64,000 bases of DNA from Parapedobacter soli (GTDB lineage: Bacteria; Bacteroidota; Bacteroidia; Sphingobacteriales; Sphingobacteriaceae). The position numbers and the translations under genes are program-made. The notes under the pieces were generated by a model. The model had not been told where the DNA came from. It searched no databases and was given only the letters and a program-made list of their open reading frames with translations. Location of the stretch: positions 62,001 to 126,000 of the forward strand of contig NZ_JAMXAY010000001.1 in the NCBI RefSeq assembly GCF_025460835.1. Reading direction: 5' to 3'. Within the stretch, counting starts at the first letter, position 1. Each line of letters begins with the position of its first letter. Below, one piece after another: positions 1 through 64,000 of the stretch.

Positions 1-13
1 AACTTCCATCTCC

Positions 14-631
14 TTATTTATCTACGATTACGTAAGAACCTTTGGCCCCGGGGATGGAACCACTTACCACGAGCAGGTTTTGCTCCTCGTAAACCTTCAA
101 CACTTGCAGGTTCTGCACCTTCACACGGTCGCCGCCGGTACGCCCTGCCATCTTCTTGCCCTTGAACACACGAGACGGCCATGATGCGGCACCAAGCGAA
201 CCCAACGCACGTTGGCGGTTGTGCTGTCCGTGGGTGGCCCCACCAACACCGCCGAAACCGTGGCGTTTCATTACACCCTGGAAACCTTTTCCTTTTGAAG
301 TACCGACGACATCAATGTACTCGCCCTCTTCAAAAATGGAAACGGTTACCACCTCGCCGAGCTGTTTCTCATCGGGGAAGGTTTTAAATTCTACCAATTT
401 ACGCTTGGGCGTCGTTTTCGCTTTGGCGAAATGCCCTTTCAAAGGTGCCGATGTGTTCTTCTCTTTGGCTTCATCAAAAGCGAGTTGAACAGCGGAATAG
501 CCATCCTTTTCTTCCGTGCGTATCTGCGTTACCACGCACGGGCCAGCTTCGATTACGGTACATGGGATATTCTTCCCGTCCGCATCAAAAATGCTGGTCA
601 TTCCTACTTTTTTTCCAATAATTCCAGACAT
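14..631 (-). CDS. rplC: 50S ribosomal protein L3
   Basis: This is ribosomal protein L3 of the large subunit, 205 residues, which binds 23S rRNA near the peptidyl-transferase centre. The N-terminus [16 protein letters not shown] and the central [13 protein letters not shown] and [12 protein letters not shown] segments are diagnostic of the family. The length is normal for bacteria. The stop lies 14 bases from the window edge, so the rest of the S10-type ribosomal operon (rplD onward) presumably follows outside. A strong promoter sits about 75 bases upstream. No rpsJ lies directly upstream, although rpsJ is the usual first partner of rplC; here rplC seems to open its own transcription unit. Identification is secure. 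Confidence 0.98.
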
Positions 632-707
632 GTTTTTATTATTCTATTAACGTCCATCGAAGCAGTAGGGCTTCGTTCAAGACATACCATCCCCTCAAAA
701 GGGACGG

Positions 708-738
708 CAAAGATAGGAAACTTACAGTAAGTATCAAA
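708..738 (-). promoter_or_regulatory. Bacteroidota-type promoter for rplC
   Basis: Read on the minus strand this is TTTG (738-735), exactly 19 bases, then TATCTTTG (715-708). It is a full match to the Bacteroidota sigma-A consensus TTTG-N19-TAnnTTTG. Transcription should start near 702, leaving a leader of about 70 bases before the rplC ATG. Apart from this promoter and a hairpin at 894-918, the gap 632-962 shows no gene. Confidence 0.8.
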
Positions 739-893
739 CAGTTAGTAAATTATTTTTTTATTTTCCATATCTGCGCCCTTTTGTCTGCCCGCACCCCCTC
801 CTATGCTTTGCCTACAGTAGTAATACTTCTCCCCATAGTTTCCCGATGGTCTCCCGTTGAAACGCCGTCTTTAGGCATTTTTGCCGAGGTATG

Positions 894-918
894 GTGGGAT
901 ATCATAGGGATATCCCAC
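894..918 (-). terminator. hairpin downstream of the GH88 gene
   Basis: A perfect 10-bp stem (GTGGGATATC at 894-903 pairing with GATATCCCAC at 909-918) closes a five-base loop. It starts 45 bases after the stop codon of the minus-strand GH88 gene. No U-tract follows on the minus strand, so it may be a 3'-end stabiliser or a Rho-assisted terminator rather than a classical intrinsic one. Confidence 0.45.
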
Positions 919-962
919 GGGGAACGCATGGATAGGACATAACGCTTGCTGCAGAGATCGGG

Positions 963-2222
963 CTATGGGGCGCCCCCAAGCAGGGGCTGCCCTTCTAGCA
1001 ACCTTCTATAACGCATCAGCGCTTCGATATAGTAGTAATCGGCGTAGGTAAGTGGCACATCGATTTCGCTGCCATGTGGTATAGACCCCACACTATGCAG
1101 CAGGATGAAACCGCCATTTGTGCCGATTTCCGCTTTATAGGATGGAGATGAGAGGCTTTGAAGGATTTTTTCCGCTTGGGCCAGATAATCATGGCCTTCA
1201 TCGCCTTTTATTTGGGTGCTGAATTCGATTAATGCCGAAGCCAATATTGATGCCGTCGAGGCATCCCGGTAGGTTTTATATGTTGTCGCATAAGGACTGT
1301 CCTCAGGGAGATCAGGCGCATTAAAATCCCAAAAAGGCACCAGGTCGGCGGGCATATTGGGATGGTCCAGGATAAACGACGCAATCTGCTTCGCGAAATC
1401 AAGGTACGTCTCATCACCCGTTTCGCGATACATCATTACATAGCCATACAATCCCCAGGCTTGCCCGCGTGCCCAGGCCGACTCATCAAACGCACCTTGG
1501 GCTGTTTTTCTACCCACGATACTGCCATCCACTGGATTGTAATCAATCACATGATACGAGCTGTGGTCCGGTCGGTAGTGATTTTTCATCGTCGTGTTGG
1601 CGTGCGTCACGGCGATATCACGGTACTTGGGGTCACCGCTCAGCTTGGATACTTGGGTAAGGAACTCCAAGTTCATCATGTTATCGATGATGACCGGGTA
1701 GGTCCACCCTTCCCACGAGCGTATGGCTTTGACCGTAGGGTTATACCGGCTAATCAATGACTCCGCACCGGTAAGCAATATTTCTTCATACGCGGCTGTA
1801 TCACCGGTAAGCCGGAGTGCATTGCCAAAACTGCAATATAGCATGAAGCCCAGATCGTGGGTCCCTTTGTTATACTTTTCTTTCTCAAGGATAGCCAGCT
1901 TGTCTTTGGCTAACTGTAGCAATTCCTCATCCCCTGAATATTCATATAGGTATAGCAATGAGCCGGGATAGAAGCCCGATGTCCACCATTCTGTATTCGA
2001 AAACACGCTGGTATCGCCTTGGAAAGTCCGAGGCATTCGGTCGGTAGGCACGCTATCAGCCAAAACTTTTATCTGGGCAACGGCATCATCGAGCTGCTCA
2101 TTGATAAATTCAGGGCTGAGCTGCAAACTATCACTGGGTTCCCTGGATTGACTCTGGCATGCCGAAGCAACCACCGTTACCACCACAAGGGCTAACATAA
2201 CATATTTTAAAGAAGCGACCAT
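963..2222 (-). CDS. GH88 unsaturated glucuronyl hydrolase, lipoprotein
   Basis: This is a family GH88 hydrolase of 419 residues, which by family removes 4,5-unsaturated glucuronyl residues (the products of polysaccharide lyases) by hydrating the double bond. The signal peptide ends in VASAC with lipid-anchor Cys22, so it is probably a periplasmic or surface lipoprotein. The (alpha/alpha)6-barrel motifs are visible: SNTEWWTSGFYPG near 75, HDLGF with candidate catalytic Asp123, IIDNMMNLEF with Asp180, and ESAWARGQAWGLYG near 250. These match the two catalytic Asp of characterised UGL enzymes. It follows iolG on the same strand but has its own promoter overlapped by a LacI-type operator. Its presence beside inositol genes is unusual; the real substrate could be an unsaturated or unusual glucuronide linked to inositol, which is inference. 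Confidence 0.9.
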   Translation of the reverse strand: MVASLKYVMLALVVVTVVASACQSQSREPSDSLQLSPEFINEQLDDAVAQIKVLADSVPTDRMPRTFQGDTSVFSNTEWWTSGFYPGSLLYLYEYSGDEELLQLAKDKLAILEKEKYNKGTHDLGFMLYCSFGNALRLTGDTAAYEEILLTGAESLISRYNPTVKAIRSWEGWTYPVIIDNMMNLEFLTQVSKLSGDPKYRDIAVTHANTTMKNHYRPDHSSYHVIDYNPVDGSIVGRKTAQGAFDESAWARGQAWGLYGYVMMYRETGDETYLDFAKQIASFILDHPNMPADLVPFWDFNAPDLPEDSPYATTYKTYRDASTASILASALIEFSTQIKGDEGHDYLAQAEKILQSLSSPSYKAEIGTNGGFILLHSVGSIPHGSEIDVPLTYADYYYIEALMRYRRLLEGQPLLGGAP

Positions 2223-2252
2223 CAGTTTATCACATAATATTGGTTAAGCGAC

Positions 2253-2292
2253 CAAAAGTAGGCTTTTGCAGGCAAATGTGCAAACGTTTACG
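2253..2292 (-). promoter_or_regulatory. promoter with overlapping LacI-type operator for the GH88 gene
   Basis: On the minus strand TTTG (2284-2281) is followed by 20 bases and TACTTTTG (2260-2253), a good Bacteroidota promoter. The start point would be near 2246, some 24 bases before the ATG. The near-palindrome TGCAAACGTTTACG at 2279-2292 covers the upstream element and has the CG-centred layout of LacI/GalR-family operators. Binding there should block or modulate polymerase. It resembles, but is not identical to, the operators near 12.17 kb and 20.55 kb. Confidence 0.65.
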
Positions 2293-2316
2293 TCAGCTAT
2301 CTTCGGCTGATGTCGC

Positions 2317-3309
2317 TTACGTAGCCACTTCACTGAGCATAATCGGTACGTTTTGTTCAAACGATCGCTGAGCAGCCACCGCAATCATCGCCGCTTTCAG
2401 CCCATCATCGCCCCTCACCGGTATCTCAAGGTCATCCCGCACGGCTTTGATGAAAGCCTGCATCTCCGTGAGGTATGATGTGGTATAGCGGTCCATAAAA
2501 AAGTGCAGCGGCAGTGATGATTGCGCCCCACCGCTATGGTAATACACATGGTTGTCCGGCTTGTTGTTATCTACCAACGCCATTCCCTCGGAGCCGAAAA
2601 CTTCCAGCCGTTGGTCATACCCATATACCGCTTGCCGACTATTATCGATCACCGCCATGGAACCGTCTTCAAAGGTCAATGTCACTACGGTCGTATCTAT
2701 ATCGCCTGCAGTTGCCACTGCTCCTCCGGTGAGTGTAGCAGCCGCAGCATATACTTGCACTACCTCTTTACCCGTGATATACCGTGCCATGTCGAAATCA
2801 TGGATAGCCATGTCCATAAACAGCCCCCCGGAACTTTGCAGATAGGCCAACGATGGTGGTGCCGGGTCGCGGCTGGTTATTTTTACCATATGTACAGTGC
2901 CAATTTTCCCTTCACAGACCAGCGAGCGCAACTTCATGAAATTCGCATCAAACCGCCGGTTGAAGCCCAGCATCAGTTTGATGCGACTTTGCTTTACGAT
3001 GGTCAGCGTCTGCTCGATGCGCGTGAGCGAAAGGTCAAGTGGCTTTTCGCAGAATACATGCTTGCCCATGCGGGCACACCGCTCTACGTAATCGGCATGG
3101 GTGTCCGTGGGCGAACAGATAACGACTGCATCAACCCTTGGGTCGTCAATGAGTTTATCGGCCTCCGTGTGCCGCACGTGTGTCGGTAATGCATCATGGC
3201 ATACATCAGCGACCATCACCACCTCAGCCTCTGGTATTTGCTGGGTGATATTGTTATAGTGTATTTTACCAATCCGGCCAAGGCCGATAATCCCGATTTT
3301 CAGTTGCAT
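2317..3309 (-). CDS. iolG: myo-inositol 2-dehydrogenase
   Basis: IolG oxidises myo-inositol to 2-keto-myo-inositol (scyllo-inosose) with NAD+, the first step of the pathway; it is cytoplasmic. The protein has 330 residues and the Gfo/Idh/MocA layout: a Rossmann motif GLGRIG at 9-14, catalytic Lys89 in CEKPLD, and Asp166/His170 in MDMAIHDFDMAR, matching the Lys-Asp-His set of Bacillus IolG. The stretch IDNSRQAVYGYDQR is typical of IolG rather than of other family members. It is the last iol gene of the block, 26 bases after iolE. Substrate preference among inositol isomers cannot be read from the sequence. Confidence 0.93.
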   Translation of the reverse strand: MQLKIGIIGLGRIGKIHYNNITQQIPEAEVVMVADVCHDALPTHVRHTEADKLIDDPRVDAVVICSPTDTHADYVERCARMGKHVFCEKPLDLSLTRIEQTLTIVKQSRIKLMLGFNRRFDANFMKLRSLVCEGKIGTVHMVKITSRDPAPPSLAYLQSSGGLFMDMAIHDFDMARYITGKEVVQVYAAAATLTGGAVATAGDIDTTVVTLTFEDGSMAVIDNSRQAVYGYDQRLEVFGSEGMALVDNNKPDNHVYYHSGGAQSSLPLHFFMDRYTTSYLTEMQAFIKAVRDDLEIPVRGDDGLKAAMIAVAAQRSFEQNVPIMLSEVAT

Positions 3310-3335
3310 AAACTGTTTGTTTTAATGGCAATGTA

Positions 3336-4241
3336 TTATAGTCCTAATTGTCTTAAATAAGCTCGATTATTATTGGCACATATTTTTGGTGCCCCCATCC
3401 CTGGCAATACATCCTGCTCCACCACAATCCATCCGTTATAGCCATCGGCACCAAGTGTTGCCAATATGGCACCGAAATCTACCACTCCCTTTCCCAATTC
3501 ACAAAACACGCCCCGCTTCACCGATTCGAAATAATCCCACTCGTTTGCGCCCGATGCCGCACCGACTTGCGCGGCATAATCTTTGAAGTGCACGTGCCAA
3601 ATACGATTTCCGTACTGATTGACCGCAGCCATGGGATTGCCACCGCCAAAGGCGTAATGCCCCGTATCGAAGCAGAGACCAAGCAGTTGCGGATCGGTCA
3701 ATGACATCAGGGTGTCGAGTTCTTGGGGCGTTTCCACATAACCGCCACAATGGTGGTGGAATACTGTGCGCATCCCGTATTCTTCTTTCACCGCCTGTGC
3801 CACTTGCATTGCGCCTTGGGCGAACGTCTCCCATTGGCGCTCATCCAAACCCATTGCCGGGGTTATACGCCCCGCGTAGGCTGTACGTAAAGGAACCGTC
3901 CCATTATCATCGGCAAGCACAATAAAAGCATCCGTATAATCCGCGTCAGCCATCAATCCCGCTACCCGCAGGGCATTCGCCACACCTCTCTGGTGGGCAC
4001 CCTTTTGTACCAACGGCACCGGTACAAATGCACCCACGAGATCCAACTGGAACCGGCTGACGACCTCCTTGAGCGCAGCGGGCTCCGTGGGCATAAATCC
4101 CCAGTCGCCCAATTCGGTTCCCACATAACCGGTTTCCCTGATTTCCCGCAACACCTGCAGATGGTCTGGTGCCTCCGCCTCGAGATCAAATTCCAATGCT
4201 CCCCAAGAACAAGGCGCGTTCGCTACTTTTATTCCTTCCAT
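3336..4241 (-). CDS. iolE: myo-inosose-2 dehydratase
   Basis: IolE dehydrates 2-keto-myo-inositol to 3D-(3,5/4)-trihydroxycyclohexane-1,2-dione, step two of inositol breakdown. The 301-residue protein is a xylose-isomerase-like TIM barrel. The N-terminal NAPCSWGALEFD is a hallmark of IolE, and FHHHCGGYVETPQELD and CFDTGHYAFGG carry the expected metal-site His, Glu and Asp residues. Length is normal. It starts only four bases after the iolA stop, so translation is probably coupled. Assignment is firm by sequence and by its neighbours. Confidence 0.94.
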   Translation of the reverse strand: MEGIKVANAPCSWGALEFDLEAEAPDHLQVLREIRETGYVGTELGDWGFMPTEPAALKEVVSRFQLDLVGAFVPVPLVQKGAHQRGVANALRVAGLMADADYTDAFIVLADDNGTVPLRTAYAGRITPAMGLDERQWETFAQGAMQVAQAVKEEYGMRTVFHHHCGGYVETPQELDTLMSLTDPQLLGLCFDTGHYAFGGGNPMAAVNQYGNRIWHVHFKDYAAQVGAASGANEWDYFESVKRGVFCELGKGVVDFGAILATLGADGYNGWIVVEQDVLPGMGAPKICANNNRAYLRQLGL

Positions 4242-4245
4242 ACCG

Positions 4246-5721
4246 TTAAAATTTTCGTGACCATTCTTTTGGCCACCGCTCGATGACTACCTTGGTCTGT
4301 GTGAAAAATTCGATGGCATGTCTTCCTTGACCATGCAGGTCGCCAAAGAAGCTATCGTTCCAACCACTGAAGGGGAATTGTGCCATCGGCGCAGCCACAC
4401 CGATATTTATGCCGACATTCCCTGCGTTGACCTCGCTACGAAACTTCCGCGCATTGGCACCGCTGCTCGTAAACAAGCACGCCATGTTGCCGTAGTGGTT
4501 ACGATTGATGAACTCCAGTGCAGCATCGACCGTAGGCAAGTTAATGAGGCTCATCACCGGTCCGAATATCTCGGTCTGTATGATTTCTCCACCCAGCGGC
4601 ACATTTTCCAATATAGTGGGCTTAATGAAGTTACCCGTTTCAAAACCTTCGATCGCTGCATTCCGGCCGTCCAGCAGCAAATTCGCGCCTTCGTGCACCC
4701 CTTGTTCGATAAGCTGTTCGATCCGGGCTTTGCTCTCAGTAGAAATCACCGGCCCCATTTCCACGTCATCCAGTAGGCCATACCCTGTCTTCCTGCTTTT
4801 GGCCGCTTCGTACAAGGCGTCCTTCACACGTCCCTGCTCATCGCCTACCACCAAAATATTCGAAGCCGCCAGGCAACGTTGCCCTGCGCACCCGTACACA
4901 CTATCGGTGACGATTCGGGAGGTTGTATCCAAATCCGCATCTGGAAGGACAACCACCGGATTTTTCGCTCCCCCTTGCGCCTGCACGCGCTTGCCATATT
5001 GTGCTCCCTTGGCATAAATATACCGGGCCACACGGGTGGAACCCACAAAACTGATTGCTTTTATCCCCGGATGTTCCAGTATTGCATCTACCGATGCCTT
5101 CCCGCCGTGCACCAAATTGACCACACCCGGGGGCAACCCGATTTGGTCGATTAACTGCATTACCTTCTGCATCGTTAGCGGCACCTTTTCCGACGGCTTA
5201 ATGATAAAGCTGTTGCCGCATGCAATCGCATACGGCAGAAACCAAAAGGCGATCATTCCCGGGAAATTGAACGGTACGATACCCGCACACACACCCACTG
5301 GCTGGCGTATGACAAACTCATCAATGCCCCGCGTTATATTTTCCGAGAATTCACTTTGCAACAGCGTCGGTGCGGCACACGCCGTTTCTACATTTTCTAT
5401 GGCACGCTGCAGTTCGCCAATCGACTCCGCTTTGGTCTTACCGCATTCATTCGTAATGGTCTCTGCCAGTTCGTCCAAATGCTGCTCTAATAATACCTTC
5501 AACCGGTACAAGGGTTGCACCCGCTGCATTACGGGCACAGCTGCCCAATCCGCTTGGGCACGCAATGCCGCTTCCACCGCATCCCCCACATCGGCAGCCG
5601 TATCGTCTCCGTGCGGCACTCGTCCCATTGGTGCCTGGGTAGCCGGATTTATGATATCGATGGCTTGGCGCTCCCGGCTTGCCTGCCAGTGCCCATTGAT
5701 GTAATTCTGTAATATTTCCAT
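4246..5721 (-). CDS. iolA: methylmalonate/malonate-semialdehyde dehydrogenase (CoA-acylating)
   Basis: IolA (MmsA) converts malonate semialdehyde from the aldolase step to acetyl-CoA and CO2 with NAD+ and CoA. The 491-residue protein is an aldehyde dehydrogenase; the catalytic Cys283 lies in AGQRCLAAS. The usual general-base Glu is replaced by Asn in QGGAKNPVV near 253, which is the known signature of CoA-acylating MMSDH enzymes that lack hydrolytic deacylation. N-terminal NYINGHWQAS and VPFNFPGMIAFWF are also typical. It sits between the sodium symporter (14-base gap) and iolE, completing the route to central metabolism. The same enzyme can serve valine breakdown, but context favours inositol. 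Confidence 0.94.
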   Translation of the reverse strand: MEILQNYINGHWQASRERQAIDIINPATQAPMGRVPHGDDTAADVGDAVEAALRAQADWAAVPVMQRVQPLYRLKVLLEQHLDELAETITNECGKTKAESIGELQRAIENVETACAAPTLLQSEFSENITRGIDEFVIRQPVGVCAGIVPFNFPGMIAFWFLPYAIACGNSFIIKPSEKVPLTMQKVMQLIDQIGLPPGVVNLVHGGKASVDAILEHPGIKAISFVGSTRVARYIYAKGAQYGKRVQAQGGAKNPVVVLPDADLDTTSRIVTDSVYGCAGQRCLAASNILVVGDEQGRVKDALYEAAKSRKTGYGLLDDVEMGPVISTESKARIEQLIEQGVHEGANLLLDGRNAAIEGFETGNFIKPTILENVPLGGEIIQTEIFGPVMSLINLPTVDAALEFINRNHYGNMACLFTSSGANARKFRSEVNAGNVGINIGVAAPMAQFPFSGWNDSFFGDLHGQGRHAIEFFTQTKVVIERWPKEWSRKF

Positions 5722-5735
5722 GAACTATTCCTATT

Positions 5736-7337
5736 TTAAACATTTCCCAATAAGATGTAAATCACCAGCGTAATAACTACCAGCGTGATTGCAAAAGGCT
5801 TGGTATACCGCCACGCCTCCATCGGTACAGCTGTGGTATCCAGCGGAGCAACCGCCGTGGTCTGTGCCGGGTAAAGCCGGGATACCCCGAACATGACGCC
5901 CATATTCAGCAAAAACTCGATTCCCCAGATATGTATGAAGTGAATATCCACCTTTAAGATGAATGTGCACAACACGTAAAAAATTAACCCGGTAAACAGG
6001 GCCGCTTTGGCCCCGGCAGCCGAAATACGCTTGAAAAAAAAACCGCCGATCATGATGGACGCGATAGGGATAAAAAAGATACCGTTCAGTTCCTGCAGCA
6101 ATTGGAACAGCCCCTCGGGTGCATTAGCCACAAAAGGTGCCGCCACGATAGAAGTTATGGCGAGTAAGGTCGCCACCATCCGCCCCATAGTCACCAGCTT
6201 CTTTTCCGGTGCCCCTGTTCTGATCATCCGCTTATATACATCGATACTGAAAATGGTCGACGCACTGTTGAGCACCGCATTGAACGTACTGAGTACGGCA
6301 CCCATGATTACCGCAGCAAAAAGCCCCAAGAGCGGCATCGGCAGGATTCTTTTGACCAACTCGGGGTATACCATGTCTTGATTGTCATAAAAGGCATCGC
6401 TGAAATAATAATAACCGATTACACCGGGCAAGACAATAATGAAAGGAACGAGGATCTTCAGCAGGCCGGTATATAATAGCCCTTTTTGCGCTTCCTTAAG
6501 ATTTTTCGCACCCAGCACCCGCTGAACAATCGTTTGATTCATGCACCAGAAGTATAGCTGGTTAATCACTAGTCCGGTGAAAAGCGTACTGAATGGCATC
6601 ACCGAATCTTCTGTGCCGATAACGTTGAATTTTTCTGGACTGTGTTCGAAAACGCGGGCCAAACCGTTCAGTGGATTCCCATCACCGATATAGATGAGTG
6701 CCAAAACAGGTATCAGCAAGCCACCGAAAAGCAATCCATAACCGTAAATAACGTCCGAAACAGAAACTGCTTTCAGGCCGCCAATGATGGCATAGGCAGC
6801 ACCGATACATCCCACCACCACCACCGTAATCCAAAGGCCGGTCTCTCGGCTCACACCCAATACTTCCGAAATATTGAAAATACTTTCCAGGTTGATGGCC
6901 CCCGTGTATAAAACAATCGGCAATAGGGTCACGGCAAAAGAAACCAATAAAAACAGTGCAATCAACGAACGAGTGCCCTTGTCGAATCGCCTTTCCAAGT
7001 ATTCCGGTATGGTGGTAAGCCCCATCCGCAAGTACTTAGGCACAAAATACACCGCCGCTGCGATAAGCGCCAAGGCGGAGGTCACCTCCCAAGCGATGAT
7101 GATAAATCCGTTTTTATAGGCCGAACCGTTCATACCGACCAGGTGTTCAGTCGAGATGTTCGTCATAATCATGGAGGCGGCGATTACCGGCCCCGTCAGG
7201 CTCCGACCCCCAAGGAAATAGCCATCTTGCGTACTCAGGTTGTCCTTACGCATGCGGAGCCAAGCATAGATACCCACAAATAGGGTAAACCCTACGAAAC
7301 TAATAATGGCAATTAGGGACGATGAAGATTCAAACAT
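5736..7337 (-). CDS. SSS-family Na+/solute symporter, probable inositol transporter
   Basis: An inner-membrane sodium:solute symporter of 533 residues with some 13-14 hydrophobic helices. Family features include the N-terminal DGYFLGGRSLTGPVIAASM segment and NISTEHLVGMNGSAYKNG near 60-80. The SSS family includes the animal SMIT inositol carriers, and its place between iolD (31-base gap) and iolA makes inositol the likely cargo; that substrate is inference from context. The ATG at 7337 was chosen over an upstream TTG at 7343. It would take up inositol released in the periplasm by the phosphatases encoded upstream in the block. Confidence 0.88.
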   Translation of the reverse strand: MFESSSSLIAIISFVGFTLFVGIYAWLRMRKDNLSTQDGYFLGGRSLTGPVIAASMIMTNISTEHLVGMNGSAYKNGFIIIAWEVTSALALIAAAVYFVPKYLRMGLTTIPEYLERRFDKGTRSLIALFLLVSFAVTLLPIVLYTGAINLESIFNISEVLGVSRETGLWITVVVVGCIGAAYAIIGGLKAVSVSDVIYGYGLLFGGLLIPVLALIYIGDGNPLNGLARVFEHSPEKFNVIGTEDSVMPFSTLFTGLVINQLYFWCMNQTIVQRVLGAKNLKEAQKGLLYTGLLKILVPFIIVLPGVIGYYYFSDAFYDNQDMVYPELVKRILPMPLLGLFAAVIMGAVLSTFNAVLNSASTIFSIDVYKRMIRTGAPEKKLVTMGRMVATLLAITSIVAAPFVANAPEGLFQLLQELNGIFFIPIASIMIGGFFFKRISAAGAKAALFTGLIFYVLCTFILKVDIHFIHIWGIEFLLNMGVMFGVSRLYPAQTTAVAPLDTTAVPMEAWRYTKPFAITLVVITLVIYILLGNV

Positions 7338-7368
7338 AAGCAACGGTTATGGCTAGTGTACACACATT

Positions 7369-9225
7369 TTATAAATGACGGCGTTGTTTTTCCTTTTGGC
7401 TCACGGACTGCTCGTAGGCTTGCTGTACGCCGGCAGTCCCGGATACCGCAGCGAGCGGTACTTCCCACCATGCGTGGCCATAACCAGCCATCTTCCGCTC
7501 GGGTCCGGTTTCTACATAGACCACGGTGGTCGTTCCGTTAGCCTTAGCCTGTTCCAGCGCCTTGCCAAAGGAAGCCGCGTCAGATGCACGGATGACCGTA
7601 GCACCCAGACTTTCTGCATTCTTGGCAAGGTCTACCGGCAGCAGCTGGCCATCCAACTGCCCCGACCCTTCGTCTCGTGCCCTATATTGGGTGCCGAAAC
7701 CTTCGGTACCCAGCGATCTGGACAAGCCACCGATGCTCGCGAATCCGTGGTTATTGATTAGGATGATGGTGAGCTTGTAGTCTTCCTGTATGGAGGTCAC
7801 GATTTCCGACGACATCATCAGGTAGCTTCCATCGCCTACCATCACATACACCTCGCGCCCACGATCGGCCATCTTGACCCCTAGTCCACCGGCAATTTCA
7901 TATCCCATACACGAGTACCCGTATTCGAGATGGAAGCCCTTGGGGTCGCGTGTGCGCCAAAGCTTATGCAAATCGCCGGGCAGGCTGCCGGCAGCACATA
8001 CCACCACATCTTTGGGTGCCGCAAAATCATTGACCAAGCCGATAACCTCCGCTTGCGAGAGTCGTTGGTCGCTTTCCGGCTCATAAGCCAATGCTACTTT
8101 TTCATCCCAGCTGTGATTATAGGCCGCTACCCGGTCTCGGTAGGCCGTGTCCACGCTGTAGTCGGCCAAGCGGTCTGTTAATGCCTCCAGCGTGGCACGC
8201 GCATCGCCGGTGAGGGCCAAGCCCGCTTGTTTGTGGGCGTCAAACTCTGCAACATTGATATTGATAAAGCACACATCTGAGCTTTGAAAGGCCGTTTTGG
8301 ACGCGGTGGTAAAATCACTGTACCGCGTACCGATACCAATCACCAAATCCGCCTCTCCGCTAACCGCATTCGCCCCTTCCGTGCCCGTTGCCCCCATGGC
8401 GCCTAACTGATGGGGGTCATTATAAGGCAGGGACCCTTTGCCGGCAAAAGTCTCTGCAACGGGAATACCAGTGGCGTGTACGAACGCACGGAGCGCATCG
8501 GTGGCTTCTCCATAGATTACCCCGCCACCGGCCACGATCATTGGCCTCTTGGCCGCACGGATCCGTGCAACAGCTCGTTGTATCAATTCTGCGTCAGGTA
8601 AGGGTCGTGGGATATACCACACCCTTCTTTCGAACAATTCGTTGGGAAAATCATAGGCCTCTGCCTGCACGTCTTGCGGTAAACAAAGAGTCACTGCACC
8701 TGTCTCCGCTGGTGACACCAATACCCGCATTGCCTGCATCAACGAAGCGATTAGCTGCTCGGGCCGGTTAATGCGGTCCCAAAACCGGGATACGGGCCGG
8801 AAACAATCGTTGACCGAGACATCTGCCGATGCCGTAAATTCGAGTTGCTGCAACACAGGGTCCACATGCCGGCTAGCAAAAATATCGCCCGGAAGCAATA
8901 ATACCGGAAGCCGGTTGATGGTGGCCGCTGCAGCAGCCGTCAGCATATTGGTCGCCCCCGGACCAATGGACGAGGTGCAAGCAAATGTAGACAGGCGGTT
9001 TCTCATACGGCTATAGGCCGCGGCGGTATGGACCATGGCCTGCTCATTGCGTGATTGGTAATAGGTGAATGCAGGGTAGTCAAATAGCGCTTGGCCTATT
9101 CCACCCACGTTGCCATGTCCGAATATACCGAAACAACCGGCAAAGAATTTATGTTGCACACCATCCCGTTCCACGTATTGCTGGTCGAGAAATCGGATAA
9201 GTGCTTGGGAAGTAGTCAACCTCAT
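7369..9225 (-). CDS. iolD: 3D-(3,5/4)-trihydroxycyclohexane-1,2-dione acylhydrolase
   Basis: IolD opens the inositol ring, hydrolysing the cyclic diketone to 5-deoxy-glucuronate; it is a thiamine-diphosphate enzyme of the acetolactate-synthase type. The 618-residue form starting MRLTTSQALIRFLDQQYVE has the family's standard N-terminus. Further signs are GIFGHGNVGGIGQAL near 35 and the ThDP motif starting GDGSYLMMSSEI with INNHGF. A longer frame runs back to 9402 inside iolC, but ATG 9225 is preceded by GGAGG eight bases upstream, one base after the iolC stop, which settles the start. Coupled translation with iolC is expected. Confidence 0.95.
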   Translation of the reverse strand: MRLTTSQALIRFLDQQYVERDGVQHKFFAGCFGIFGHGNVGGIGQALFDYPAFTYYQSRNEQAMVHTAAAYSRMRNRLSTFACTSSIGPGATNMLTAAAAATINRLPVLLLPGDIFASRHVDPVLQQLEFTASADVSVNDCFRPVSRFWDRINRPEQLIASLMQAMRVLVSPAETGAVTLCLPQDVQAEAYDFPNELFERRVWYIPRPLPDAELIQRAVARIRAAKRPMIVAGGGVIYGEATDALRAFVHATGIPVAETFAGKGSLPYNDPHQLGAMGATGTEGANAVSGEADLVIGIGTRYSDFTTASKTAFQSSDVCFININVAEFDAHKQAGLALTGDARATLEALTDRLADYSVDTAYRDRVAAYNHSWDEKVALAYEPESDQRLSQAEVIGLVNDFAAPKDVVVCAAGSLPGDLHKLWRTRDPKGFHLEYGYSCMGYEIAGGLGVKMADRGREVYVMVGDGSYLMMSSEIVTSIQEDYKLTIILINNHGFASIGGLSRSLGTEGFGTQYRARDEGSGQLDGQLLPVDLAKNAESLGATVIRASDAASFGKALEQAKANGTTTVVYVETGPERKMAGYGHAWWEVPLAAVSGTAGVQQAYEQSVSQKEKQRRHL

Positions 9226-9226
9226 G

Positions 9227-10246
9227 TTAAAATCCTCCATGTTTTTCGATGAATACCATTGACTCGTCCAGTGTAGGCATGAAATTGGCGCAACCAGGTT
9301 GCAGTACCACCTGTGCTCCACTCGCGTTACCCATGCGGCACGACTTGTACAGGTCCCACCCGTTAAGGTAGCCGTAAATAAACCCGGAAGCAAACGCATC
9401 ACCTGCTCCTAAGATGTTTAGCGGCACCACCGGAAATCCGGGTACATCTATCTTATTCCCTTTGTTATCATATACGGTTGCACCTGTTGCACCTCGTTTC
9501 ACCACTAATACTTCCACACCCAACGCCAAAACCCCCTCAATCGCTTTATCGATATCGCCTTTGACGGTAGGAGCAGAAATCTGCTGGTGTTCAATCGTCA
9601 CCTGCGAGGCATCCTCCAACATCGCTGCCAAGAGCTCTTCCTCGGTACCGATTGCCACCTGGATATTGGGGAGCAACGCCCGTACCATTACGCCAAACGA
9701 TCGGATGTCTGCCCATTGGTCTGCCCGGAAATCAATGTCGAGCAGGGTGGTCACGCCGTGTGCTTTAGCACGTTCAGCCGCATGGAAGACTGCGCTGCGG
9801 CTCGGCTCGATATTCAATGCCGTGCCTGACAGTTCAATCAGCCGCACACTCGCCATGTCTATAGCATTCACATGATCGATGGTAATCTGCGAATCTGCCG
9901 CATTGTTGCGGTAAAATACAAGTGGAAAGGTATCTGGCGGCTGTATGCCCAGCAACACGGCACTGCTCCGCGCGCCGGCTATGCGGGGAATAAAGGCCGT
10001 TTCCACCTTTTCCTTTTCCAGAAAATTTAAAATGAAGTCGCCTACTTTGTCGTCGCCCACACCCGTAAGGAGTGCCGCTCGGAGTCCCAACCGGCTGCAA
10101 CCGGTGGCAATATTCAACGGAGATCCCCCAACGAAGGCATCAAACCCTTTAATGGCTATAAACTCAGCCCCGATGTTCTGCGAATAGAGGTCTATTGATG
10201 AACGCCCCACCGTGAGCACGTCATATGCTTTTAATTTGCCATCCAT
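9227..10246 (-). CDS. iolC: 5-dehydro-2-deoxygluconokinase
   Basis: IolC phosphorylates 5-dehydro-2-deoxygluconate with ATP, giving the substrate of the IolJ aldolase. It is a PfkB/ribokinase-family kinase of 339 residues. The N-terminal YDVLTVGRSSIDLYSQNIG is typical of IolC, GGSPLNIATGCSRLG at 40-54 is the first PfkB signature, and PLNILGAGDAFASGF carries the catalytic Asp283. Its ATG shares one base with the iolB stop (TAATG) and it ends one base before iolD, so the three genes are tightly coupled. Confidence 0.94.
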   Translation of the reverse strand: MDGKLKAYDVLTVGRSSIDLYSQNIGAEFIAIKGFDAFVGGSPLNIATGCSRLGLRAALLTGVGDDKVGDFILNFLEKEKVETAFIPRIAGARSSAVLLGIQPPDTFPLVFYRNNAADSQITIDHVNAIDMASVRLIELSGTALNIEPSRSAVFHAAERAKAHGVTTLLDIDFRADQWADIRSFGVMVRALLPNIQVAIGTEEELLAAMLEDASQVTIEHQQISAPTVKGDIDKAIEGVLALGVEVLVVKRGATGATVYDNKGNKIDVPGFPVVPLNILGAGDAFASGFIYGYLNGWDLYKSCRMGNASGAQVVLQPGCANFMPTLDESMVFIEKHGGF

Positions 10247-11124
10247 TATCCATTCATTTTTGCGGTTACCATTGGAATCCGCTCATCCCTACCCTTCCAC
10301 GTACCGAATATCCACTCATGGTCCGGATCGGGTGTGTTGGCCAGCGATTGATCCGAGCCCGCTAGGAAGTTGAGGTAATATACATCATAGCCATGGCCGG
10401 CTACCACTGGATGGTAACCTTTAGGTACCAGCACTACGTCGTTATGCCGGGCTAAGGCGATTTCATTTAGGCTGCCATCGCCGGTGTATATCTGCTGGAT
10501 GGCATACCCCTGGGGTTTACTGATTTTATAGAAATACGTCTCTTCCAACCGAGCCTCCACTAACTGTCCATTTTCATCAACAATACGCTCATCGTGCTTA
10601 TGGGCTGGGTATGAGCTCCAGTTGCCCGATGGGGTGTAGACCTCAACAGCGACTAATCGGTGGCAGGGAAATCCTGGCCCCAGCAAATCGTTGATTTGTC
10701 GGGTGGCGTTATCACCACCGCGTATTTCTATCTGTACGTCTTGGGGCTGCTTTAATACTGGCGAAAAATCACGGTCTGTCTCGCACCACCCATAGGCGAT
10801 GTCCAACACATCACTTTCGGCAACGAATTCGAAGGACGTATGGCGCGGCAGGTAAAGCGAATGGGCCATGCCCGAAAAAACATCCTTCCTTCCGTTAAGG
10901 GTCTGCCAGCTTCCTTTATCCGTATTCACTCGATAATTACCCCCTAACAAGATGATGGCATACTCGTTGTCTCCGGTATCATCCTGCCACACCTCACCCC
11001 GCTGCATCGTCCTTGCAGCAAAATTGAGGTATTGCCACCCAGCGTCTTCCCGGCTGATGTGTTGGTAAACCGAGGTGGCATCATCCGGTTTGGCCAAAAG
11101 CCCGCATTGTTGATCCTGTTTCAT
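10246..11124 (-). CDS. iolB: 5-deoxy-glucuronate isomerase
   Basis: IolB isomerises 5-deoxy-glucuronate to 5-dehydro-2-deoxy-gluconate. The 292-residue protein has a bicupin fold. Metal-binding cupin motifs are visible in WSSYPAHKHDE near 170 and in the segment YHPVVAGHGYDVYYLNFLAG near 245. The C-terminal DPDHEWIFGTWK is characteristic. It lies between the aldolase gene (38-base gap) and iolC (one-base overlap). Length and neighbours leave little doubt. Confidence 0.94.
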   Translation of the reverse strand: MKQDQQCGLLAKPDDATSVYQHISREDAGWQYLNFAARTMQRGEVWQDDTGDNEYAIILLGGNYRVNTDKGSWQTLNGRKDVFSGMAHSLYLPRHTSFEFVAESDVLDIAYGWCETDRDFSPVLKQPQDVQIEIRGGDNATRQINDLLGPGFPCHRLVAVEVYTPSGNWSSYPAHKHDERIVDENGQLVEARLEETYFYKISKPQGYAIQQIYTGDGSLNEIALARHNDVVLVPKGYHPVVAGHGYDVYYLNFLAGSDQSLANTPDPDHEWIFGTWKGRDERIPMVTAKMNG

Positions 11125-11162
11125 TTCAATGAATTCTTTTATTAAGTCAGTAACGGCCGCGC

Positions 11163-12103
11163 TTATTTGAGGAAAGCTACTGCTTTTCCCGCGGCCCCTA
11201 ATTTTTCAAATTTTTCGACGCACAGTTTTTCCAACGCTTCAACATACATCCTACCTGGCACAATCGGATCAAATTGTTCGGGGTGAGCCGCAAAGAATTC
11301 ACGATGCACCCTTGTCCAAAGCACCCGCAGATCAGTAGCGACGTTTACCTTGCAGATGCCATAGGCCGTAGCCCGCAGAAGCTCCTCGTCTGACACGCCA
11401 CGTGCGCCCCGATGCATTTGCCCCCCGGCCGCATTAATCCGGGCCAGTTCATCTGGATCTACCGATGACCCGCCATGCAAAACCAGTGGGAAGCCGGGTA
11501 ATTGCTGTTGGATGGCATGTAAGATATCGAAACGAATCCCTTGATCGCCAGAAAACTTGTAAGCCCCGTGACTGGTCCCTACGGCTACCGCCAAGCTATC
11601 ACACCCTGTACTTTTCACAAAATAAGCAGCATCCTCCGGTCGGGTATATTTTGATTCGGATTCCGAGACCTGTAGATGATCTTCAATTCCGCTCAACACC
11701 CCCAATTCGGCTTCAACAAACACGTTTTTTTGTGTGCCATCGAAACCACTTCACGTGTGCGGCTAATGTTCTGCTTCAATGGATCATGCGACGCATCGAT
11801 CATCAGGGAACCGTATTGCCCGCTGCCAAGAGCGTTAGCGATATGCGCTTCATTACCGTGGTCTAAATGGAGCGTAAACACCACATCGGGATACACCCGA
11901 GCCGCCGATGTGATCATCGCTGTTAATACCTCGGGCGTAGCGTAATCGCGAGCGACTGGCGTGGTTTGGATAATGACCGGTGACCGACTCGTGTCGGCGG
12001 CCCGGAACACCGCCAAGACTTGCTCCATGGTAAAGACATTAATCGCCGCAACAGCATATTTGCCATAGCATTCTTTAAATAGGGTATGTGGCGATATCAT
12101 CAT
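11163..12103 (-). pseudogene. iolJ: IolJ-type class II aldolase, split by a frameshift at an A7 tract
   Basis: The two halves together form a class II (zinc) fructose-bisphosphate-aldolase-family protein. In this operon that means IolJ, which splits 2-deoxy-5-keto-gluconate-6-phosphate into DHAP and malonate semialdehyde. The N-terminal half (12103 to about 11725) has NVFTMEQVLAVFRAA and the metal motif TLHLDHGNEAH. The C-terminal half (in frame from 11723) has VFVEAELGVLSG, VGTSHGAYKF, VLHGGSS and CKVNVATDLR. The halves are in different frames, joined at seven A residues (minus strand, 11731-11725). Eight A would restore HKKNVFVEAEL and a product of about 313 residues. All other domains look intact, so this is a recent mutation, a slippage site, or a homopolymer sequencing error. 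Confidence 0.88.
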
Positions 12104-12166
12104 CTAGCTTCAGACCGTTGGTTCTACAATACAACGACAATTTAGATGGACAGTCAAGATGAAAAG

Positions 12167-12182
12167 ACGCAAAGGTTTGCGT
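12167..12182. promoter_or_regulatory. LacI-type operator upstream of the iol genes
   Basis: The 16-mer ACGCAAAGGTTTGCGT is an inverted repeat (CGCAAA, two bases, TTTGCG) 64 bases before the iolJ ATG, in the gap between the metallophosphoesterase gene and iolJ. An identical 16-mer lies upstream of susC at 20543-20558. A perfect 16-base repeat in two regulatory gaps of one locus strongly suggests shared control, most simply by the LacI regulator at 20647. No clear -7 element was found close by. Confidence 0.75.
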
Positions 12183-12199
12183 TACATCTTCACTGGTTG

Positions 12200-13666
12200 T
12201 TAGGGCACAAATAATATGCTATCCGGCAAAACACGTTCGGAAATTAATCGGCTTGCATATCCCACTTCAAGCACTTCACCCATATAATCCTCAAAATACG
12301 CCAGTTCAAAATCGTGATACCCTGCTTCGAGTGCTACCTTACCATCCTTTCGCCGGGCGTTATGCGAGCCATCATTATCAACAACCAGATGCCCGCCAAT
12401 CGAGAGTTGAGAACCGTCGTCAGAATACGTGTAAAACCGATAGACTCCTCGACTTGGAATTTTAATCAATCCCTTAAACACAATAGCAAAGGAGTCCCTA
12501 GCGGTAGCAACGTCAAGCGAAAGATGTTCTGTAGTACCGACGTGGACCAGTTTGGCGTTTCGTGAGGTATCAGCCAATTGCTTCAGTCGCCCACCTTCGT
12601 AATATCGGTAACGGAGCCCTTGGCTTGGATTGTTGACGGGCTTAGGGAGGAGGTAATTCATCGCGTCTTCTTCATCGGCCGAAAGGCCCGATGGATAATA
12701 ATAAACAAGTTCCTTCACGCTTGGTGTACGAACCCAAGTATCAAAGCGGCGCTCCCCTTCGTACAATTTAATGATTCGGCCACCGCGCTGCAAATCGCCA
12801 TATGCGTCGATGCCCGTTGTCCGCCCAAAGGCCAACGCAATGTCATAACGCATGCCGATATAATCATTATTGTGATCGTGCCCCACAAACGCTCCCATGA
12901 CGTCCTGCATCTCGAGAAAAGAGGCGAATAACCCAGAATTGATATCCGACGAGGCAACGCCTTCATTGGCCGTACCAAACGTGTTTTCTTTCTGATGAAT
13001 TTCCTCGAATTCTTTAATCGGTATATGAAAAAAAGCCAAGGCCGGCAAAGGGCCATTCCTATTTTCCGCTGTATATCGGTTGCTTTGCTCGCGATACCAA
13101 GCCAACTGGTCGAAATGCACCCAATCATAATGGCCATATTTGTGGGCCGACGGCCGATTATGCGTATCCAAACAATAAAGCAGCGCCCTCACTTCGTCGG
13201 CCCCACTCGCAAATATGGGAAGCACATAATTTCCACTACCACTGATGGTCGGACCCGCCTCACCGACGAAGTAAGCGGCACCACTCAACGCCTCGAAGAC
13301 CTCCGACCGGGTCATTCCTGCCTCGTCATCGTGGTTGCCCAAGGTCAATGCCCAAGGCATTTTTGCCTCTTCAAAAATCTTCGCTATAGACTCCCATCCT
13401 TCCGCGGCTGGAGGGGCGGTTACCACATCTCCGGTAACAATAGCCAAATCCGGCTGCTCTGCCGCTAGTATATGTAAGATCACTTCCTTTGTACGGGCAC
13501 TATTCGGCGAAGCGTCTTCCCAGTGCAAATCTGTGAACTGCGCAATTTTGAAATGGCCATCGCTGTTAAATCGAAGCTTGATAGCTCCACTATTTCCGTT
13601 ATCACCCTGTTTGCAGCCGAAAGCAAGCAAAACGAGTAAGATTGCAGCTGAAAATATACTCTTCAT
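12200..13666 (-). CDS. lipoprotein metallophosphoesterase with C-terminal PA14-like domain
   Basis: A calcineurin-like phosphoesterase of 488 residues, probably releasing phosphate from organic phosphates outside the inner membrane. MKSIFSAAILLVLLAFGC is a lipoprotein signal. Dimetal motifs occur in order: FTDLHW, VTGDVV, TLGNHDDE, HIP and VGHDHNND. Roughly the last 120 residues (from AKLVHVG onward, with GVYRFYTYSDDGSQLSIGG) look like a PA14 domain, a beta-rich module often binding glycans. It starts 12 bases after the GDPD-phosphatase gene and precedes the iol genes, so inositol phosphates are likely substrates; that is inference. The in-frame TTG 12 bases upstream was not chosen because the ATG gives a normal signal peptide. 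Confidence 0.85.
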   Translation of the reverse strand: MKSIFSAAILLVLLAFGCKQGDNGNSGAIKLRFNSDGHFKIAQFTDLHWEDASPNSARTKEVILHILAAEQPDLAIVTGDVVTAPPAAEGWESIAKIFEEAKMPWALTLGNHDDEAGMTRSEVFEALSGAAYFVGEAGPTISGSGNYVLPIFASGADEVRALLYCLDTHNRPSAHKYGHYDWVHFDQLAWYREQSNRYTAENRNGPLPALAFFHIPIKEFEEIHQKENTFGTANEGVASSDINSGLFASFLEMQDVMGAFVGHDHNNDYIGMRYDIALAFGRTTGIDAYGDLQRGGRIIKLYEGERRFDTWVRTPSVKELVYYYPSGLSADEEDAMNYLLPKPVNNPSQGLRYRYYEGGRLKQLADTSRNAKLVHVGTTEHLSLDVATARDSFAIVFKGLIKIPSRGVYRFYTYSDDGSQLSIGGHLVVDNDGSHNARRKDGKVALEAGYHDFELAYFEDYMGEVLEVGYASRLISERVLPDSILFVP

Positions 13667-13678
13667 AATGGTATACAA

Positions 13679-15613
13679 TTAAAGTGCTAAAGCCTGCTTG
13701 ATTTTATGAAAGATCGCCGTATTTGGATAAACACCCTTGAAATCGTCTGACCCCGGCCCATAGGCGAAAACCGGCAGCATCAACGGCGTATGATCATCCG
13801 TCATGTATAAGGCCGTGATTTCGCCCTCCGCCCAATTTCCGTCAATCAATGTCAATCCACCCGTTTCGTGGTCACCAGTCACAATCACCAATGTCTGGCC
13901 GTCTTCATCAGCAAATTTCAATGCCTCGGCAACAGCCAGATCGAAACTCAACGTTTCCATAATGGATCCAGGTAACGAATTGGCATGGCCAGCGTAGTCA
14001 ATCTTTGCCGCTTCCACCATCAGGAAGAAACCCTTTTCACTCGTCCCATCCAAGCGAAGAATGGCCGATTGTGTTGCCTCAGCCAAAAGCCTGATGTTTT
14101 TTTCTGACACAGCTTTCCCAAATCGGTCATCGATGCAAATGGTTTTTTCGGCGTAGTTAGGCAACTCCCCTAAATCGGTCACGAGCTGATATTGTGCATT
14201 TAACTCATTCCAAAGATCCCTGCCATCATTACGGTGGCTGAACACACGCCTACCGCTCCCAATAAGCAGATCCAATTTTCCGTCCATCAGGTACGCGGTC
14301 AAGGCATCGCTATCGTCCCGCTCAGCCGCGTGTCCGTAAAAGGCGGCAGGTGTCGCATCAGCCACATTACCTGCGGTGACCACACCGCAAACCATTCCAG
14401 CGTCATTCGCATAGTCCGTAATTGATGGGTTAATCTGGCCCACGGAATCTACACTGATGTGGCGATTTTTCGTTTTTTTACCGGTAGCCAATGCACTACC
14501 TCCCGCGGCTGAATCAGTGGTGTATGCATCCAAGGCGCTGGTTTCCTGCAGGCCAATGGTGGGGATGAGCAGTGTACTCAACGTCCTATTAAATGCATAG
14601 GCTGCCTGCAATTGCGCCAACCCCATGCCGTCGCCAATCAATAAAATAACGTTTCTGATACGTTCATTACTTCCGTCTACTGCACCAAGGGGTATATATA
14701 CGGGAATAGCGGCCGACAACGTCATTTCCTTCCCGTCAAATCCTCTGAAACCACGTGTTGTGACATCCAATCTTTCTGCGCGCGTGATTTCACCGCCCTG
14801 TAAAGGCCGTTGCTGGCTGAATGTTTTCCTGTCAAAATTGGAAAAGAACGCAGCACAACGCTCAATCTCATCCGTATTGATGATATCCACACCCATTTTG
14901 TATAACGTATTCCAAGCAGTTATACCATCAGGTGTGCCCCAAAACCGGATTTTCTTGCCAAGTCCATGGGCCTGGTCAATCGCTTTAGCGACCTGTTTGC
15001 CCTCCTTGTCTGTCAATGCTCCTTTCCCGTTCCACTTCGCATAACTGGAAAACGGCGCGCTAATGAACGCCACACGTTCCAACTGGCTCTCGGTATAGTG
15101 AACGTTAAGCCGCCCGTCAAACCAGATGTAGCGCGGGAAATCAGCAAACGCTAAGGGATCCGGCATAGCACCGGAAATCACTACAGTGACCGCATAGGGG
15201 TTTACGGTCTCATCAAACACGTCCGGATATTTTGCGAGGAGATCGACCACTGGCTGTAAGGTTTCCGTAGCAGGCGTTTTCAGATCGATTAGGAGGACGC
15301 ACCTATCCGATGACGCAGCCCATGCCCGCCCTCCATTTGAGGTGAACACGTCTACAATGGGTTTGATGTACAATGCCTCCAAAGTCCGATGAGGTTGTAA
15401 CTCCCCACGGTCATGGCCGACCAATACCGCTCCATCCACTGCAAATACGTCGGCTTCGATGGTATAGACCTGTTGCGAGTATGCCTGATAAAACGGCACT
15501 CGCTGGTGATAGTCATTGTGTGCATGGATCAAAACGCGATCCTGCTGGGCAGCTACTTGGAGTATTGCCCAGCAGGATACGAATATCCATGCTAATAAGC
15601 ATCTCATAGACAT
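13679..15613 (-). CDS. secreted GDPD/PI-PLC-like and alkaline phosphatase fusion
   Basis: A two-domain enzyme of 644 residues with a signal peptide (cut after about QVAA). Residues 26-265 resemble the glycerophosphodiester-phosphodiesterase/PI-PLC-like barrel of the AIM6 type: HAHNDY with His30 and His32, TIEADVF with Glu53 and Asp55, VGHDRGEL with His67, and the last-strand motif INTDEIE. Residues 318-644 are an alkaline phosphatase: LLIGDGMG, nucleophile motif TTDSAAGG (Ser368), GDHETGG and DDHTP. One polypeptide could therefore cleave a phosphodiester and then remove the phosphate. Its ATG overlaps the susD stop (TGATG). With inositol genes downstream, glycerophosphoinositol or a phosphoinositide head group is the likely substrate, by inference. 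Confidence 0.87.
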   Translation of the reverse strand: MSMRCLLAWIFVSCWAILQVAAQQDRVLIHAHNDYHQRVPFYQAYSQQVYTIEADVFAVDGAVLVGHDRGELQPHRTLEALYIKPIVDVFTSNGGRAWAASSDRCVLLIDLKTPATETLQPVVDLLAKYPDVFDETVNPYAVTVVISGAMPDPLAFADFPRYIWFDGRLNVHYTESQLERVAFISAPFSSYAKWNGKGALTDKEGKQVAKAIDQAHGLGKKIRFWGTPDGITAWNTLYKMGVDIINTDEIERCAAFFSNFDRKTFSQQRPLQGGEITRAERLDVTTRGFRGFDGKEMTLSAAIPVYIPLGAVDGSNERIRNVILLIGDGMGLAQLQAAYAFNRTLSTLLIPTIGLQETSALDAYTTDSAAGGSALATGKKTKNRHISVDSVGQINPSITDYANDAGMVCGVVTAGNVADATPAAFYGHAAERDDSDALTAYLMDGKLDLLIGSGRRVFSHRNDGRDLWNELNAQYQLVTDLGELPNYAEKTICIDDRFGKAVSEKNIRLLAEATQSAILRLDGTSEKGFFLMVEAAKIDYAGHANSLPGSIMETLSFDLAVAEALKFADEDGQTLVIVTGDHETGGLTLIDGNWAEGEITALYMTDDHTPLMLPVFAYGPGSDDFKGVYPNTAIFHKIKQALAL

Positions 15614-17190
15614 CAATATCCGTTATTTTGCTTCAGGTTCTCACTCGTAGCAATTTCCCTTACCGGGATCGGAAATACATGGTGTATTGACGGATTGAAC
15701 CGCCTTGCTGGCCATACTTCTACCTCTTCCAACGACGCAATTGTGCCGTTTGCCAAATTCACTTTGAAACCATGCAACGGCTGCGCATAGGTTGTCTGCG
15801 CATCTCCCCAACGAACAAGGTCAAGGTGGCGCCATACCCCCCATTCAAAAGCAAACTCTACGCGTCGTTCATTCTTTAGCTGTGCTTTGGTTGCCTGGCT
15901 ATTACGTCCCAAACCTGCCCGCTCACGGATATCGTCTATCAATTCTTTAGCTACGGGATCGCCTTCCCCATTTTTCCAGATGAGTGCTTCTGCCTTGATC
16001 AGCAAGATTTCGGCGTACCGCATTAACGATATGTTGAGATCGGTGGTCATGTTGTTACCATCAGGGTTAACTGTTTTTCCGATAGCATCAGCGTCACGGA
16101 ATGGCGCGAGGTATTTACGCAGCGTCATCCCCGTTGGGCTCGACGTGGACGCAGGATTGACCTGCCAAATGATATCGTTGCCGATAAACGACACGTGATC
16201 GCCAGGAGCCACAATCGTTGCTGCTCTCCGCTCATCACCTTCCTCAAACGCATTATAAAGCTCAAGTGTAGGCTGGAAATACCCCCATGTGTTATAATAG
16301 CCAAACCCTCCGTTCTGGAAGGATATGCCCGGCCATTTCGAGCCATCGATTTCATTGCTCGTCACACTGTATATGTATTCTGTACTCCAATTGTTTTCGA
16401 TTTCAAACACATCTGCATAGCTGTCCAGCAACCGGTGCTTCTGCGAGTTGATTACCTTGTCGGCGTACGAAATCGCCACATCGTAAAATGAGGCATCAAA
16501 TTGGGCGGCATACAGCGCTGCCCTAGCTGCAAAGCCCCACGCTGCGGTTTTATGCACCAATCCCCAATCGCTTGTAGGGATGTCATCGAAATAAGGCAGG
16601 TATTCCGAGGCGCGCTCCATATCGTTGATGACCATCCGGTAATTTTCAAGCACAGAGGCTGGCCGTGGCACATCGATTTCTTCGGTTGGGGTATCCTCTG
16701 TCACGATGGGTATTCCCCCATTGGGACCATCATCCCCATACCAGGGAGCAAGCCACAGGTAAGCAAACGCACGCCAAAAAAAGGCATTACCTAGGACGAT
16801 ATTTTTTGTAGCATCAGAAATACTTGTAGCATTAGGTATTTCTGCAATAATCCGATTCGCGTAGTTAATGGTTTGGTACATACGGGGCCAATTGTCCCGC
16901 ACATCTCTTGACATCGAACCATTATCTATAAAATTCTTGATATTGGCCGCTTCGGCCTGCGTGCGACCTGTCACCATATCGTCGCTGGCATTTTCATACC
17001 AAAAGAAACCACGGCCCATTGTTCCCTCACGGTACTGCCATTCGTAAAGAGCGTAGACCGTTTGCATGGCCTGCTCATCGGATACGCTACCCAAGTCCGA
17101 AGGTTGTCCATAAGGTTCGAATTCCAAAAAGTCATTGCAAGACGTAAACACCAATACGAGGGCAAACGTCATTATTAAAATCTTCTTCAT
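15613..17190 (-). CDS. SusD/RagB-family surface lipoprotein
   Basis: A SusD-like lipoprotein of 525 residues: the outer-membrane lid that captures ligand for the SusC channel encoded directly upstream (22-base gap). The signal ends in VFTSC with lipid-anchored Cys18. The N-terminal NDFLEFEP and GNAFFWRAFAYLWLAPWYGDGP-like TPR region, and the C-terminal RRVEFAFEWGVWRHLDLVRW, are standard for the family. Its stop overlaps the start of the GDPD-phosphatase gene, tying uptake to phosphodiester cleavage. The ligand cannot be read from the sequence; context suggests an inositol-containing phosphate ester rather than a plain glycan. Confidence 0.93.
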   Translation of the reverse strand: MKKILIMTFALVLVFTSCNDFLEFEPYGQPSDLGSVSDEQAMQTVYALYEWQYREGTMGRGFFWYENASDDMVTGRTQAEAANIKNFIDNGSMSRDVRDNWPRMYQTINYANRIIAEIPNATSISDATKNIVLGNAFFWRAFAYLWLAPWYGDDGPNGGIPIVTEDTPTEEIDVPRPASVLENYRMVINDMERASEYLPYFDDIPTSDWGLVHKTAAWGFAARAALYAAQFDASFYDVAISYADKVINSQKHRLLDSYADVFEIENNWSTEYIYSVTSNEIDGSKWPGISFQNGGFGYYNTWGYFQPTLELYNAFEEGDERRAATIVAPGDHVSFIGNDIIWQVNPASTSSPTGMTLRKYLAPFRDADAIGKTVNPDGNNMTTDLNISLMRYAEILLIKAEALIWKNGEGDPVAKELIDDIRERAGLGRNSQATKAQLKNERRVEFAFEWGVWRHLDLVRWGDAQTTYAQPLHGFKVNLANGTIASLEEVEVWPARRFNPSIHHVFPIPVREIATSENLKQNNGY

Positions 17191-17212
17191 CTTTAAAACA
17201 GCTAATTGCTTC

Positions 17213-20200
17213 TTAAAACGAAACGTTGATACCTAAACTGAACATGCGCGATACGGGAAACCTACCCCCATCGATTCCGAGGTTACCTACCTCGGGGTCA
17301 AACGCCGAATAATCCGTGAGCGTTAACACGTTTTCAGCATTGGCATACACCCGTATGCTGGTTTGCCCTGTCCCACCAATCCGGCCCACCAAGCTGCTTG
17401 GCAGTGTATAAGCGAGGTTTACATTCTTCAACCTCAGGTAATCCGCCTTTTCCAAGAAGTACGACGACACCTTCGAATAGTTGCCGTTCGGGTCATCGAT
17501 GAACGACAATCTAGGGATACCGGAATTCGGATTATATTCGAAGGATTGCAGGATATCCGTGGTCATGTTCCAACCCTTCAACCCCGACGAAGACATTGCT
17601 CTCACACCGTTGAACACATTGACGCCAGAAACACCTTGCCAAAACATACTCAGGCTGAACCCTTTCCAAGTGGTACCAAGGGTAAAACCATAGGAGAAAT
17701 CCGGGTAATCATAAGCGCCCATATATTGCCGGTCGCCATCGTTGATAATCCCATCATTATTGTGATCCACGAACCGGATATCCCCCGGTTTTGCTGACGG
17801 TTGAATCAGCGAAGTCTCGCCGGTTTCTGGATTCATCCACGTATAATTGTTGATCTCTTCTTGGGTCTGGAAAATCCCATTGGCCTCAATCAGGTAATAC
17901 GAGTACCAGGGCTGCCCCACGGTTGATTGCAGTGGTTGCATGGAATTCACGCCTTCACTATGGGCAATCAGCGTACGTTTGCCGATATTCAGCACCTTAT
18001 TTTTCACGGTTCCTAAATTACCGCGTACATCCACATGCCAATCGCCGAACTGTTGTTTATAAGCCAATGAAAATTCAAACCCTGTATTCTCAACCTGCCC
18101 GATATTCGTCTCCGGAGGTGAAGCTACACCCGCTACGGACGGTACTGGCAAGCTTTCAATCAGGTCCTTCGTCTTCTTGCTGAAATAATCCGCTGTCAGA
18201 TTCAGTTTGTTATTGAAGAATCCCAAGTCCACACCTAAGTTGGCCTGTTCGGTGCGCTCCCACTTCAGGTTGGGGTTGGGAATGGTGCCTTGATACAAGC
18301 CAAACATCCACCTGTTCGTATTTTCACCCAAGAATACCCCTACGTCACCCAACGAATATGGCGGTGCGTAGATAAATCGGCGAACCGAACGAACATTGCC
18401 CACTTGCCCCCAACTAGCGCGGACTTTGAGGAAGCTCACCGCATCGCTCTGCGGCATGAACGGTTCTGAGGTCACCTTCCAGGCCACAGAAGCCGCTGGA
18501 AAGACATCGGCGTTGTCACTGGGGTTCAGCTTAGACGATGCATCCCTTCGGATACTTCCCGTGAGGAAGTAACGGTCGTCGTAAGAATACGAGACGCGGG
18601 CAAGCTGAGACATGATAGATTCTTCCCATATCAGTTCCTCCGGCCTATCCGAACTCCAATCCGCAGCGTTTTCAAATACGACGTAATGCGGATATTCGAA
18701 CTGGTAGCCGCGCGTATATACTTTATGGCTTCGCTCAGTCGAGTAATTCATGGTAAATGCACCAAGGGCAGACAGGTAGTGTTTCCCGTTGAATGTTTTC
18801 GAATAAGAGAGGATATTCTCCCAGTTCCAGTTTTTATCGAACAACGACCTTATGCTACGGAAGTTCTCGTCGATTGTCCTTCCTGGTGCTGTAAATCGAC
18901 CCGTAAAGCTTTCACCACGGAAATTTGAGGTATTGTAGGAAAAGTCAGACTTGAATTCCAATCCATTGATTGGCTTTATAATCAGCGAGGAAAGTGAAAA
19001 CACACGATTTGTTGGATTATGTTGCCGGGTATTCAACAATTGGCTCACGGGGTTTAACAAATCCGCTTCTACGCTGAAACCTTCAGCCAGCGCCCAACGC
19101 GGAACGGTCCCACTCGGCAGTTGGTTTCCCAAATCATCGTATTCGTACATTTCATTGAAACGTGGGTAAGCCATAGCGGAGAATACCGCACCTGTATGAC
19201 CCGAGCCGATCTCACTTTGTCCATTGCTGTATCCGTAAAGCAAACTTTGGTTCAGGCTTACCCAGTTATTGAATTTAAAACCTAAGTTCAACCGGGCTGT
19301 AAGGTTCTTATTCCACGTATTCAATAGGGTGCCATCTACGTCATCGTAAGCCAATGATGCCAGCGCATTCAACGATTCACTACCCCCGCTGATGGTAACG
19401 TCATAATGCTGCATCCTACCCGACCGGAAAATCTCATCCACCCAATCCGTCCGGGTTACATTTCCATATGGAAACTGATCCGGGTCATAGGTCGCTGGGA
19501 CACTACGGCCAGCCGCAGCAGAGGCATCCTTCCACACCCGATTGAAATCTTCCGCTGTTAGCACCTCGGGTGTCCGCCACGCTTGCTGCACACCGTTCCA
19601 AGCGTTTGCATCCACACGTAGCGTTCCCGCCCTAGCCTTCTTCGTCGTGATCACGATTACCCCACCGGAACCGGCATATGCTCCGTATATTGCAGATGAG
19701 GCGGCATCTTTCAGCACCGTCACTGTTTCAATGTCTGCCGGGTTAAATGGTGCATTGGGAACACCGTCTACGACATACAGTACGCCATCGCCCGCCCGGT
19801 TTCCACGGCCGCGGATACTGATGTTATCCGTAGCCCGAGGATCACCGCTTTGTTGCACGCGCACACCCGGCATTTCGCCCTGAATGATGTTGCCCAATGA
19901 TGCTGGCCGACCTTTGAACCGATCATCCACGCTGACAGACGATACGGCCACCGAAAGGTCCTGCTTACGATTTGAACCGTAACCAATAGCCACGACCTCA
20001 TCCAGCATATTAGCATCTCCTCCCAATTGGATGTTAATGGTCAACCGTCCATCCACATGCTCCTCCAATGAGGGGAACCCCACATAGGAGAAAACCAATA
20101 TCGCATTGGCTCCCACATCAATGGAATACTCCCCCTCTTCATCCGTTACTGTCGACCTGTTCGAATGTTTTTCGGCAACGGTTACACCCGCCAGCGGCTC

Positions 20201-20314
20201 ACCTGAGTTCTGTTCGGTGACTTTGCCGACTATCTTCTCTTGGGCATACGCCCTACCGCCCAAAGCGACGAGAACAACCAGCAAACAAAAGTTAAGATAA
20301 TAGATTTTTCTCAT
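17213..20314 (-). CDS. SusC/RagA-family TonB-linked outer-membrane receptor
   Basis: A TonB-dependent transporter of 1033 residues. It has a signal peptide (to about Ala24), a carboxypeptidase-regulatory-like domain (EKIVGKVTEQNSGEPLAGVTV and following), the SusC signature LDEVVAIGYGSNRKQDLS, a plug domain (SIRGRGN, YVVDGVPNAPFN, VLKDAASSAIYG) and a long barrel ending in a terminal Phe. It pairs with the SusD protein downstream and heads the whole minus-strand block. It imports ligands across the outer membrane using TonB energy. A LacI-type operator lies 229 bases upstream. Confidence 0.95.
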   Translation of the reverse strand: MRKIYYLNFCLLVVLVALGGRAYAQEKIVGKVTEQNSGEPLAGVTVAEKHSNRSTVTDEEGEYSIDVGANAILVFSYVGFPSLEEHVDGRLTINIQLGGDANMLDEVVAIGYGSNRKQDLSVAVSSVSVDDRFKGRPASLGNIIQGEMPGVRVQQSGDPRATDNISIRGRGNRAGDGVLYVVDGVPNAPFNPADIETVTVLKDAASSAIYGAYAGSGGVIVITTKKARAGTLRVDANAWNGVQQAWRTPEVLTAEDFNRVWKDASAAAGRSVPATYDPDQFPYGNVTRTDWVDEIFRSGRMQHYDVTISGGSESLNALASLAYDDVDGTLLNTWNKNLTARLNLGFKFNNWVSLNQSLLYGYSNGQSEIGSGHTGAVFSAMAYPRFNEMYEYDDLGNQLPSGTVPRWALAEGFSVEADLLNPVSQLLNTRQHNPTNRVFSLSSLIIKPINGLEFKSDFSYNTSNFRGESFTGRFTAPGRTIDENFRSIRSLFDKNWNWENILSYSKTFNGKHYLSALGAFTMNYSTERSHKVYTRGYQFEYPHYVVFENAADWSSDRPEELIWEESIMSQLARVSYSYDDRYFLTGSIRRDASSKLNPSDNADVFPAASVAWKVTSEPFMPQSDAVSFLKVRASWGQVGNVRSVRRFIYAPPYSLGDVGVFLGENTNRWMFGLYQGTIPNPNLKWERTEQANLGVDLGFFNNKLNLTADYFSKKTKDLIESLPVPSVAGVASPPETNIGQVENTGFEFSLAYKQQFGDWHVDVRGNLGTVKNKVLNIGKRTLIAHSEGVNSMQPLQSTVGQPWYSYYLIEANGIFQTQEEINNYTWMNPETGETSLIQPSAKPGDIRFVDHNNDGIINDGDRQYMGAYDYPDFSYGFTLGTTWKGFSLSMFWQGVSGVNVFNGVRAMSSSGLKGWNMTTDILQSFEYNPNSGIPRLSFIDDPNGNYSKVSSYFLEKADYLRLKNVNLAYTLPSSLVGRIGGTGQTSIRVYANAENVLTLTDYSAFDPEVGNLGIDGGRFPVSRMFSLGINVSF

Positions 20315-20542
20315 ATCGATAATTTGTTGATAACTAATATTAGCTTTTCACGGCACAAGTATATTCACTGCCTTCTAACTTTTCATTAATTCTGTGTTAT
20401 GCTTCTCTTGGCATTAGATTAAAACAGTCTAATAAAAATTCTTTGAAACCGGTACCTTTACACATGCATATTAAATCTATAATTGTCGAAACAAACTAAT
20501 CGCTTTTTAATCGATAAATCAAGGGGTTGGGGCTTTATCACC

Positions 20543-20558
20543 ACGCAAAGGTTTGCGT
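20543..20558. promoter_or_regulatory. LacI-type operator in the susC/lacI divergent gap
   Basis: This is ACGCAAAGGTTTGCGT, identical over 16 bases to the site at 12167-12182. It lies in the 332-base gap between susC (start 20314, minus) and a LacI-family gene (start 20647, plus), so it could control both and provide autoregulation. The rest of the gap is AT-rich and shows no gene. I found only one-mismatch versions of the TAnnTTTG element, for example near 20492-20499 on the minus strand. Confidence 0.75.
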
Positions 20559-20646
20559 AACAGGAAAGACGCACATAATTTGGTTATCTAGAATATCTTC
20601 ACGAACTTAGGGAAGTCGCAATTAGCGGCACTAATTGTAAATCCTT

Positions 20647-21738
20647 ATGCAACAGACCCGGCAAACGACTATCGTCGATATCGCGAACCAATTGGGGGTC
20701 TCTCCCTCCACCGTGTCACGTGCGCTGCATGACCATCCCTCTATCAGTGCCAAGACCAAACGTAACGTGGTACGACTCGCCGAGAAGTATAGCTACCAGC
20801 CCAATCTTTTGGCACTAAGCCTCTTGAATAAGCGGTCGGGCGTCATCGGGATTCTCGTCCCCGAAATCACCAGCTATTTCTTTGCAACCGTAATAAGCGG
20901 CGTACAAGACATGGTCTCATCTGCGGGTTACAAGCTATTGATTTGCCAATCGGGTGAATCTTTCGAAGAAGAGGAGAAACTACTGCAAGATATGGCCCTA
21001 TCTCGTGTAGACGGCGTGTTGATCTCACCCACTTTCCGCACAAACTCATTCCAACATTTTGAGCGGCTCAAAAAAACCGGTATCCCCTTGGTCATTTTTG
21101 ACAGGGACTGCCCCGGCTTCGAGGCAGACAAGGTATTGGTCGATAGTTACGACGGTGCTTATCAGGCTGTGGAATACCTCATCAAAACCGGCTGCAAACG
21201 AATAGCCCACATTGCCGGCCCCATCGCCATCCCCACATTCAAACAGCGGCTCGACGGCTACCTTAATGCACATTACGACAACAATATCCCTATCCGGTCC
21301 GAATTAATTGTTTACAGTAATGGTTTCTCCTCAGATGATGGTGTGGAAGCAGCCACACAATTGTTGGACCGACATGAAAAAATCGACGCGATATTTGCCG
21401 TCAATGATGCGGTCTCCATCGGCACCACCCACGTGCTACGGGAAAATGGATACCGCGTGCCCGACGACATTTCCCTTGTCGGGTTTGACGATGAATCTTA
21501 CGCACAGTATTACTTCCCTTCGCTATCTACGGTTTGGCAGCCTGTTTATGAATTGGGGATGTTGTCGGCCAAGATACTGCTCGATCGGTTTGCCAACCGG
21601 GGACAGCTGCAGTCCTATCGATATGAAGTGTTGAAGCCCGAGTTGGTCATCCGAGAATCATCGCGCATCATTGCAGAATCTACGTCGTCATACGCCTTAC
21701 CAAATCGACCGGGCACACCACTGGTTCACCAGGCATAA
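20647..21738 (+). CDS. LacI-family transcriptional regulator
   Basis: A LacI/GalR regulator of 363 residues. The N-terminal helix-turn-helix IVDIANQLGVSPSTVSRAL (about 9-27) and hinge region are followed by a periplasmic-binding-like effector domain with KRSGVIGILVPEI, GVLISPTF, FDRDCPG and DDISLVGFDDESYA. It is divergent from the susC gene, and its likely operator lies between them and again before the iol genes. The inducer is probably inositol or an early intermediate (inference). It ends inside the 3' end of the next, convergent LacI gene, sharing 59 bases. Confidence 0.94.
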   Translation: MQQTRQTTIVDIANQLGVSPSTVSRALHDHPSISAKTKRNVVRLAEKYSYQPNLLALSLLNKRSGVIGILVPEITSYFFATVISGVQDMVSSAGYKLLICQSGESFEEEEKLLQDMALSRVDGVLISPTFRTNSFQHFERLKKTGIPLVIFDRDCPGFEADKVLVDSYDGAYQAVEYLIKTGCKRIAHIAGPIAIPTFKQRLDGYLNAHYDNNIPIRSELIVYSNGFSSDDGVEAATQLLDRHEKIDAIFAVNDAVSIGTTHVLRENGYRVPDDISLVGFDDESYAQYYFPSLSTVWQPVYELGMLSAKILLDRFANRGQLQSYRYEVLKPELVIRESSRIIAESTSSYALPNRPGTPLVHQA

Positions 21739-22726
21739 TAACAGCCGTCTGGTTCCCGGCAGGCCCCTGCAGGGCACCAATCAGTGTTTGTGCTACCTTA
21801 TCGGCCACCGCGCTCGGATACTGCTCGATCGACGTGATAGGTGGCGAGATAATAGCTGTCCTCGGATCGTTGGAATAACCAATGATTTTCAAATCTTCCG
21901 GGATACGGATACCCCGCTCGCGCGCAAACTCTACAATAGCAATAGCCGTGGTATCATTCGCCGCGAATATCCCATCGGGCTGTTCGGCATCTTCAAATAT
22001 CCGACGCAGGCTACTCCACGCATTTTCAGCGGTCAACTCCTGATGATAGACCCACTTACCCCTCAGCGTAACGCCCTCCTTAGCCAATGCATCTACGAAT
22101 CCTTGTGTCCGCTCCCGATAGATACTACAGGTAAGTGGGCCACTGACATAGGCTATCCGCCGGCAGCCAGCCTGCATCAGGTGATTGCCAGCCAACAATC
22201 CGCCCCGATAGTCGTCGCCCTTCACAATGTAGGCGCCGCTATCGGCCTCCGCCGGTACGCGGTCGTAAAATACCACCGGGATACCCTGTCGGATAAACCC
22301 AGCGAAATGGGCCGTATCTTCCGTATACAGGGCAAGCGACACCACAAGCGCGTCCACCCGGGCCGAATACAGGGTGTTCGCCAGCTCCTCCTCTAGGTTC
22401 ACCGAGTCGTTTGATTGGCAGATCATCAGGTTATATCCTGCAGCCTGTAACTGCTGCTGCAGAGAGGTGATAAAGAAAGAATGGAAATACATGGATATCC
22501 GGGGAACGATCAGCCCGATGATATTGGAGCGTCGATTACGCAGCGACGAAGCCATGCTGTTATGCCTATACCCCATTTCCTGGGCCATCGCTTTTACCCG
22601 CTTCCGAGTCGCCTCACTGATGCGTGGGTTGTTATTCAGTGCCCTGGAAACGGTAGCTGGGGATATACCTAATGCTTTTGCAATGTCTACTATGCTATTT
22701 TCTGATCTCGGTTTCTTCGGTGTCAT
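21680..22726 (-). CDS. LacI-family transcriptional regulator
   Basis: A second LacI/GalR regulator of 348 residues. The DNA-binding helix IVDIAKALGISPATVSRAL sits at about 11-29, and the effector domain shows RRSNIIGLIVPRIS, VFYDRVPAE, DGIFAANDTTAIA and DLKIIGYSND. It runs on the minus strand and its last 59 bases overlap the end of the plus-strand LacI gene. The two are related but clearly not recent copies. The CE15 esterase gene follows the same direction further upstream, so it may control glucuronoyl-ester or xylan functions (inference). Confidence 0.94.
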   Translation of the reverse strand: MTPKKPRSENSIVDIAKALGISPATVSRALNNNPRISEATRKRVKAMAQEMGYRHNSMASSLRNRRSNIIGLIVPRISMYFHSFFITSLQQQLQAAGYNLMICQSNDSVNLEEELANTLYSARVDALVVSLALYTEDTAHFAGFIRQGIPVVFYDRVPAEADSGAYIVKGDDYRGGLLAGNHLMQAGCRRIAYVSGPLTCSIYRERTQGFVDALAKEGVTLRGKWVYHQELTAENAWSSLRRIFEDAEQPDGIFAANDTTAIAIVEFARERGIRIPEDLKIIGYSNDPRTAIISPPITSIEQYPSAVADKVAQTLIGALQGPAGNQTAVIMPGEPVVCPVDLVRRMTT

Positions 22727-22750
22727 TCTCTATAATCAGCTTGCGGTCAA

Positions 22751-22783
22751 AGCAACGTTATTTTGCTGGAAAAAGCAAATTTA
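22751..22783 (-). promoter_or_regulatory. promoter and possible autoregulatory site of the second LacI gene
   Basis: On the minus strand TAAATTTG (22783-22776) matches the -7 element, predicting a start near 22769 and a leader of about 43 bases. Just downstream, 22751-22767 contains AGCAA and TTGCT as an inverted repeat around CGTTATT, a plausible LacI-type site placed for autorepression. No good -33 element was seen. Confidence 0.45.
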
Positions 22784-22797
22784 AACCATCAGGTCAA

Positions 22798-24060
22798 TTA
22801 AAGATTTTTATCTGCAAAATCAGTATACCGTTCCCAGTCGTAAATATTGATATCGTGCTTGCCGGGACGATTATGGTAGCCCAGTGGGCCAACCACCCTG
22901 ACCTCGCCTACAGCCGGCGGCTCAGCCTCCTGGAGAGCTGGCTGCTTATACAAGCGGTACACCGGCCCGGCGTGGTACAACGATAGGTATTCACCCTTCG
23001 GGTCGGCCCACAGGTCTTCCGAGGCGCTCGCCACGTACAACGGCCGCGGGGCGATAAGGCTGAGCAACTCATGGAAATCTACCGGCAATTGGCTCTCTTT
23101 GCCGTCGAACTGCTTGAAATTCCCGCTGAACCAGTGCGGGAAGGACCGGTTGAGGTCGGCAATGCGCTCACCATACTCCCGCCGCGCGATGGCTGCACCG
23201 TCTTCACCCGAATTGTTGGAAACGGCCATGGCAAATCGCTGGTCTTGCGCAGCGGCCCAAAGTGCGGTCTTGCCGAGCCGCGAGTGGCCGACTACCGCCA
23301 CCCGCTTGCTGTCCACATCACCATCCGTTTCCACGTAATCCATCATCTTGGAGAGCGACCATGCCCAGATACCGATGGCACCCCAGCTGCTGTTATCACG
23401 TTGTACACCCGTTTGCCCGGCAAACCAGCGGTGGAAACTATCGTCCATCGAGTCGATGTCAGGCCGGTCGAGCTGCAGGTCGCCATAGTAGGCGGTGACT
23501 ACCCCGTAGCCACGCGAAAGGATGTATTCAATGGGCCACCGCGATGCATAAAATCCACGGCTCTGCTCATTGGCATATCCTTCCGGGAAACCGGGTTGCT
23601 TGGCAAAACGGGTCCACCGTGTAATGATGCGGATACCGGGATCGGTCGAAACGGCCTGGTTGCCGCCATAATTGAGCCCCATGAATACGGGTGCCGCACC
23701 GGTCCGGCTATTTGGCAGGTAGATGAGCACATGGATGGGACGCGACTTGTCGGCGGAGAGGTAAATGGCCACCTCCTTGCGGGTAGCCAAACCATCGAGT
23801 GCCCCCTTATCCACGGCAATCACCTCATACGTGGCGGCATCGCCACCCAATGTATGGCCGTATACGTGCTGGGCAAACAGCGACAGGATTTCGGGCCGCC
23901 GTTGTTTCTCCCATTGGGAGACCCGCTTGATGGCCTTCCCACGTTCGGTCACCAGCGGATTGGGCAAAGTATATGCGGGTACTTTGGCCTCATCGTAATT
24001 GGGTTGTGCCAACACCATGGCACTGATGGCTACGAAGAGCAGGATAATGACGAATCTCAT
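22798..24060 (-). CDS. CE15 glucuronoyl esterase
   Basis: A carbohydrate esterase of family CE15, 420 residues, with a signal peptide (to about Ala18). The family cleaves ester bonds between glucuronic acid of xylan and lignin alcohols, or methyl glucuronate. Catalytic features are VVGHSRLGKTALWAAA with Ser260 and Arg261, Glu286 in SNNSGEDGAA as the acid, and His402 in RPGKHDI. MGLNYGGNQAV is the usual oxyanion-side loop. It lies upstream of the minus-strand LacI gene with a 71-base gap. Together with the GH88 gene it suggests the organism handles uronic-acid-rich plant material. Confidence 0.9.
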   Translation of the reverse strand: MRFVIILLFVAISAMVLAQPNYDEAKVPAYTLPNPLVTERGKAIKRVSQWEKQRRPEILSLFAQHVYGHTLGGDAATYEVIAVDKGALDGLATRKEVAIYLSADKSRPIHVLIYLPNSRTGAAPVFMGLNYGGNQAVSTDPGIRIITRWTRFAKQPGFPEGYANEQSRGFYASRWPIEYILSRGYGVVTAYYGDLQLDRPDIDSMDDSFHRWFAGQTGVQRDNSSWGAIGIWAWSLSKMMDYVETDGDVDSKRVAVVGHSRLGKTALWAAAQDQRFAMAVSNNSGEDGAAIARREYGERIADLNRSFPHWFSGNFKQFDGKESQLPVDFHELLSLIAPRPLYVASASEDLWADPKGEYLSLYHAGPVYRLYKQPALQEAEPPAVGEVRVVGPLGYHNRPGKHDINIYDWERYTDFADKNL

Positions 24061-24111
24061 GGTTCAACGATGTTAGTTCGCCAAATATAAGCTTTTGCGG
24101 CGAATGAGGAA

Positions 24112-25647
24112 TTACCTATCGGCCACCACCTTATAGGTAGGGTCTTCGGCCATCGTAACCACGATGACGCCTTCGGCTTTCTTCAGTTTATTGCGGCAGT
24201 CGGGACTCAGGTGTTTCAATACCACGGTTTTATTGAGGGCCGAATACCGGGCGGTGATCTTGTTGAGCGCATCAATAGCACTCATATCGGCTACGCGGCT
24301 TTCCCTGAAATCGATGACCACATCGTGCGGGTCGTTTTCGACATCGAACTTTTCGAGGAAAGCGGCCACCGAACCGAAAAACAGCGGCCCGTAAATCTCG
24401 TATACCTTGGCGCCGGTGGCATCGATGTGTTTGCGCGCACGGATACGCTTGGCATTGTCCCACGCGAACACCAACGCCGCCACAATGACCCCCACCAGCA
24501 CCGCCAGGGCCAGGTTGTGCAGCACAATAGTGATGACGGCCACCAGCATGCCCACGAAGATGTCGGATTTGGGCATTTTGTTGATGATGCGCAGCGATAC
24601 CCACTCAAACGTGCCGATGGCTACCATGATCATAACGCCCACCAGCGCCGCCATGGGAATGCGCTCGATGACCGGCGCGCCCACCAGAATGATAACCAGT
24701 ATGGTAAGGGCGCCCACAATTGCGGCCAGCCGGGCGCGCGAACCGGCATTGAGGTTGACCAGCGTTTGCGCCACCATAGCACAGCCGCCCATGCCGCCGA
24801 AAAACCCGTTGACCACGTTGGCCGTACCCTGTGCCAGGGCCTCCCGGTTGGCGCTGCCGCGCGAATTGGTAATCTCATCGACCATGGAGAGGGTGAGCAG
24901 CGACTCCACCAGCCCCACACCGGCCATGACCAGCGCGAAGGGGAAGATGATTTGCAGGGTTTCCAGGGTAAATGGCACCATGGGGATGTGGAACGCGGGA
25001 AAACCGCCCTCGATGCTGGCAATATCGCCCACGGTTTTGGTTTCGATGCCGAAGCCGAGTACGAGGCCGAAAATGACGAGGATGGCTATGAGCGAGGCTG
25101 GGATGGCTTTGGTGAGGCGCGGCACAACCAGCACGATACCGATGGTGAGCAGCGTAAGCCCACCCATAACATACAGCGGCGTACCCGACAGCCACGTGGT
25201 GATGCCGCCGTCGGTCACCTTGAACTGCTCGATCTGTGCCATAAAGATGATAACGGCAAGGCCATTGAGAAACCCGTACATGACGGGCTGCGGGATGAGT
25301 CGCACGAATTTACCGAGGCGGAATATGCCAACCAGAAACTGAAACAGCCCCGCGAGGGCGACGGCGGCAAACAGGTATTCGACACCGTGGGCTTTGCTGA
25401 GCGCGATGAGCACCACAATGGTGGCGCCGGCACCGCCCGACACCATGCCCGGCCGGCCACCGAGAATGGCCGTGACCAGGCCCATCAGGAACGCGGCATA
25501 CAGGCCAGTGAGCGGCGATAGCCCGGCCAGGATGGCAAACGAAAGCGACTCAGGAATCATGGTCATGGCCACGGTGAGCCCCGCCAGGATCTCTGTTTTG
25601 TAGTTGACCTTTTGGGTGAAATCAAAAATGCGGAGGTATGCTTTCAT
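24112..25647 (-). CDS. SulP-family anion transporter with STAS domain
   Basis: An inner-membrane SulP permease of 511 residues, usually carrying sulfate, bicarbonate or other anions. About 12 hydrophobic helices cover residues 20-390; the signature RPGMVSGGAGATIVVLIAL is near 66. A C-terminal STAS domain (about 405-500) contains VIDFRESRVADMSAIDAL. The start MKAYLRIFDFTQKVNYKTEI is typical of the bacterial subgroup. It stands alone, 51 bases from the CE15 gene. The anion carried cannot be decided; bicarbonate is as likely as sulfate. Confidence 0.92.
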   Translation of the reverse strand: MKAYLRIFDFTQKVNYKTEILAGLTVAMTMIPESLSFAILAGLSPLTGLYAAFLMGLVTAILGGRPGMVSGGAGATIVVLIALSKAHGVEYLFAAVALAGLFQFLVGIFRLGKFVRLIPQPVMYGFLNGLAVIIFMAQIEQFKVTDGGITTWLSGTPLYVMGGLTLLTIGIVLVVPRLTKAIPASLIAILVIFGLVLGFGIETKTVGDIASIEGGFPAFHIPMVPFTLETLQIIFPFALVMAGVGLVESLLTLSMVDEITNSRGSANREALAQGTANVVNGFFGGMGGCAMVAQTLVNLNAGSRARLAAIVGALTILVIILVGAPVIERIPMAALVGVMIMVAIGTFEWVSLRIINKMPKSDIFVGMLVAVITIVLHNLALAVLVGVIVAALVFAWDNAKRIRARKHIDATGAKVYEIYGPLFFGSVAAFLEKFDVENDPHDVVIDFRESRVADMSAIDALNKITARYSALNKTVVLKHLSPDCRNKLKKAEGVIVVTMAEDPTYKVVADR

Positions 25648-25746
25648 GCTGACACGTTAAGCGCGCAAAGGTAACGAAAAACCGGCACCCCATATCGGGA
25701 TACCGGTAACTCCGGTCGGATTCCTGATGATGGAACGATCGAGGTC

Positions 25747-25953
25747 CTATTTGATTTTCTTCAGCTGGTAGTGATAAGTGGTTCCGTCGGGATGACCGAC
25801 GACATCGAAACACTGGACACGAAAGGGACCGCTCTCGTTGAATGTCATCTCTGTTTGGAAGTCAGGCGACGCCATCGTCGCTACCAGCGGCTAGAATAGC
25901 GACTTCCAGTTAACACCTTCTGCGACATTCGTTGTTATTTCTTTCACCCGACA
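25747..25953 (-). pseudogene. C-terminal gene remnant with an in-frame stop
   Basis: A protein-like minus-strand frame ends in GPFRVQCFDVVGHPDGTT, then a YHYQLKK tail and a TAA/TAG-type stop at 25747. The intact part is 42 codons from an ATG at 25875. Upstream the same frame continues past a TAG at 25893-25891 as VAEGVNWKSLF and more, back to another stop near 25960. The clean amphipathic pattern looks like the tail of a real beta-rich protein whose 5' part has been lost. I do not recognise the family. It could instead be a short unknown gene. Confidence 0.4.
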
Positions 25954-25955
25954 CC

Positions 25956-26058
25956 ATGATAAATTACGACACCACTATTATAGGCACAGGCCAGGCAGGC
26001 ACTAAAATTGACATTAGTCTCACTGTCAACGGACAGGCACAACACGTTATGGTGGATG
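25956..26058 (+). pseudogene. composite fragment: FAD-oxidoreductase N-terminus joined to a 2Fe-2S protein N-terminus
   Basis: One open frame starting at ATG 25956 reads INYDTTIIGTGQAGT, which is the dinucleotide-binding start of pyridine nucleotide-disulfide oxidoreductases (normally YDAIIIGTGQAGTPLA). It then runs directly into KIDISLTVNGQAQHVMVDV, the opening strand pair of xanthine-dehydrogenase-type 2Fe-2S subunits. Neither continues: no Cys ligands of a 2Fe-2S cluster follow. The frame runs on into the GH3 gene. It looks like two gene 5' ends fused by deletion. Confidence 0.45.
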
Positions 26059-26087
26059 TTTTATTTAGAAATTCAATTATGGACACA

Positions 26088-28115
26088 ATGAAAAAAATCG
26101 GGATCATGGGCGTTTCCATTTTGACAATCGTGGGTTGTTCGGGGACTTCCCAAACGGGTGGCACCAACCAGCCGCAGCTTGGCATGAGAACAGTGAAAAC
26201 CATCGAACAGAATGGCAAGCAATTTAAGGACCTCAACAAGAACGGCCAACTCGACCCCTATGAAGACTGGAGGCTCTCGTCCCGTGAGCGGAGCCAAGAC
26301 CTGTTACAGCGGATGACGCTGGAAGAGAAAGCAGGCATGATGCTGATCGCTGATATGATGATGACCAATGAGGTATCCATTATGGCGCCACAGGTGCAGC
26401 AGACCGGGCCGATTACGGCGGAGTTCAATGAAAACGATGTGGTAGTAGACAAAAACCAGTTCACAGGCGAGCCCCTGCCACACCCGGTCATGAATACCAT
26501 AGGTACCACAAAGGGAATTTTAGAACACAAACTGCGGCATTTCATCTGGCGCACCACATCGGCCCCCGCAGATACCATGGCCAAATGGGCCAATAAGGTG
26601 CAGGCCCTAGCAGAGGACGACAACCTGGGTATCCCAGTTTTATTTGCACCCAACCCACGCAACCACATCACGGGTGGCTCCCTGGGGGCCACCGGATCTA
26701 CTTCTGTAGGCTTCTCAATGTGGCCCTCCGAGATCGGGCTGGCAGCAATGCGGGATGCGGACATGATACGGAAATTCGGCGATATGGCCCGTCAGGAATG
26801 GGTGTCGGTAGGCATCCGAAAAGGTTACATGTATATGGCAGACCTGGCCACGGAGCCAAGGTGGCAACGGATTGAAGGGACTTTTGGTGAAGACCCCGAA
26901 CTAGCGGCCCAAAGCATCGAAGCAATCGTGTTGGGCTTTCAGGGAGATACATTGAATCCCTCGTCAGTTGCCCTCACCACCAAGCATTTCCCCGGCGGCG
27001 GGGCAACCTATAAAGGCTTTGACCCCCATTATACCTATGGCCGTAATGCCGTTTTCCCGGCCGGCCAGTTTGAAAACAACCTGTTACCTTTCAAAGCGGC
27101 AATCAAAGCAGGCACATCGTCTATCATGCCTTACTACTCCCTGCCCAAGGGCACCGGATATGAGGAGGTGGCCTATGCCTACAACAAGGGGATACTACGC
27201 GACCTGCTGAGGGATGAGCTCGGCTTCAAAGGGATCATCAATTCGGATACCGGGCCTATCGAGTCGATGCCCTGGGGTGTGGACGACCTCGGCATCGAGC
27301 AGCGCTACCTGAAAGCGCTGGATGCAGGCACGAATATGTTTGCCGGAAATGCCGATCCGAGCCAATTAATCGGCGTGCTGGAAAGACACCCGGAGGTGAT
27401 GCCTCTCGTTGACGAATCTGTATTATTGCTCTTGACGGAGCTCTTCAAACTGGGTTTATTTGAAAACCCCTATGTGGATGAGGAGACAGCAGCATTGACC
27501 GTGGGCAAAGAAGAATTTGCAAAAGCGGGTGAAGAGGCACAGCGGAAATCTGTCGTCCTACTGCGCAATACCGATAAAAAGCTACCACTAGCCAAAGAAA
27601 CAAAAGTCTTTTTCATAGACTATGGCAGCAATCGCATCCCCACGGCAGCGGATGCGTATAACGGAGTGTATGAATGGCTTACGTTTGTGGATACGCCCGA
27701 AGCGGCGGATGTGATTTTACTGTGGGTCAAACCTTCCATACGGCCGCTATTCCCTGCCGACGACTCGCCCCTGCGGGTTAACCTATCCTCGTGCGGAATT
27801 GATGTGGACTATGTAAATGGACTCACCGCTAATAAACCCACCATCTTGGCGATCAACTATTCCAACCCGTTTGTCATCGATGAGGTGTTCAACCCACAAA
27901 CCCAAGATCGCTTCATAGGCGTATTGGCCACCTTCGGCATCCAGCCCGAAGCGCTGCTGGATGTGGTAGCAGGCAGGTTCAACCCGACGGGCAAGATGCC
28001 TTTTACAACCCCCATCAGCGAAGCGGCAGTGGAAAACAATAAGGAAGACCTCCCTGGCTATGCCGAAGGGGCAGACTATGCACTCTTTAAATTCGACGAG
28101 GGTTTAGGGTATTGA
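26088..28115 (+). CDS. GH3-family glycoside hydrolase, lipoprotein
   Basis: A GH3 hydrolase of 675 residues, acting on beta-linked gluco- or xylo-configured oligosaccharides in the periplasm. MKKIGIMGVSILTIVGC is a lipoprotein signal with Cys17, which is why this ATG is preferred to the longer frame that begins at 25932 and to the ATG at 26079. An EF-hand-like loop DLNKNGQLDPYEDW follows. Then come the barrel motifs EPRWQRIEGTFGEDPELA and TTKHFPGGG, and the nucleophile motif INSDTGPIES (the usual SDW is SDT here). The second alpha/beta domain begins near RKSVVLLRN. No genes of a polysaccharide locus flank it. Exact substrate unknown. Confidence 0.9.
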   Translation: MKKIGIMGVSILTIVGCSGTSQTGGTNQPQLGMRTVKTIEQNGKQFKDLNKNGQLDPYEDWRLSSRERSQDLLQRMTLEEKAGMMLIADMMMTNEVSIMAPQVQQTGPITAEFNENDVVVDKNQFTGEPLPHPVMNTIGTTKGILEHKLRHFIWRTTSAPADTMAKWANKVQALAEDDNLGIPVLFAPNPRNHITGGSLGATGSTSVGFSMWPSEIGLAAMRDADMIRKFGDMARQEWVSVGIRKGYMYMADLATEPRWQRIEGTFGEDPELAAQSIEAIVLGFQGDTLNPSSVALTTKHFPGGGATYKGFDPHYTYGRNAVFPAGQFENNLLPFKAAIKAGTSSIMPYYSLPKGTGYEEVAYAYNKGILRDLLRDELGFKGIINSDTGPIESMPWGVDDLGIEQRYLKALDAGTNMFAGNADPSQLIGVLERHPEVMPLVDESVLLLLTELFKLGLFENPYVDEETAALTVGKEEFAKAGEEAQRKSVVLLRNTDKKLPLAKETKVFFIDYGSNRIPTAADAYNGVYEWLTFVDTPEAADVILLWVKPSIRPLFPADDSPLRVNLSSCGIDVDYVNGLTANKPTILAINYSNPFVIDEVFNPQTQDRFIGVLATFGIQPEALLDVVAGRFNPTGKMPFTTPISEAAVENNKEDLPGYAEGADYALFKFDEGLGY

Positions 28116-28122
28116 CTTAACA

Positions 28123-28167
28123 CCGTATTGGCAGGCCCGCCAAAAGATGGCGGGACCCGCTATACGG
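28123..28167 (+). terminator. two-tier hairpin after the GH3 gene
   Basis: CCGTAT (28123-28128) pairs with ATACGG (28162-28167), and inside it CCCGCCA (28136-28142) pairs with TGGCGGG (28148-28154) around a five-base loop. It lies 8 bases after the GH3 stop. No U-tract follows, so classical termination is uncertain. The remainder of the gap to 28346 shows nothing recognisable. Confidence 0.4.
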
Positions 28168-28346
28168 CATACAAACACATGATCCTTGAGACAGCCAAAT
28201 GGCCGCTATGATTGAAATTTACCAGAATAGTTTTGTAAAATTTAGTGCTTCAGCTCAAACGAGCCGTAATATACGCATAAGTTTTGAAATAACAACCCTA
28301 TGCCAACATATTTTTGCCCGCCGCCACCTCCTATCCCCTTGCGGGC

Positions 28347-29294
28347 CTAGAAGATTGCCACGTAAAGGGAATACAAGGAGGTGACGATAATAAGTATACC
28401 GACCGCTAGGAAGAGTGTCTTCTTGGTTACCTTTTTGGTAATAAGGGCACCTAAGGGCGCCGCCAACGCTCCCCCAAGGATAAGGCCGAGGATAATCTGC
28501 CAACTATGGATACCGGTAAAGTAAATCAATACACCCGCGGTAAAATAGGTTACAAAAAATTCAGCCGTATTGACCGTACCGATGATGGTGCTGGGCGTGT
28601 TCCCTTTACGGATAAGGTTGGAGGTAACGATAGGCCCCCATCCACCGCCACCAATAGCATCCAGAAAGCCGCCAAAAGCTGCCAACAAGGGTGCTCCCTT
28701 GGTATTTTCTTTGGTCTTGAGGTTCTTTTTGAAAGCCTTCCGCAAAATCAGCACACCCAACACGAGCAGGTAGCCATGGATATACGGCTTGATGATGTCG
28801 CCATGGATGACAGAACCCAGCAGGAATGCACCAAGGGAAGCGAAAATAACCCCAGGGATAACCAGCTTGAAAAACAAGGCCTTGTTGAAGTTGCCAAACC
28901 GGATGTGCGATAGCCCCGAAACACCGGTAGTGAAGATTTCGGCCGTGTGGACAGCCGCTGATGCCAGCCTGGGAGACAGCCCATAACTAAGCAGTACAGC
29001 ACTCGATGTAGCTCCGTACGCCATACCCAGGGCACCATCCACCATCTGTGCCACAAAACCGGCCAGCATAAACCAGAAAAAGGTTTCGTCAAAAACCAGA
29101 TCGCTTGTGCTGGCATAAGGTAAGTACCTTATCAACACAATGGCCACCAACACCAGCTTCATCAACACTATCCAAATAGAGATATGCCGGGTAGTGATTC
29201 GTCTCATTCGTCGAATCGAATATGCTTGCACCCTAGCGAATGGGCTCATATACGTGTATTTATAGGTGTATTCATATCCTGTCCCCGTGGCCAT
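28347..29294 (-). CDS. TauE/SafE-family (TSUP) membrane permease
   Basis: An inner-membrane protein of the TSUP family with about eight helices; members export sulfite, sulfoacetate or related organic anions. The motif GFVAQMVDGALGMAYG near 80 with TSSAVLLSYGLSP, and the mirrored GGFLDAIGGGGWGPIVTSNL in the second half, are diagnostic. The start is uncertain: the ATG at 29294 gives 315 residues but an odd Tyr-rich N-terminus; ATGs at 29249 or 29207 give more usual lengths. A TATATTTG element at 29342-29335 is compatible with the longest form. Substrate unknown; the SulP gene nearby may be coincidental. Confidence 0.85.
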   Translation of the reverse strand: MATGTGYEYTYKYTYMSPFARVQAYSIRRMRRITTRHISIWIVLMKLVLVAIVLIRYLPYASTSDLVFDETFFWFMLAGFVAQMVDGALGMAYGATSSAVLLSYGLSPRLASAAVHTAEIFTTGVSGLSHIRFGNFNKALFFKLVIPGVIFASLGAFLLGSVIHGDIIKPYIHGYLLVLGVLILRKAFKKNLKTKENTKGAPLLAAFGGFLDAIGGGGWGPIVTSNLIRKGNTPSTIIGTVNTAEFFVTYFTAGVLIYFTGIHSWQIILGLILGGALAAPLGALITKKVTKKTLFLAVGILIIVTSLYSLYVAIF

Positions 29295-29334
29295 CCATAC
29301 AAACTCCTAGCCTGCAGACCACTGTATTCCCCGG

Positions 29335-29342
29335 CAAATATA
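29335..29342 (-). promoter_or_regulatory. putative -7 element for the TauE/SafE gene
   Basis: The minus strand reads TATATTTG here, matching TAnnTTTG. The start point would be near 29328, leaving a leader of about 34 bases before the ATG at 29294. No -33 partner at the right distance was seen. Confidence 0.4.
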
Positions 29343-29457
29343 AAAACACAACACAATTTCTACCTAATAAGTAGATTTTTATTTTGAAAAAAAATCTGCA
29401 GCCTGCATGCCGAAGCCACCGTAAGAAAGGGTAAAACGGATATGGCAGTGTATCGGA

Positions 29458-29961
29458 TTATTGCTCAAACAACACCAAACCCTCATCGAGGGGTTCATTG
29501 CTCAGCGTAAATGCTACGTGCCGATGGATGGCATCCTCCACCTTGGGAGCCAGCTGCTCCAAGTATTCCGCATTGAGCCGGGGCCCTACGATCGTGACTT
29601 CGATGATACCCGTATCACGCCCTTCAGCATAATCACCGGTAAGAACCACCTGGTCCACCTCACCCATGCGTTGCAACACCGTTTCCACAATGCGGTCTAA
29701 CCCCAAGTATTTATGCACGATATCCTGCAGGGAACCAAATAGCGGGTGCTGGGTATTTGCCCGGTACGAGACACGGTTGCGCTGGGCCTCCTTTTTGAGG
29801 TAGCCTGCGTCCGACAGGTTGTTGAGCTCGCGGCGGATGGCGTTGGTGGATTCGTTGAACTCATCGGCCAGCCCGCGCATGTGACCCCGGTTGGCGGCAT
29901 TGATGAAAAACTTCACCAGTAGTCGCAAACGGGTTTTGGAGGTAATGAGCGAATCGAGCAT
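29458..29961 (-). CDS. winged-helix transcriptional regulator (ArsR-like)
   Basis: A DNA-binding protein of 167 residues beginning MLDSLITSKTRLRLLVKFF. The winged helix spans about 10-75 (HMRGLADEFNESTNAIRREL as the recognition part, then LSDAGYLKKEAQRNRVSY). Residues 95-165 resemble a minimal nucleotidyltransferase-like fold (VDQVVLTGDYAEGRDTG). Such proteins are widespread in Bacteroidota and often lie near surface-polysaccharide genes; the target is unknown. The frame extends to 29985, but the promoter element at 29983-29990 covers that ATG, so the start at 29961 is preferred. Confidence 0.8.
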   Translation of the reverse strand: MLDSLITSKTRLRLLVKFFINAANRGHMRGLADEFNESTNAIRRELNNLSDAGYLKKEAQRNRVSYRANTQHPLFGSLQDIVHKYLGLDRIVETVLQRMGEVDQVVLTGDYAEGRDTGIIEVTIVGPRLNAEYLEQLAPKVEDAIHRHVAFTLSNEPLDEGLVLFEQ

Positions 29962-29982
29962 ATTTGTCTGTAAACCGAGCAA

Positions 29983-29990
29983 CAAAAGTA
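29983..29990 (-). promoter_or_regulatory. -7 element that fixes the start of the winged-helix regulator
   Basis: The minus strand reads TACTTTTG, matching the Bacteroidota -7 consensus, with a start point near 29976 and ATG at 29961. The alternative upstream ATG at 29985 would lie inside the promoter and so cannot be used from this transcript. Confidence 0.6.
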
Positions 29991-30077
29991 CTCTTTTTTT
30001 TGAAAGCCGACGTGCGGTCCGCTAGCAGGCCTCCCTGAACGTACAAGTGCAATAACATAGAAACGAAATCAAAATCG

Positions 30078-30085
30078 TAATTTTG
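30078..30085 (+). promoter_or_regulatory. -7 element of the TlpA-like gene, probable leaderless start
   Basis: TAATTTTG matches TAnnTTTG and ends five bases before the ATG at 30091. With the usual spacing the transcript would begin at or within a base or two of the ATG, so translation may be leaderless. No convincing -33 element is present. Confidence 0.5.
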
Positions 30086-30090
30086 TAGTT

Positions 30091-30606
30091 ATGATACGTA
30101 CCTGCATTTTATTTTTCACCTTGTTGGCCACCCACGTGGCTTGGGCACAAAAGACTCCAGATGTATTGAAAACCGAATTTACAGCGGAGGCCCTGCAGCA
30201 ACCGCTCTTGCTGCCCGATGGCAAACAAACGACCGCCGGCGAGGTGCTCGGCACTTATAAAGGCCAAACGGTAATGCTTTACATCTGGGCAGCGTGGTGC
30301 CCCGACTGCCTCAGGGGCTTCCCCGAACTGAAGGCCTTCCAGGCGGCAAACCCGGAGGTTCCAGTGGTGTATTTCTCGCGTGACCGGACGGAGAAGCAAT
30401 GGAAGGACGCCATCGGGAAGTTTGACTTACAAGGCGACCATTACTGGTTTGGAAGCGATGCGAAGAACGGCTTTACAGCGGCGATAGACCTCAACTGGAT
30501 ACCCCGCTACATGATCATTGACCCCAATGGAGGCATAGCCCATTATTATGCAATACATGCCGATGATCCCGCATTGCAGCAGGCGGTGGACAAGCTGAAG
30601 CAGTAA
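30091..30606 (+). CDS. TlpA-like thioredoxin-fold protein, exported
   Basis: A periplasmic thiol-disulfide oxidoreductase-like protein of 171 residues. The signal peptide ends after about VAWA (residue 19). The thioredoxin active site is AAWCPDC with Cys70 and Cys73, and the cis-Pro motif is NWIPRYMIIDPNGG near 143-156. It belongs to the TlpA/ResA group that keeps cysteines of exported proteins reduced or serves in cytochrome maturation. It is followed 76 bases later by trhO, which has its own promoter overlapping this stop codon. The partner protein is unknown. Confidence 0.88.
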   Translation: MIRTCILFFTLLATHVAWAQKTPDVLKTEFTAEALQQPLLLPDGKQTTAGEVLGTYKGQTVMLYIWAAWCPDCLRGFPELKAFQAANPEVPVVYFSRDRTEKQWKDAIGKFDLQGDHYWFGSDAKNGFTAAIDLNWIPRYMIIDPNGGIAHYYAIHADDPALQQAVDKLKQ

Positions 30607-30607
30607 T

Positions 30608-30638
30608 TTTGCAGATAAAAGCGGTTTCGTTACTTTTG
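30608..30638 (+). promoter_or_regulatory. Bacteroidota-type promoter for trhO
   Basis: TTTG (30608-30611), 19 bases, then TACTTTTG (30631-30638): a full consensus promoter. It begins just after the stop codon of the upstream TlpA-like gene. The start point should be near 30645, about 37 bases before the trhO ATG. Confidence 0.75.
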
Positions 30639-30681
30639 CAGCCGTAACACATTAAACGCCGTTTGCAGCGGTATCAATGAC

Positions 30682-31665
30682 ATGAAAAAATACCACACGT
30701 TGCTGTACTATTGCTACAGCCACATTGACCACGCGGAAGAATTTGCCGCAGACCACCTCCAATTTTGCAAATCATTGGGTTTGGTTGGCCGCATCATCGT
30801 GGCCGACGAAGGGCTAAACGGAACCGTGTCTGGCACACCGGAAGCGTGCCAGACATATATGGATGCTGTGCACGCTGACCCGCGCTTCGCGGAAACCGAC
30901 TTCAAGATTGACGAGGTCGCCGAACCATCTTTCATCAAAATGCACTGCCGCTATAAGCCCGAGATCGTACATTCTGGGCTGCGCGACCCCAAGATTATCG
31001 ATCCCACCAAGGAAACGGGCAAGCACCTGGAGCCGCATGAGTTTATGGAAATGAAAGACCGCGACGACGTGGTGGTTCTTGATGTGCGGTCGAACTATGA
31101 ACATAATGTGGGCCGCTTCAAAAACGCGGTAACGCTGGATATCGAAAACTTCAGGGAGTTCCCAGACAAGATCGAGGAGCTAGCTGCCTATAAAGACAAG
31201 AAGATATTAACCTACTGCACGGGTGGCATCAAGTGCGAAAAAGCATCAGCCTTATTACTCAAGAGCGGTTTTAAAGATGTATACCAGCTGCACGGCGGCA
31301 TCATCAAATACGGTAAGGAAACGGGCGGAAAAGATTTCGAAGGGAAGTGTTACGTGTTTGACAACCGGGTAACGGTAGATGTAAATCACGTAAACCCAAC
31401 CGAGGTGGCCACCTGCCATAATTGCGGCGTGACCTCCAGCCGGATGATCAATTGCGCAAACCCAGAGTGCAACGAACACTTCACTCAATGCGAGGCCTGC
31501 GGCTGGAAAATGGAAGGCTGCTGCTCAGACACCTGCATGGACCATCCGCGCAAGCGGCCATACGATGGCACGGGGTACTATGTAAAGGTGCCACAACCGG
31601 TGAATCTCGAGAAGATAAGACGCCGCAACCACTTGACGCCCGCCCGGAATTCACCTCCCGCATAG
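30682..31665 (+). CDS. trhO: tRNA uridine(34) hydroxylase, rhodanese family
   Basis: TrhO (YceA/UPF0176) makes 5-hydroxyuridine at wobble position 34 of tRNA using oxygen. The protein has 327 residues: an N-terminal acylphosphatase-like part with GLNGTVSGTPEACQTYMDAV, then a rhodanese domain with VVLDVRSNYEHNVGRF near 131-146 and active Cys179 in LTYCTGGIKCEKA. The C-terminal segment carries several CxxC pairs (CHNCG, CEACG, CCSDTC), likely a zinc site, which is common in the long form of this family. It is transcribed alone from a consensus promoter. Confidence 0.93.
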   Translation: MKKYHTLLYYCYSHIDHAEEFAADHLQFCKSLGLVGRIIVADEGLNGTVSGTPEACQTYMDAVHADPRFAETDFKIDEVAEPSFIKMHCRYKPEIVHSGLRDPKIIDPTKETGKHLEPHEFMEMKDRDDVVVLDVRSNYEHNVGRFKNAVTLDIENFREFPDKIEELAAYKDKKILTYCTGGIKCEKASALLLKSGFKDVYQLHGGIIKYGKETGGKDFEGKCYVFDNRVTVDVNHVNPTEVATCHNCGVTSSRMINCANPECNEHFTQCEACGWKMEGCCSDTCMDHPRKRPYDGTGYYVKVPQPVNLEKIRRRNHLTPARNSPPA

Positions 31666-31858
31666 CTGACTGACTTAGTTGCCTTGGTTTCGGACGGCTA
31701 TAGCCTTAGTTATCTGGTAAGTTGGCCCACTCATCGCAATATATATTTGTCACCAAGCCAACTATCTGAAATGTCGGCTTAGGAAGCCCGAAAAACGGCA
31801 AAGATCCCCTGCCAGCTTAAATAACATAAATTAACAACAACATCCCAAGCAATTTCGC

Positions 31859-31866
31859 TAGTTTTG
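31859..31866 (+). promoter_or_regulatory. putative -7 element of the DUF5686 gene
   Basis: TAGTTTTG matches TAnnTTTG and ends only three bases before the ATG at 31870. If it is used, the mRNA would be leaderless or would start inside the first codons. No -33 partner was seen, so this may be fortuitous. The rest of the gap 31666-31858 shows no gene. Confidence 0.35.
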
Positions 31867-31869
31867 ACG

Positions 31870-34338
31870 ATGCTTGTGCGGAGATTGTCGCTCATCCTTA
31901 TGCTGGCCGGCATCGCGACCCTGGCCCATGCGCAGACTTTCCGGGTCACCGGACAGGTAGGCGATGAACGCGGCGAACCGGTACCCTTTGCCAGCATATA
32001 CCTGAAAGGAGCAGCGGGTACAGGCACCTCGGCAAACGGTGAGGGTAGTTTCAAAATGGACCTCCCCAAAGGTAGCTATGAGCTGGTGGTACGATCCGTA
32101 GGCTATAAACAAGCCGCCAAACCTGTTCACATTGATGGCGACAAACATATACAGGTTACCCTGCTAACCGAATCATACCTACTGGATGAAGTGGTGATTG
32201 GCAACGGTGAAGACCCAGCCTATGCTATTATCCGGCAGGCCATCCGCCAACGCAAGAAGCACCTCCGTGAAGCCACCCCATATACCGCCAAGGTATACAT
32301 CAAAGGAGTGCAACGGCTGCTACAGGCACCCAAAAGATTCCTTGGTGTGGATATCGACCAAATCGGCCGCGAAATCGGACTGGATTCAAACCGAACAGGT
32401 ATCGTATACCTTTCCGAATCCGAATCACGGATTATGGTGGAGCCGCCCGGCAATTTCCGCGAAGAAATGATCAGCTCGAAGTTTTCCGGAAACAACCGGG
32501 CTTTCAGCTTTAATCGGGCGGCCGATTTGAAACTCAATTTCTATGAAAATATCCAGCCCATTATCGATGGGTTGAGCCCACGGCCGTTTGTTTCACCCAT
32601 CGCCGATAATGCACTTGGATACTACCGGTACCGCCTATTGGGCACTACTGAAGAGAATGATCTTACCATCCATAAAATCGAAGTAGTGCCGCGCCGCAAA
32701 GGCGAGCCCCTCTACCAAGGCGACATTTATATCATCGATGACCTATGGCGGATATATGGCGTAAACCTACAGCTTACCAAGGCTGCGGGCATCAACATCC
32801 TGGATACATTGGATATCCGACAGGAATTTATCCCCATAAACAGCAGCCAATGGCAGCCGTCGAGCATCCGCTTCGATTTTGTAGGTGGCCTGCTCGGCTT
32901 CCGCATAGGCGGCTATTTCGCGGCGATATACACCGAATACGCAACCGCGCCAGCTATCAAGAAAGATGCATTCAACGAAGTGCTGCGGATTGGCGAAGGG
33001 GTGAACAAACGTGATTCGGCCTATTGGGCAGCACACCGCCCGCTGCCGCTTACCAAAGAGGAACAGCTGGATTACATTCGCAAAGACAGCCTACAGCGCC
33101 GCCGTGAGTCCAAGCCATACCTCGACTCACTCGACCGTATCTCCAACCGGCTGAAACCACAGCGCCTGCTTACGGGATATACCTATCGCAACCGGGCTAA
33201 CCGATCGTTCCTCACCTTCGATGGGCTGGCAACGTCGCTGCTTTTCAACAGCGTGGAAGGGCTGGCGCTCAATTACGGCGTACGGTACTCCCGCCAAGTC
33301 GACACCACACGTAACCGAAACTTTACCGTATATGGCAATATACGGTACGGATTCATAAATAAACGGTTCAATGGTTATGCCGGAACCGCCTTCCCGCTGG
33401 GAAAAAGCAAACTCCACCTTTATGGCGGAAGCAACGTACAGGATTTGAACAACAGGGGCTCGCTGCCTACGCTCTTCAACACGCTCAGCACCACCCTTTT
33501 CGGCCAAAACTATCTGAAATGGTACGAGCGGACCTTCGGTGGCACAGAATGGCGCTATACGCTACCCGCAAACATACACTTAACAGCCTCCGCCGTATGG
33601 GAAAACCGGCTGTCGCTGCCCAATAATACCAATTATACATTCTGGGAACAGAACAAACAGCACCTCACTTCCAACAATCCGCTCAGCCCCGACGAGGACA
33701 CCCCCCTATTTGCAGAAAACCAAGCTTTCAAGGTATCATTGGGCATGAGTTACGACTTCGGAATAAAATACGAAACTTATCCGCATAGGCGGGTGTATCT
33801 GCCATCGCGCTGGCCTACCCTGTCCGTGTCTTACACCAAGGGGCTGCCACAGGTGATGGGAAGCGATGTAGATTATGATTTGCTGGCCATCGGGCTGCAT
33901 AAAACGGACATGGGGCTGGGGCTATACGGACATCTTTCTTTTGATGTTCAGGTAGGCACATTCTTCAACGATAAGTCACTATATTATACCGACTATCGCC
34001 ATTTAAAAGGCACGCGAACCCTCATCAGCGACCAGCGATTAGCTACCTTCCTATTGTTAGACTACTACCAGCATAGTACGGCAGGGAGCTTTCTGGAAGC
34101 ACACGCGGAGTACAACCTCGCCACACTACTTACGGGCAAGGTGCCACTACTCCGAAAGCTCAAGCTACAGGAAATCATTGGCCTGCATTACCTGCATACA
34201 CCAAACATGAAACACTATGGCGAGATCCATGCCGGGCTCGAATGGCAGCGCCTCCGGCTAAGCTACTCCCGGTCTTTCGGAAATCAAACCGGTCAAAGCG
34301 GGAAAGAGGCAATCCGGATCGGGTTACGGCTGTTTTAA
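31870..34338 (+). CDS. DUF5686 outer-membrane protein with carboxypeptidase-like regulatory domain
   Basis: An exported protein of 822 residues. After a signal peptide (cut after LAHA, about residue 19) comes a carboxypeptidase-regulatory-like beta sandwich (residues 22-105: TGQVGDERGEPVPFASIYLKG). The remainder is DUF5686, rich in alternating beta strands and ending in an aromatic residue (GLRLF), as expected for an outer-membrane barrel. Members of this family are common in Bacteroidota; no biochemical role is established. It stands alone between trhO and convergent trmB. ATG 31870 was chosen over a TTG two codons earlier. Confidence 0.88.
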   Translation: MLVRRLSLILMLAGIATLAHAQTFRVTGQVGDERGEPVPFASIYLKGAAGTGTSANGEGSFKMDLPKGSYELVVRSVGYKQAAKPVHIDGDKHIQVTLLTESYLLDEVVIGNGEDPAYAIIRQAIRQRKKHLREATPYTAKVYIKGVQRLLQAPKRFLGVDIDQIGREIGLDSNRTGIVYLSESESRIMVEPPGNFREEMISSKFSGNNRAFSFNRAADLKLNFYENIQPIIDGLSPRPFVSPIADNALGYYRYRLLGTTEENDLTIHKIEVVPRRKGEPLYQGDIYIIDDLWRIYGVNLQLTKAAGINILDTLDIRQEFIPINSSQWQPSSIRFDFVGGLLGFRIGGYFAAIYTEYATAPAIKKDAFNEVLRIGEGVNKRDSAYWAAHRPLPLTKEEQLDYIRKDSLQRRRESKPYLDSLDRISNRLKPQRLLTGYTYRNRANRSFLTFDGLATSLLFNSVEGLALNYGVRYSRQVDTTRNRNFTVYGNIRYGFINKRFNGYAGTAFPLGKSKLHLYGGSNVQDLNNRGSLPTLFNTLSTTLFGQNYLKWYERTFGGTEWRYTLPANIHLTASAVWENRLSLPNNTNYTFWEQNKQHLTSNNPLSPDEDTPLFAENQAFKVSLGMSYDFGIKYETYPHRRVYLPSRWPTLSVSYTKGLPQVMGSDVDYDLLAIGLHKTDMGLGLYGHLSFDVQVGTFFNDKSLYYTDYRHLKGTRTLISDQRLATFLLLDYYQHSTAGSFLEAHAEYNLATLLTGKVPLLRKLKLQEIIGLHYLHTPNMKHYGEIHAGLEWQRLRLSYSRSFGNQTGQSGKEAIRIGLRLF

Positions 34339-34360
34339 CACACATAAGTACTTTTTCAAC

Positions 34361-35011
34361 TCATTGCCAACCCCACGCTACGTAGTTGATGTTTTTGGAT
34401 ACTTCAAGGTACTTCCGCTCATAGTAGGTTTTTATACTGAGCACGTCATCCACTAGGTCCGAATGGTATAAATCAGCCGTATGGGTATGGATGGAAGCAT
34501 CCAAGCTGGCCAGCTGCTCCAGCGTATAAGCATATAGCCCATCGTTATCCGTTTTGAGGTGCATGATCCCTGCAGGCTCCATTATCTGGCGGTATCTTGA
34601 TAAAAACGCGGGGTGGGTGAGCCGCTTTTTCTCACGGCTTCGTTGTGGCTGGGGGTCGGGAAAGGTAATCCATATCTCCGATACCTCGCCCGGGGCAAAA
34701 TACTCCAGGATGGTCTCGATCTGTATGCGCAGGAAAGCAACATTGGCTATCCCTTCTTCCAATGCGGTTTTCGCCCCACGCCAAATGCGGTTACCCTTGT
34801 AGTCTACACCAATGAAATTGCGCTGGGGGAAGAGCTTGGCCAAATTGACGCTATACTCGCCCTTTCCGCAGGCCAGTTCCAGTACGACGGGCCTATTGTT
34901 GCCGAAATGGTCGGCGGCCCACCTGCCCCGCATCGGTTTGCCCGCATCGAGTTGCAATACGTTGGCAAATGTATCGATCTCGCGGAATTTGCGTAACTTG
35001 TCTTTTCCCAT
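34361..35011 (-). CDS. trmB: tRNA (guanine-N7-)-methyltransferase
   Basis: TrmB methylates guanine 46 of tRNA at N7 using S-adenosylmethionine. The 216-residue protein begins MGKDKLRKFREIDTF, as its close relatives do, so ATG 35011 is preferred to 35020. SAM-binding LELACGKGEYSVNLA lies near 45-60, and ISEIWITFPDPQPQRSREKKRL is the family's substrate motif. It is convergent with the DUF5686 gene and divergent from the GDP-fucose synthase gene, with promoter elements for both directions in the 128-base gap. Confidence 0.95.
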   Translation of the reverse strand: MGKDKLRKFREIDTFANVLQLDAGKPMRGRWAADHFGNNRPVVLELACGKGEYSVNLAKLFPQRNFIGVDYKGNRIWRGAKTALEEGIANVAFLRIQIETILEYFAPGEVSEIWITFPDPQPQRSREKKRLTHPAFLSRYRQIMEPAGIMHLKTDNDGLYAYTLEQLASLDASIHTHTADLYHSDLVDDVLSIKTYYERKYLEVSKNINYVAWGWQ

Positions 35012-35031
35012 GGCACACAATTAATTGCGCG

Positions 35032-35039
35032 CAAACTTA
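35032..35039 (-). promoter_or_regulatory. -7 element of trmB
   Basis: The minus strand reads TAAGTTTG, matching TAnnTTTG, with a weak TTG at 35062-35060 about 20 bases further up. The predicted start near 35025 leaves a very short leader before ATG 35011. Confidence 0.5.
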
Positions 35040-35111
35040 ATTAAGTTAACGAAATAAGGCAATTTTTTCGGCACCAACATTACGCCGCACAGGCAAAAAT
35101 AGAAATAGTCG

Positions 35112-35119
35112 TATCTTTG
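35112..35119 (+). promoter_or_regulatory. -7 element of the GDP-L-fucose synthase gene
   Basis: TATCTTTG is a perfect -7 element, 20 bases before the ATG at 35140, predicting a start near 35126. No clear -33 element. Confidence 0.6.
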
Positions 35120-35139
35120 CACAACACGCTATCCGGACT

Positions 35140-36075
35140 ATGGAGAAAAAAGCAAAGATATACATTGCGGGCCACCGTGGGATGGTGGGGTCGGCTATCC
35201 ACCGGAAACTGCAGGCCCTGGGGTATGATAACCTGCTGCTGCGAACCTCCGGTGAACTGGACCTACGCAACCAACAGGCGGTGGCAGATTTTTTCGCTGC
35301 CGAACAACCCGAGTATGTATTCCTGGCAGCTGCTAAGGTGGGTGGTATATGGGCAAACAACACCCTCCGTGCCGACTTCCTCTACGAAAACCTGGCGATA
35401 CAAAACAACGTGATACACCAAGCATACGTACAGGGTGTGAAAAAACTGATGTTCCTCGGGTCGAGCTGCATCTACCCGAAGCTAGCGCCACAGCCCATCA
35501 AAGAGGAGTATCTCCTCACAGGCCTGTTAGAACCTACCAACGAACCCTATGCCATTGCAAAAATAGCGGGCATCAAACTGTGCGAAGCCTATCACGATCA
35601 ATACGGCTGTAATTTCATATCAGTGATGCCCACCAACCTATATGGATACCGCGACAACTACCACCCCGAGCACTCGCATGTATTGCCGGCATTGATACGG
35701 CGGTTCCACGAGGCCAAGACAGCCAATCAACCGGTAGTAACGGTTTGGGGCAGCGGCACCCCAAGGCGCGAATTCCTGTTTGCAGATGATTTGGCCGATG
35801 CCTGTGTGTTTTTGATGGAGAATTACGACAACCCGTCACTGATAAATATCGGCATGGGAGAGGACCTTTCCATCAAGGAGCTGGCCATGCTGGTCAAATC
35901 TGTGGTAGGCTATGAAGGCGAGTTGGTGTTTGACCGATCGAAGCCCGACGGCACACCGCGGAAGCTGATGGACGTAAGTAAATTACACAAGTTGGGTTGG
36001 CGCCACACCACACCGCTGGAGGCAGGTATCAGGATGGTTTACGACGACTTTGTAGCTAACTGCGCTAATCAGTAG
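35140..36075 (+). CDS. fcl: GDP-L-fucose synthase
   Basis: This enzyme epimerises and reduces GDP-4-keto-6-deoxy-D-mannose to GDP-L-fucose with NADPH, supplying fucose for surface glycans. The 311-residue protein is an extended short-chain dehydrogenase: GHRGMVGSA at 11-19 binds the nucleotide, and the catalytic set is Ser108/109 in LGSSCIYP with Tyr137 and Lys141 in EPYAIAK. The C-terminal [16 protein letters not shown] is typical. No gmd (GDP-mannose dehydratase) is adjacent. Its last seven bases overlap the end of the convergent envelope gene. Confidence 0.95.
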
Positions 36076-36533
36076 GTTTCGCTATCCGGCGGAATGCCAT
36101 AGTCGTTGTGGCGCGGCCGCTTGCGGCGCTTGGCCGCCGGCCGGATAAAGTCGGCCACTTTACTGATGACGCCGGCCACGGTATCTTTATTGAGTGCACC
36201 GGCCGCCTGCTGGGAAAGTAGCGTAACCAACGCCCGCTTGAGGAAACCAGCCTTCCGCAAAAAAAAGCGGTTGAGAACCACCGGCAGCCCGATACGCAAC
36301 CCCCGGCTCAGCCAGTCTTCATCTTTATGTTTCTCAAAAAGCCCTTTGGCGATACCGGCACCGGGCACCCAGGTGGCGAGCGACTTGACAAAGCGCACCG
36401 GTGCAGCCACTTTTTCACTCAAAAGCCGGTACTGATCGGAGAGATAGCTCTCTTGTTCCTTGGCAAGCGTATTGAGGCGGGCTATTTCGAGCCGCAGATC
36501 TCCTAGATTCTTAATCTTGCTTTCCTTCCTCAT
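36069..36533 (-). CDS. uncharacterised protein of the YtxH/holin-like trio
   Basis: A 154-residue protein I do not recognise by name. The N-terminus is a charged, probably coiled-coil segment ([19 protein letters not shown]); the middle has a hydrophobic stretch ([21 protein letters not shown]); the tail is very basic ([11 protein letters not shown]). It overlaps the end of the preceding holin-like gene by 23 bases, so it is the third gene of a conserved Bacteroidota envelope trio. The pattern is reminiscent of YqjK beside YqjD and YqjE in other bacteria. Function unknown. Confidence 0.65.
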
Positions 36534-36897
36534 CGTCTTCGTCTATTTCGTCATTCCATTTTTGCAGAAAACGCTTGATGGAAAGGTTCATGAAAAAACG
36601 TTCCAACGGCTGTTCAAAAGCCGATACAACAACAATCAGCAACAAAAATATCCCGCCAGTAACCAAGAACCCCAGCGCAGAGCTCCCTAATAGTTCACTC
36701 AGGAAAAACCCCAGAGCCAAACTCAGATAGAAAACCACGAATAACAAGAGTATCCCTTTAAGTCCATCGGTGGCCAAGCTCGCAACCAAGCGGGAAGAGC
36801 GCTCGACAAACTTCAACTTAGCCAGTTTGATCCGTGTATCGATATACTCTTTGCTTTTTCGAAATGTCCCGTTTATTGAAAATTTTTTTTCCTCCAT
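36511..36897 (-). CDS. holin-like (DUF1469/YqjE-type) membrane protein
   Basis: A 128-residue inner-membrane protein with two adjacent helices (LKGILLLFVVFYLSLALGFF and SSALGFLVTGGIFLLLIVVV) between charged ends. This is the layout of the phage-holin-family 3/YqjE group, which in cellular genomes is not a lysis gene but an envelope protein of unknown role. It follows the YtxH gene by 108 bases and overlaps the next gene. No phage genes are nearby. Confidence 0.75.
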   Translation of the reverse strand: MEEKKFSINGTFRKSKEYIDTRIKLAKLKFVERSSRLVASLATDGLKGILLLFVVFYLSLALGFFLSELLGSSALGFLVTGGIFLLLIVVVSAFEQPLERFFMNLSIKRFLQKWNDEIDEDDEEGKQD

Positions 36898-37005
36898 CTG
36901 GTTTTGGCCAAGGGTCTATGTTTACCGGTAAATGCCTCCTTTTACCGAGGGCATTTTCCGAATGCTATGCCATACTATGGCTTAGGGCGGAGCCCCTTTC
37001 TATAT

Positions 37006-37275
37006 TCAGGCGTGTTCTTCCAGGGCTTCCTCCACCGCGCCTTCATGTTTGTTGACTTTGGTTTTCACGGCGGCAACAATCTTCTCCTTGAAGTCATTAA
37101 GGTGGTCCAACTGCTCAGCGGTACGCTCTTTCAGGGCATCGCCAAGATCCTTGAGAGAGTCGTTTAATTTCTCACGGGTTTCGGAGCCTTTGTCTGGCGC
37201 AAACAAAATACCCAATGCGGCGCCCGCGGCCAAACCTGTCAACAATGCTGCTACCACTTTTGCGTTATCATTCAT
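37006..37275 (-). CDS. YtxH-domain protein
   Basis: A small 89-residue protein with the YtxH pattern: a glycine-rich membrane segment (AALLTGLAAGAALGILFAPDKGSETR) followed by an amphipathic helical tail (LNDSLKDLGDALKERTAEQL). YtxH proteins are stress-associated and membrane-anchored in other bacteria. It is the first gene of the minus-strand envelope trio. The upstream gap 37276-37533 is AT-rich and shows no matching promoter on the minus strand. Confidence 0.85.
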   Translation of the reverse strand: MNDNAKVVAALLTGLAAGAALGILFAPDKGSETREKLNDSLKDLGDALKERTAEQLDHLNDFKEKIVAAVKTKVNKHEGAVEEALEEHA

Positions 37276-37533
37276 AATTACTGTATTTTTATATATTGAA
37301 CAATCTACGATTAACCACAGGGCCCAGCCCTATGCAGTCCTGTTAAATATACAAACAAATACACAAATCGTTTGCCAAAAACCAAAAAAATGAAAGGAAA
37401 AGGGATTTTGAAGCATGAGCGGATACCCACAACGGGGTATTTTAGTTATAGCCGGCCCATCAGTTGTGAATATGGCATAAATATTGCACCGTACTTCCGC
37501 GACGTAGCATCGTAGTATCTATGATAATTTAGC

Positions 37534-37541
37534 TATCTTTG
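37534..37541 (+). promoter_or_regulatory. -7 element of the WecA-type gene
   Basis: TATCTTTG, a perfect -7 element, lies 33 bases before ATG 37575. The predicted start near 37548 is downstream of an in-frame TTG at 37539, ruling that longer start out. Confidence 0.6.
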
Positions 37542-37574
37542 CCGCGTTGCGTTTGGACGAACACGCTAATCTAT

Positions 37575-38759
37575 ATGGTAGAGATCTACTTATTGTTTTT
37601 TTCATTCCTGTTCGCTTGCATCATCACCCTCTATGCGGTGCCATCATTAATTAAGCTGGCATACAAAAAGCGCCTGTTTGATGACCCTGCACTTGAAGAA
37701 AGGAAAATCCACAGATACCGCACACCCAACCTGGGTGGCATAGCAGTGCTCACCTCATTTGCGTTTACAGCGTGCCTGTGCATACCGGGCAATATCTTGC
37801 CTTACGCCAACTATATCTTTGCATCGGGGTTACTGATTTTCTCCGTGGGTCTCAAAGACGACCTCGCCGCGCTAAACCCCTACAAGAAATTCCTCGGCCA
37901 AACCATAACCGCGCTGATTGTGGTTTATTTTGCTGATATCCGACTTACCAGCTTTTACGGTGTGTTCGGCATCTATGATATCCACCCCGTGGTGAGCTAT
38001 CCGTTTACAAGCCTGCTCATCGTATTCATCATCAATGCATTCAACCTCATTGACGGCATCAACGGCTTATTGGGCAGCGTGAGCATCATCGTAACGCTTA
38101 CTTTCGGCTATATTTTCTTCCGGATGGAAGAGTATGGCTTGGCCATATTGGCTTTCAGCATGGCTGGCTCAGTGCTGGGGTTTCTCCGGTACAACTTGGG
38201 CAAGGCACGCATATTTATGGGCGATGCAGGAGCGTACACCATCGGCTTCATCGTTTCCGTACTAGCTATCCAGTTTATCGAACTGAATAAACCGAGTGAA
38301 GCAACAGCATTGGTCGATTCGTTCAGCCGGGCGGTCCCCGCAGTAGCGATAGCAGTCCTGATCATCCCGATTTTCGATACGCTGCGCGTGATCGTGATCC
38401 GTTTGGCACAGGGAAAATCGCCTTTCATGGCCGACCGCAATCACCTGCACCACCGATTGCTCGATACCGGCATGAACCACACACAGGCAACCCTGGTGCT
38501 TTCAGCATTCAACATCCTGATGATCGGAACAGCCCTGTCTTTCCAGTTCATCGGCACGGTGGAACTCCTCATCCTGATCGGCCTAGCAGCACTGCTGATG
38601 AACACCATGCTGTGGCTCTATGACGTGCGCCAGGTAATCGTACGCTCGCAGTCGCTTGTGGCGGAAGACAACAACGAACCATACCCGCTTCGCGACCATG
38701 CCCGCGAAGTGGCCGAAGAAGCCCTGCAGCAATACGAGGAGAAACAGCACCAGAACTAA
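37575..38759 (+). CDS. WecA/MraY-family undecaprenyl-phosphate sugar-1-phosphate transferase
   Basis: An inner-membrane enzyme of 394 residues with about ten helices that starts surface-polysaccharide synthesis by moving a HexNAc-1-phosphate (probably GlcNAc) from UDP to undecaprenyl phosphate. Family motifs are HRYRTPNLGGIAVL, GLKDDLAALNPYKKFLGQ (Asp pair for Mg2+), INAFNLIDGINGLLG, FMGDAGAYTIGF, and the HxxHR-like NHLHHRLLDTG. The C-terminal 60 residues form a charged cytoplasmic tail. Which sugar is used cannot be told from the sequence. Confidence 0.92.
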   Translation: MVEIYLLFFSFLFACIITLYAVPSLIKLAYKKRLFDDPALEERKIHRYRTPNLGGIAVLTSFAFTACLCIPGNILPYANYIFASGLLIFSVGLKDDLAALNPYKKFLGQTITALIVVYFADIRLTSFYGVFGIYDIHPVVSYPFTSLLIVFIINAFNLIDGINGLLGSVSIIVTLTFGYIFFRMEEYGLAILAFSMAGSVLGFLRYNLGKARIFMGDAGAYTIGFIVSVLAIQFIELNKPSEATALVDSFSRAVPAVAIAVLIIPIFDTLRVIVIRLAQGKSPFMADRNHLHHRLLDTGMNHTQATLVLSAFNILMIGTALSFQFIGTVELLILIGLAALLMNTMLWLYDVRQVIVRSQSLVAEDNNEPYPLRDHAREVAEEALQQYEEKQHQN

Positions 38760-38899
38760 CCGGGATTTGTGCGTTTCGTATAGACATTTTATAAGCTTCC
38801 CAAACATATTCATCCATCTTTAAACCGGCAGCGAAGGGATCGGGAAAGACTTGCTTTTTGAGCAAACTTTCCCTAAGTTAGCGGAAATTGCTTCCGCCT

Positions 38900-40438
38900 A
38901 TGCTGATTAAAACCTATGGAAGTGCCGTTTACGGCATTGAAGCTACAACAATAACCATCGAAGTGAACATCACCGGTGGCACTCGCTATTATATCGTAGG
39001 ATTGCCCGATAATGCGGTAAAGGAAAGCCTGCAACGGGTAGAAAGTGCCCTGACGGCAGCCGGGAAACGTATGCCACGGCAGAAGATCGTGGTTAACCTG
39101 GCACCAGCCGACATCCGAAAGGAAGGCTCTGCTTATGACCTGGCCATTGCCATGGGTATCTTGGCAGCATCCAATCAACTGGAAACTCCGGCACTGGCCG
39201 ACTTTCTGATGCTCGGCGAGCTATCGCTCGACGGCGGCATACAACCAATCAAAGGTGTACTGCCAATTGCGCTGCAAGCCGCTCGCGACGGCTTCAAGGG
39301 GCTCATCCTCCCCCATGCCAATGCGCGTGAAGCCGCCGCCGTGACCGGCCTGCGGGTATATGGTGTCCGCCACATCAGGGAGGCTATCGACTTCATGGAA
39401 GGAAAGCAGCCGTTACATAGTGAGGCTATCGACATCGATAAGGCTTTCCTCGATCAGATAGATAATTACGATACTGATTTTGCCGATGTGCAAGGACAGG
39501 AAAACATCAAGCGCGCCCTGGAGATTGCCGCCGCCGGCGGCCATAATGTGCTGCTGATCGGCCCTCCCGGATCGGGCAAAACCATGCTGGCCAAACGCCT
39601 GCCTACCATCCTGCCACCCCTGAGCCTGGACGAGTCGCTGGAGACAACCAAAATCCACTCGGTGGCGGGCACACTCGGCGCCACCGCATCACTGATGACC
39701 ACACGCCCCTTCCGTGCGCCGCATCATACCATCAGTGATGTCGCTTTGGTGGGTGGCGGGGCAAACCCCAAACCCGGAGAGATCTCTTTGGCCCACAACG
39801 GGGTGCTGTTTCTGGATGAACTGCCCGAGTTTAAGCGGTCCGTGCTGGAAGTGATGCGCCAACCGCTGGAGTCGCGCCAAATCACCATATCACGTGCCCG
39901 GTTTTCGGTAGACTATCCGGCAAGCTTCATCCTTGTGGCCGCCATGAATCCGTGTCCATGCGGCTTCCATAACCACCCACAGAAAACCTGCGTATGCCCC
40001 CCTGGCACGGTGCAGAAATACCTCCACAAAATATCGGGGCCATTGCTAGACCGTATCGACCTGCATGTGGAAGTAACACCGGTAGAGTTCCAAGCGCTGG
40101 CATCGCAGCACACCTCCGAGCCAAGCAGCGCTATACGGCGTCGCGTGATGGCGGCCCGTGGCCAGCAGGCCCGGCGGTTTGAGAACGAACCAGCCATCCA
40201 CTGCAATGCGCAAATGAACTCCCGGCAGGTCCGCGGGTGGTGCCGGATCGACGAAAATGGTCAAGCGCTACTGAAAACAGCGATGGAACGGCTCGGCCTC
40301 TCGGCCAGGGCGTACGACCGTATCCTGCGGGTATCACGCACCATCGCTGACATGGAGGCGTGTGCCGACATCCGGCCCGAGCATGTGGCCGAAGCCATCC
40401 AGTTCCGCAGCCTCGACCGCGAAAATTGGGCAGAGTAA
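38900..40438 (+). CDS. comM: YifB/ComM-family Mg-chelatase-like AAA+ ATPase
   Basis: A cytoplasmic AAA+ protein of 512 residues. The N-terminal Lon-protease-like domain (LIKTYGSAVYGIEA, GLPDNAVKESLQRVESAL) precedes the Mg-chelatase AAA+ core with Walker A LIGPPGSGKTMLA near 222 and sensor segments VLFLDELPEF and NPCPCGF. A C-terminal domain follows, with LSARAYDRILRVSRTIAD. In naturally competent bacteria ComM drives branch migration during transformation; in others its role is open. ATG 38900 was taken over an upstream TTG. It abuts the convergent peptidase gene without a gap. Confidence 0.9.
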   Translation: MLIKTYGSAVYGIEATTITIEVNITGGTRYYIVGLPDNAVKESLQRVESALTAAGKRMPRQKIVVNLAPADIRKEGSAYDLAIAMGILAASNQLETPALADFLMLGELSLDGGIQPIKGVLPIALQAARDGFKGLILPHANAREAAAVTGLRVYGVRHIREAIDFMEGKQPLHSEAIDIDKAFLDQIDNYDTDFADVQGQENIKRALEIAAAGGHNVLLIGPPGSGKTMLAKRLPTILPPLSLDESLETTKIHSVAGTLGATASLMTTRPFRAPHHTISDVALVGGGANPKPGEISLAHNGVLFLDELPEFKRSVLEVMRQPLESRQITISRARFSVDYPASFILVAAMNPCPCGFHNHPQKTCVCPPGTVQKYLHKISGPLLDRIDLHVEVTPVEFQALASQHTSEPSSAIRRRVMAARGQQARRFENEPAIHCNAQMNSRQVRGWCRIDENGQALLKTAMERLGLSARAYDRILRVSRTIADMEACADIRPEHVAEAIQFRSLDRENWAE

Positions 40439-42817
40439 CTAATTGGTTAGCCGCGTCTCAAACAGCTTCAATATACGCTTATACTCATCGGTCCAACTGC
40501 TGGGTTCTACAAAACCGTGGTCTTCTACCGGATAGACGGCCAACTCCCAATTGTCTTTACCTAACTCGATAAGCCGCTGGCTGAGCCGTACGATATCCTG
40601 GAAGTGAACATTCACATCAACCATGCCATGGCACATGAGCAAGTGACCCCGCAGGCCCTCGGCGAAGTAAATGGGCGACGAGCGGCGATAGGCTATGGGG
40701 TCTGTAACAGGCTCATTGAGGATATTCGATGTGTACCCATGGTTATAATGTGCCCAGTCGGTGACGGAACGCAGTGCCGCACCAGCGGCAAAAATGCTGG
40801 GTTCATTAAATAGAGCCATCAGTGTGATGAAGCCTCCGTAGGAGCCACCATAGATACCGATATTCTTAGCGTTGACGCCATATTTCTCAACCAATAGCCG
40901 GGCACCGTCAACTTGGTCACTAAGATCCTTGCCACCCATGTGGCGGTAAATGCCGGTACGGTGGTCGCGACCATAACCGGAGCTGCCTGTATAGTCGATA
41001 TCAAGCACCGTATAACCGAGATCGGCCAACAAGTTATGGAATAGGTACTCCCTGAAATATTGGCTCCACCAGTAATGCACATTCTGCAGATAGCCGGCAC
41101 CATGTACGAAAATAACAGCTGGCCTGCCTGGCTTAGGGTTGGCTGGCTGGTATAGCCGGGCGTATATTTCATCACCATGGCGGTTGTTGAAGGTAATAAC
41201 CTCCGGCTCACGCCAAGGGTATGATTTAAACTCTTCAGTAAGCGACTCGGTAACCTGAACCGTCTCGGCGCCGGGCTTATTCTCCTGCAGGTATAGTTCC
41301 CAAGGCTTATTGCTATAGGAATACCGGATGGCTAGCCATTTCTCATCGGGCGACAGCAGGGCCTCGTTGCCGCCGTCTGTGGCGGTAAGCTGTACGGGAG
41401 TGCCTCCGGCAGCGGGCAGCCGATAGTAGTGGGTGATGCCGGGGTGTTGGATATTAGCAGTGAAGTAAAACTGCTTGCGGTCGGCCGACAGCTGGAGGTC
41501 GCTCACCTCCCAGTTGCCATCGGTAAGCTGCTCCGTCGTACCAGTATGCACATTGGCGCGGTACAGGTGGGAGTACCCGGAGGCTTCACTTTGAAAATAG
41601 ATAGACTCATCATCTATCCATCCCAGGATGCCACCACCCCACGCCCCCCCGATTCCGGGGCCGGCAATCCACGCCTCATCGCGCTGGCGGTCTATTAAGT
41701 GTAGGCTACCCGTAGCGGCATCCAGCCGCATGATCCACCGGTCTTTGTGGTCGGCCGCCGTCACAGTAACTACCGCATCGGTGCCGGCATCGTTCCATAC
41801 CAGCCTGCCTATGGTTACAAGGCGGTCCTGCGGATCGGCCAGTAACTTCGCTTTCGCCTCGGGGTAGTCATCCCAGAAATCAGGCAGGTCCCGAAGCCCG
41901 GGAATGGCCGCAGTGCCTACCTGGTACACCGTGTCGCGCTGGCGATCGTAGAGGTAAGTTTCGGAGGTAGGCAAGGGATTGCCCACTTTTGTCCGGGCAG
42001 GGATATCTTCTGTATAGCCCGATCCGGTAACGTAATTGGGCACAATGGTGCTGGTATTGTTTTCTGCACGTTTGGTAAGGCGGTAGCTGATGTAGCGGCC
42101 ATCCGGGCTGACCTGCTGCATGGACAGCATCGCACTGCCCACGTTGATACGCTTCGGATGTCCTTGGGGCTCATTGGCCCGCTGGCGGGCCTCCCGTAGG
42201 GAATCGCGGTATTGACGCGTCTGCAACACCTCGAAAAGGCCCAGCTGGTCATGCTCCAGCCACGCGTTCTGCTCAGTTTCCGGCTTGCGTTGCCCGTTGC
42301 GCGGGCCACCATCGCCGCGCGCTTCGCTCACAAAGTTGCTCAGTTGTGTCCACTCACCACCATCAAGTGACACCGAAAACAGATTGTCGCCCTGTTGGAA
42401 GAAAACACGTGTGCCATCGTGGTTGAAACGAGGGTTGCTCTCCCGCTGGACGGTGTTGGCCAGCCGCATCTCAACACCAGACTTGACCTCACGTACATAG
42501 AGGTCGCCGCCGCGCTCAAAGACCACTCGCTTTCGATCGGGACTGTATGTATATTGACGGACCACCATCAGGCGGGCAGCGTCATCAACCCGCTGGGGAG
42601 CGGGAGCCCCAGGCGTGATACGGTATAACGACGACTCTTCTTCTGCTTCGGGATTCCAATTGAAATACAACACCCCATCGGCACCCCAAAAGGCACCATC
42701 GGGGGATGTCCCGATCCATTTCGGGTCGCGCATGATGTAATCGACCGTTAGCGTAGATTGCTGCGCATAAGACAGCTGCAAGCCGATGAAGGCGAGAGAA
42801 AGTAGTATCTTGTACAT
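40439..42817 (-). CDS. S9-family prolyl oligopeptidase/DPP-like serine peptidase
   Basis: An exported serine peptidase of 792 residues. The signal peptide starts at ATG 42817 (MYKILLSLAFIGLQLSYAQ); the longer frame adds no sensible N-terminus. A WD40-like beta-propeller (roughly 30-540, with repeated DGxWxxxxL blades) precedes the alpha/beta-hydrolase domain. The triad is Ser659 in YGGSYGGF, Asp734 in HGMVDVNVHF and His767 in VEDHGF. Such enzymes trim oligopeptides in the periplasm. The SGLT-type symporter gene is upstream on the same strand with an 85-base gap; no functional link is evident. Confidence 0.92.
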   Translation of the reverse strand: MYKILLSLAFIGLQLSYAQQSTLTVDYIMRDPKWIGTSPDGAFWGADGVLYFNWNPEAEEESSLYRITPGAPAPQRVDDAARLMVVRQYTYSPDRKRVVFERGGDLYVREVKSGVEMRLANTVQRESNPRFNHDGTRVFFQQGDNLFSVSLDGGEWTQLSNFVSEARGDGGPRNGQRKPETEQNAWLEHDQLGLFEVLQTRQYRDSLREARQRANEPQGHPKRINVGSAMLSMQQVSPDGRYISYRLTKRAENNTSTIVPNYVTGSGYTEDIPARTKVGNPLPTSETYLYDRQRDTVYQVGTAAIPGLRDLPDFWDDYPEAKAKLLADPQDRLVTIGRLVWNDAGTDAVVTVTAADHKDRWIMRLDAATGSLHLIDRQRDEAWIAGPGIGGAWGGGILGWIDDESIYFQSEASGYSHLYRANVHTGTTEQLTDGNWEVSDLQLSADRKQFYFTANIQHPGITHYYRLPAAGGTPVQLTATDGGNEALLSPDEKWLAIRYSYSNKPWELYLQENKPGAETVQVTESLTEEFKSYPWREPEVITFNNRHGDEIYARLYQPANPKPGRPAVIFVHGAGYLQNVHYWWSQYFREYLFHNLLADLGYTVLDIDYTGSSGYGRDHRTGIYRHMGGKDLSDQVDGARLLVEKYGVNAKNIGIYGGSYGGFITLMALFNEPSIFAAGAALRSVTDWAHYNHGYTSNILNEPVTDPIAYRRSSPIYFAEGLRGHLLMCHGMVDVNVHFQDIVRLSQRLIELGKDNWELAVYPVEDHGFVEPSSWTDEYKRILKLFETRLTN

Positions 42818-42902
42818 GGCCTTTGATTCGCGTGTTAACAATCAACAGCTAATGTACTTACTTTTTGCCATACCATGGCGTAACAATTTGGAAACCCTCC
42901 GC

Positions 42903-44570
42903 CTACCAGAATATGGTATAGATCGCTACCAACAGGCCAACGATGATGACGGTGCCGACAAGGAAGCCGGGGTGTACCTTGAACATACCGCGATCTACTT
43001 CCAGCCCTTTCGGTACCACCCCACGCCTGTTTTCGATGATGCTGATAAGCCACATCCCCAAAACACAGAACACGAATACAATACCCATACGGTCCAGGAA
43101 CGGAATCTCATAGACACCAGCCGTATTGGGCACGGCGAAGCCAATGGTATAAAGCGACGAAAGGTCGACCCACTCGGGCAGGAATTTTAAGATGACCGAT
43201 AAGGCAAACCCGCCAATGGTGGCAAACAACGCCGCATTGGAAGTAGCTTTCTTCCAGAAAAAGCCAAGGATGAACATCGCAAAGATACCCGGCGACACGA
43301 AACCGGTATACTCCTGGATATACTGGAACCCGCCTTTTTCGATACCCAAATGGGGTGCGATGATGACAGCCAGGATCATGGTGACGATGATGGTAACCTT
43401 ACCGGTATTGACCAGCTTGCGCTCACTGGCTTCCTTGTTGAATATCTTCTTATAGATATCCAGCGAAAAGATGGTGGCAATACTATTGGACTTGCCGGCC
43501 AGCGAGGCTACCACAGCAGCGGTAAGCGCAGCGAACGCGAGCCCCTTCAGCCCAACAGGTAGCAGGTTAAGCAAAACCGGATAAGCCCTATCGGAACGCA
43601 CGACACCGGCTTCGAGCATCTCTTGCTGGAAGAACCCTTCTTGATAAAGCACGTAAGCCGCAATACCAGGCAGAACCACGATAACAGGCATCAGCATTTT
43701 GAGGAACGCGGCAAACATAATACCGTTACGGGCCGTCTTGAGGTCCGCCCCCAATGCCCGCTGGGTGATGTATTGGTTACACCCCCAGTAATTCAGGTTA
43801 ACGATCCACATACCCCCTATCAGCACCGATAGGCCTGGGAGGCTGATGTAATGTTCTTGCGTTTTGTCAAAAATCATGTCGAAATGCGACGGTGCATTCT
43901 GATGCAACAGGCCGAGACCATTGAGTACACCACTGCTGCCGAAATGGTCGGCAACCATATTCAACGCGAGGTATGTGGTGGCGAGCCCGCCGAGTATAAG
44001 CACCAGCACCTGGATTACGTCGGTGTAGCCGATTACCTTCATACCCCCCAACGTAATGAAAATGGCGAAAATGGCAATACCATACATACACACCGTGAAA
44101 TTGATGCCCGATATGGCCGATACGGCCAAAGCCCCTAAGAAAAGGATAGACGTGAGGTTGACGACGATATACAGCAGTAGCCAAAACACGGCCATGATGG
44201 TACTTACCGTACCATTATACCGCTGGTTGAGGAACTGCGGCATGGTATAAATCTTATTTTTAAGGTATACCGGGATGAAAAATACCGCTACGATAATCAA
44301 CGTGGCCGCGGCAAGCCACTCATAGGCGGCAATGGCCAACCCCAATTTAAAGCCATCACCGCTCATACCGATAAACTGTTCGGCCGAAATATTGGAGGCA
44401 ATCAGCGATGCTCCGATAGCCCACCAAGTGAGCGACCCCTCAGCAAGGAAATAATCCTTGGTACTGGTTTCCTTAGACTTCTTGCGGTAATAAATCCAAA
44501 GGCCATATCCCGCAATGATAACGAAATAACAGAGAAAGACGATATAATCTGAAGTTGCTAAGGTTTTCAT
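42903..44570 (-). CDS. SSS-family Na+/sugar symporter (SGLT type)
   Basis: An inner-membrane sodium:solute symporter of 555 residues with about 14 helices. It has the vSGLT-like features DYFLAEGSLTWWAIGASLIASNISAEQFIGMSGDGF-type start region (about 40-75), GGMKVIGYTDVIQVLVLILGG, and WGCNQYITQRALGA. This is the hexose-transporting branch, distinct from the symporter in the inositol operon. ATG 44570 (MKTLATSDYIVF) was chosen; the frame extends to 44624. Sugar specificity cannot be read directly. Confidence 0.9.
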   Translation of the reverse strand: MKTLATSDYIVFLCYFVIIAGYGLWIYYRKKSKETSTKDYFLAEGSLTWWAIGASLIASNISAEQFIGMSGDGFKLGLAIAAYEWLAAATLIIVAVFFIPVYLKNKIYTMPQFLNQRYNGTVSTIMAVFWLLLYIVVNLTSILFLGALAVSAISGINFTVCMYGIAIFAIFITLGGMKVIGYTDVIQVLVLILGGLATTYLALNMVADHFGSSGVLNGLGLLHQNAPSHFDMIFDKTQEHYISLPGLSVLIGGMWIVNLNYWGCNQYITQRALGADLKTARNGIMFAAFLKMLMPVIVVLPGIAAYVLYQEGFFQQEMLEAGVVRSDRAYPVLLNLLPVGLKGLAFAALTAAVVASLAGKSNSIATIFSLDIYKKIFNKEASERKLVNTGKVTIIVTMILAVIIAPHLGIEKGGFQYIQEYTGFVSPGIFAMFILGFFWKKATSNAALFATIGGFALSVILKFLPEWVDLSSLYTIGFAVPNTAGVYEIPFLDRMGIVFVFCVLGMWLISIIENRRGVVPKGLEVDRGMFKVHPGFLVGTVIIVGLLVAIYTIFW

Positions 44571-44731
44571 TATGCTTCCTATACAAATAAGTCTATAAAC
44601 AGGGCTAATGTAAATATTAATCACATAAAATCAATATTGTTAACCATTTTTTGGCATTATATCGCACCAAACAAAGCACAAGAGGCTGATTTTGAAATCA
44701 TTAAAAGGTGTTAAAAAAACACTAAGCACCG

Positions 44732-45355
44732 TTACGAAAACTGCCCGATAAAATAGGATATAATATTCGGGTAGAGTAAGATGGTGAACAATAGCCCGAA
44801 GACAGCCCCGTAAAAATGTGCGTCGTGGTTGATACCGTCGCGCGCGTTCTTAGACGCCCATACGCAATACCCCAAATAGAGGAAGGCAAACAGCCAAGCC
44901 GGCATGGGAATAACAAAGAAGATACCGAGCATCGTTTTGGGTTGGAACAGGATGAAGCTGAACAATACGGCACTGATTGCACCCGACGCCCCAAGGCTGT
45001 AATAATTAGGGTTTTCGCGCTCCTTAAACACGGTACGCACATCACTCAGTACAAGGCCGAGGATATAAAGCAAGGCAAAATGGATATGCCCCCATGGACT
45101 CAGGCTAACAAATATGGATTCAAGGGCGAAGCCGAAGAAGTAAAACGTAAGCATGTTGAACAGCAGGTGTGTCCAATCGCGGTGGATAAGGCCACTGGTT
45201 AAAAGTGTATATACGTGGCGCCCGCGGCTGACACTATAGGGATGGAGCATAAACCTACCGAATAGATGGTGGTTTGAAAACGTGTAGATACTGGTAACGA
45301 TGGTAATGGCAAATATGATGCTGGCCACCGGCGTCTGGATCAGATATTCTTTCAT
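44732..45355 (-). CDS. rhomboid-family intramembrane serine protease
   Basis: A 207-residue membrane protein with six helices. Rhomboid features are RHVYTLLTSGLIHRDWTHLLFNMLTFYFFG near 45-75, the nucleophile Ser124 in LGASGAISAV and His180 in DAHFYGAVFG. It would cut transmembrane substrates within the bilayer; no substrate is known. An open frame extends 130 codons upstream into the radical-SAM gene, but that part is a frame shadow with no helix or signal, so ATG 45355 (MKEYLIQTPVAS) is used. It lies 43 bases after the radical-SAM stop, perhaps co-transcribed. Confidence 0.9.
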   Translation of the reverse strand: MKEYLIQTPVASIIFAITIVTSIYTFSNHHLFGRFMLHPYSVSRGRHVYTLLTSGLIHRDWTHLLFNMLTFYFFGFALESIFVSLSPWGHIHFALLYILGLVLSDVRTVFKERENPNYYSLGASGAISAVLFSFILFQPKTMLGIFFVIPMPAWLFAFLYLGYCVWASKNARDGINHDAHFYGAVFGLLFTILLYPNIISYFIGQFS

Positions 45356-45398
45356 CCTATTGGGTTCAGCTGCCGAAAGTAAGAAAAAAAAACGGCCG

Positions 45399-46469
45399 TC
45401 AAAACAAATCCAACTGCTTTCCGCCCCTCGGCATAAACAAGTCGAGCCGTAATTCAGGGAGATTACGGTTGCCCAGGTACCGGGCGACACTGAGCTTGAA
45501 CAGCTGCCGGATGCTTCCGGCTTCGTGTCCTTCGCCGCGCATGCGGGTACCCCATCGGCTGTCGCTGAGCTTGCCGCCATGGCAGGCGGCAATGCCGTGG
45601 AGCACTTTTTCAGCCCGGTCGGGGTATGCTTTATGCACCCAGTCGGTAAACAGCTCGCCAATGGCACCATTGAGCCGAACGATGGTATACCCGGCGGCAA
45701 GCGCACCGTGGTGGGCTGCAGCCTCAATAACACGAGGCACCTCATCGCTGTTCAGACCCGGGATGATGGGGGCACACATCACCATCACAGGAATACCTGC
45801 ATCACTAAGCCTCCGCATAACATGGAGACGGCCTTTGGCGGTAACGGTACGCGGCTCCATCTTCTGCCGCAGCGATTCATCCAGCGAGTTGAGCGAGATG
45901 GCCACATGTACCAACCCAAAGCGGGCTAGCTCAGACAGGATATCGAGGTCGCGGAGGATGAGGTTGTTTTTGCTGATGATAGATACGGGGTGGCGGTAGC
46001 GCAGCAGCACCCCCAGGATAGCGCGGGTGATGCCAAGTTTACGCTCCACGGGTTGGTAACAGTCGGTATTGCCGGACAGCATGATGGGCTGGGGTTTATA
46101 GCCACGGGCATCGAACTGGCGCTCCAGTAAGGCAGCGGCATTGCGCTTCACGATGATTTTCCGCTCAAAATCGAGACCCGCGCTATAGCCCCAATATTCG
46201 TGCGCATTGCGGGCATAGCAGTAGATGCAGCCATGCTCACAACCCTGGTAAGGATTCACCGAATAACCCATACGGAGGTCCGGACTGTCGTTTAAACTGA
46301 CTATTTTCTTTGGGTATTCTTCAATGAACTGGGTGTTGGAGTTGTCAAGGAATTCCTCATCCAACCCCTCGATGTGCTCGGCAACATACCGTTGCGCGGA
46401 AAACCTATTATGTGTATTGACCTGGGCACCCCTACCCTTGAAGTATTCGGGGTTCTGTATCATATCCAT
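45399..46469 (-). CDS. PA0069/SplB-like radical-SAM protein
   Basis: A radical-SAM protein of 356 residues in the PA0069 family (distantly related to spore photoproduct lyase). The cluster motif CEHGCIYCYA supplies Cys77, Cys81 and Cys84, preceded by GYSVNPYQG. Downstream are LSGNTDCYQPVER and VMCAPIIPGLNSDEVP. The substrate is unknown; roles in DNA or small-molecule repair have been suggested for relatives. A -7 element ends only four bases before the ATG at 46469, so translation may be leaderless or may start at the second ATG (46463). Confidence 0.88.
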   Translation of the reverse strand: MDMIQNPEYFKGRGAQVNTHNRFSAQRYVAEHIEGLDEEFLDNSNTQFIEEYPKKIVSLNDSPDLRMGYSVNPYQGCEHGCIYCYARNAHEYWGYSAGLDFERKIIVKRNAAALLERQFDARGYKPQPIMLSGNTDCYQPVERKLGITRAILGVLLRYRHPVSIISKNNLILRDLDILSELARFGLVHVAISLNSLDESLRQKMEPRTVTAKGRLHVMRRLSDAGIPVMVMCAPIIPGLNSDEVPRVIEAAAHHGALAAGYTIVRLNGAIGELFTDWVHKAYPDRAEKVLHGIAACHGGKLSDSRWGTRMRGEGHEAGSIRQLFKLSVARYLGNRNLPELRLDLFMPRGGKQLDLF

Positions 46470-46473
46470 CCTA

Positions 46474-46481
46474 CAAATATA
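46474..46481 (-). promoter_or_regulatory. -7 element of the radical-SAM gene, probable leaderless start
   Basis: The minus strand reads TATATTTG. A start five to seven bases further on falls at 46469-46467, i.e. on the first codon, so the mRNA is probably leaderless or starts just before ATG 46463. Confidence 0.5.
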
Positions 46482-46575
46482 CTAAATATATTAGTAAAAA
46501 TAGACGCCAACTGACCCTGACTGTTAAATATTTGTTAAAGATGCCCTAATGTTCGGAAATGGCTAATGGAACCCT

Positions 46576-46583
46576 TATCTTTG
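46576..46583 (+). promoter_or_regulatory. -7 element driving a short intergenic transcript
   Basis: TATCTTTG on the plus strand, in a gap where no plus-strand protein gene follows. About 65 bases downstream lies a strong terminator. The arrangement points to a small RNA rather than a coding transcript. Confidence 0.6.
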
Positions 46584-46589
46584 CAGTAT

Positions 46590-46654
46590 CATAATTAGGT
46601 TTATAATTGGTTAGTTTAAAAGGTTTCCATTCTCCCCGTTTGGAAACCTTTTTT
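46590..46654 (+). ncRNA. candidate small RNA
   Basis: A promoter element (46576-46583) and an intrinsic terminator (46618-46654) bracket a unit of about 65 bases. It has no ATG-initiated frame of useful length. The 5' part is AU-rich (ATAATTAGGTTTATAATTGG and similar) with short inverted elements. It lies between the radical-SAM gene and the end of the FG-GAP gene, both on the minus strand, so it is not a leader for either. I do not recognise a named family. The terminator alone could simply end the minus-strand operon, leaving the promoter as chance. Confidence 0.5.
46618..46654 (+). terminator. bidirectional intrinsic terminator
   Basis: AAAAGGTTTCC (46618-46628) pairs with GGAAACCTTTT (46642-46652), an 11-bp stem with a 13-base loop, followed by a T-run to 46654. 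The A-run on the other side makes it work on the minus strand too, where it would end the sulfatase/FG-GAP operon 28 bases after the last stop. Confidence 0.85.
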
Positions 46655-46681
46655 CATTAAACTTTATCTCCATCTTTCTGT

Positions 46682-47905
46682 TTAATTCGCTTTCCCCAGC
46701 AACAGTCTCCCTTGGGAGCCCCAGCCGCCCACGAATGCATCGGCTACACCATCGCCACTGAGGTCGCCGATGGTGATGTTCCAGTTCCTGCCCACCACCG
46801 ATGGGGGAATGACCTCGTCCGTAGCATCCGTAAAATATCCTTTCCCATCATTGCGGTAAGCACGCAGCGGCTCCTCTGAAAATCCCGGTACGGCCACCGC
46901 ACTCAGCAATAAGTCGGTATGGCCATCGTGGTCGAAGTCGACCTCACGTGCCGAATAGGTGGAGAATTTATAAACAGGGATCCGGTCGGCCGTCTCATCG
47001 GTAAAACGTGCGTGGCCATCATTGATGAGAATGCGGGCCTGCGGATTCTTATCCCACTTACCCGCATTGCTCGTGATGTTGGCAAACACGATATCCAGGT
47101 CGCCATCGCCATCGACGTCGAAAACCAATACCTCGCGTGTCTCAAGGGGTTCGGGCAACTGGAGTTGGTCCGGGTACTCGGCAAACCGCCCGGTGCCATC
47201 GTTGAGCAGCAAGCGGTTGGGTGGCACCTCATTGCCTACCACCATATCAAGATGGCCATCGCCATTGAGGTCGGCCAGTTTGATACTTTGCGTGGCATCA
47301 TTCACCTGAGGCAGGTTTGTTGCCGTTCGGTCTACGAAATATCCCGGGCGATCGGGGTCATTTATCCAAAGGAAGTTTTGACCTTCGCTGCCCGAATTAC
47401 CCACCACGATGTCTGGTCTCCCATCGCCATCCACATCGCCCACATCCAGCCCGTTGCCCTCACTCATACCGAGCAAGCGGTCGCTTACATCACGGAAAGT
47501 GCCATCGCCGTTGCCCAGGTAGTACTCATGGGTCTGGTCGTCTTCCGCCACAAAAATTACGTCGACATGCCCGTCGCCATCAAAGTCAACCGCCCGCACA
47601 TGCTCGGTGTCGTGCTTGGCCGCTTTGAAAACCCCGCGTTGCCACGTCAGCCTACCGCTACCGTCATTGATATACAAGCGGTTCTCATCGAGTTCCAACG
47701 CTGCGATAACATCCAGGTCACCGTCGCCATCCACGTCGGCAAAGGCCACTTCCAAGATATGGGCTTCGGGATCCCGCGGTACGTGGGTATCGGTCACATC
47801 GAGGAAATAGTCCGTTTCCAATTCGACAGGGATCGTGGATGCGCACGACCAGGCGGCGCTACCAAGGGCTAACAATGCCATTATTTTCTTCATCATCGGG
47901 TTCAT
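46682..47905 (-). CDS. FG-GAP/VCBS-repeat lipoprotein
   Basis: An exported protein of 407 residues made of FG-GAP (VCBS-like) repeats forming a seven-bladed propeller. Calcium loops of the type DVDGDGDLD recur at least seven times (for example DFDGDGHVD, DVDGDGRPD, DLNGDGHLD, DLSGDGVAD). The signal ends near AAWSC with Cys21, probably lipidated. Such propellers bind ligands or glycans outside the cell; some relatives act on sugars but no catalytic residues stand out here. It lies 29 bases downstream of the sulfatase gene and shares its operon, suggesting it helps present or bind the sulfated substrate. Confidence 0.85.
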   Translation of the reverse strand: MNPMMKKIMALLALGSAAWSCASTIPVELETDYFLDVTDTHVPRDPEAHILEVAFADVDGDGDLDVIAALELDENRLYINDGSGRLTWQRGVFKAAKHDTEHVRAVDFDGDGHVDVIFVAEDDQTHEYYLGNGDGTFRDVSDRLLGMSEGNGLDVGDVDGDGRPDIVVGNSGSEGQNFLWINDPDRPGYFVDRTATNLPQVNDATQSIKLADLNGDGHLDMVVGNEVPPNRLLLNDGTGRFAEYPDQLQLPEPLETREVLVFDVDGDGDLDIVFANITSNAGKWDKNPQARILINDGHARFTDETADRIPVYKFSTYSAREVDFDHDGHTDLLLSAVAVPGFSEEPLRAYRNDGKGYFTDATDEVIPPSVVGRNWNITIGDLSGDGVADAFVGGWGSQGRLLLGKAN

Positions 47906-47934
47906 AAGCTCTTTGTTTTAAACATATTCTTGGA

Positions 47935-49380
47935 TTAATCCGATCTATTCACCCGGCCCGGCTCGCGCAAGTTTTTACCGGCCACGCCCGTAAGCGCATC
48001 GCCCATATCCGCACGTGCCTTTTCGGCCAATCGTAGCATTGCTGCCACCACCCGGGGGCGGGAGGCCGCCAGATTAGTGGTTTCACCGATATCATTGCTG
48101 AGGTGGTACAGTTCGGGCTGTTCAATCCTGGCCATCTCGTACTTGATGGGTATGCCATCGTCACGGTAAGGCTGGCCGGGCTTGATGGTGCGGTACGCGT
48201 GTGGTAAATATAGCTTCCATTCACCCATGATTACCGCTTGCAGCTCGTTGCGGTTGTAATAAATGTAGTATGCCTCATGCGGTGATTTGGCCCCCTCAGC
48301 CACCTGCATGAGCTGCCAGATGTCGAGCCCATCGATAGGCCGCCGTGGAAGCTCTGCCCCTGTTATCCATGCAATGGTGGGCAGTATGTCGATGGTCATG
48401 GCAGGCGCTGCCTGTATCCCGCCGGCCGGCAGCTGGCCGGGCCAGCGCATGATGCACGGTACCCTGACACCTCCTTCCCACGAGGTACCTTTACCCTCGC
48501 GCAGGGGCAGGGCCTCTCCGCTGTGTCCTCCGTAAGAAAGCCATGGCCCGTTATCCGAAGCGAAGATCACAACCGTGCGATCATCGATGCCATATTGCTG
48601 GAGGGCTTGCAGTACCTGGCCTACAGACCAATCGATTTCCATGATAACATCGCCGTACAACCCCCTTTCGGATTTGCCCTTGAACTTATCGGAAACGGCC
48701 AAAGGTACGTGGGGCATACTGTGGGCGAGGTACAGGAAAAATGGCTTGTCGTTGTTCCGTTTGATGAAATCGACCGCCCGCTCAGTATACCGGGTGGTGA
48801 GGAGGTCCTGGTCTTCGACTGTTTCAATGACCCGCTCATTTTCATACAATGGCAGCGGCGGATAATAGTTCTTGGTTTCGGGATGGTACGGCCACATGTC
48901 GTTGGAATATGGCAGGCCGAAGAACTCGTCAAACCCTTGCCGTGTGGGGAGGAAGGGTGCGTGGTGGCCAAGGTGCCATTTGCCGATGGCAGCGGTATGG
49001 TAACCCAATGGCTTCAACACCTCAGCAATGGTCATCTCGTCCGGGTTGAGGCCGTGTTTGGCGCTGTGGTCAAGCGCGCCGTGGATACCCACCCTATTGG
49101 GATAACAGCCGGTGAGCAACGCTGCCCGCGAAGCGGAGCAGACAGCCTGTGCCGCGTGGAAATTGGTAAACCGCACCCCTTCTGCAGCCATCCGGTCGAG
49201 GTTGGGTGTCTGGATATCGGGAGAGCCGAACACCCCCACATCTTGGTAACCCTGGTCGTCTGTAAAGATGATAATGACATTGGGCTTCTCTTGCACAGGC
49301 ACCGCCTGGGCACCAACAACAACAACAGGAAGCAAACAATACACGAACAACGGCAGGCAACGCATGGAAGGTATAGTCAT
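47935..49380 (-). CDS. type I (formylglycine) sulfatase
   Basis: An exported sulfatase of 481 residues with a signal peptide (to about Ala26). FTDDQGYQDVG gives metal-binding Asp41 and Asp42. The CSASR motif at 81-85 marks the Cys81 converted to formylglycine by a maturase, which is not in the window. GCYPNRVGIHG, GKWHLGHH and ASDNGPW further define the family. Sulfated plant, algal or host glycans are typical targets. It heads a two-gene operon with the FG-GAP protein; no glycosidase sits beside it, so the substrate is unknown. Confidence 0.93.
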   Translation of the reverse strand: MTIPSMRCLPLFVYCLLPVVVVGAQAVPVQEKPNVIIIFTDDQGYQDVGVFGSPDIQTPNLDRMAAEGVRFTNFHAAQAVCSASRAALLTGCYPNRVGIHGALDHSAKHGLNPDEMTIAEVLKPLGYHTAAIGKWHLGHHAPFLPTRQGFDEFFGLPYSNDMWPYHPETKNYYPPLPLYENERVIETVEDQDLLTTRYTERAVDFIKRNNDKPFFLYLAHSMPHVPLAVSDKFKGKSERGLYGDVIMEIDWSVGQVLQALQQYGIDDRTVVIFASDNGPWLSYGGHSGEALPLREGKGTSWEGGVRVPCIMRWPGQLPAGGIQAAPAMTIDILPTIAWITGAELPRRPIDGLDIWQLMQVAEGAKSPHEAYYIYYNRNELQAVIMGEWKLYLPHAYRTIKPGQPYRDDGIPIKYEMARIEQPELYHLSNDIGETTNLAASRPRVVAAMLRLAEKARADMGDALTGVAGKNLREPGRVNRSD

Positions 49381-49454
49381 GTAACGTTGTTTTTAAAGGG
49401 ACATTAATTGGGATACCATAGCTAAGGTACATATTATTCCACAATAAAATTCAT

Positions 49455-49462
49455 TATCTTTG
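49455..49462 (+). promoter_or_regulatory. -7 element of the DUF4833 gene
   Basis: TATCTTTG, followed by a strong ribosome-binding site AAGGAGG at 49467-49473 and ATG 49480. The predicted start is near 49468, so the leader would be barely longer than the Shine-Dalgarno sequence. A full SD is unusual in this window. Confidence 0.65.
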
Positions 49463-49479
49463 GAAAAAGGAGGTGTCGT

Positions 49480-50094
49480 ATGCTGGTAATCCCACGCTTA
49501 CATCCGTATGCATTCCATGACCTGTGTCGCCGTGGGGGTGCAAAAGGCGGTTTGTATGTCCTGCTCTTCTTCTCAGGGTTTATACTAACCGCACAGGAGC
49601 GCGAATCGGACAAAAAAATCGTGGTAGACAGTCTCCCGGTACCCAGCGAACCGAACCAGCTATTCTACCTGCAACGCGACCCGGATGCCAATACGGTGGT
49701 CTACCAGCTCAACACAGTCGACGGTAAAGTCGATGCCGGCAAGCCGGTGAATGTCTTCTGGATCCGCTATGCGGAAGGTGGTATGCGCAAAGACCTGAAT
49801 TTCGTGCAACGCACGATGGCTTACGGAATTACCCACAAAACGCTGGGCAATGGCGATTTCGAGCTGCAGCTAGCTGCTTATAAGAAGCATCCGCTGCGTC
49901 TGGCCTATTGCGGAAAAATGGAAACTTACCGCGTATATACATCAATCAAAGGCCGGGAAGCAGTATTGGACCGCATCTTCGTGCGCATCGACGGCGGTAG
50001 CATATTCAGTCCAAACATTACTTATTTTGAATTAATAGGCCGCGACACAGCTACCGGCAAACCCGTAAGCGAACGGATAAAACCCGATCAATAG
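49480..50094 (+). CDS. DUF4833 exported protein
   Basis: A 204-residue protein of the DUF4833 family, found mainly in Bacteroidota, with no known function. An N-terminal hydrophobic segment (LYVLLFFSGFILTA) serves as signal or anchor. The conserved body has LFYLQRDPDANTVVYQLN, VFWIRYAEGGMRKDLNFVQR and YFELIGRD, a beta-rich pattern. Its last seven bases overlap the end of the convergent bshC gene. It has its own promoter and is not in an operon. Confidence 0.85.
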   Translation: MLVIPRLHPYAFHDLCRRGGAKGGLYVLLFFSGFILTAQERESDKKIVVDSLPVPSEPNQLFYLQRDPDANTVVYQLNTVDGKVDAGKPVNVFWIRYAEGGMRKDLNFVQRTMAYGITHKTLGNGDFELQLAAYKKHPLRLAYCGKMETYRVYTSIKGREAVLDRIFVRIDGGSIFSPNITYFELIGRDTATGKPVSERIKPDQ

Positions 50095-51677
50095 ATGATG
50101 GTGAATTTAAAGTCCAACGGCTTGAAGTGCTGAATCAGCTCGTCGATAAGCCTATCGCCATACCGGACGTATAGCGGACCCACATTTTCCGACCGCTCCT
50201 GCAGTTCGCCGCCAGGGAAGAGCTTCTCCTTGATACGCTCGATCTGGATCAACGCATCCTCATGGTTGCGCTTGTCAGCCCGCAGTAATTTTTTCTCCAG
50301 ATTTTTGACAGCCTTTTTCAATCGCGCTTTCACCGCATCGGTACTGGGGCCTAAACTCGGGTCGATTTTATGGGCACGGAGCCGTAGCTTACTAAAGATG
50401 GCATTAAATTCCATCCACTCATCGTTGAGCGTAAGCCGGTGTTTGGTATGGCGGCGTACATATTCCTTCTTCAGTTCCTCGGTATCCTTGAAAATACTTC
50501 TGAATGTGAGGTTGAGCCGGAGTACTTTGACAGACATGTTGTCGTCGGTTATCATTGCAGAATTGCGTGGCACCAGAATTGGAAAATCCACACCGTAGTG
50601 CTGGAAGCATGATTTCAGCTGCAACCAATAGGCAATTTCTGCTCCCCCTCCGATGTAGGCTAGGTTTGGCAATATCACCTCCTGGTAAAGTGGGCGCATG
50701 ACGACGTTGGGGCTGAAACGCTCGGGATGATGCTGGATTTCCGCCTTCAGCTCATCTTCGGAAAAAGAAATCCCTTGATTAAGCACCTCATACCGTCCGT
50801 TTTCAAGTTTCACAATGCGTTCACGAAACGAATCGTTGAGGTAAAAAAAGTTAATCTCCCTGGCATGCACCTGGCTGGAAAATCCCGCCCGCTCCAGGGC
50901 GTTCGATGTTTGCTCGATAGCGCTATGACTGTGGCCGCCAATGATATCCTGCTCGATGAATGCCGAAAACCGTTGTTTAAGCGATGCGTCATCCGCATCG
51001 ATGACAACAAGGCCATGCGAACCGAACAGGCCATTCACCAAATACCTGGTGGCATCGGCTAAGTTTTCGTGCCGCAGGTATGCCGATTCGACCAGTTCGG
51101 CCAGTTTGGACGAGTTGTCCGACAAGCCGAGGATACGTTGGTATTCACGTACCGTATCTCCCATTCCTGCTGTTTTCATCCGCCCGGTTGCCCCTCCTGC
51201 GGGGGCATCCCATACGATTTTCTTGCCGTGCAGCCGGGCATGGTTGATTTCGGCAAAATCGTGGTCCTCGGTAGCCATCCAATACACGGGCACGAAGTTG
51301 TACTCGGGGAATGCCGCTTTCAGGTCACGCGAAAGGCGTATGGCACTAGCGATCTTAAAAATAAAATACAACGGACCAGTGAAGATGTTGAGTTGGTGGC
51401 CGGTAGTGATGGTAAAGGTACGCTCGCTTGATAACGCCTCGATATTGGTGGCAACGGCAGACTGTTTCTGCAATGCTTCACCGTATTGGCGCCGCAATAC
51501 GTGTACCAGTACTTCCCGGTCGGTTTTACCTGCTTTGGCTTGCAGCTGCTTTGCAAAGCCCTCGATATCGGGCCTGTTACCCGCAAATGGTGCCAGAGAA
51601 GCGGCGTTATCCAGATAGTCCAACAGGGTCTTCGAAAAGCTATTGGTATCTTTATAATCTATATAGGTTGCCTTCAT
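50088..51677 (-). CDS. bshC: bacillithiol biosynthesis cysteine-adding enzyme
   Basis: BshC adds cysteine to GlcN-malate, the last step of bacillithiol synthesis, a low-molecular-weight thiol used by Firmicutes and many Bacteroidota. The protein has 529 residues. Family features are the Rossmann-like core TITTGHQLNIFTGPLYFIFK near 91-110, YWMATEDHDFAEINHA near 133-148, and a C-terminal coiled coil (KARLKKAVKNLEKKL) for dimerisation. bshA and bshB are not in the window. A -7 element ends seven bases before the ATG, pointing to a leaderless message. Confidence 0.94.
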   Translation of the reverse strand: MKATYIDYKDTNSFSKTLLDYLDNAASLAPFAGNRPDIEGFAKQLQAKAGKTDREVLVHVLRRQYGEALQKQSAVATNIEALSSERTFTITTGHQLNIFTGPLYFIFKIASAIRLSRDLKAAFPEYNFVPVYWMATEDHDFAEINHARLHGKKIVWDAPAGGATGRMKTAGMGDTVREYQRILGLSDNSSKLAELVESAYLRHENLADATRYLVNGLFGSHGLVVIDADDASLKQRFSAFIEQDIIGGHSHSAIEQTSNALERAGFSSQVHAREINFFYLNDSFRERIVKLENGRYEVLNQGISFSEDELKAEIQHHPERFSPNVVMRPLYQEVILPNLAYIGGGAEIAYWLQLKSCFQHYGVDFPILVPRNSAMITDDNMSVKVLRLNLTFRSIFKDTEELKKEYVRRHTKHRLTLNDEWMEFNAIFSKLRLRAHKIDPSLGPSTDAVKARLKKAVKNLEKKLLRADKRNHEDALIQIERIKEKLFPGGELQERSENVGPLYVRYGDRLIDELIQHFKPLDFKFTIIY

Positions 51678-51684
51678 CAGTAAA

Positions 51685-51692
51685 CAAAGATA
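51685..51692 (-). promoter_or_regulatory. -7 element of bshC, probable leaderless start
   Basis: The minus strand reads TATCTTTG (51692-51685). Seven bases then separate it from the ATG at 51677, which is the normal distance to the start point itself, so the mRNA probably begins at the AUG. Confidence 0.55.
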
Positions 51693-51725
51693 GGCGTTGC
51701 AGGCTAAAACCGTGCGTGATAACGA

Positions 51726-53060
51726 TTATTTGACAATCGTTCCATAGAGGTCGAAATCTTCGGCCCGCTCTACGCGTATGTTGGCGAAGTGGCCGAGTGT
51801 GAGGTAGTTTTGCGCGGCAGGGATAAGCACCTCGTTGTCTACCTCGGGCGAGTCGTATTCCGTACGCCCCACAAAGTAGTCGCCCTCCACCTTATCTACC
51901 AGTACCCTGAACATCTTGCCTACCTTCTGCTGATTGATATCGAAAGAAATACCCTGTTGGATTTCCATGATCTGCTCCATACGGGCGGCTTTGGTTTCTT
52001 CAGGAACATCATCTACCAAACTGTAGGCATGGGTGTTTTCTTCGTGCGAATAGGTAAAGCAACCGAGCCGATCGAATCGCGTGTCGGCCACCCATTGCTG
52101 GAGTTCGTCGAAATCGTGCTCGGTCTCGCCGGGGTATCCACAGATGAGCGTGGTACGCAGGGCGATGTCTGGCACACGGTCGCGGATAGCTTGCACCAGA
52201 TCGATGGTCTTTTGCTTGGTGATGCCCCGCCGCATGGATTTAAGCATACGGTCGCTGATGTGCTGCAGTGGCATGTCAAGGTAATTGCAGATATTGGCTC
52301 GCTCGCTCATAGCGTCGAGCACGTCCATCGGGAAACCGGAGGGGTAGGCATATTGCAACCGTATCCATTCGATGCCGTCTACGTCAGACAACCGGCGCAA
52401 GAGGTCGGCAAGGTTGCGCTTGCCATACAGGTCGAGCCCGTAATAGGTGAGGTCCTGTGCGATGAGGATGAGCTCCTTGGTACCGTTCCTGGCGAGCTGC
52501 CGGGCCTCTTTCACCAATGCATCCATCGGTTTGGATACGTGTTTACCGCGCATCAACGGAATGGCACAGAACGAACAGGGGCGGTTACAGCCCTCGGCTA
52601 TCTTAAAATAAGCGAAATGCGACGGCGTGGTAAGCAGGCGTTCGCCTACCAGTTCGTGTTTATAGTCGGCACCAACGGCACCCAGCAGCTCCTGCAGGTC
52701 GTGGGTTCCGAAATAGGCGTCTACATTGGGGATTTCGCTTTGCAGCTCTGGCTTGTAGCGTTCTGATAAGCATCCGGTTACGATGACCTTACCAATTTTA
52801 CCTTCATCTTTGAGCGCGCTATACTGGAGAATGGTATCGATGGATTCCTGCTTGGCGTTGTCGATGAACCCACAGGTATTTATCACGACGATATCGTCGG
52901 CCCGCACATCGGCCGACTCGTGCACCACCGGCATGTCATTGCCACGCAATTGGCCCATCAGCACCTCGCTATCGTGTATGTTTTTGGAGCAGCCCAGTGT
53001 CACCACGTTTACACGCGGCTTACGGGTAGTGCCTGCTTCCTTCTTTATTTTTGTGTTCAT
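51726..53060 (-). CDS. rimO: ribosomal protein S12 methylthiotransferase
   Basis: RimO attaches a methylthio group to an aspartate of ribosomal protein S12. From ATG 53060 the protein has 444 residues: an N-terminal UPF0004 domain with cluster cysteines Cys24, Cys63 and Cys97 (TLGCSKN, NTCGF, TGCLSER), a radical-SAM core with Cys158, Cys162 and Cys165 in CNRPCSFC, and a C-terminal TRAM domain. The open frame extends further upstream into the ftsY gene, but without family similarity. It follows ftsY by 52 bases in a conserved operon. Confidence 0.95.
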   Translation of the reverse strand: MNTKIKKEAGTTRKPRVNVVTLGCSKNIHDSEVLMGQLRGNDMPVVHESADVRADDIVVINTCGFIDNAKQESIDTILQYSALKDEGKIGKVIVTGCLSERYKPELQSEIPNVDAYFGTHDLQELLGAVGADYKHELVGERLLTTPSHFAYFKIAEGCNRPCSFCAIPLMRGKHVSKPMDALVKEARQLARNGTKELILIAQDLTYYGLDLYGKRNLADLLRRLSDVDGIEWIRLQYAYPSGFPMDVLDAMSERANICNYLDMPLQHISDRMLKSMRRGITKQKTIDLVQAIRDRVPDIALRTTLICGYPGETEHDFDELQQWVADTRFDRLGCFTYSHEENTHAYSLVDDVPEETKAARMEQIMEIQQGISFDINQQKVGKMFRVLVDKVEGDYFVGRTEYDSPEVDNEVLIPAAQNYLTLGHFANIRVERAEDFDLYGTIVK

Positions 53061-53112
53061 CTGGAAATATGTTTTTAGCAGACTCCGGTAACCGGTGCTT
53101 CCGTCGCACCGA

Positions 53113-54075
53113 TTACTTAAACAGGGAGTCGACAAACTCTTTTTTATTGAACAGCTGGAGGTCGTCCATTTTCTCGCCCACACCGATGTATTTGACCGGT
53201 ATCTTGAATTGGTCGGATATGCCGATTACCACGCCGCCCTTTGCGGTACCATCGAGTTTGGTAAGGGCCAATGCGTTGACATCGGTGGCTTGGGTAAACT
53301 GTTTGCACTGCTCTATTGCGTTCTGCCCGGTAGAAGCGTCGAGCACAAGCAGGATTTCATGTGGCGCACCGGGCACGATCTTCTGCATCACCTGCTTGAT
53401 TTTGGTCAGCTCGTTCATGAGGGCCACCTTGTTATGCAGCCTTCCGGCTGTATCTATGATAGCCACATCGTCGCCGTTGGCTACCGCCGATTTAACCGTA
53501 TCGTATGCTACAGAGGCGGGGTCAGACCCCATGGCCTGGGCAACCACACGCACGCCTACCCGCTCACCCCAAAGCTTGATCTGGTCTACGGCAGCAGCCC
53601 GGAATGTATCTGCTGCACCCAGCACCACACTATTGCCGGCCTGCTTAAGCTGGTGGGCAAGCTTACCGATGGTAGTTGTTTTCCCTACACCGTTTACACC
53701 CACCACCATAATCACGTAGGGCTTATGGTCGCCGTATTCGAAGTGCTCGAAATCAGCACTGTTGTTTTCAGCAAGCAGCCCTTGGATCTCGTCGCGCAGA
53801 ATCGCGTTGAGCTCTGATGTGTTGATGTATTTATCCCGCGCTACCCGCGCTTCTATACGGTCGATGATTTTCAGGGTGGTAGTTACACCTACGTCCGAGG
53901 TGACAAGCACTTCTTCCAAGTCGTCGAGCACATCATCGTCTACGGTAGACTTGCCCACAACGGCCTTGGTAATCTTCGCCAGAAACCCCTCTTTGGTTTT
54001 TTCGAGGCCCTTATCGAGTGCTTCCTGGGCTTCGGGTGTTTCCTGCTTCTTCTTGAAAAAATCAAATAGTCCCAT
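53113..54075 (-). CDS. ftsY: signal recognition particle receptor
   Basis: FtsY is the SRP receptor GTPase that brings translating ribosomes to the inner membrane. The 320-residue protein starts MGLFDFFKKK (ATG 54075, chosen over 54096). It has the N domain, then the NG GTPase core: G1 VVGVNGVGKTTTIGKLA near 124-140, KTTT with DTFRAAAVDQ, G3 IIDTAGRLHNK, and G4 ALTKLDGTAKGG. The acidic A domain of E. coli FtsY is absent, as usual in this phylum. It lies between the DUF4295 and rimO genes. Confidence 0.96.
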   Translation of the reverse strand: MGLFDFFKKKQETPEAQEALDKGLEKTKEGFLAKITKAVVGKSTVDDDVLDDLEEVLVTSDVGVTTTLKIIDRIEARVARDKYINTSELNAILRDEIQGLLAENNSADFEHFEYGDHKPYVIMVVGVNGVGKTTTIGKLAHQLKQAGNSVVLGAADTFRAAAVDQIKLWGERVGVRVVAQAMGSDPASVAYDTVKSAVANGDDVAIIDTAGRLHNKVALMNELTKIKQVMQKIVPGAPHEILLVLDASTGQNAIEQCKQFTQATDVNALALTKLDGTAKGGVVIGISDQFKIPVKYIGVGEKMDDLQLFNKKEFVDSLFK

Positions 54076-54153
54076 AGCTGAATGCAAACATAACAAAAAA
54101 GCCCTTCCGGTAACATCCCGAAACGGCTTTTCGCAATATCATATATGCAGAAA

Positions 54154-54339
54154 TTATTCTGCTGCCGACTCTGCAACGGCTTCTTTAGCTACCTCTACGG
54201 CTTCTTTGATTTGGTCGTTGTGTGCGATAAGCTCCTTAAAGGTATACGCCCCCGTTTTTGGCGACCTAACAGCGGTAATAACCTTCGTATAGTCTTTACC
54301 TTTACCTGTCTTGAGTGATGCTACTGCTTTCTTTGCCAT
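54154..54339 (-). CDS. DUF4295 small basic protein
   Basis: A 61-residue protein of the DUF4295 family, MAKKAVASLKTGKGKDYTK at the start and an Ala/Glu-rich tail. It is found almost only in Bacteroidota, always directly after rpmG, as here (46-base gap). Position and composition suggest a ribosome-associated role, but none is proven. Start and length fit the family. Confidence 0.9.
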   Translation of the reverse strand: MAKKAVASLKTGKGKDYTKVITAVRSPKTGAYTFKELIAHNDQIKEAVEVAKEAVAESAAE

Positions 54340-54385
54340 CTCTTTTATTCTTAATGCAGGTTGCTAATTGAAAGCAACCGCTGAT

Positions 54386-54568
54386 TTACTTAATCTCTTT
54401 GTGAACGGTAACACGGCGCAACACGGGATTGAATTTCTTCAATTCAAGCCGCTCGGTGGTGTTTTTCTTATTTTTCGTGGTGATGTAACGCGACATCCCC
54501 GGCAGACCGCTCTCTTTATGCTCGGTGCATTCTAGAATAACCTGCACCCTGTTTCCTTTTTTTGCCAT
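54386..54568 (-). CDS. rpmG: 50S ribosomal protein L33
   Basis: Ribosomal protein L33, 60 residues, starting [18 protein letters not shown]. The zinc-binding Cys pairs of the C+ form are not present (a single Cys remains), so this is the zinc-free type. [20 protein letters not shown] is the conserved core. It lies 45 bases after rpmB. Confidence 0.97.
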
Positions 54569-54613
54569 TGCTTCGTTGTATTAATGATCCGCCCAACCGG
54601 TACGGATGGTTTC

Positions 54614-54847
54614 TCACACGTATCCCTTTTTGATAAACTTATTGATAACGGCAGTGATACCGTTTTTGTTGATCGTTTTTATCGCTGAGGCAGATACTTT
54701 CAGGGTAATCCAACGGTTTTCTTCAGGGATGAAGAACCGCTTGGTATGCAGGTTGGGGTAAAACTTGCGCTTCGTCTTCGCATTCGAATTGGAAACGTTA
54801 TACCCGTTCATCGCCCCTTTTCCTGTTAAATCACAAACTCTTGACAT
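54614..54847 (-). CDS. rpmB: 50S ribosomal protein L28
   Basis: Ribosomal protein L28, 77 residues, starting MSRVCDLTGKGAMNGYNVSN, with RKFYPNLHTKRFF and VSASAIKTINKNG as the core. It is the first gene of the rpmB-rpmG-DUF4295-ftsY-rimO operon. Only a one-mismatch -7 element (GATATTTG on the minus strand, 54903-54896) was found upstream. Apart from that and a hairpin at 55124-55160, the 334-base gap 54848-55181 holds nothing I can identify. Confidence 0.97.
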   Translation of the reverse strand: MSRVCDLTGKGAMNGYNVSNSNAKTKRKFYPNLHTKRFFIPEENRWITLKVSASAIKTINKNGITAVINKFIKKGYV

Positions 54848-55123
54848 GATGATATGCTATTTTATACCTATTAAACACCTTTTCGCAAAGGGTTTGCAAA
54901 TATCAGCATTTGTTTTTTATTATACAATTATTTTTTCGAATTGACGGCTTTACAGGATTGTTGTCATTGTTCTGCACCTCTTGTTGCCGAAAACGCTACG
55001 CTTTTAATTACCGCTTGCACTTACGCCTAGAGATCTCCCACAGGGCCAATTCGCCTCTTGTTTATACAATTCCTTGAAACGGTAAAGCTATCGCAGACCG
55101 CAGATTCGAACCGACACGAACGG

Positions 55124-55160
55124 ATACGGGCGGCCCCGACTGATTGGTGGCCGCCCGTAT
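55124..55160 (-). terminator. strong GC-rich hairpin after the orphan susD gene
   Basis: A perfect 12-bp stem (ATACGGGCGGCC at 55124-55135 with GGCCGCCCGTAT at 55149-55160) and a 13-base loop. It starts 22 bases after the susD stop on the minus strand. No U-tract follows in either direction, but the stem is strong enough to stop or protect the message end. Confidence 0.55.
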
Positions 55161-55181
55161 TGCCTGTTGCACGATGATGTC

Positions 55182-57092
55182 TTAGCTTCCGGCTTGCGGC
55201 CCCAATACGGTGCCTTCTTCAGGTACCTGAAGCGGTTCTACATTTCGCTCAGCACCGGGGTAACCAATATTTTGATTAATCACACCCTTGATGTTCGTGT
55301 TAATCGCATTGGCTGGCACTGGCCACAGGATGTGGTGCACGCTGATCTTATATTCAGCCCACTTATGCTTAACGCCTTTATTATAAAAATTGCTCCTCGC
55401 TACCACGCGATCATACCAGAAATTAACACCTTCCTGTTTGACATTGGAACCCGTTCCGCCCGGCCCACTGAGGTTCTGCAGATTGTAGGTGCGTCCCCCG
55501 AATATTTCGCAGGGTTTGCCCGTTCTCGCATAAATGTAGGAAATCCTGACCAGCTCCACATGGCGGTTTTCTTCGTAATACAGCTCTCGCGCACGCTCAT
55601 CCAAGATTTCGCCGATATTAATATCGCCGGCAGTGAGTGGCTCGGCCCCCGCCCGTGTGCGCACCTCATTCAATGCTTCAGCAGCGAGCGCCGGTTGGTC
55701 TTTCCAATAATAACACTCTGCGATCAATAGGTAAACTTCGGCCGACCGGTAAATGTACCACGGGGTTTCGCCACCGGCCCAGGTCGATTGCAGCGGATCG
55801 GGTACAAACGTTTTGAAATGCGGCCACGGATACCATGTTCTGATGGTATCTTCCACACTCATGCTTGCCGGCTTTTCAAAGTGTTTGCCATACCAGGGAC
55901 TTCCGCTGGTTTTCAATCCGGGTGCATTATACCTCAAGTCTTCCATCCGTTTCCAGCTATCGCGGTTGTAAATGCCCCGCATATCATCAACCTCCTTATC
56001 TGCTCGCCAAATATAACTGGTGAAATAAGACGTGGAGCGCAAGCGGCCGATACCGCGTCCATAGGTCTTATTGAGGTCCATTTCGGGATCGGTCTCACCG
56101 GCCGCTGGCGCGATGCTTGTGCCGCCTTGTCCGTCGGGGGTTCTAATACTCCCACTATTCCAGAAGGGGACAGCATTTCGCATAATCTGGATGCGCGCTG
56201 AACCTTCCTGTTCTGGGTAAGACACCACATACATCAACCCTTCGGTATTGGACATATCCAGCTTTGCCTCAACACTGTGCAAATCAAACATCAGGTTGGT
56301 ATTCGGCTTACTCTGATTTGGGGTAAATCGATTCCTCATCAACGGATGCTTCGCTACAATTTCTTGTCCAACCTGTATAGCCCGGTCAAAGTCGCCCAGC
56401 ACCATACAGATTTTCATCAGCAACAATCCGCAGGCAGCTTTCGAAGTCCGCCCACGGTCCACGACTTCGGGCACCCATTGGTACGCAAATTCCAGATCTT
56501 TACGCATCCGTTCGAGTATACCCCATCGATCGTATGAGTAGAAATCATACTTGGGCGCTTCGATTTCCCAGTCCAGATAGGGCACATCACCGAATTGATG
56601 AGTAAGTTTGTAATAGCGGTATGCCCGGTGGAAATAGGCCGATCCCAACACGGCATTACGCTCTTCCTCACTGCCAAATTCGGCATTATCGATCCGTGAA
56701 ATCACCGTGTTTGCGTACTTGACGCCCTTGTAGCCCTCGTACCAGTACCATCCCACCTTGGTAAAATCCGTATGATTCAATTGTGCGTCGGGTAATAGGG
56801 CGACGTCCATATCCATCTGTGGCCCCGCCTTGTCTGTCGTGCCCTCAACAGCCACTTCCGAATGAATAATCTCCGTCAATATCGGTGCGGCATCGCCGAA
56901 ATATTCATGCCGCATATTACGCTCCAACGTGGTAAGAGCAGAATACATCCCTTCGGCATTGGACAGGGCGACACCGGGTTCGTAAAATGACAATGGCTTG
57001 GGTTGGAGCCAATCTTCGCTACAGCTTACTGTAGTTAAAGCTAAGGTGGCGAGTGCCAAGGCAGCCTTTGTATATATCTTGTTATTATTCAT
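55182..57092 (-). CDS. SusD/RagB-family surface lipoprotein (orphan pair)
   Basis: A long SusD-like lipoprotein of 636 residues, lipid-anchored at Cys24 (TTVSC). It has the N-terminal EDWLQPKP element, the TPR-type segment NAVLGSAYFHRAYRYYKLTHQFGDVP near 165-190, and the C-terminal ICxx-type region EILDERARELYYEENRHVELVR. It follows its SusC partner by 17 bases. No glycosidase, regulator or sensor gene accompanies the pair, so the ligand is unknown. Confidence 0.93.
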   Translation of the reverse strand: MNNNKIYTKAALALATLALTTVSCSEDWLQPKPLSFYEPGVALSNAEGMYSALTTLERNMRHEYFGDAAPILTEIIHSEVAVEGTTDKAGPQMDMDVALLPDAQLNHTDFTKVGWYWYEGYKGVKYANTVISRIDNAEFGSEEERNAVLGSAYFHRAYRYYKLTHQFGDVPYLDWEIEAPKYDFYSYDRWGILERMRKDLEFAYQWVPEVVDRGRTSKAACGLLLMKICMVLGDFDRAIQVGQEIVAKHPLMRNRFTPNQSKPNTNLMFDLHSVEAKLDMSNTEGLMYVVSYPEQEGSARIQIMRNAVPFWNSGSIRTPDGQGGTSIAPAAGETDPEMDLNKTYGRGIGRLRSTSYFTSYIWRADKEVDDMRGIYNRDSWKRMEDLRYNAPGLKTSGSPWYGKHFEKPASMSVEDTIRTWYPWPHFKTFVPDPLQSTWAGGETPWYIYRSAEVYLLIAECYYWKDQPALAAEALNEVRTRAGAEPLTAGDINIGEILDERARELYYEENRHVELVRISYIYARTGKPCEIFGGRTYNLQNLSGPGGTGSNVKQEGVNFWYDRVVARSNFYNKGVKHKWAEYKISVHHILWPVPANAINTNIKGVINQNIGYPGAERNVEPLQVPEEGTVLGPQAGS

Positions 57093-57109
57093 TTTCTTAT
57101 GTTTTGATG

Positions 57110-60100
57110 TTATAGCGAAAAATTGACACTCATATTGTACGTCCTTGGAGTGGGCATCCCACCCAAATCGGCGTTATCGTATGACTCTGGATCGCCGAAC
57201 GTCCAATCCGGCGCCCAAACCGCTACGTTACGCACGGTGGCCGATATCCGTAAATTCTGGATGTTAAACCGCTGCAGGAACGTGTTGGGCACGGTATAGG
57301 ACAGCGACACGTTATCCAATCGGATAAACGATCGCGAAACGTAGTTGGAGCCAATGTTTTTAGAACCAATACGGCCGTAGTCATTAATCGGGTTATCCGG
57401 CGTCCATCTGGGCTGTGCATAGTCGGTGGCCCGGTCGGCAAAGTTCGCGTTGTTTGCAGCCCGATTGTAGGTATCGTAATGCCCCCAATTGGAATAGATG
57501 AAAAATGAGAAGTCAAAATTGCCATAACGGAAGTCATTCCGGAGCGACCACCTGAACCGGGGTGTCGTCCATTGTTGGAAAACACGGTCTTCATCGGTCA
57601 TTACTCCATCTTCGTTTTGGTCTTTGTATTTGAAGTCGCCCGGCTGTAACCCGTAAGGCTCAGCTTCTGCCTCTTCGCCTACCTGCCACACGCCAATCCG
57701 CTCGTAATGCCATATCCGATCGGGATCCTGGCCGATAAACCACCGGTTTTTGATATCGTCGGCTTCGCGTTGTCCGATGACATTGCCATTGTCATCCAGG
57801 ATGTCTACCATATCGCCATAGAGGTGTTTGATTTCCCGACGGTTGAGCATAAAGATCGCCGAAGCGTTCCAATTGAACTTCTCGCGCTCGATAATCCGGC
57901 TATTCAGCGCAACTTCAAAGCCTTTATTCTCTAACTCACCCAAGTTGGCCGCCACACTATTGAATCCGATGATTTCGGGAAGTGCTCGGTCTACCAGCAA
58001 ATCCATCGTAGTAGACGTATAAAAATCCAATGCGCCTCCTATCTTATTGTTGAACAGCGAGAAATCGAATCCGACATTATAGGACGATTTGTTTTCCCAC
58101 CGCAACCCTAAATTGGCCATGCGATTCACATACAGTTGGGAGTAGAGATAGATGTTGCCATTTTGGTCGATATAGGGGTGCAGGCCGGAGGTCATATCCG
58201 ATAAGGCTTCGTACTGGCCGATGTCTCGGTTACCGTTACGCCCCCAAGACAACCGGAGTTTACCATAATCAAGCCAGCTTGAGGCACTTTCCATGAACTT
58301 TTCGTCAGAGAGGTCCCAGGCGAAAGCTAAAGCGGAGAATGTTGCCCGCGGATTTTGGGCGCCAAATGCAGAATAGCCGTCGCGCCGTACGGAAGCAGTG
58401 AGCATGTAGCGATCGTGCAACGAATAAAACAAACGAGCCATCAAGGCGTCGCCCGTGCGATAGGTATCATTGCTCTCGTTAAGAGGGACAGCGCCTGCTT
58501 GCAGCCGGTGCCACCCGAGGATGTCACTGGGACTGTAGTTGGACGCTGTCGCTTTGGTAGACCAGTACTGACCCTTCTCCGCATTTTGCAGAAGAGTTAC
58601 CTCAAAGTTGTGTGCGTCGAACCGCTTGTTCCAGCGCAGCACATTATCGATTTGCCAGTTATAGGTTTTCTGGAACGTACGCTCCGAACTCCCCCCACGG
58701 TTGGCCCATTCGGGGTTCTGTGAAGATTCGTGGTTGTAATATTCTCGCCACACATACGACGGGGTGAAGTTGGTTTGGAATTCGACCCCAAACGGCAACG
58801 AAATCACACCATATAAGGAGGCATTAAGGGTATTGTACCGGTCAACGCGGTCCCGATATAAATTATCAAAGAACGGGTTCTGCGGCGTAACATCACCTGT
58901 TGGGAAACGCTGATAAGGGCTTTCGGGATCGCCGATATTATTAGATCCATAGGGCGATATAACGGCCGACTGACCCCAATTGGCCTGTAAAAAGCCTTCG
59001 TTGCGCGTGGCAAAGTTTGCATTGGCACCTACCCGAAGGAAGGACGTGACAGTTGATTCGAGGTTCAGCCGGGACCGTAGGTTTTTGAATCGATTCCCTA
59101 CGATGATGCCCTCACGATCCACATGGTTTAGCGACCAATAATAATTAACATTGTCTGTCTTATTGGAGATACTAACCGAATAATCCTGCTGAATGCCCTG
59201 CTGGAAAACGAGGTCTTGCCAGTTCGTAATCCGATTAATCATGTAATTGTCAATTTCAGGCGTCTTCAGCTCAAGCCGAGATAACCAGCTACGTACGAGT
59301 TGCTCCTCCGTAACGGAAGATACGGGGTCATTTTGATCGTAGTTATACCAAGTCAATTGATCGACTTGGCTTAATTTGCGGGGGTCCACAAACATTTCAG
59401 GGTACTCTTGATGATACTCATCGGTACGTCGCCCCATTTCGTAATCGTAGCGGTAAGCGAGGAACTCCTCTCCGGTCATAACACGCGGCATATTTGCGTT
59501 TTCAACAAAGCCAATATTACCGTTGAACGAAATCCTGGGTTTCCCGACCTGGCCTTTTTTCGTGGTGATTAACACCACACCGTTCGCAGCCTTGGCGCCA
59601 TACACCGCCGATGCACTAGCATCTTTCAGGATATCGATAGATTGGATGTCATTGGGGTTGAGGTCAGATAATGCTCCGTCGAATATCACCCCATCCACCA
59701 CATGTAATGGACTGCTACCCGCCTTCAATGTCCCCTTCCCGCGGATAAGCAACGAAGCATCGCCTTTAGCCGTATTGCCTTGCCCTATAATCATACCAGC
59801 CGCATTTGCGCGGAGCAAATCTTGCACCGAGCGGGGTGCTTGGGTCTCGAGCTTCTCAGCTTGGACAGAAGAGATAGCTCCCGTGAGGTCTTTTCGCTTC
59901 GCCGTACCATACCCGATTACAACAACTTCATCGAGGTCCTGGATGTCTGCATTTAATACGACATCAATCACAGCACGTTGCCCCACTTGTACTTCCTGCG
60001 TACTGTATCCGGTGGATGAAAATACTAATATAAGCCCATCCGCTGGCAAGGCAAGGCTGTAACGACCCTCCGAATCAGTTTGGGTACCCGTACCGGAGCC

Positions 60101-60277
60101 CTTTATAATTACGGTTACCCCTGCTAATGGAAAGCCCGAACCACCGGTGACCGTACCGGAAACAGTACGCTGGAGCATACTGCTATTGTGATACGGAACG
60201 CGGGGTTCGGATAAAACATATTGTACGCAAAAAAGCGCCAATATCAATAATGACAATTTTGGAAACTGTTTGCTCAT
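57110..60277 (-). CDS. SusC/RagA-family TonB-linked outer-membrane receptor (orphan pair)
   Basis: A TonB-dependent receptor of 1055 residues with a signal peptide (to about Ser23), a regulatory-like domain (VSGTVTGGSGFPLAGVTVII), the SusC signature DLDEVVVIGYGTAKRKDLTG near 118-137, a plug (SLLIRGKGTLKAG, VVDGVIFDG, ILKDASASAVYGAKAANGV) and a barrel ending in SVNFSL. With the following SusD protein it forms an outer-membrane import pump. It has no N-terminal STN domain, so no ECF-sigma signalling is expected. A possible promoter lies about 225 bases upstream. Confidence 0.95.
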   Translation of the reverse strand: MSKQFPKLSLLILALFCVQYVLSEPRVPYHNSSMLQRTVSGTVTGGSGFPLAGVTVIIKGSGTGTQTDSEGRYSLALPADGLILVFSSTGYSTQEVQVGQRAVIDVVLNADIQDLDEVVVIGYGTAKRKDLTGAISSVQAEKLETQAPRSVQDLLRANAAGMIIGQGNTAKGDASLLIRGKGTLKAGSSPLHVVDGVIFDGALSDLNPNDIQSIDILKDASASAVYGAKAANGVVLITTKKGQVGKPRISFNGNIGFVENANMPRVMTGEEFLAYRYDYEMGRRTDEYHQEYPEMFVDPRKLSQVDQLTWYNYDQNDPVSSVTEEQLVRSWLSRLELKTPEIDNYMINRITNWQDLVFQQGIQQDYSVSISNKTDNVNYYWSLNHVDREGIIVGNRFKNLRSRLNLESTVTSFLRVGANANFATRNEGFLQANWGQSAVISPYGSNNIGDPESPYQRFPTGDVTPQNPFFDNLYRDRVDRYNTLNASLYGVISLPFGVEFQTNFTPSYVWREYYNHESSQNPEWANRGGSSERTFQKTYNWQIDNVLRWNKRFDAHNFEVTLLQNAEKGQYWSTKATASNYSPSDILGWHRLQAGAVPLNESNDTYRTGDALMARLFYSLHDRYMLTASVRRDGYSAFGAQNPRATFSALAFAWDLSDEKFMESASSWLDYGKLRLSWGRNGNRDIGQYEALSDMTSGLHPYIDQNGNIYLYSQLYVNRMANLGLRWENKSSYNVGFDFSLFNNKIGGALDFYTSTTMDLLVDRALPEIIGFNSVAANLGELENKGFEVALNSRIIEREKFNWNASAIFMLNRREIKHLYGDMVDILDDNGNVIGQREADDIKNRWFIGQDPDRIWHYERIGVWQVGEEAEAEPYGLQPGDFKYKDQNEDGVMTDEDRVFQQWTTPRFRWSLRNDFRYGNFDFSFFIYSNWGHYDTYNRAANNANFADRATDYAQPRWTPDNPINDYGRIGSKNIGSNYVSRSFIRLDNVSLSYTVPNTFLQRFNIQNLRISATVRNVAVWAPDWTFGDPESYDNADLGGMPTPRTYNMSVNFSL

Positions 60278-60512
60278 CGGTTCATTTTTTGGTTAAACAA
60301 ATACAAATAACAATCGGCTTGGTTGCGCCCCACTGTTGCTGTAAAGCCGCTCTGTATTACGTAGGGCACCAATCCGCTTGGCCAATGATAATCCGATTTA
60401 GTATAATACAAAACTGTTTCATGGAAGATTCCTCCTATAATTAGGGGTGTATTAATTGGTAACCCGCCCAACGGAAAATCGTTGTTGATTTTTATTACCC
60501 GTAGTGCTTGTT

Positions 60513-60520
60513 CAAATATA
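60513..60520 (-). promoter_or_regulatory. possible -7 element of the orphan susC gene
   Basis: TATATTTG on the minus strand would give a start near 60506 and a leader of about 230 bases, long but not unusual for susC genes. No -33 element fits. The remainder of the gap 60278-60670 shows no gene. Confidence 0.35.
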
Positions 60521-60670
60521 ATGAAAGTTATCTCCTCACCATATTGCCAGCGGGCAAACAAGCACAATTAAATTACAAAACCGTGTTTTTAACACTATTC
60601 AATCGGTGGACTGATTTCACAATGGGTAATAACGGACAGGAATAGGATATAGGCCAAGAATAGGAGAAAA

Positions 60671-60696
60671 GTTGCCCATGGTAGTCCATGGGCAAC
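60671..60696 (-). terminator. intrinsic terminator of nagB
   Basis: GTTGCCCATG (60671-60680) pairs perfectly with CATGGGCAAC (60687-60696) around a six-base loop, and on the minus strand is followed by TTTTC. It begins 9 bases after the nagB stop, separating that gene from the orphan susC. Confidence 0.85.
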
Positions 60697-60705
60697 ACAA
60701 GCGGT

Positions 60706-62631
60706 TTATTCGTCAAATTTCCACCGCACGAACGCTTCGATGGCCTCGTATTCAGCCATGCCCAGACGGTCGTACAGCTTTGCCGTTTCGCGGGTCCGGT
60801 CTTCGGCACGCACCCAAAACTCACGCGCATCATCGCCGGGGAAAACCGGCAGGTCTTTCTGCGATTGGTGTTTGAATATCGCATGCCGCTTGCGCAACAC
60901 CTCTTGCGGCGATAGCGGAACGGCCATTTCAATTTCGTGGATTTCAAATTCATGCCACGCACCGCGGTAAAGCCACAGCCAGCAATCCTTGGTCCATGCT
61001 TCGGTTTTGCGGAGCCGCACCATCGCTTGGTGGATGATATCGAAGCACACCTTGTGGGTGCCGTGCGGATCGGCGAAGTCGCCAGCAGCAAAAACCTGGT
61101 GTGGCTTGATCTGCTGGAGCAGCTCCATCGTGGCTACGATATCGTCTTCAAAATCGATCTCTTTGCTGTATTTGCCACGATCGTAGAAAGGCAGGTCCTG
61201 GAAATGGATGTTTTCATCGGGCAGTCCGGCAAAACGGGCACCGGCAATGGCCTCCCCTTTGCGGATAAGCCCCTTCACAGTGAGCAGCTCGGCTGTGTCC
61301 ACCTGATTAGGCTTCTTTTCAGCGATAAACCTGCGCGCATCATGATAGAGTACCTCCAGTTTCTGCGTATCGATGCCCTGCGATTTCACGAAATCGGTGG
61401 CAAACTCGATGAAGCGGAGCGCATCGTCATCCCAAACGGCAGTATTGCCGGAGGTCTGGTAGGCTACGTGCACCTCGTGCCCCTGATCGGCTAAGCGGAT
61501 GAAAGTCCCCCCCATGGATATGACATCGTCATCGGGGTGCGGTGAAAAAATAATCGCACGTTTTTTCGCGGGATCACGTCTTTCGGGCCGCTGGCTATCA
61601 TCCGCCCCCGGCTTTCCCCCGGGCCAACCGGTTATGGTGTGTTGCAGCTGATTGAATATATCGATATTGATATTGTATACCGGCGCCTTTTCGGTGGCCA
61701 GCTGTGCCATACCGTTGTTATTGTAATCGTCAAGCGTCAGCTTCAGAATAGGCTTATTCAGCGTTTGCGACAGCCAAACCACCGCCTTTTTTATGGTTTT
61801 GTCGTCCCAAACACAATCTTTCACCAACCACGGGGTATCAAAGCGGGTGAGCATCGATGCCGCATCCGCATCCAGTACGAACTCCACGTTGTCTGAAAGC
61901 TGCAGGAAAGTCGCCGGTACATCTGCCGAAATTTCCCCCTCTACGGCTTTCTTCACAATTTCGGCCTTGGTCTGGTTCCAAGCCATCAGGATGATTTCCC
62001 GGGCTTTAAAGATGGTTCCGATACCCATCGTAATCGCCTTGGTGGGTACGTTTTCTTTACCCCCGAATCCCCGCGACGCATCCCGGCGTGTCAGGTCATT
62101 AAGCGTCACAAGCCGTGTACCGGAGTTGGGGGCAGACCCGGGCTCATTAAAGCCGATGTGCCCGGTACGGCCGATGCCGAGGATCTGCAGGTCCAATCCA
62201 CCCAATGCGGTGATTTTCTGTTCGTAAGCCAAACAATACTCATGGATCGCCTCTTCTGCCAAGGTCCCGTCGGGGATATGCACATTTGCCCGTTCAATGT
62301 CTACATGGTCAAAAAGGTGCCTGTTCATGAAGGTTACATAGCTCTGTTCAGAGTCAGGCTGCATCGGGTAATATTCATCGAGGTTGAAGGTTACCACGTT
62401 TTGGAAACTGAGCCCTTCTTCCCGGTGCATACGGATCAGCTCCGCATACACTTTTACAGGGGTTGCACCTGTAGCAAGGCCAAGGATAGCCTGCTCACCT
62501 CTTTCTTTCTTGCCGCGGATCAGATCTGCGATACGCTTTGCCACGGCCAGTGAGGCCGCGGTAGGATCGGAGTAAACACTCACGGGAACTTTCTCGAAGC
62601 GTGTTTCTTCCAGTAAATTTAATCTTGCCAT
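60706..62631 (-). CDS. nagB: glucosamine-6-phosphate deaminase fused to a PIG-L/LmbE deacetylase domain
   Basis: A two-domain protein of 641 residues. Residues 10-275 are NagB, which turns glucosamine-6-phosphate into fructose-6-phosphate and ammonia: GLATGATPVKVYAEL, NLDEYYP with Asp85, and GIGRTGHIGFNEPGS with His158. The Asp that precedes Gly-His in E. coli NagB (Asp141) is Thr156 here. Residues 356-640 are a PIG-L/LmbE zinc deacetylase with FSPHPDDDV near 362-370. The fusion could couple N-acetyl removal to deamination. This architecture is known in Bacteroidota. Its promoter faces an operator-rich gap and a divergent susC gene. Confidence 0.92.
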   Translation of the reverse strand: MARLNLLEETRFEKVPVSVYSDPTAASLAVAKRIADLIRGKKERGEQAILGLATGATPVKVYAELIRMHREEGLSFQNVVTFNLDEYYPMQPDSEQSYVTFMNRHLFDHVDIERANVHIPDGTLAEEAIHEYCLAYEQKITALGGLDLQILGIGRTGHIGFNEPGSAPNSGTRLVTLNDLTRRDASRGFGGKENVPTKAITMGIGTIFKAREIILMAWNQTKAEIVKKAVEGEISADVPATFLQLSDNVEFVLDADAASMLTRFDTPWLVKDCVWDDKTIKKAVVWLSQTLNKPILKLTLDDYNNNGMAQLATEKAPVYNINIDIFNQLQHTITGWPGGKPGADDSQRPERRDPAKKRAIIFSPHPDDDVISMGGTFIRLADQGHEVHVAYQTSGNTAVWDDDALRFIEFATDFVKSQGIDTQKLEVLYHDARRFIAEKKPNQVDTAELLTVKGLIRKGEAIAGARFAGLPDENIHFQDLPFYDRGKYSKEIDFEDDIVATMELLQQIKPHQVFAAGDFADPHGTHKVCFDIIHQAMVRLRKTEAWTKDCWLWLYRGAWHEFEIHEIEMAVPLSPQEVLRKRHAIFKHQSQKDLPVFPGDDAREFWVRAEDRTRETAKLYDRLGMAEYEAIEAFVRWKFDE

Positions 62632-62659
62632 TATAAGGTATTACGTAAAAGGTGAGTAG

Positions 62660-62667
62660 CAAAAATA
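62660..62667 (-). promoter_or_regulatory. -7 element of nagB
   Basis: The minus strand reads TATTTTTG, 28 bases before the nagB ATG at 62631, predicting a start near 62653. No -33 element is clear. The operator-like repeats lie 90-200 bases upstream. Confidence 0.5.
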
Positions 62668-62754
62668 GGCATAAATGCCATATATACGGTATGTTTTCAT
62701 CGAAATATTTGCTAATCGGGGAAGATTACTGTATGCAATCGAGTGCGTTTGACG

Positions 62755-62858
62755 GTAATCGTTTGCAATATACTGATCATATTGATACTATCTATCGAAT
62801 AACTGTTGCAAACCGAATAGAAAACAAACGATTGCGTAAAATTAAGCAAACGATTGCG
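62755..62858. promoter_or_regulatory. cluster of repeated operator-like sites between nagB and susC
   Basis: The 12-mer CAAACGATTGCG occurs at 62825-62836 and again at 62847-62858, 22 bases apart (about two helical turns, same face). Its inverse GTAATCGTTTGC is at 62755-62766, and a degenerate copy GCAATCGAGTGC lies just upstream near 62735. The CG-centred, GCAAA-flanked form is that of LacI/GalR-family operators. They lie in the divergent gap and could control both nagB and the susC gene. The rest of the 62632-63127 gap has no gene. Confidence 0.6.
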
Positions 62859-63093
62859 TTGTGCTAACGCTTCTTTATTTGATTAACCCTTTCTAAATTG
62901 CTAGACCAAAACGGAAACAATAGGCATAATAATGCTGTTCTATTTAAACAAAAAGAAAGGAGCTAAATGACAGATTAACTTTTACAAACCTACCACCCTA
63001 CAGAAAACATATTTGCCGAAAGACAAGTATCAATGAAATGATTGTAAATATTATAAACACACCTCTTTATGATACCAAAAAAACTAATCCCCT

Positions 63094-63110
63094 TACCCAA
63101 TAGTTGGGTA
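63094..63110 (+). repeat. short inverted repeat before the third susC gene
   Basis: TACCCAA and TTGGGTA form a perfect 7-bp inverted repeat with a three-base loop, ending 17 bases before ATG 63128. It could be a leader hairpin that covers or positions the ribosome site, or a regulator site. Confidence 0.4.
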
Positions 63111-63127
63111 TGCACAGTTAGACGGAC

Positions 63128-64000
63128 ATGTACCGCAGGCTTATTAAGCGCCTTAATGTCTACTGTGGAGTGCTGCTGATGCGAATGCTGCATCGATACC
63201 TTCTCTTACCGAGACCAATCCGATATCCGCCCAGCGGAACATCACAGGTAAAGTGGTAGACGAGTCGGGAAATCCCATTGTGGGGGCTACTGTTGCTATA
63301 AAAGGTAGCGGCCGTTCGTCCATCACCGACGCGTCGGGTAGCTTCCGGCTAAGTGTTGATGATAGCAACGCCGTGTTCGTTGTTTCTTACATCGGCTACG
63401 AGAACCAAGAAATCACCATTGGCAACCAAACCGAGCTGAACATCATATTAAATCCCTCCGTCAGCAGTTTGAGTGAAGTTGTGGTTGTCGGATTCGGAAC
63501 CCAGCGAAAGGAAAACCTCACCGGGTCTGTTTCGTCCATCAATATGGCTGAACAGGCAGAAGGCCGCCCCATCACCTCGCTTTCTGCCAGCTTGGCGGGA
63601 TTGGCATCGGGCTTACATGTAAATCAAGGAAATGGCAGGCCAGGTGGCGATGGTGCCACATTGAGAATACGCGGACAGGGCACACTAAACAATGCAAACC
63701 CGCTGGTCATTATCGACGGTGCGGTGGGAGATATGAACCTGTTGAACCCACAAGATGTCGAAAGCGTTTCTGTGTTGAAAGATGCTGCTTCGGCCGCCAT
63801 CTACGGGTCGAGGGCAGCAAACGGCGTCATCCTTATCACCACAAAAAAGGGCCGATCCGGAGATTTCAGGGTAAACTATAACGCGCTCTTCTCCAATGCA
63901 CAGCCTTCAAACCTGATTAAAATGGTATCCAATTATGCGGATTATATGGAGTTGGTCAATGAAGGATTCAGGAACTCAGACCCTAATGTCACACCAACAT
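63128..64000 (+). CDS. SusC-like TonB-linked receptor, 5' part, with a frameshift in the signal peptide; runs off the window
   Basis: The reading frame from about 63157 to the window edge encodes an exported SusC receptor: signal-peptide end SAADANA, regulatory-like domain NITGKVVDESGNPIVGATV, SusC signature SLSEVVVVGFGTQRKENLTG, and plug motifs LRIRGQGTLNNANPLVIIDG and VLKDAASAAIYGSRAANGV. But this frame has a TAA at 63154 and no ATG, GTG or TTG before the mature domain. ATG 63128 (MYRRLIKRLNVYCGVLL) gives the start of a signal peptide in another frame. One missing base around 63160-63180 would join them. So it is either inactivated, a sequencing error, or begun at an unusual codon. Confidence 0.8.

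Follow-up and report, generated by a model that had tools for sequence, protein, structure and literature searches.

The arrangement of this locus raises the question of whether an outer-membrane SusC/SusD pair and exported phosphoesterases serve the inositol catabolism encoded by the genes that follow them, or merely share their neighborhood.

Gene content of the locus

We analyzed a 64,000-nucleotide stretch of DNA, named here the window, from Parapedobacter (Sphingobacteriaceae), a soil bacterium with a genome of 5.17 Mb. A preliminary description had proposed a one-strand array running from SusC to the iol genes. Using open reading frames and Pfam/NCBIfam profiles, we located every gene that it named inside 2317–20314 on the minus strand, in the order SusC, SusD, fusion, metallophosphoesterase lipoprotein and iolJ-B-C-D-SSF-A-E-G. 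Two LacI-family genes, one of them divergent from susC, went unmentioned and also belong to the picture. The features are as follows.

2317–3309, minus strand: iolG, inositol 2-dehydrogenase (TIGR04380, 428 bits, cut-off 355)
3336–4241, minus strand: iolE, inosose dehydratase (TIGR04379 as best match, 197 bits, below the cut-off of 290)
4246–5721, minus strand: iolA/methylmalonate-semialdehyde dehydrogenase (TIGR01722, above cut-off, subfamily level)
5736–7343, minus strand: Na+:solute symporter (SSF), presumed inositol importer (NF007790, PF00474)
~7369–9222, minus strand: iolD, THcHDO hydrolase (TIGR04377, 920 bits, above cut-off)
9227–10246, minus strand: iolC, 5-dehydro-2-deoxygluconokinase (TIGR04382, above cut-off)
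10246–11124, minus strand: iolB, 5-deoxy-glucuronate isomerase (TIGR04378, 332 bits, cut-off 205)
~11163–12103, minus strand: iolJ (F_bP_aldolase, profile match), frame interrupted
12167–12182, minus strand: operator-like palindrome ACGCAAACCTTTGCGT upstream of iolJ (motif comparison)
12200–13678, minus strand: calcineurin-like metallophosphoesterase with PA14, lipoprotein (PF00149, PF07691)
13679–15616, minus strand: exported fusion of a GDPD_2/PLC-like phosphodiesterase and an alkaline phosphatase (PF13653, PF00245)
15613–17190, minus strand: SusD-like outer-membrane lipoprotein (Pfam SusD_RagB)
17213–20314, minus strand: SusC-like TonB-dependent transporter, PUS II-type (Pfam Plug, TonB_dep_Rec, CarbopepD_reg_2)
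20543–20558, minus strand: operator-like palindrome ACGCAAACCTTTGCGT upstream of susC (motif comparison)
20647–21738, plus strand: LacI1, LacI-family regulator divergent from susC, candidate inositol regulator (Pfam LacI)
21680–22726, minus strand: LacI2, second LacI-family gene, flank (Pfam LacI)

The susC and susD genes are separated by 22 bp, the susD and fusion genes overlap by 4 bp, and the fusion gene abuts that of the metallophosphoesterase. All of iolA, B, C, D, E, G and J are gathered at the locus; iolG, iolD, iolC and iolB, judged by the NCBIfam equivalog cut-offs, all pass, while iolE stays under its cut-off. The gene iolJ, rightly recognized earlier, is split by a frameshift that had been overlooked: it consists of two overlapping frames (11693–12103 and 11163–11723), with the break at a 7-A run near 11715–11730. 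In relatives iolJ is uninterrupted, and its break here may come from the assembly or be a genuine lesion.

The exported fusion is composed of a phosphodiesterase domain (residues ~26–260) and an alkaline phosphatase domain (residues ~320–645). Residues His31, Glu54, Asp56, His68 and Asp111 of the phosphodiesterase half do not vary across 25 homologues, and the alkaline phosphatase motifs are found at residues 328–607; as judged from these residues, both active sites are intact. In a fold search, the alkaline phosphatase fold resembles that of TAB5 alkaline phosphatase (TM 0.86 by target length); the matches listed are all alkaline phosphatases, so that the search does not bear on the phosphodiesterase half. 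Since members of the phosphodiesterase superfamily cut different diesters, its specificity is not readable from the sequence. The translated metallophosphoesterase carries the lipobox LAFGC and has a 67% identical paralogue in the same genome, within a SusCD locus devoid of iol genes.

As in polysaccharide utilization loci, a regulator and degradative enzymes accompany the SusCD pair. Unlike such loci, this one carries phosphoesterases instead of carbohydrate-active enzymes, none of which was found between 2317 and 20314.

A PUS II-type cassette in the Sphingobacteriaceae

In Flavobacterium johnsoniae, the phosphate utilization system PUS II comprises PusC2 (Fjoh_3251), PusD2 (Fjoh_3250), PhoA1 (Fjoh_3249) and FecR (Fjoh_3252) (PMC8115612). 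It is induced by phosphate starvation, and its SusCD pair has been proposed to import organic phosphorus, with a periplasmic phosphoesterase (PMC8115612). In both PUS II and the window, the alkaline phosphatase that comes after SusC and SusD also carries pf13653 (pf13653+pf00245); the window pair is indeed directly followed by the PF13653+PF00245 fusion, the arrangement by which we assign it to the PUS II type. The two differ in several respects. The window SusC lacks the N-terminal extension of ~100 residues that a comparison of N-termini found in most relatives, a metallophosphoesterase is added, and the genes downstream encode a carbon pathway for the alcohol that is released. In addition, PUS II has a FecR-like regulator, whereas no FecR or ECF-sigma gene was found upstream of the window SusC, where LacI1 stands with an operator-like palindrome common to the iol genes; FecR/ECF genes do occur upstream of cassettes elsewhere (L050, L064).

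The window SusC is 34–40% identical to SusC proteins from SusC-SusD-GDPD::AP cassettes and 26–31% identical to other SusC proteins. In a tree that covered cassettes of Sphingobacteriaceae and Lunatibacter, the window SusD clusters with 12 of their SusDs (support 98/100). The idea that a SusC/D system for phosphorylated compounds would be a new kind of utilization locus is not supported in that form, as phosphate utilization systems are known and PUS II has the same architecture (PMC8115612). The SusC-SusD-fusion trio itself is not new; its wiring to iol is the novelty.

Many genomes of the family carry the trio, in most cases without iol genes: of 301 family genomes, 166 have the fusion or a closely related protein and only 6 have iolD. 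This comparative search found exactly what the preliminary description had named as evidence against its proposal, the fusion and SusCD standing mostly apart from iol across the family, which makes the linkage in Parapedobacter a secondary recruitment. The iol clusters already described, such as that of Parapedobacter indicus RK1, have the same complete iolA-B-C-D-E-G-J set and a sodium symporter (PMC7500135). A 2022 survey places the Bacteroidetes iol clusters only in Flavobacteriaceae, Weeksellaceae and Spirosomaceae (PMC9430895). The retrieved passages of both papers make no mention of SusCD or a phosphoesterase at an iol locus, and no description of SusCD with iol as an inositol-phosphate system was found in the literature searched, which mostly excludes subscription journals.

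A shared operator and recurrent phosphoesterases

The palindrome core, GCAAACCTTTGC, occurs twice in the whole 5.17-Mb genome, both times at the locus, before susC and before iolJ. In each of the five Parapedobacter genomes with iol genes, the palindrome marks the transcription units of the iol locus; it was not found in the four Parapedobacter genomes that lack iol. In G045, G068, G087 and G093, the core stands upstream of the GDPD or SusC1 unit, of the SusC2 or SusC unit and of iolJ; in G219, a Sphingobacterium devoid of SusCD at the locus, it precedes iolJ. Two further matches (G068:C1:240559 and G219:C1:578996) lie inside unrelated ORFs with mismatched flanking bases and were taken as chance. 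An orthologue of LacI1 is present at 6/6 iol loci of the family, including the SusCD-less Sphingobacterium locus, while LacI2 is also retained in species without iol. From its position and co-occurrence, LacI1 is the protein presumed to bind the operator, and its direction of action is likewise presumptive.

The iol operon recurs with LacI1 in 5/9 Parapedobacter genomes, which indicates that the locus is no chance cluster. GDPD-type enzymes are found in 5/5 of these loci with swapped fusion partners: an alkaline phosphatase in the window, a second GDPD in G093 and none in G045 and G068, G087 having a different, classical GDPD. The alkaline phosphatase domain is missing from the other four loci. 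PF03009 genes number only 5–7 per genome in the five iol-bearing Parapedobacter genomes. Thus, the tie of SusCD and the phosphoesterases to inositol catabolism, put forward earlier, is supported beyond proximity by the shared LacI-type operator and by the GDPD in every Parapedobacter iol locus.

In another family, too, iol genes stand together with SusCD and other phosphatases at two loci. The G608 locus reads iol-SusC-SusD-U595-metallophosphatase-AP-GH88, and that of G786 combines iol-SusC-SusD with SusC2-SusD2-EEP, the latter 63–65% identical to Parapedobacter counterparts. A phosphoesterase is present in 7/7 iol loci with adjacent SusCD; none was found among the genes examined at four iol loci without SusCD.

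These data bear on one alternative, an ordinary PUS II scavenger of mixed phosphodiesters that lies beside an iol operon, inositol being incidental. The wide occurrence of the trio without iol and the induction of the F. johnsoniae system by phosphate depletion (PMC8115612) speak for it. We nevertheless regard it as unlikely: the ECF-sigma/FecR genes seen upstream of other cassettes are missing here, the operator of the window cassette is common to iolJ and found nowhere else in the genome, and neighboring species hold GDPDs and SusCDs under the same operator.

Proposed substrate and significance

We consider it probable that a PUS II-type cassette was recruited into the inositol regulon, and that an inositol phosphodiester is imported, hydrolyzed and fed to catabolism. 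Gene content, active-site residues, the locus-specific shared operator and cassette ancestry are read from the sequence, and from them we infer a substrate, an order of reactions and cell locations. SusCD would carry an inositol-containing phosphodiester across the outer membrane, the likeliest candidates being glycerophosphoinositol and related head groups of inositol lipids. The exported GDPD_2/PLC-like domain would cleave the diester, and its alkaline phosphatase partner would take off the phosphate with the help of the metallophosphoesterase. Free myo-inositol would then enter through the SSF symporter and be broken down by IolG/E/D/B/C/J/A, with LacI1 governing the susC and iol units via one operator. 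Counting against this reading are the cassettes without iol, the metallophosphoesterase paralogue in an iol-less SusCD locus, the lack of the alkaline phosphatase domain in the four other Parapedobacter iol loci and the interrupted iolJ.

Inositol phosphates are abundant in soil, and they could themselves be the target, as phytate or lower InsP, with the alkaline phosphatase and the metallophosphatase as key enzymes. Both enzymes are present in the window and in G608, and relatives have an EEP phosphatase akin to a mannosyl-6-phosphatase. This alternative is nonetheless improbable, as no phytase family was found among the scanned locus proteins and the GDPD common to the five Parapedobacter loci would not be expected to act on InsP monoesters.

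The GH88 unsaturated glucuronyl hydrolase gene (963–2222) adjoins iolG in 5/5 Parapedobacter and occurs in the G608 locus. It was rejected as part of the system in Parapedobacter: G003 and G078 lack iol yet still have GH88 beside rplC, which makes the gene a flank there. U595 (L044:11206–12993), common to G087 and G608, matches no Pfam family, and no PDB entry is significantly related to it; its predicted structure, with a mean pLDDT of 48.5, was too uncertain to be carried into a fold search. A glycosylated inositol phosphate, such as plant GIPC (glycosyl inositol phosphorylceramide) head groups, would fit the uronate-acting enzymes of the wider loci and the shared U595, and is the least probable ligand given the flanking position of GH88, the low-confidence U595 fold and the lack of a glycosidase inside the window operon.

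SusCD pairs are nearly always taken for glycan importers; since 2020, a few have been interpreted as phosphate scavengers. Here an importer with phosphate-cutting enzymes, a combination previously met in phosphate scavenging alone, appears to share the switch of the iol genes. With this hardware apparently wired to a carbon pathway, the phosphodiester would be food and not only a source of phosphorus. The cassettes, very common in Sphingobacteriaceae and with no known ligand, thereby gain a testable substrate class, and searches with the operator sequence could reveal more inositol regulons in Bacteroidota. At roughly even odds, Bacteroidota hold recurrent phospho-inositol loci, in which SusCD, exchangeable phosphoesterases (GDPD, AP, metallophosphatase, EEP) and iol form one inositol-responsive regulon; such loci would have arisen more than once, with parts spreading between families as SusC2-SusD2-EEP suggests, and would make inositol phosphodiesters a joint source of carbon and phosphorus.

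Gene order and enzymes of the locus

All genes named in the preliminary description are present on the minus strand from 20314 to 2317, in the order SusC, SusD, an exported fusion of a GDPD_2/PLC-like domain with an alkaline phosphatase (AP), a metallophosphoesterase-PA14 lipoprotein, and then iolJ-B-C-D, a Na+:solute symporter (SSF), iolA, iolE and iolG. SusC and SusD are 22 bp apart, SusD overlaps the fusion by 4 bp, the metallophosphoesterase abuts the fusion and is followed after 96 bp by iolJ, and iolB and iolC overlap. Searches within the genus and comparison with named relatives assign the host to Parapedobacter; loci L002 (P. pyrenivorans) and L004 (P. defluvii) are identical with those of G068 and G045.

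Window features discussed in the text
963-2222: GH88 unsaturated glucuronyl hydrolase (3WIW relative)
2278-2293: palindrome GTGCAAACGTTTACGT
11163-12103, minus strand: iolJ
13679-15616, minus strand: GDPD_2/PLC-like::AP fusion
20647-21738, plus strand: LacI1, LacI-family gene divergent from susC
21680-22726, minus strand: LacI2, second LacI gene

The iolJ gene is read in two frames, with the break at a run of seven A, whereas it is intact in three Parapedobacter relatives; the frame change is either an assembly error or a real lesion. In the phosphodiesterase domain, His31, Glu54, Asp56, His68 and Asp111 are invariant in 25 homologues, a metal-dependent GDPD-type pattern, and are presumably catalytic. 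The fusion also carries the AP motifs GDGMG, TDSAAGG, EAAKIDYAGH, GDHETGG and DDHT, and a structure model of it, with a mean pLDDT of 79, gives a match to TAB5 alkaline phosphatase. The GH88 gene has iolG on one side and the ribosomal protein operon on the other, and the rplC-GH88 pair is retained in two iol-less Parapedobacter (G003, G078). A metallophosphoesterase-PA14 paralogue, 67% identical, is found elsewhere in the same genome (C134, L087 11630-13105), near a different SusCD pair and with no iol genes nearby.

A palindrome shared by rare iol loci

The palindrome ACGCAAACCTTTGCGT lies between LacI1 (20647) and susC (20314), and the identical 16-mer recurs between the metallophosphoesterase and iolJ. 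A search of ten genomes for its 12-base core gave two occurrences in the window's own genome, at these two sites. In the four other iol-bearing Parapedobacter (G045, G068, G087 and G093), the core precedes iolJ as well as the GDPD or SusC1 unit and the SusC2 or SusC unit. G219, a Sphingobacterium-group genome (genus name inferred) whose iol operon has LacI1 and no SusCD, has it upstream of iolJ. The core is absent from four iol-less Parapedobacter. Two further matches, within unrelated ORFs and devoid of the flanking YGC...GCR bases, were rejected. Fifteen sites show an invariant core with A/G-C/T in the left flank and G/A-T/C in the right. No regulator other than LacI1 was seen at all six iol loci, which makes it the natural candidate that we infer to bind the palindrome. 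At the level of sequence, the phosphoesterase/SusCD part and the iol part of the window locus appear to be joined by regulation. The related palindrome GTGCAAACGTTTACGT, upstream of the GH88 gene, may be bound by a different LacI-type protein.

The iol genes are rare: iolD is present in 6/301 family genomes (the five Parapedobacter and G219) and in 3/394 others of a class-wide sample. According to a 2022 survey, ~3% of Bacteroidetes species have iol clusters (PMC9430895). For P. indicus RK1, a 2020 paper describes an iol cluster, and no linked SusCD or phosphoesterase is named in the passages found (PMC7500135). Iol-less Parapedobacter keep the SSF symporter (84% identical) beside LacI2 at the same chromosomal place (L075 14065-16676; L076 1772-4407), which may reflect iol loss there or another symporter substrate.

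Exchange of parts among iol loci

Units found beside the same LacI1 and operator in iol-bearing Parapedobacter
Window: SusC1-SusD1-GDPD::AP-metallophosphoesterase
G093: SusC1-SusD1-GDPD::GDPD, then SusC2-SusD2-EEP-SusC3-SusD3
G045 (P. defluvii) and G068 (P. pyrenivorans): lone GDPD-like protein and SusC2-SusD2-EEP-SusC3-SusD3 block
G087: classical GDPD, Oar-like protein, SusC-SusD, U595

Comparison of these contents indicates that a GDPD-superfamily enzyme is constant while its phosphatase partner varies. Each of the five genomes has 5-7 PF03009 genes, so that chance would put one of them beside iol in no more than a few per cent of 20-kb stretches, a figure not to be multiplied five times since four of these loci have a common ancestry. 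Another SusCD locus of G068 (L078 4770-17000), whose SusC and SusD are 36% and 38% identical to SusC2/SusD2, also contains a pair of GDPD genes and two genes that by sequence are carbohydrate-kinase-like; it has the look of a glycerophosphodiester utilization locus.

G608 and G786 belong to a second family. The locus of G608 reads iolB-D-A-E-G-SusC-SusD-U595-metallophosphatase-AP-GH88, and that of G786 iol-SusC-SusD followed by SusC2-SusD2-EEP, with 65/63/65% identity to the block in Parapedobacter. No phosphoesterase was found among the neighbours examined, part of them Pfam-scanned, at the SusCD-less iol loci of G219, G616, G779 and G794; those of G616 include a sulfatase-family protein. G669, whose SusCD lies on the opposite strand of a broken contig, was left out of the count. 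U595 (L044 11206-12993; L070 4036-5973), a protein of 595-645 residues common to two iol loci of different families, belongs to no Pfam family and has no significant relative in the PDB.

Kinship with phosphate utilisation systems

Fusions of the window kind or close relatives occur in 166/301 Sphingobacteriaceae genomes (E <= 1e-40), with SusC-SusD upstream in a dozen of the fusion loci read. These cassette SusCs and SusDs are 34-40% and 41-45% identical to those of the window, and the window and G093 SusDs cluster with 12 cassette SusDs (98/100 support). FecR and ECF-sigma genes lie upstream in two cassettes, the two checked by Pfam. The window SusC lacks ~100 N-terminal residues present in 10/12 cassette SusCs outside Parapedobacter, which fits a loss of FecR/ECF signalling, although the SusCs of the two other cassettes lack them as well.

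In Flavobacterium johnsoniae, the phosphate utilisation system PUS II is ordered FecR (Fjoh_3252), PusC2 (3251), PusD2 (3250) and PhoA1 (3249), the last with domains pf00245 and pf13653, and is strongly induced by phosphate depletion (PMC8115612). The window trio has the same SusC-SusD-AP order and the same two domains. Table 1 of a later paper (PMC8812569) places pf13653 on PhoA2 instead of PhoA1, which contradicts the 2020 paper (PMC8115612). The later paper showed that PhoA1 and PhoA2 of F. johnsoniae are active phosphomonoesterases, neither being essential for phosphomonoester scavenging (PMC8812569), so a diester role is conceivable.

The theme of phospho-inositol use was well guessed, but to call it an entirely new type of locus was too strong, as PUS II had already been published. 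The locus is better stated as a phosphate-scavenging cassette that was probably rewired into an inositol regulon, and the favoured substrate is a glycerophosphoinositol-like diester, because the constant component is of GDPD type and the product would feed into inositol catabolism.

Follow-up and report, generated by a model that had tools for sequence, protein, structure and literature searches.

A single-base frameshift splits iolJ in the assembled inositol operon of Parapedobacter soli

The iolJ gene in the Parapedobacter soli assembly lacks a single uninterrupted reading frame. One base is missing at a run of seven A's within the 64,000-nucleotide stretch analysed here (the window), and the class II aldolase gene that heads the inositol (iol) operon is thereby divided into two fragments. 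The lesion is an ordinary singleton frameshift. As to its origin, we give an even chance to a recent, strain-level, loss-of-function deletion of one base in the sequenced strain. A consensus error of sequencing or assembly, by which the strain's gene would be intact and one base missed in or beside the homopolymer, is a serious if somewhat doubtful alternative.

On the minus strand, the site reads GCACAC-AAAAAAA-CGTG, and the codons around the break are ATG GCA CAC AAA AAA ACG TGT. An alignment of the DNA with five intact orthologues contains exactly one gap of one base, directly 3' of CAC, and no second lesion in iolJ. The two halves cover consecutive parts of the PF01116 profile, positions 13-128 in the N half (E 6e-31) and 129-277 in the C half (E 8e-43). 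The N-terminal ORF closes with a TGA stop at 11695-11693, after 12 final residues that are out of frame in part or in whole. The frame of the C-terminal fragment opens at 11750, and its listed ORF starts at GTG 11723 and ends at 11163. Thus, sequence, ORFs, profile matches, and alignment all confirm the split at the A7 tract that a first-pass annotation had reported. The same annotation had called both halves fully conserved, which is loosely put: identity to the P. pyrenivorans protein is 67-72% in the N half and 86-87% in the C half.

The PF01116 matches in both halves and the conserved place in the iol operon identify the product as a class II aldolase, and the operon setting upholds the name iolJ, which had been given by context. 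By the usual roles of these motifs in class II aldolases, we take HLDHG in the N-terminal fragment to supply the catalytic Asp and one metal-binding His, and GTSHG and LHGG in the C-terminal fragment to supply the other two metal-binding His residues. As the active-site residues are divided between two fragments, the product of the broken gene is very probably inactive. The gene shares with IolJ of B. subtilis, also annotated in P. indicus (PMC7500135), its family, these three motifs, and the first place in a conserved iolJ-B-C-D-A-E-G operon. It differs in that the frame is broken in the P. soli genome alone, and in that we infer its specificity for 2-deoxy-5-keto-gluconate-6-phosphate from the operon context.

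The operon runs from 12103 to 2317 on the minus strand in the order iolJ-B-C-D-symporter-A-E-G (Table 1). The remaining pathway genes had been described as intact, and NCBIfam models or, for iolE, a full-length orthologue bear this out. Gene order and full-length orthologues are common to P. pyrenivorans, P. indicus, and Belliella, and the operon of P. indicus, including iolJ, has been described (PMC7500135). Within Parapedobacter, the genus to which its nearest relatives also assign the present genome, iolB occurs in five of nine genomes, P. soli included. IolE scores 197 bits against a TIGR04379 cut-off of 290, so that the NCBI model would leave it unnamed; the same form of IolE is retained across Parapedobacter and Belliella.

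Table 1. Features of the iol region of P. soli, in window positions
Feature	Positions	Strand	Evidence
iolJ-type class II aldolase gene, one base missing	11163..12103	-	PF01116 halves consecutive; 1-base gap vs five intact orthologues
N-terminal fragment ORF, 136 aa	11693..12103	-	HLDHG; PF01116 match
C-terminal fragment ORF from GTG, 186 aa	11163..11723	-	GTSHG and LHGG; PF01116 match
A7 tract at frame break; missing base inside tract or at 5' edge	11725..11731	-	Sequence and alignments
iolB, intact	10246..11124	-	TIGR04378 over cut-off; sole copy in genome
iolC kinase, intact, lacking a fused DUF2090 aldolase	9227..10246	-	TIGR04382 over cut-off
iolD, intact	7369..9231	-	TIGR04377 over cut-off
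Sodium/solute symporter, intact	5736..7343	-	NF007790 over cut-off
iolA (methylmalonate/malonate-semialdehyde dehydrogenase), intact	4246..5721	-	TIGR01722 over cut-off
iolE, intact, full length	3336..4241	-	TIGR04379 E 5e-58, sub-cut-off; full-length P. pyrenivorans orthologue
iolG, intact	2317..3309	-	TIGR04380 over cut-off
Weak terminator-like hairpin upstream of iolJ	12167..12182	-	1 found vs 0.4 expected in shuffles

A second iol operon is rejected by the single iolB of the genome. DUF2090, another type of aldolase, has been proposed for the same cleavage step (PMC9007349), and a bypass of this kind (PF09863) is absent from the genome. The search for another class II aldolase, which the first-pass annotation had proposed, returned one further gene (C101:159012-160025, 32% identity); its sequence resembles a housekeeping enzyme, which could at most be a weak substitute for IolJ.

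Comparison with relatives places the break in P. soli alone. None of the four operon-bearing congeners has a split iolJ; their genes are unsplit and 65-80% identical. In a search of 396 Bacteroidota genomes, which favours full-length matches and would miss split distant homologues, P. soli itself was the only one of the 101 matching genomes (E <= 1e-60) with a pair of half matches. The congeners are therefore the stronger evidence that the break is unshared. The A tract is likewise private to P. soli, being absent from all orthologues examined in other species: the corresponding site reads CATGAACGAGGCGTG in P. pyrenivorans, CACCGGGTTGGTATT in P. indicus, and CATGAAAAG in the two other congeners. 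Neither half of the gene has evolved faster than its P. pyrenivorans counterpart, as judged by dN and pairwise identities, most dS values being saturated. Identity to P. indicus is 0.68 in P. soli and 0.70 in P. pyrenivorans for the N half, and 0.73 and 0.74 for the C half. Consequently, the lesion is either recent or an artefact.

The lost base may be an A, as slippage rates favour, or a G or C, as the family residues favour. At the affected codon, three of the four operon-carrying congeners have GAA (Glu), with the alignment gap directly after CAC, and 37 homologues include 22 with Gln, 7 with Glu, and 1 with Lys. Adding one A, which had been said to restore the family sequence, thus restores the frame but yields the Lys found in just one homologue. 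Both CAC-GAA-AAA-AAC-GTG and CAC-CAA-AAA-AAC-GTG contain exactly seven A's, so that loss of a G or C beside an unchanged A7 fits the family as well as a shortening from A8 to A7. Judging from these codons, the ancestor may have carried a G or C followed by seven A's, which weakens the case for the A tract as a switch. In the sampled part of the genome, runs of at least seven identical bases plus one flanking base make up 0.29% of coding positions. A chance indel at such a position is therefore unlikely, and slippage, in replication or in the reads, is favoured.

To judge the accuracy of the assembly, we surveyed about 0.53 Mb of its 5.2 Mb, or ~10% of the genome, for other frame breaks. Among 131 orthologue matches to 1.58 Mb of P. 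pyrenivorans (at least 60% identity), 122 span the full length in a single frame, and iolJ alone is a verified split. Scanning 419 kb for coding potential yielded 175 ORF junctions, iolJ included; of the most suspicious ones, 15 were checked with Pfam, none carries one family over two frames, and all 15 were rejected as frameshifts, being neighbouring genes or giving no sign of a split family. One ORF pair without a family match was judged by eye. Visual inspection also dismissed C1:27953-28189 (sequence upstream of a conserved gene), C1:53488-54131 (an ORF opposite ribosomal-protein genes), and C4:4609-5324 (which resembles a 23S rRNA gene read in reverse complement), C1 being the contig of the window. 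At window positions 29461-30088, an A8 run lies upstream of the likely start, and this candidate was likewise rejected. The same 419 kb contain 91 runs of at least seven within ORFs that encode 150 aa or more. Where sampled, then, the assembly is not generally indel-prone. A mutator genotype is rejected as well: mutS and mutL are intact, and no raised slippage rate is therefore expected.

The contigs fall, by length, in the order that results when length-ranked names are sorted lexicographically (C1 304 kb, C2 112 kb, C3-C12 6 to 4 kb, C13 103 kb), a pattern that fits the output of a short-read assembler and suggests this technology. The small contig C4 (at about 2226-2546 and 4609-5324) contains rRNA-like sequence and an ambiguous base beside a repeated stretch, which suggests a collapsed or scaffolded repeat. 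A single N at C1:228489, in non-coding-looking surroundings, is a sign of an unresolved base or a mended gap.

If the deletion is real, replication slippage probably removed one base inside the short A tract or at its edge. The frame would be lost within codons 125-127 and translation would end 12 codons after His124, with the active-site residues divided between the two fragments as described above. Cleavage of 2-deoxy-5-keto-gluconate-6-phosphate would be lost, and inositol catabolism would be blocked at this step unless the housekeeping aldolase substitutes. We infer the presence of the indel in the DNA, the loss of activity, and the metabolic consequence. The weak hairpin at 12182-12167 hints that iolJ may be the first gene of its transcript, in which case the premature stop might reduce expression of the downstream genes as well.

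A recent null allele is supported by the unshared break, the lack of accelerated evolution and of a second lesion, the otherwise accurate sampled assembly, contig names that suggest short reads, and a homopolymer site that is not easily hit by chance. Set against it are the undecayed remainder of the operon, intact mutS and mutL, a census of ~10% of the genome, and the expectation from the GeneTack study that homology-validated singleton frameshifts are mostly sequencing errors (PMC3711429). On balance, these points leave the null allele as the most likely reading, at even odds. The singleton class of that study, hypothetical pseudogene or sequencing error, matches the present case in its single break validated by homology and Pfam, with neither a conserved site nor a cluster of similarly broken genes; we see no essential difference, a real indel and an error both being compatible with the P. 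soli consensus.

The expectation from GeneTack favours a consensus error, for which a homopolymer is the typical place and with which the otherwise perfect preservation of iolJ and its operon agrees. However, neither the ~122 full-length orthologues nor the 91 runs within ORFs contain a comparable break, and in a short-read assembly, as the contig names suggest, homopolymer indels would be rare. We thus consider an error a close rival, though rather less than probable. Of the origins offered in the first-pass annotation, sequencing error survives as one of two readings, while a plain recent null mutation was not among them.

Two further origins that the annotation had offered fare poorly. Transcriptional slippage at A7, or alternatively -1 ribosomal slippage on AAA, could provide a minority of full-length enzyme, as the frame would be regained through one additional A in the transcript or through a -1 shift, and A/T runs do acquire insertions during transcription, the more so the longer the run (PMC5574713). 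In that genome-wide study, however, no such insertion restored a reading frame. Moreover, the A tract is unconserved in relatives, and at seven it falls short of the length of about nine from which selection against slippage is usually visible (PMC1088944). The heptamer in phase at the break is C-AAA-AAA, not A-AAA-AAA or A-AAA-AAG, and hence no slippery X-XXY-YYZ heptamer. Local RNA structure is no better than in shuffled sequences (z 0.06), which leaves no stimulatory structure at A7, and no conserved frameshift site is present in the iolJ homologues of the relatives examined. Thermus dnaX (A9) and Shigella mxiE (PMC1088944) likewise have a homopolymer where two ORFs of one protein overlap, whereas the iolJ run is shorter and unconserved, and the split is confined to one genome. 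Programmed recoding at the iolJ A7 is thus not supported, and leaky rescue of the enzyme at a low level is improbable.

Phase variation, in which reversible changes in tract length would switch inositol use on and off, is more improbable still. It draws on the homopolymer at the break, yet the tract is absent from every orthologue examined and is short, the break recurs in no relative, mutS and mutL are intact, and the 91 similar or longer runs of the sample lie in ordinary ORFs. In addition, a cytoplasmic catabolic enzyme would be an unusual target, and the tract may already have numbered seven A's before the break.

Scarcely credible is a two-piece enzyme, in which a β1-β4 fragment and a β5-β8 fragment re-initiated at GTG 11723 would assemble as half-barrels into a working aldolase. 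Structure prediction for the orthologue in P. pyrenivorans (mean pLDDT 79, pTM 0.83) does locate the break in a loop that joins helix 109-125 to strand 129-134, in the middle of the eight-stranded barrel, and GTG 11723 lies at the start of β5 with A's at -3 and -6, positions at which upstream A's favour initiation in Bacteroidetes (PMC6847099). Its context score of 0.57, however, ranks among the weaker real starts and just under the 90th percentile of random positions (0.87; the medians are 3.9 at conserved starts and -3.6 at random positions), the N half ends in wrong residues, the relatives examined have nothing similar, and, given the lack of accelerated evolution, the split is too young for any adaptation.

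Should the null allele be real, nature would have provided an iolJ mutant whose upstream kinase is intact, a strain suited to the question of whether the phosphorylated intermediate accumulates or is toxic. As a caution, one base decides between an inositol-positive and an inositol-negative call, depending on the annotation pipeline. Programmed recoding can be told from ordinary indels on existing data if tract and codon are compared across relatives and the other frame breaks of the assembly are counted.

Directly upstream of the operon, the minus strand of the window (12200-20314) encodes a PA14/metallophosphoesterase protein, a SusD/SusC pair, and a protein of 645 aa that combines GDPD-type and alkaline-phosphatase domains. 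At the corresponding position in P. pyrenivorans, a close SusC is lacking (28% identity). In P. soli, this locus possibly frees inositol from phosphorylated inositol compounds.
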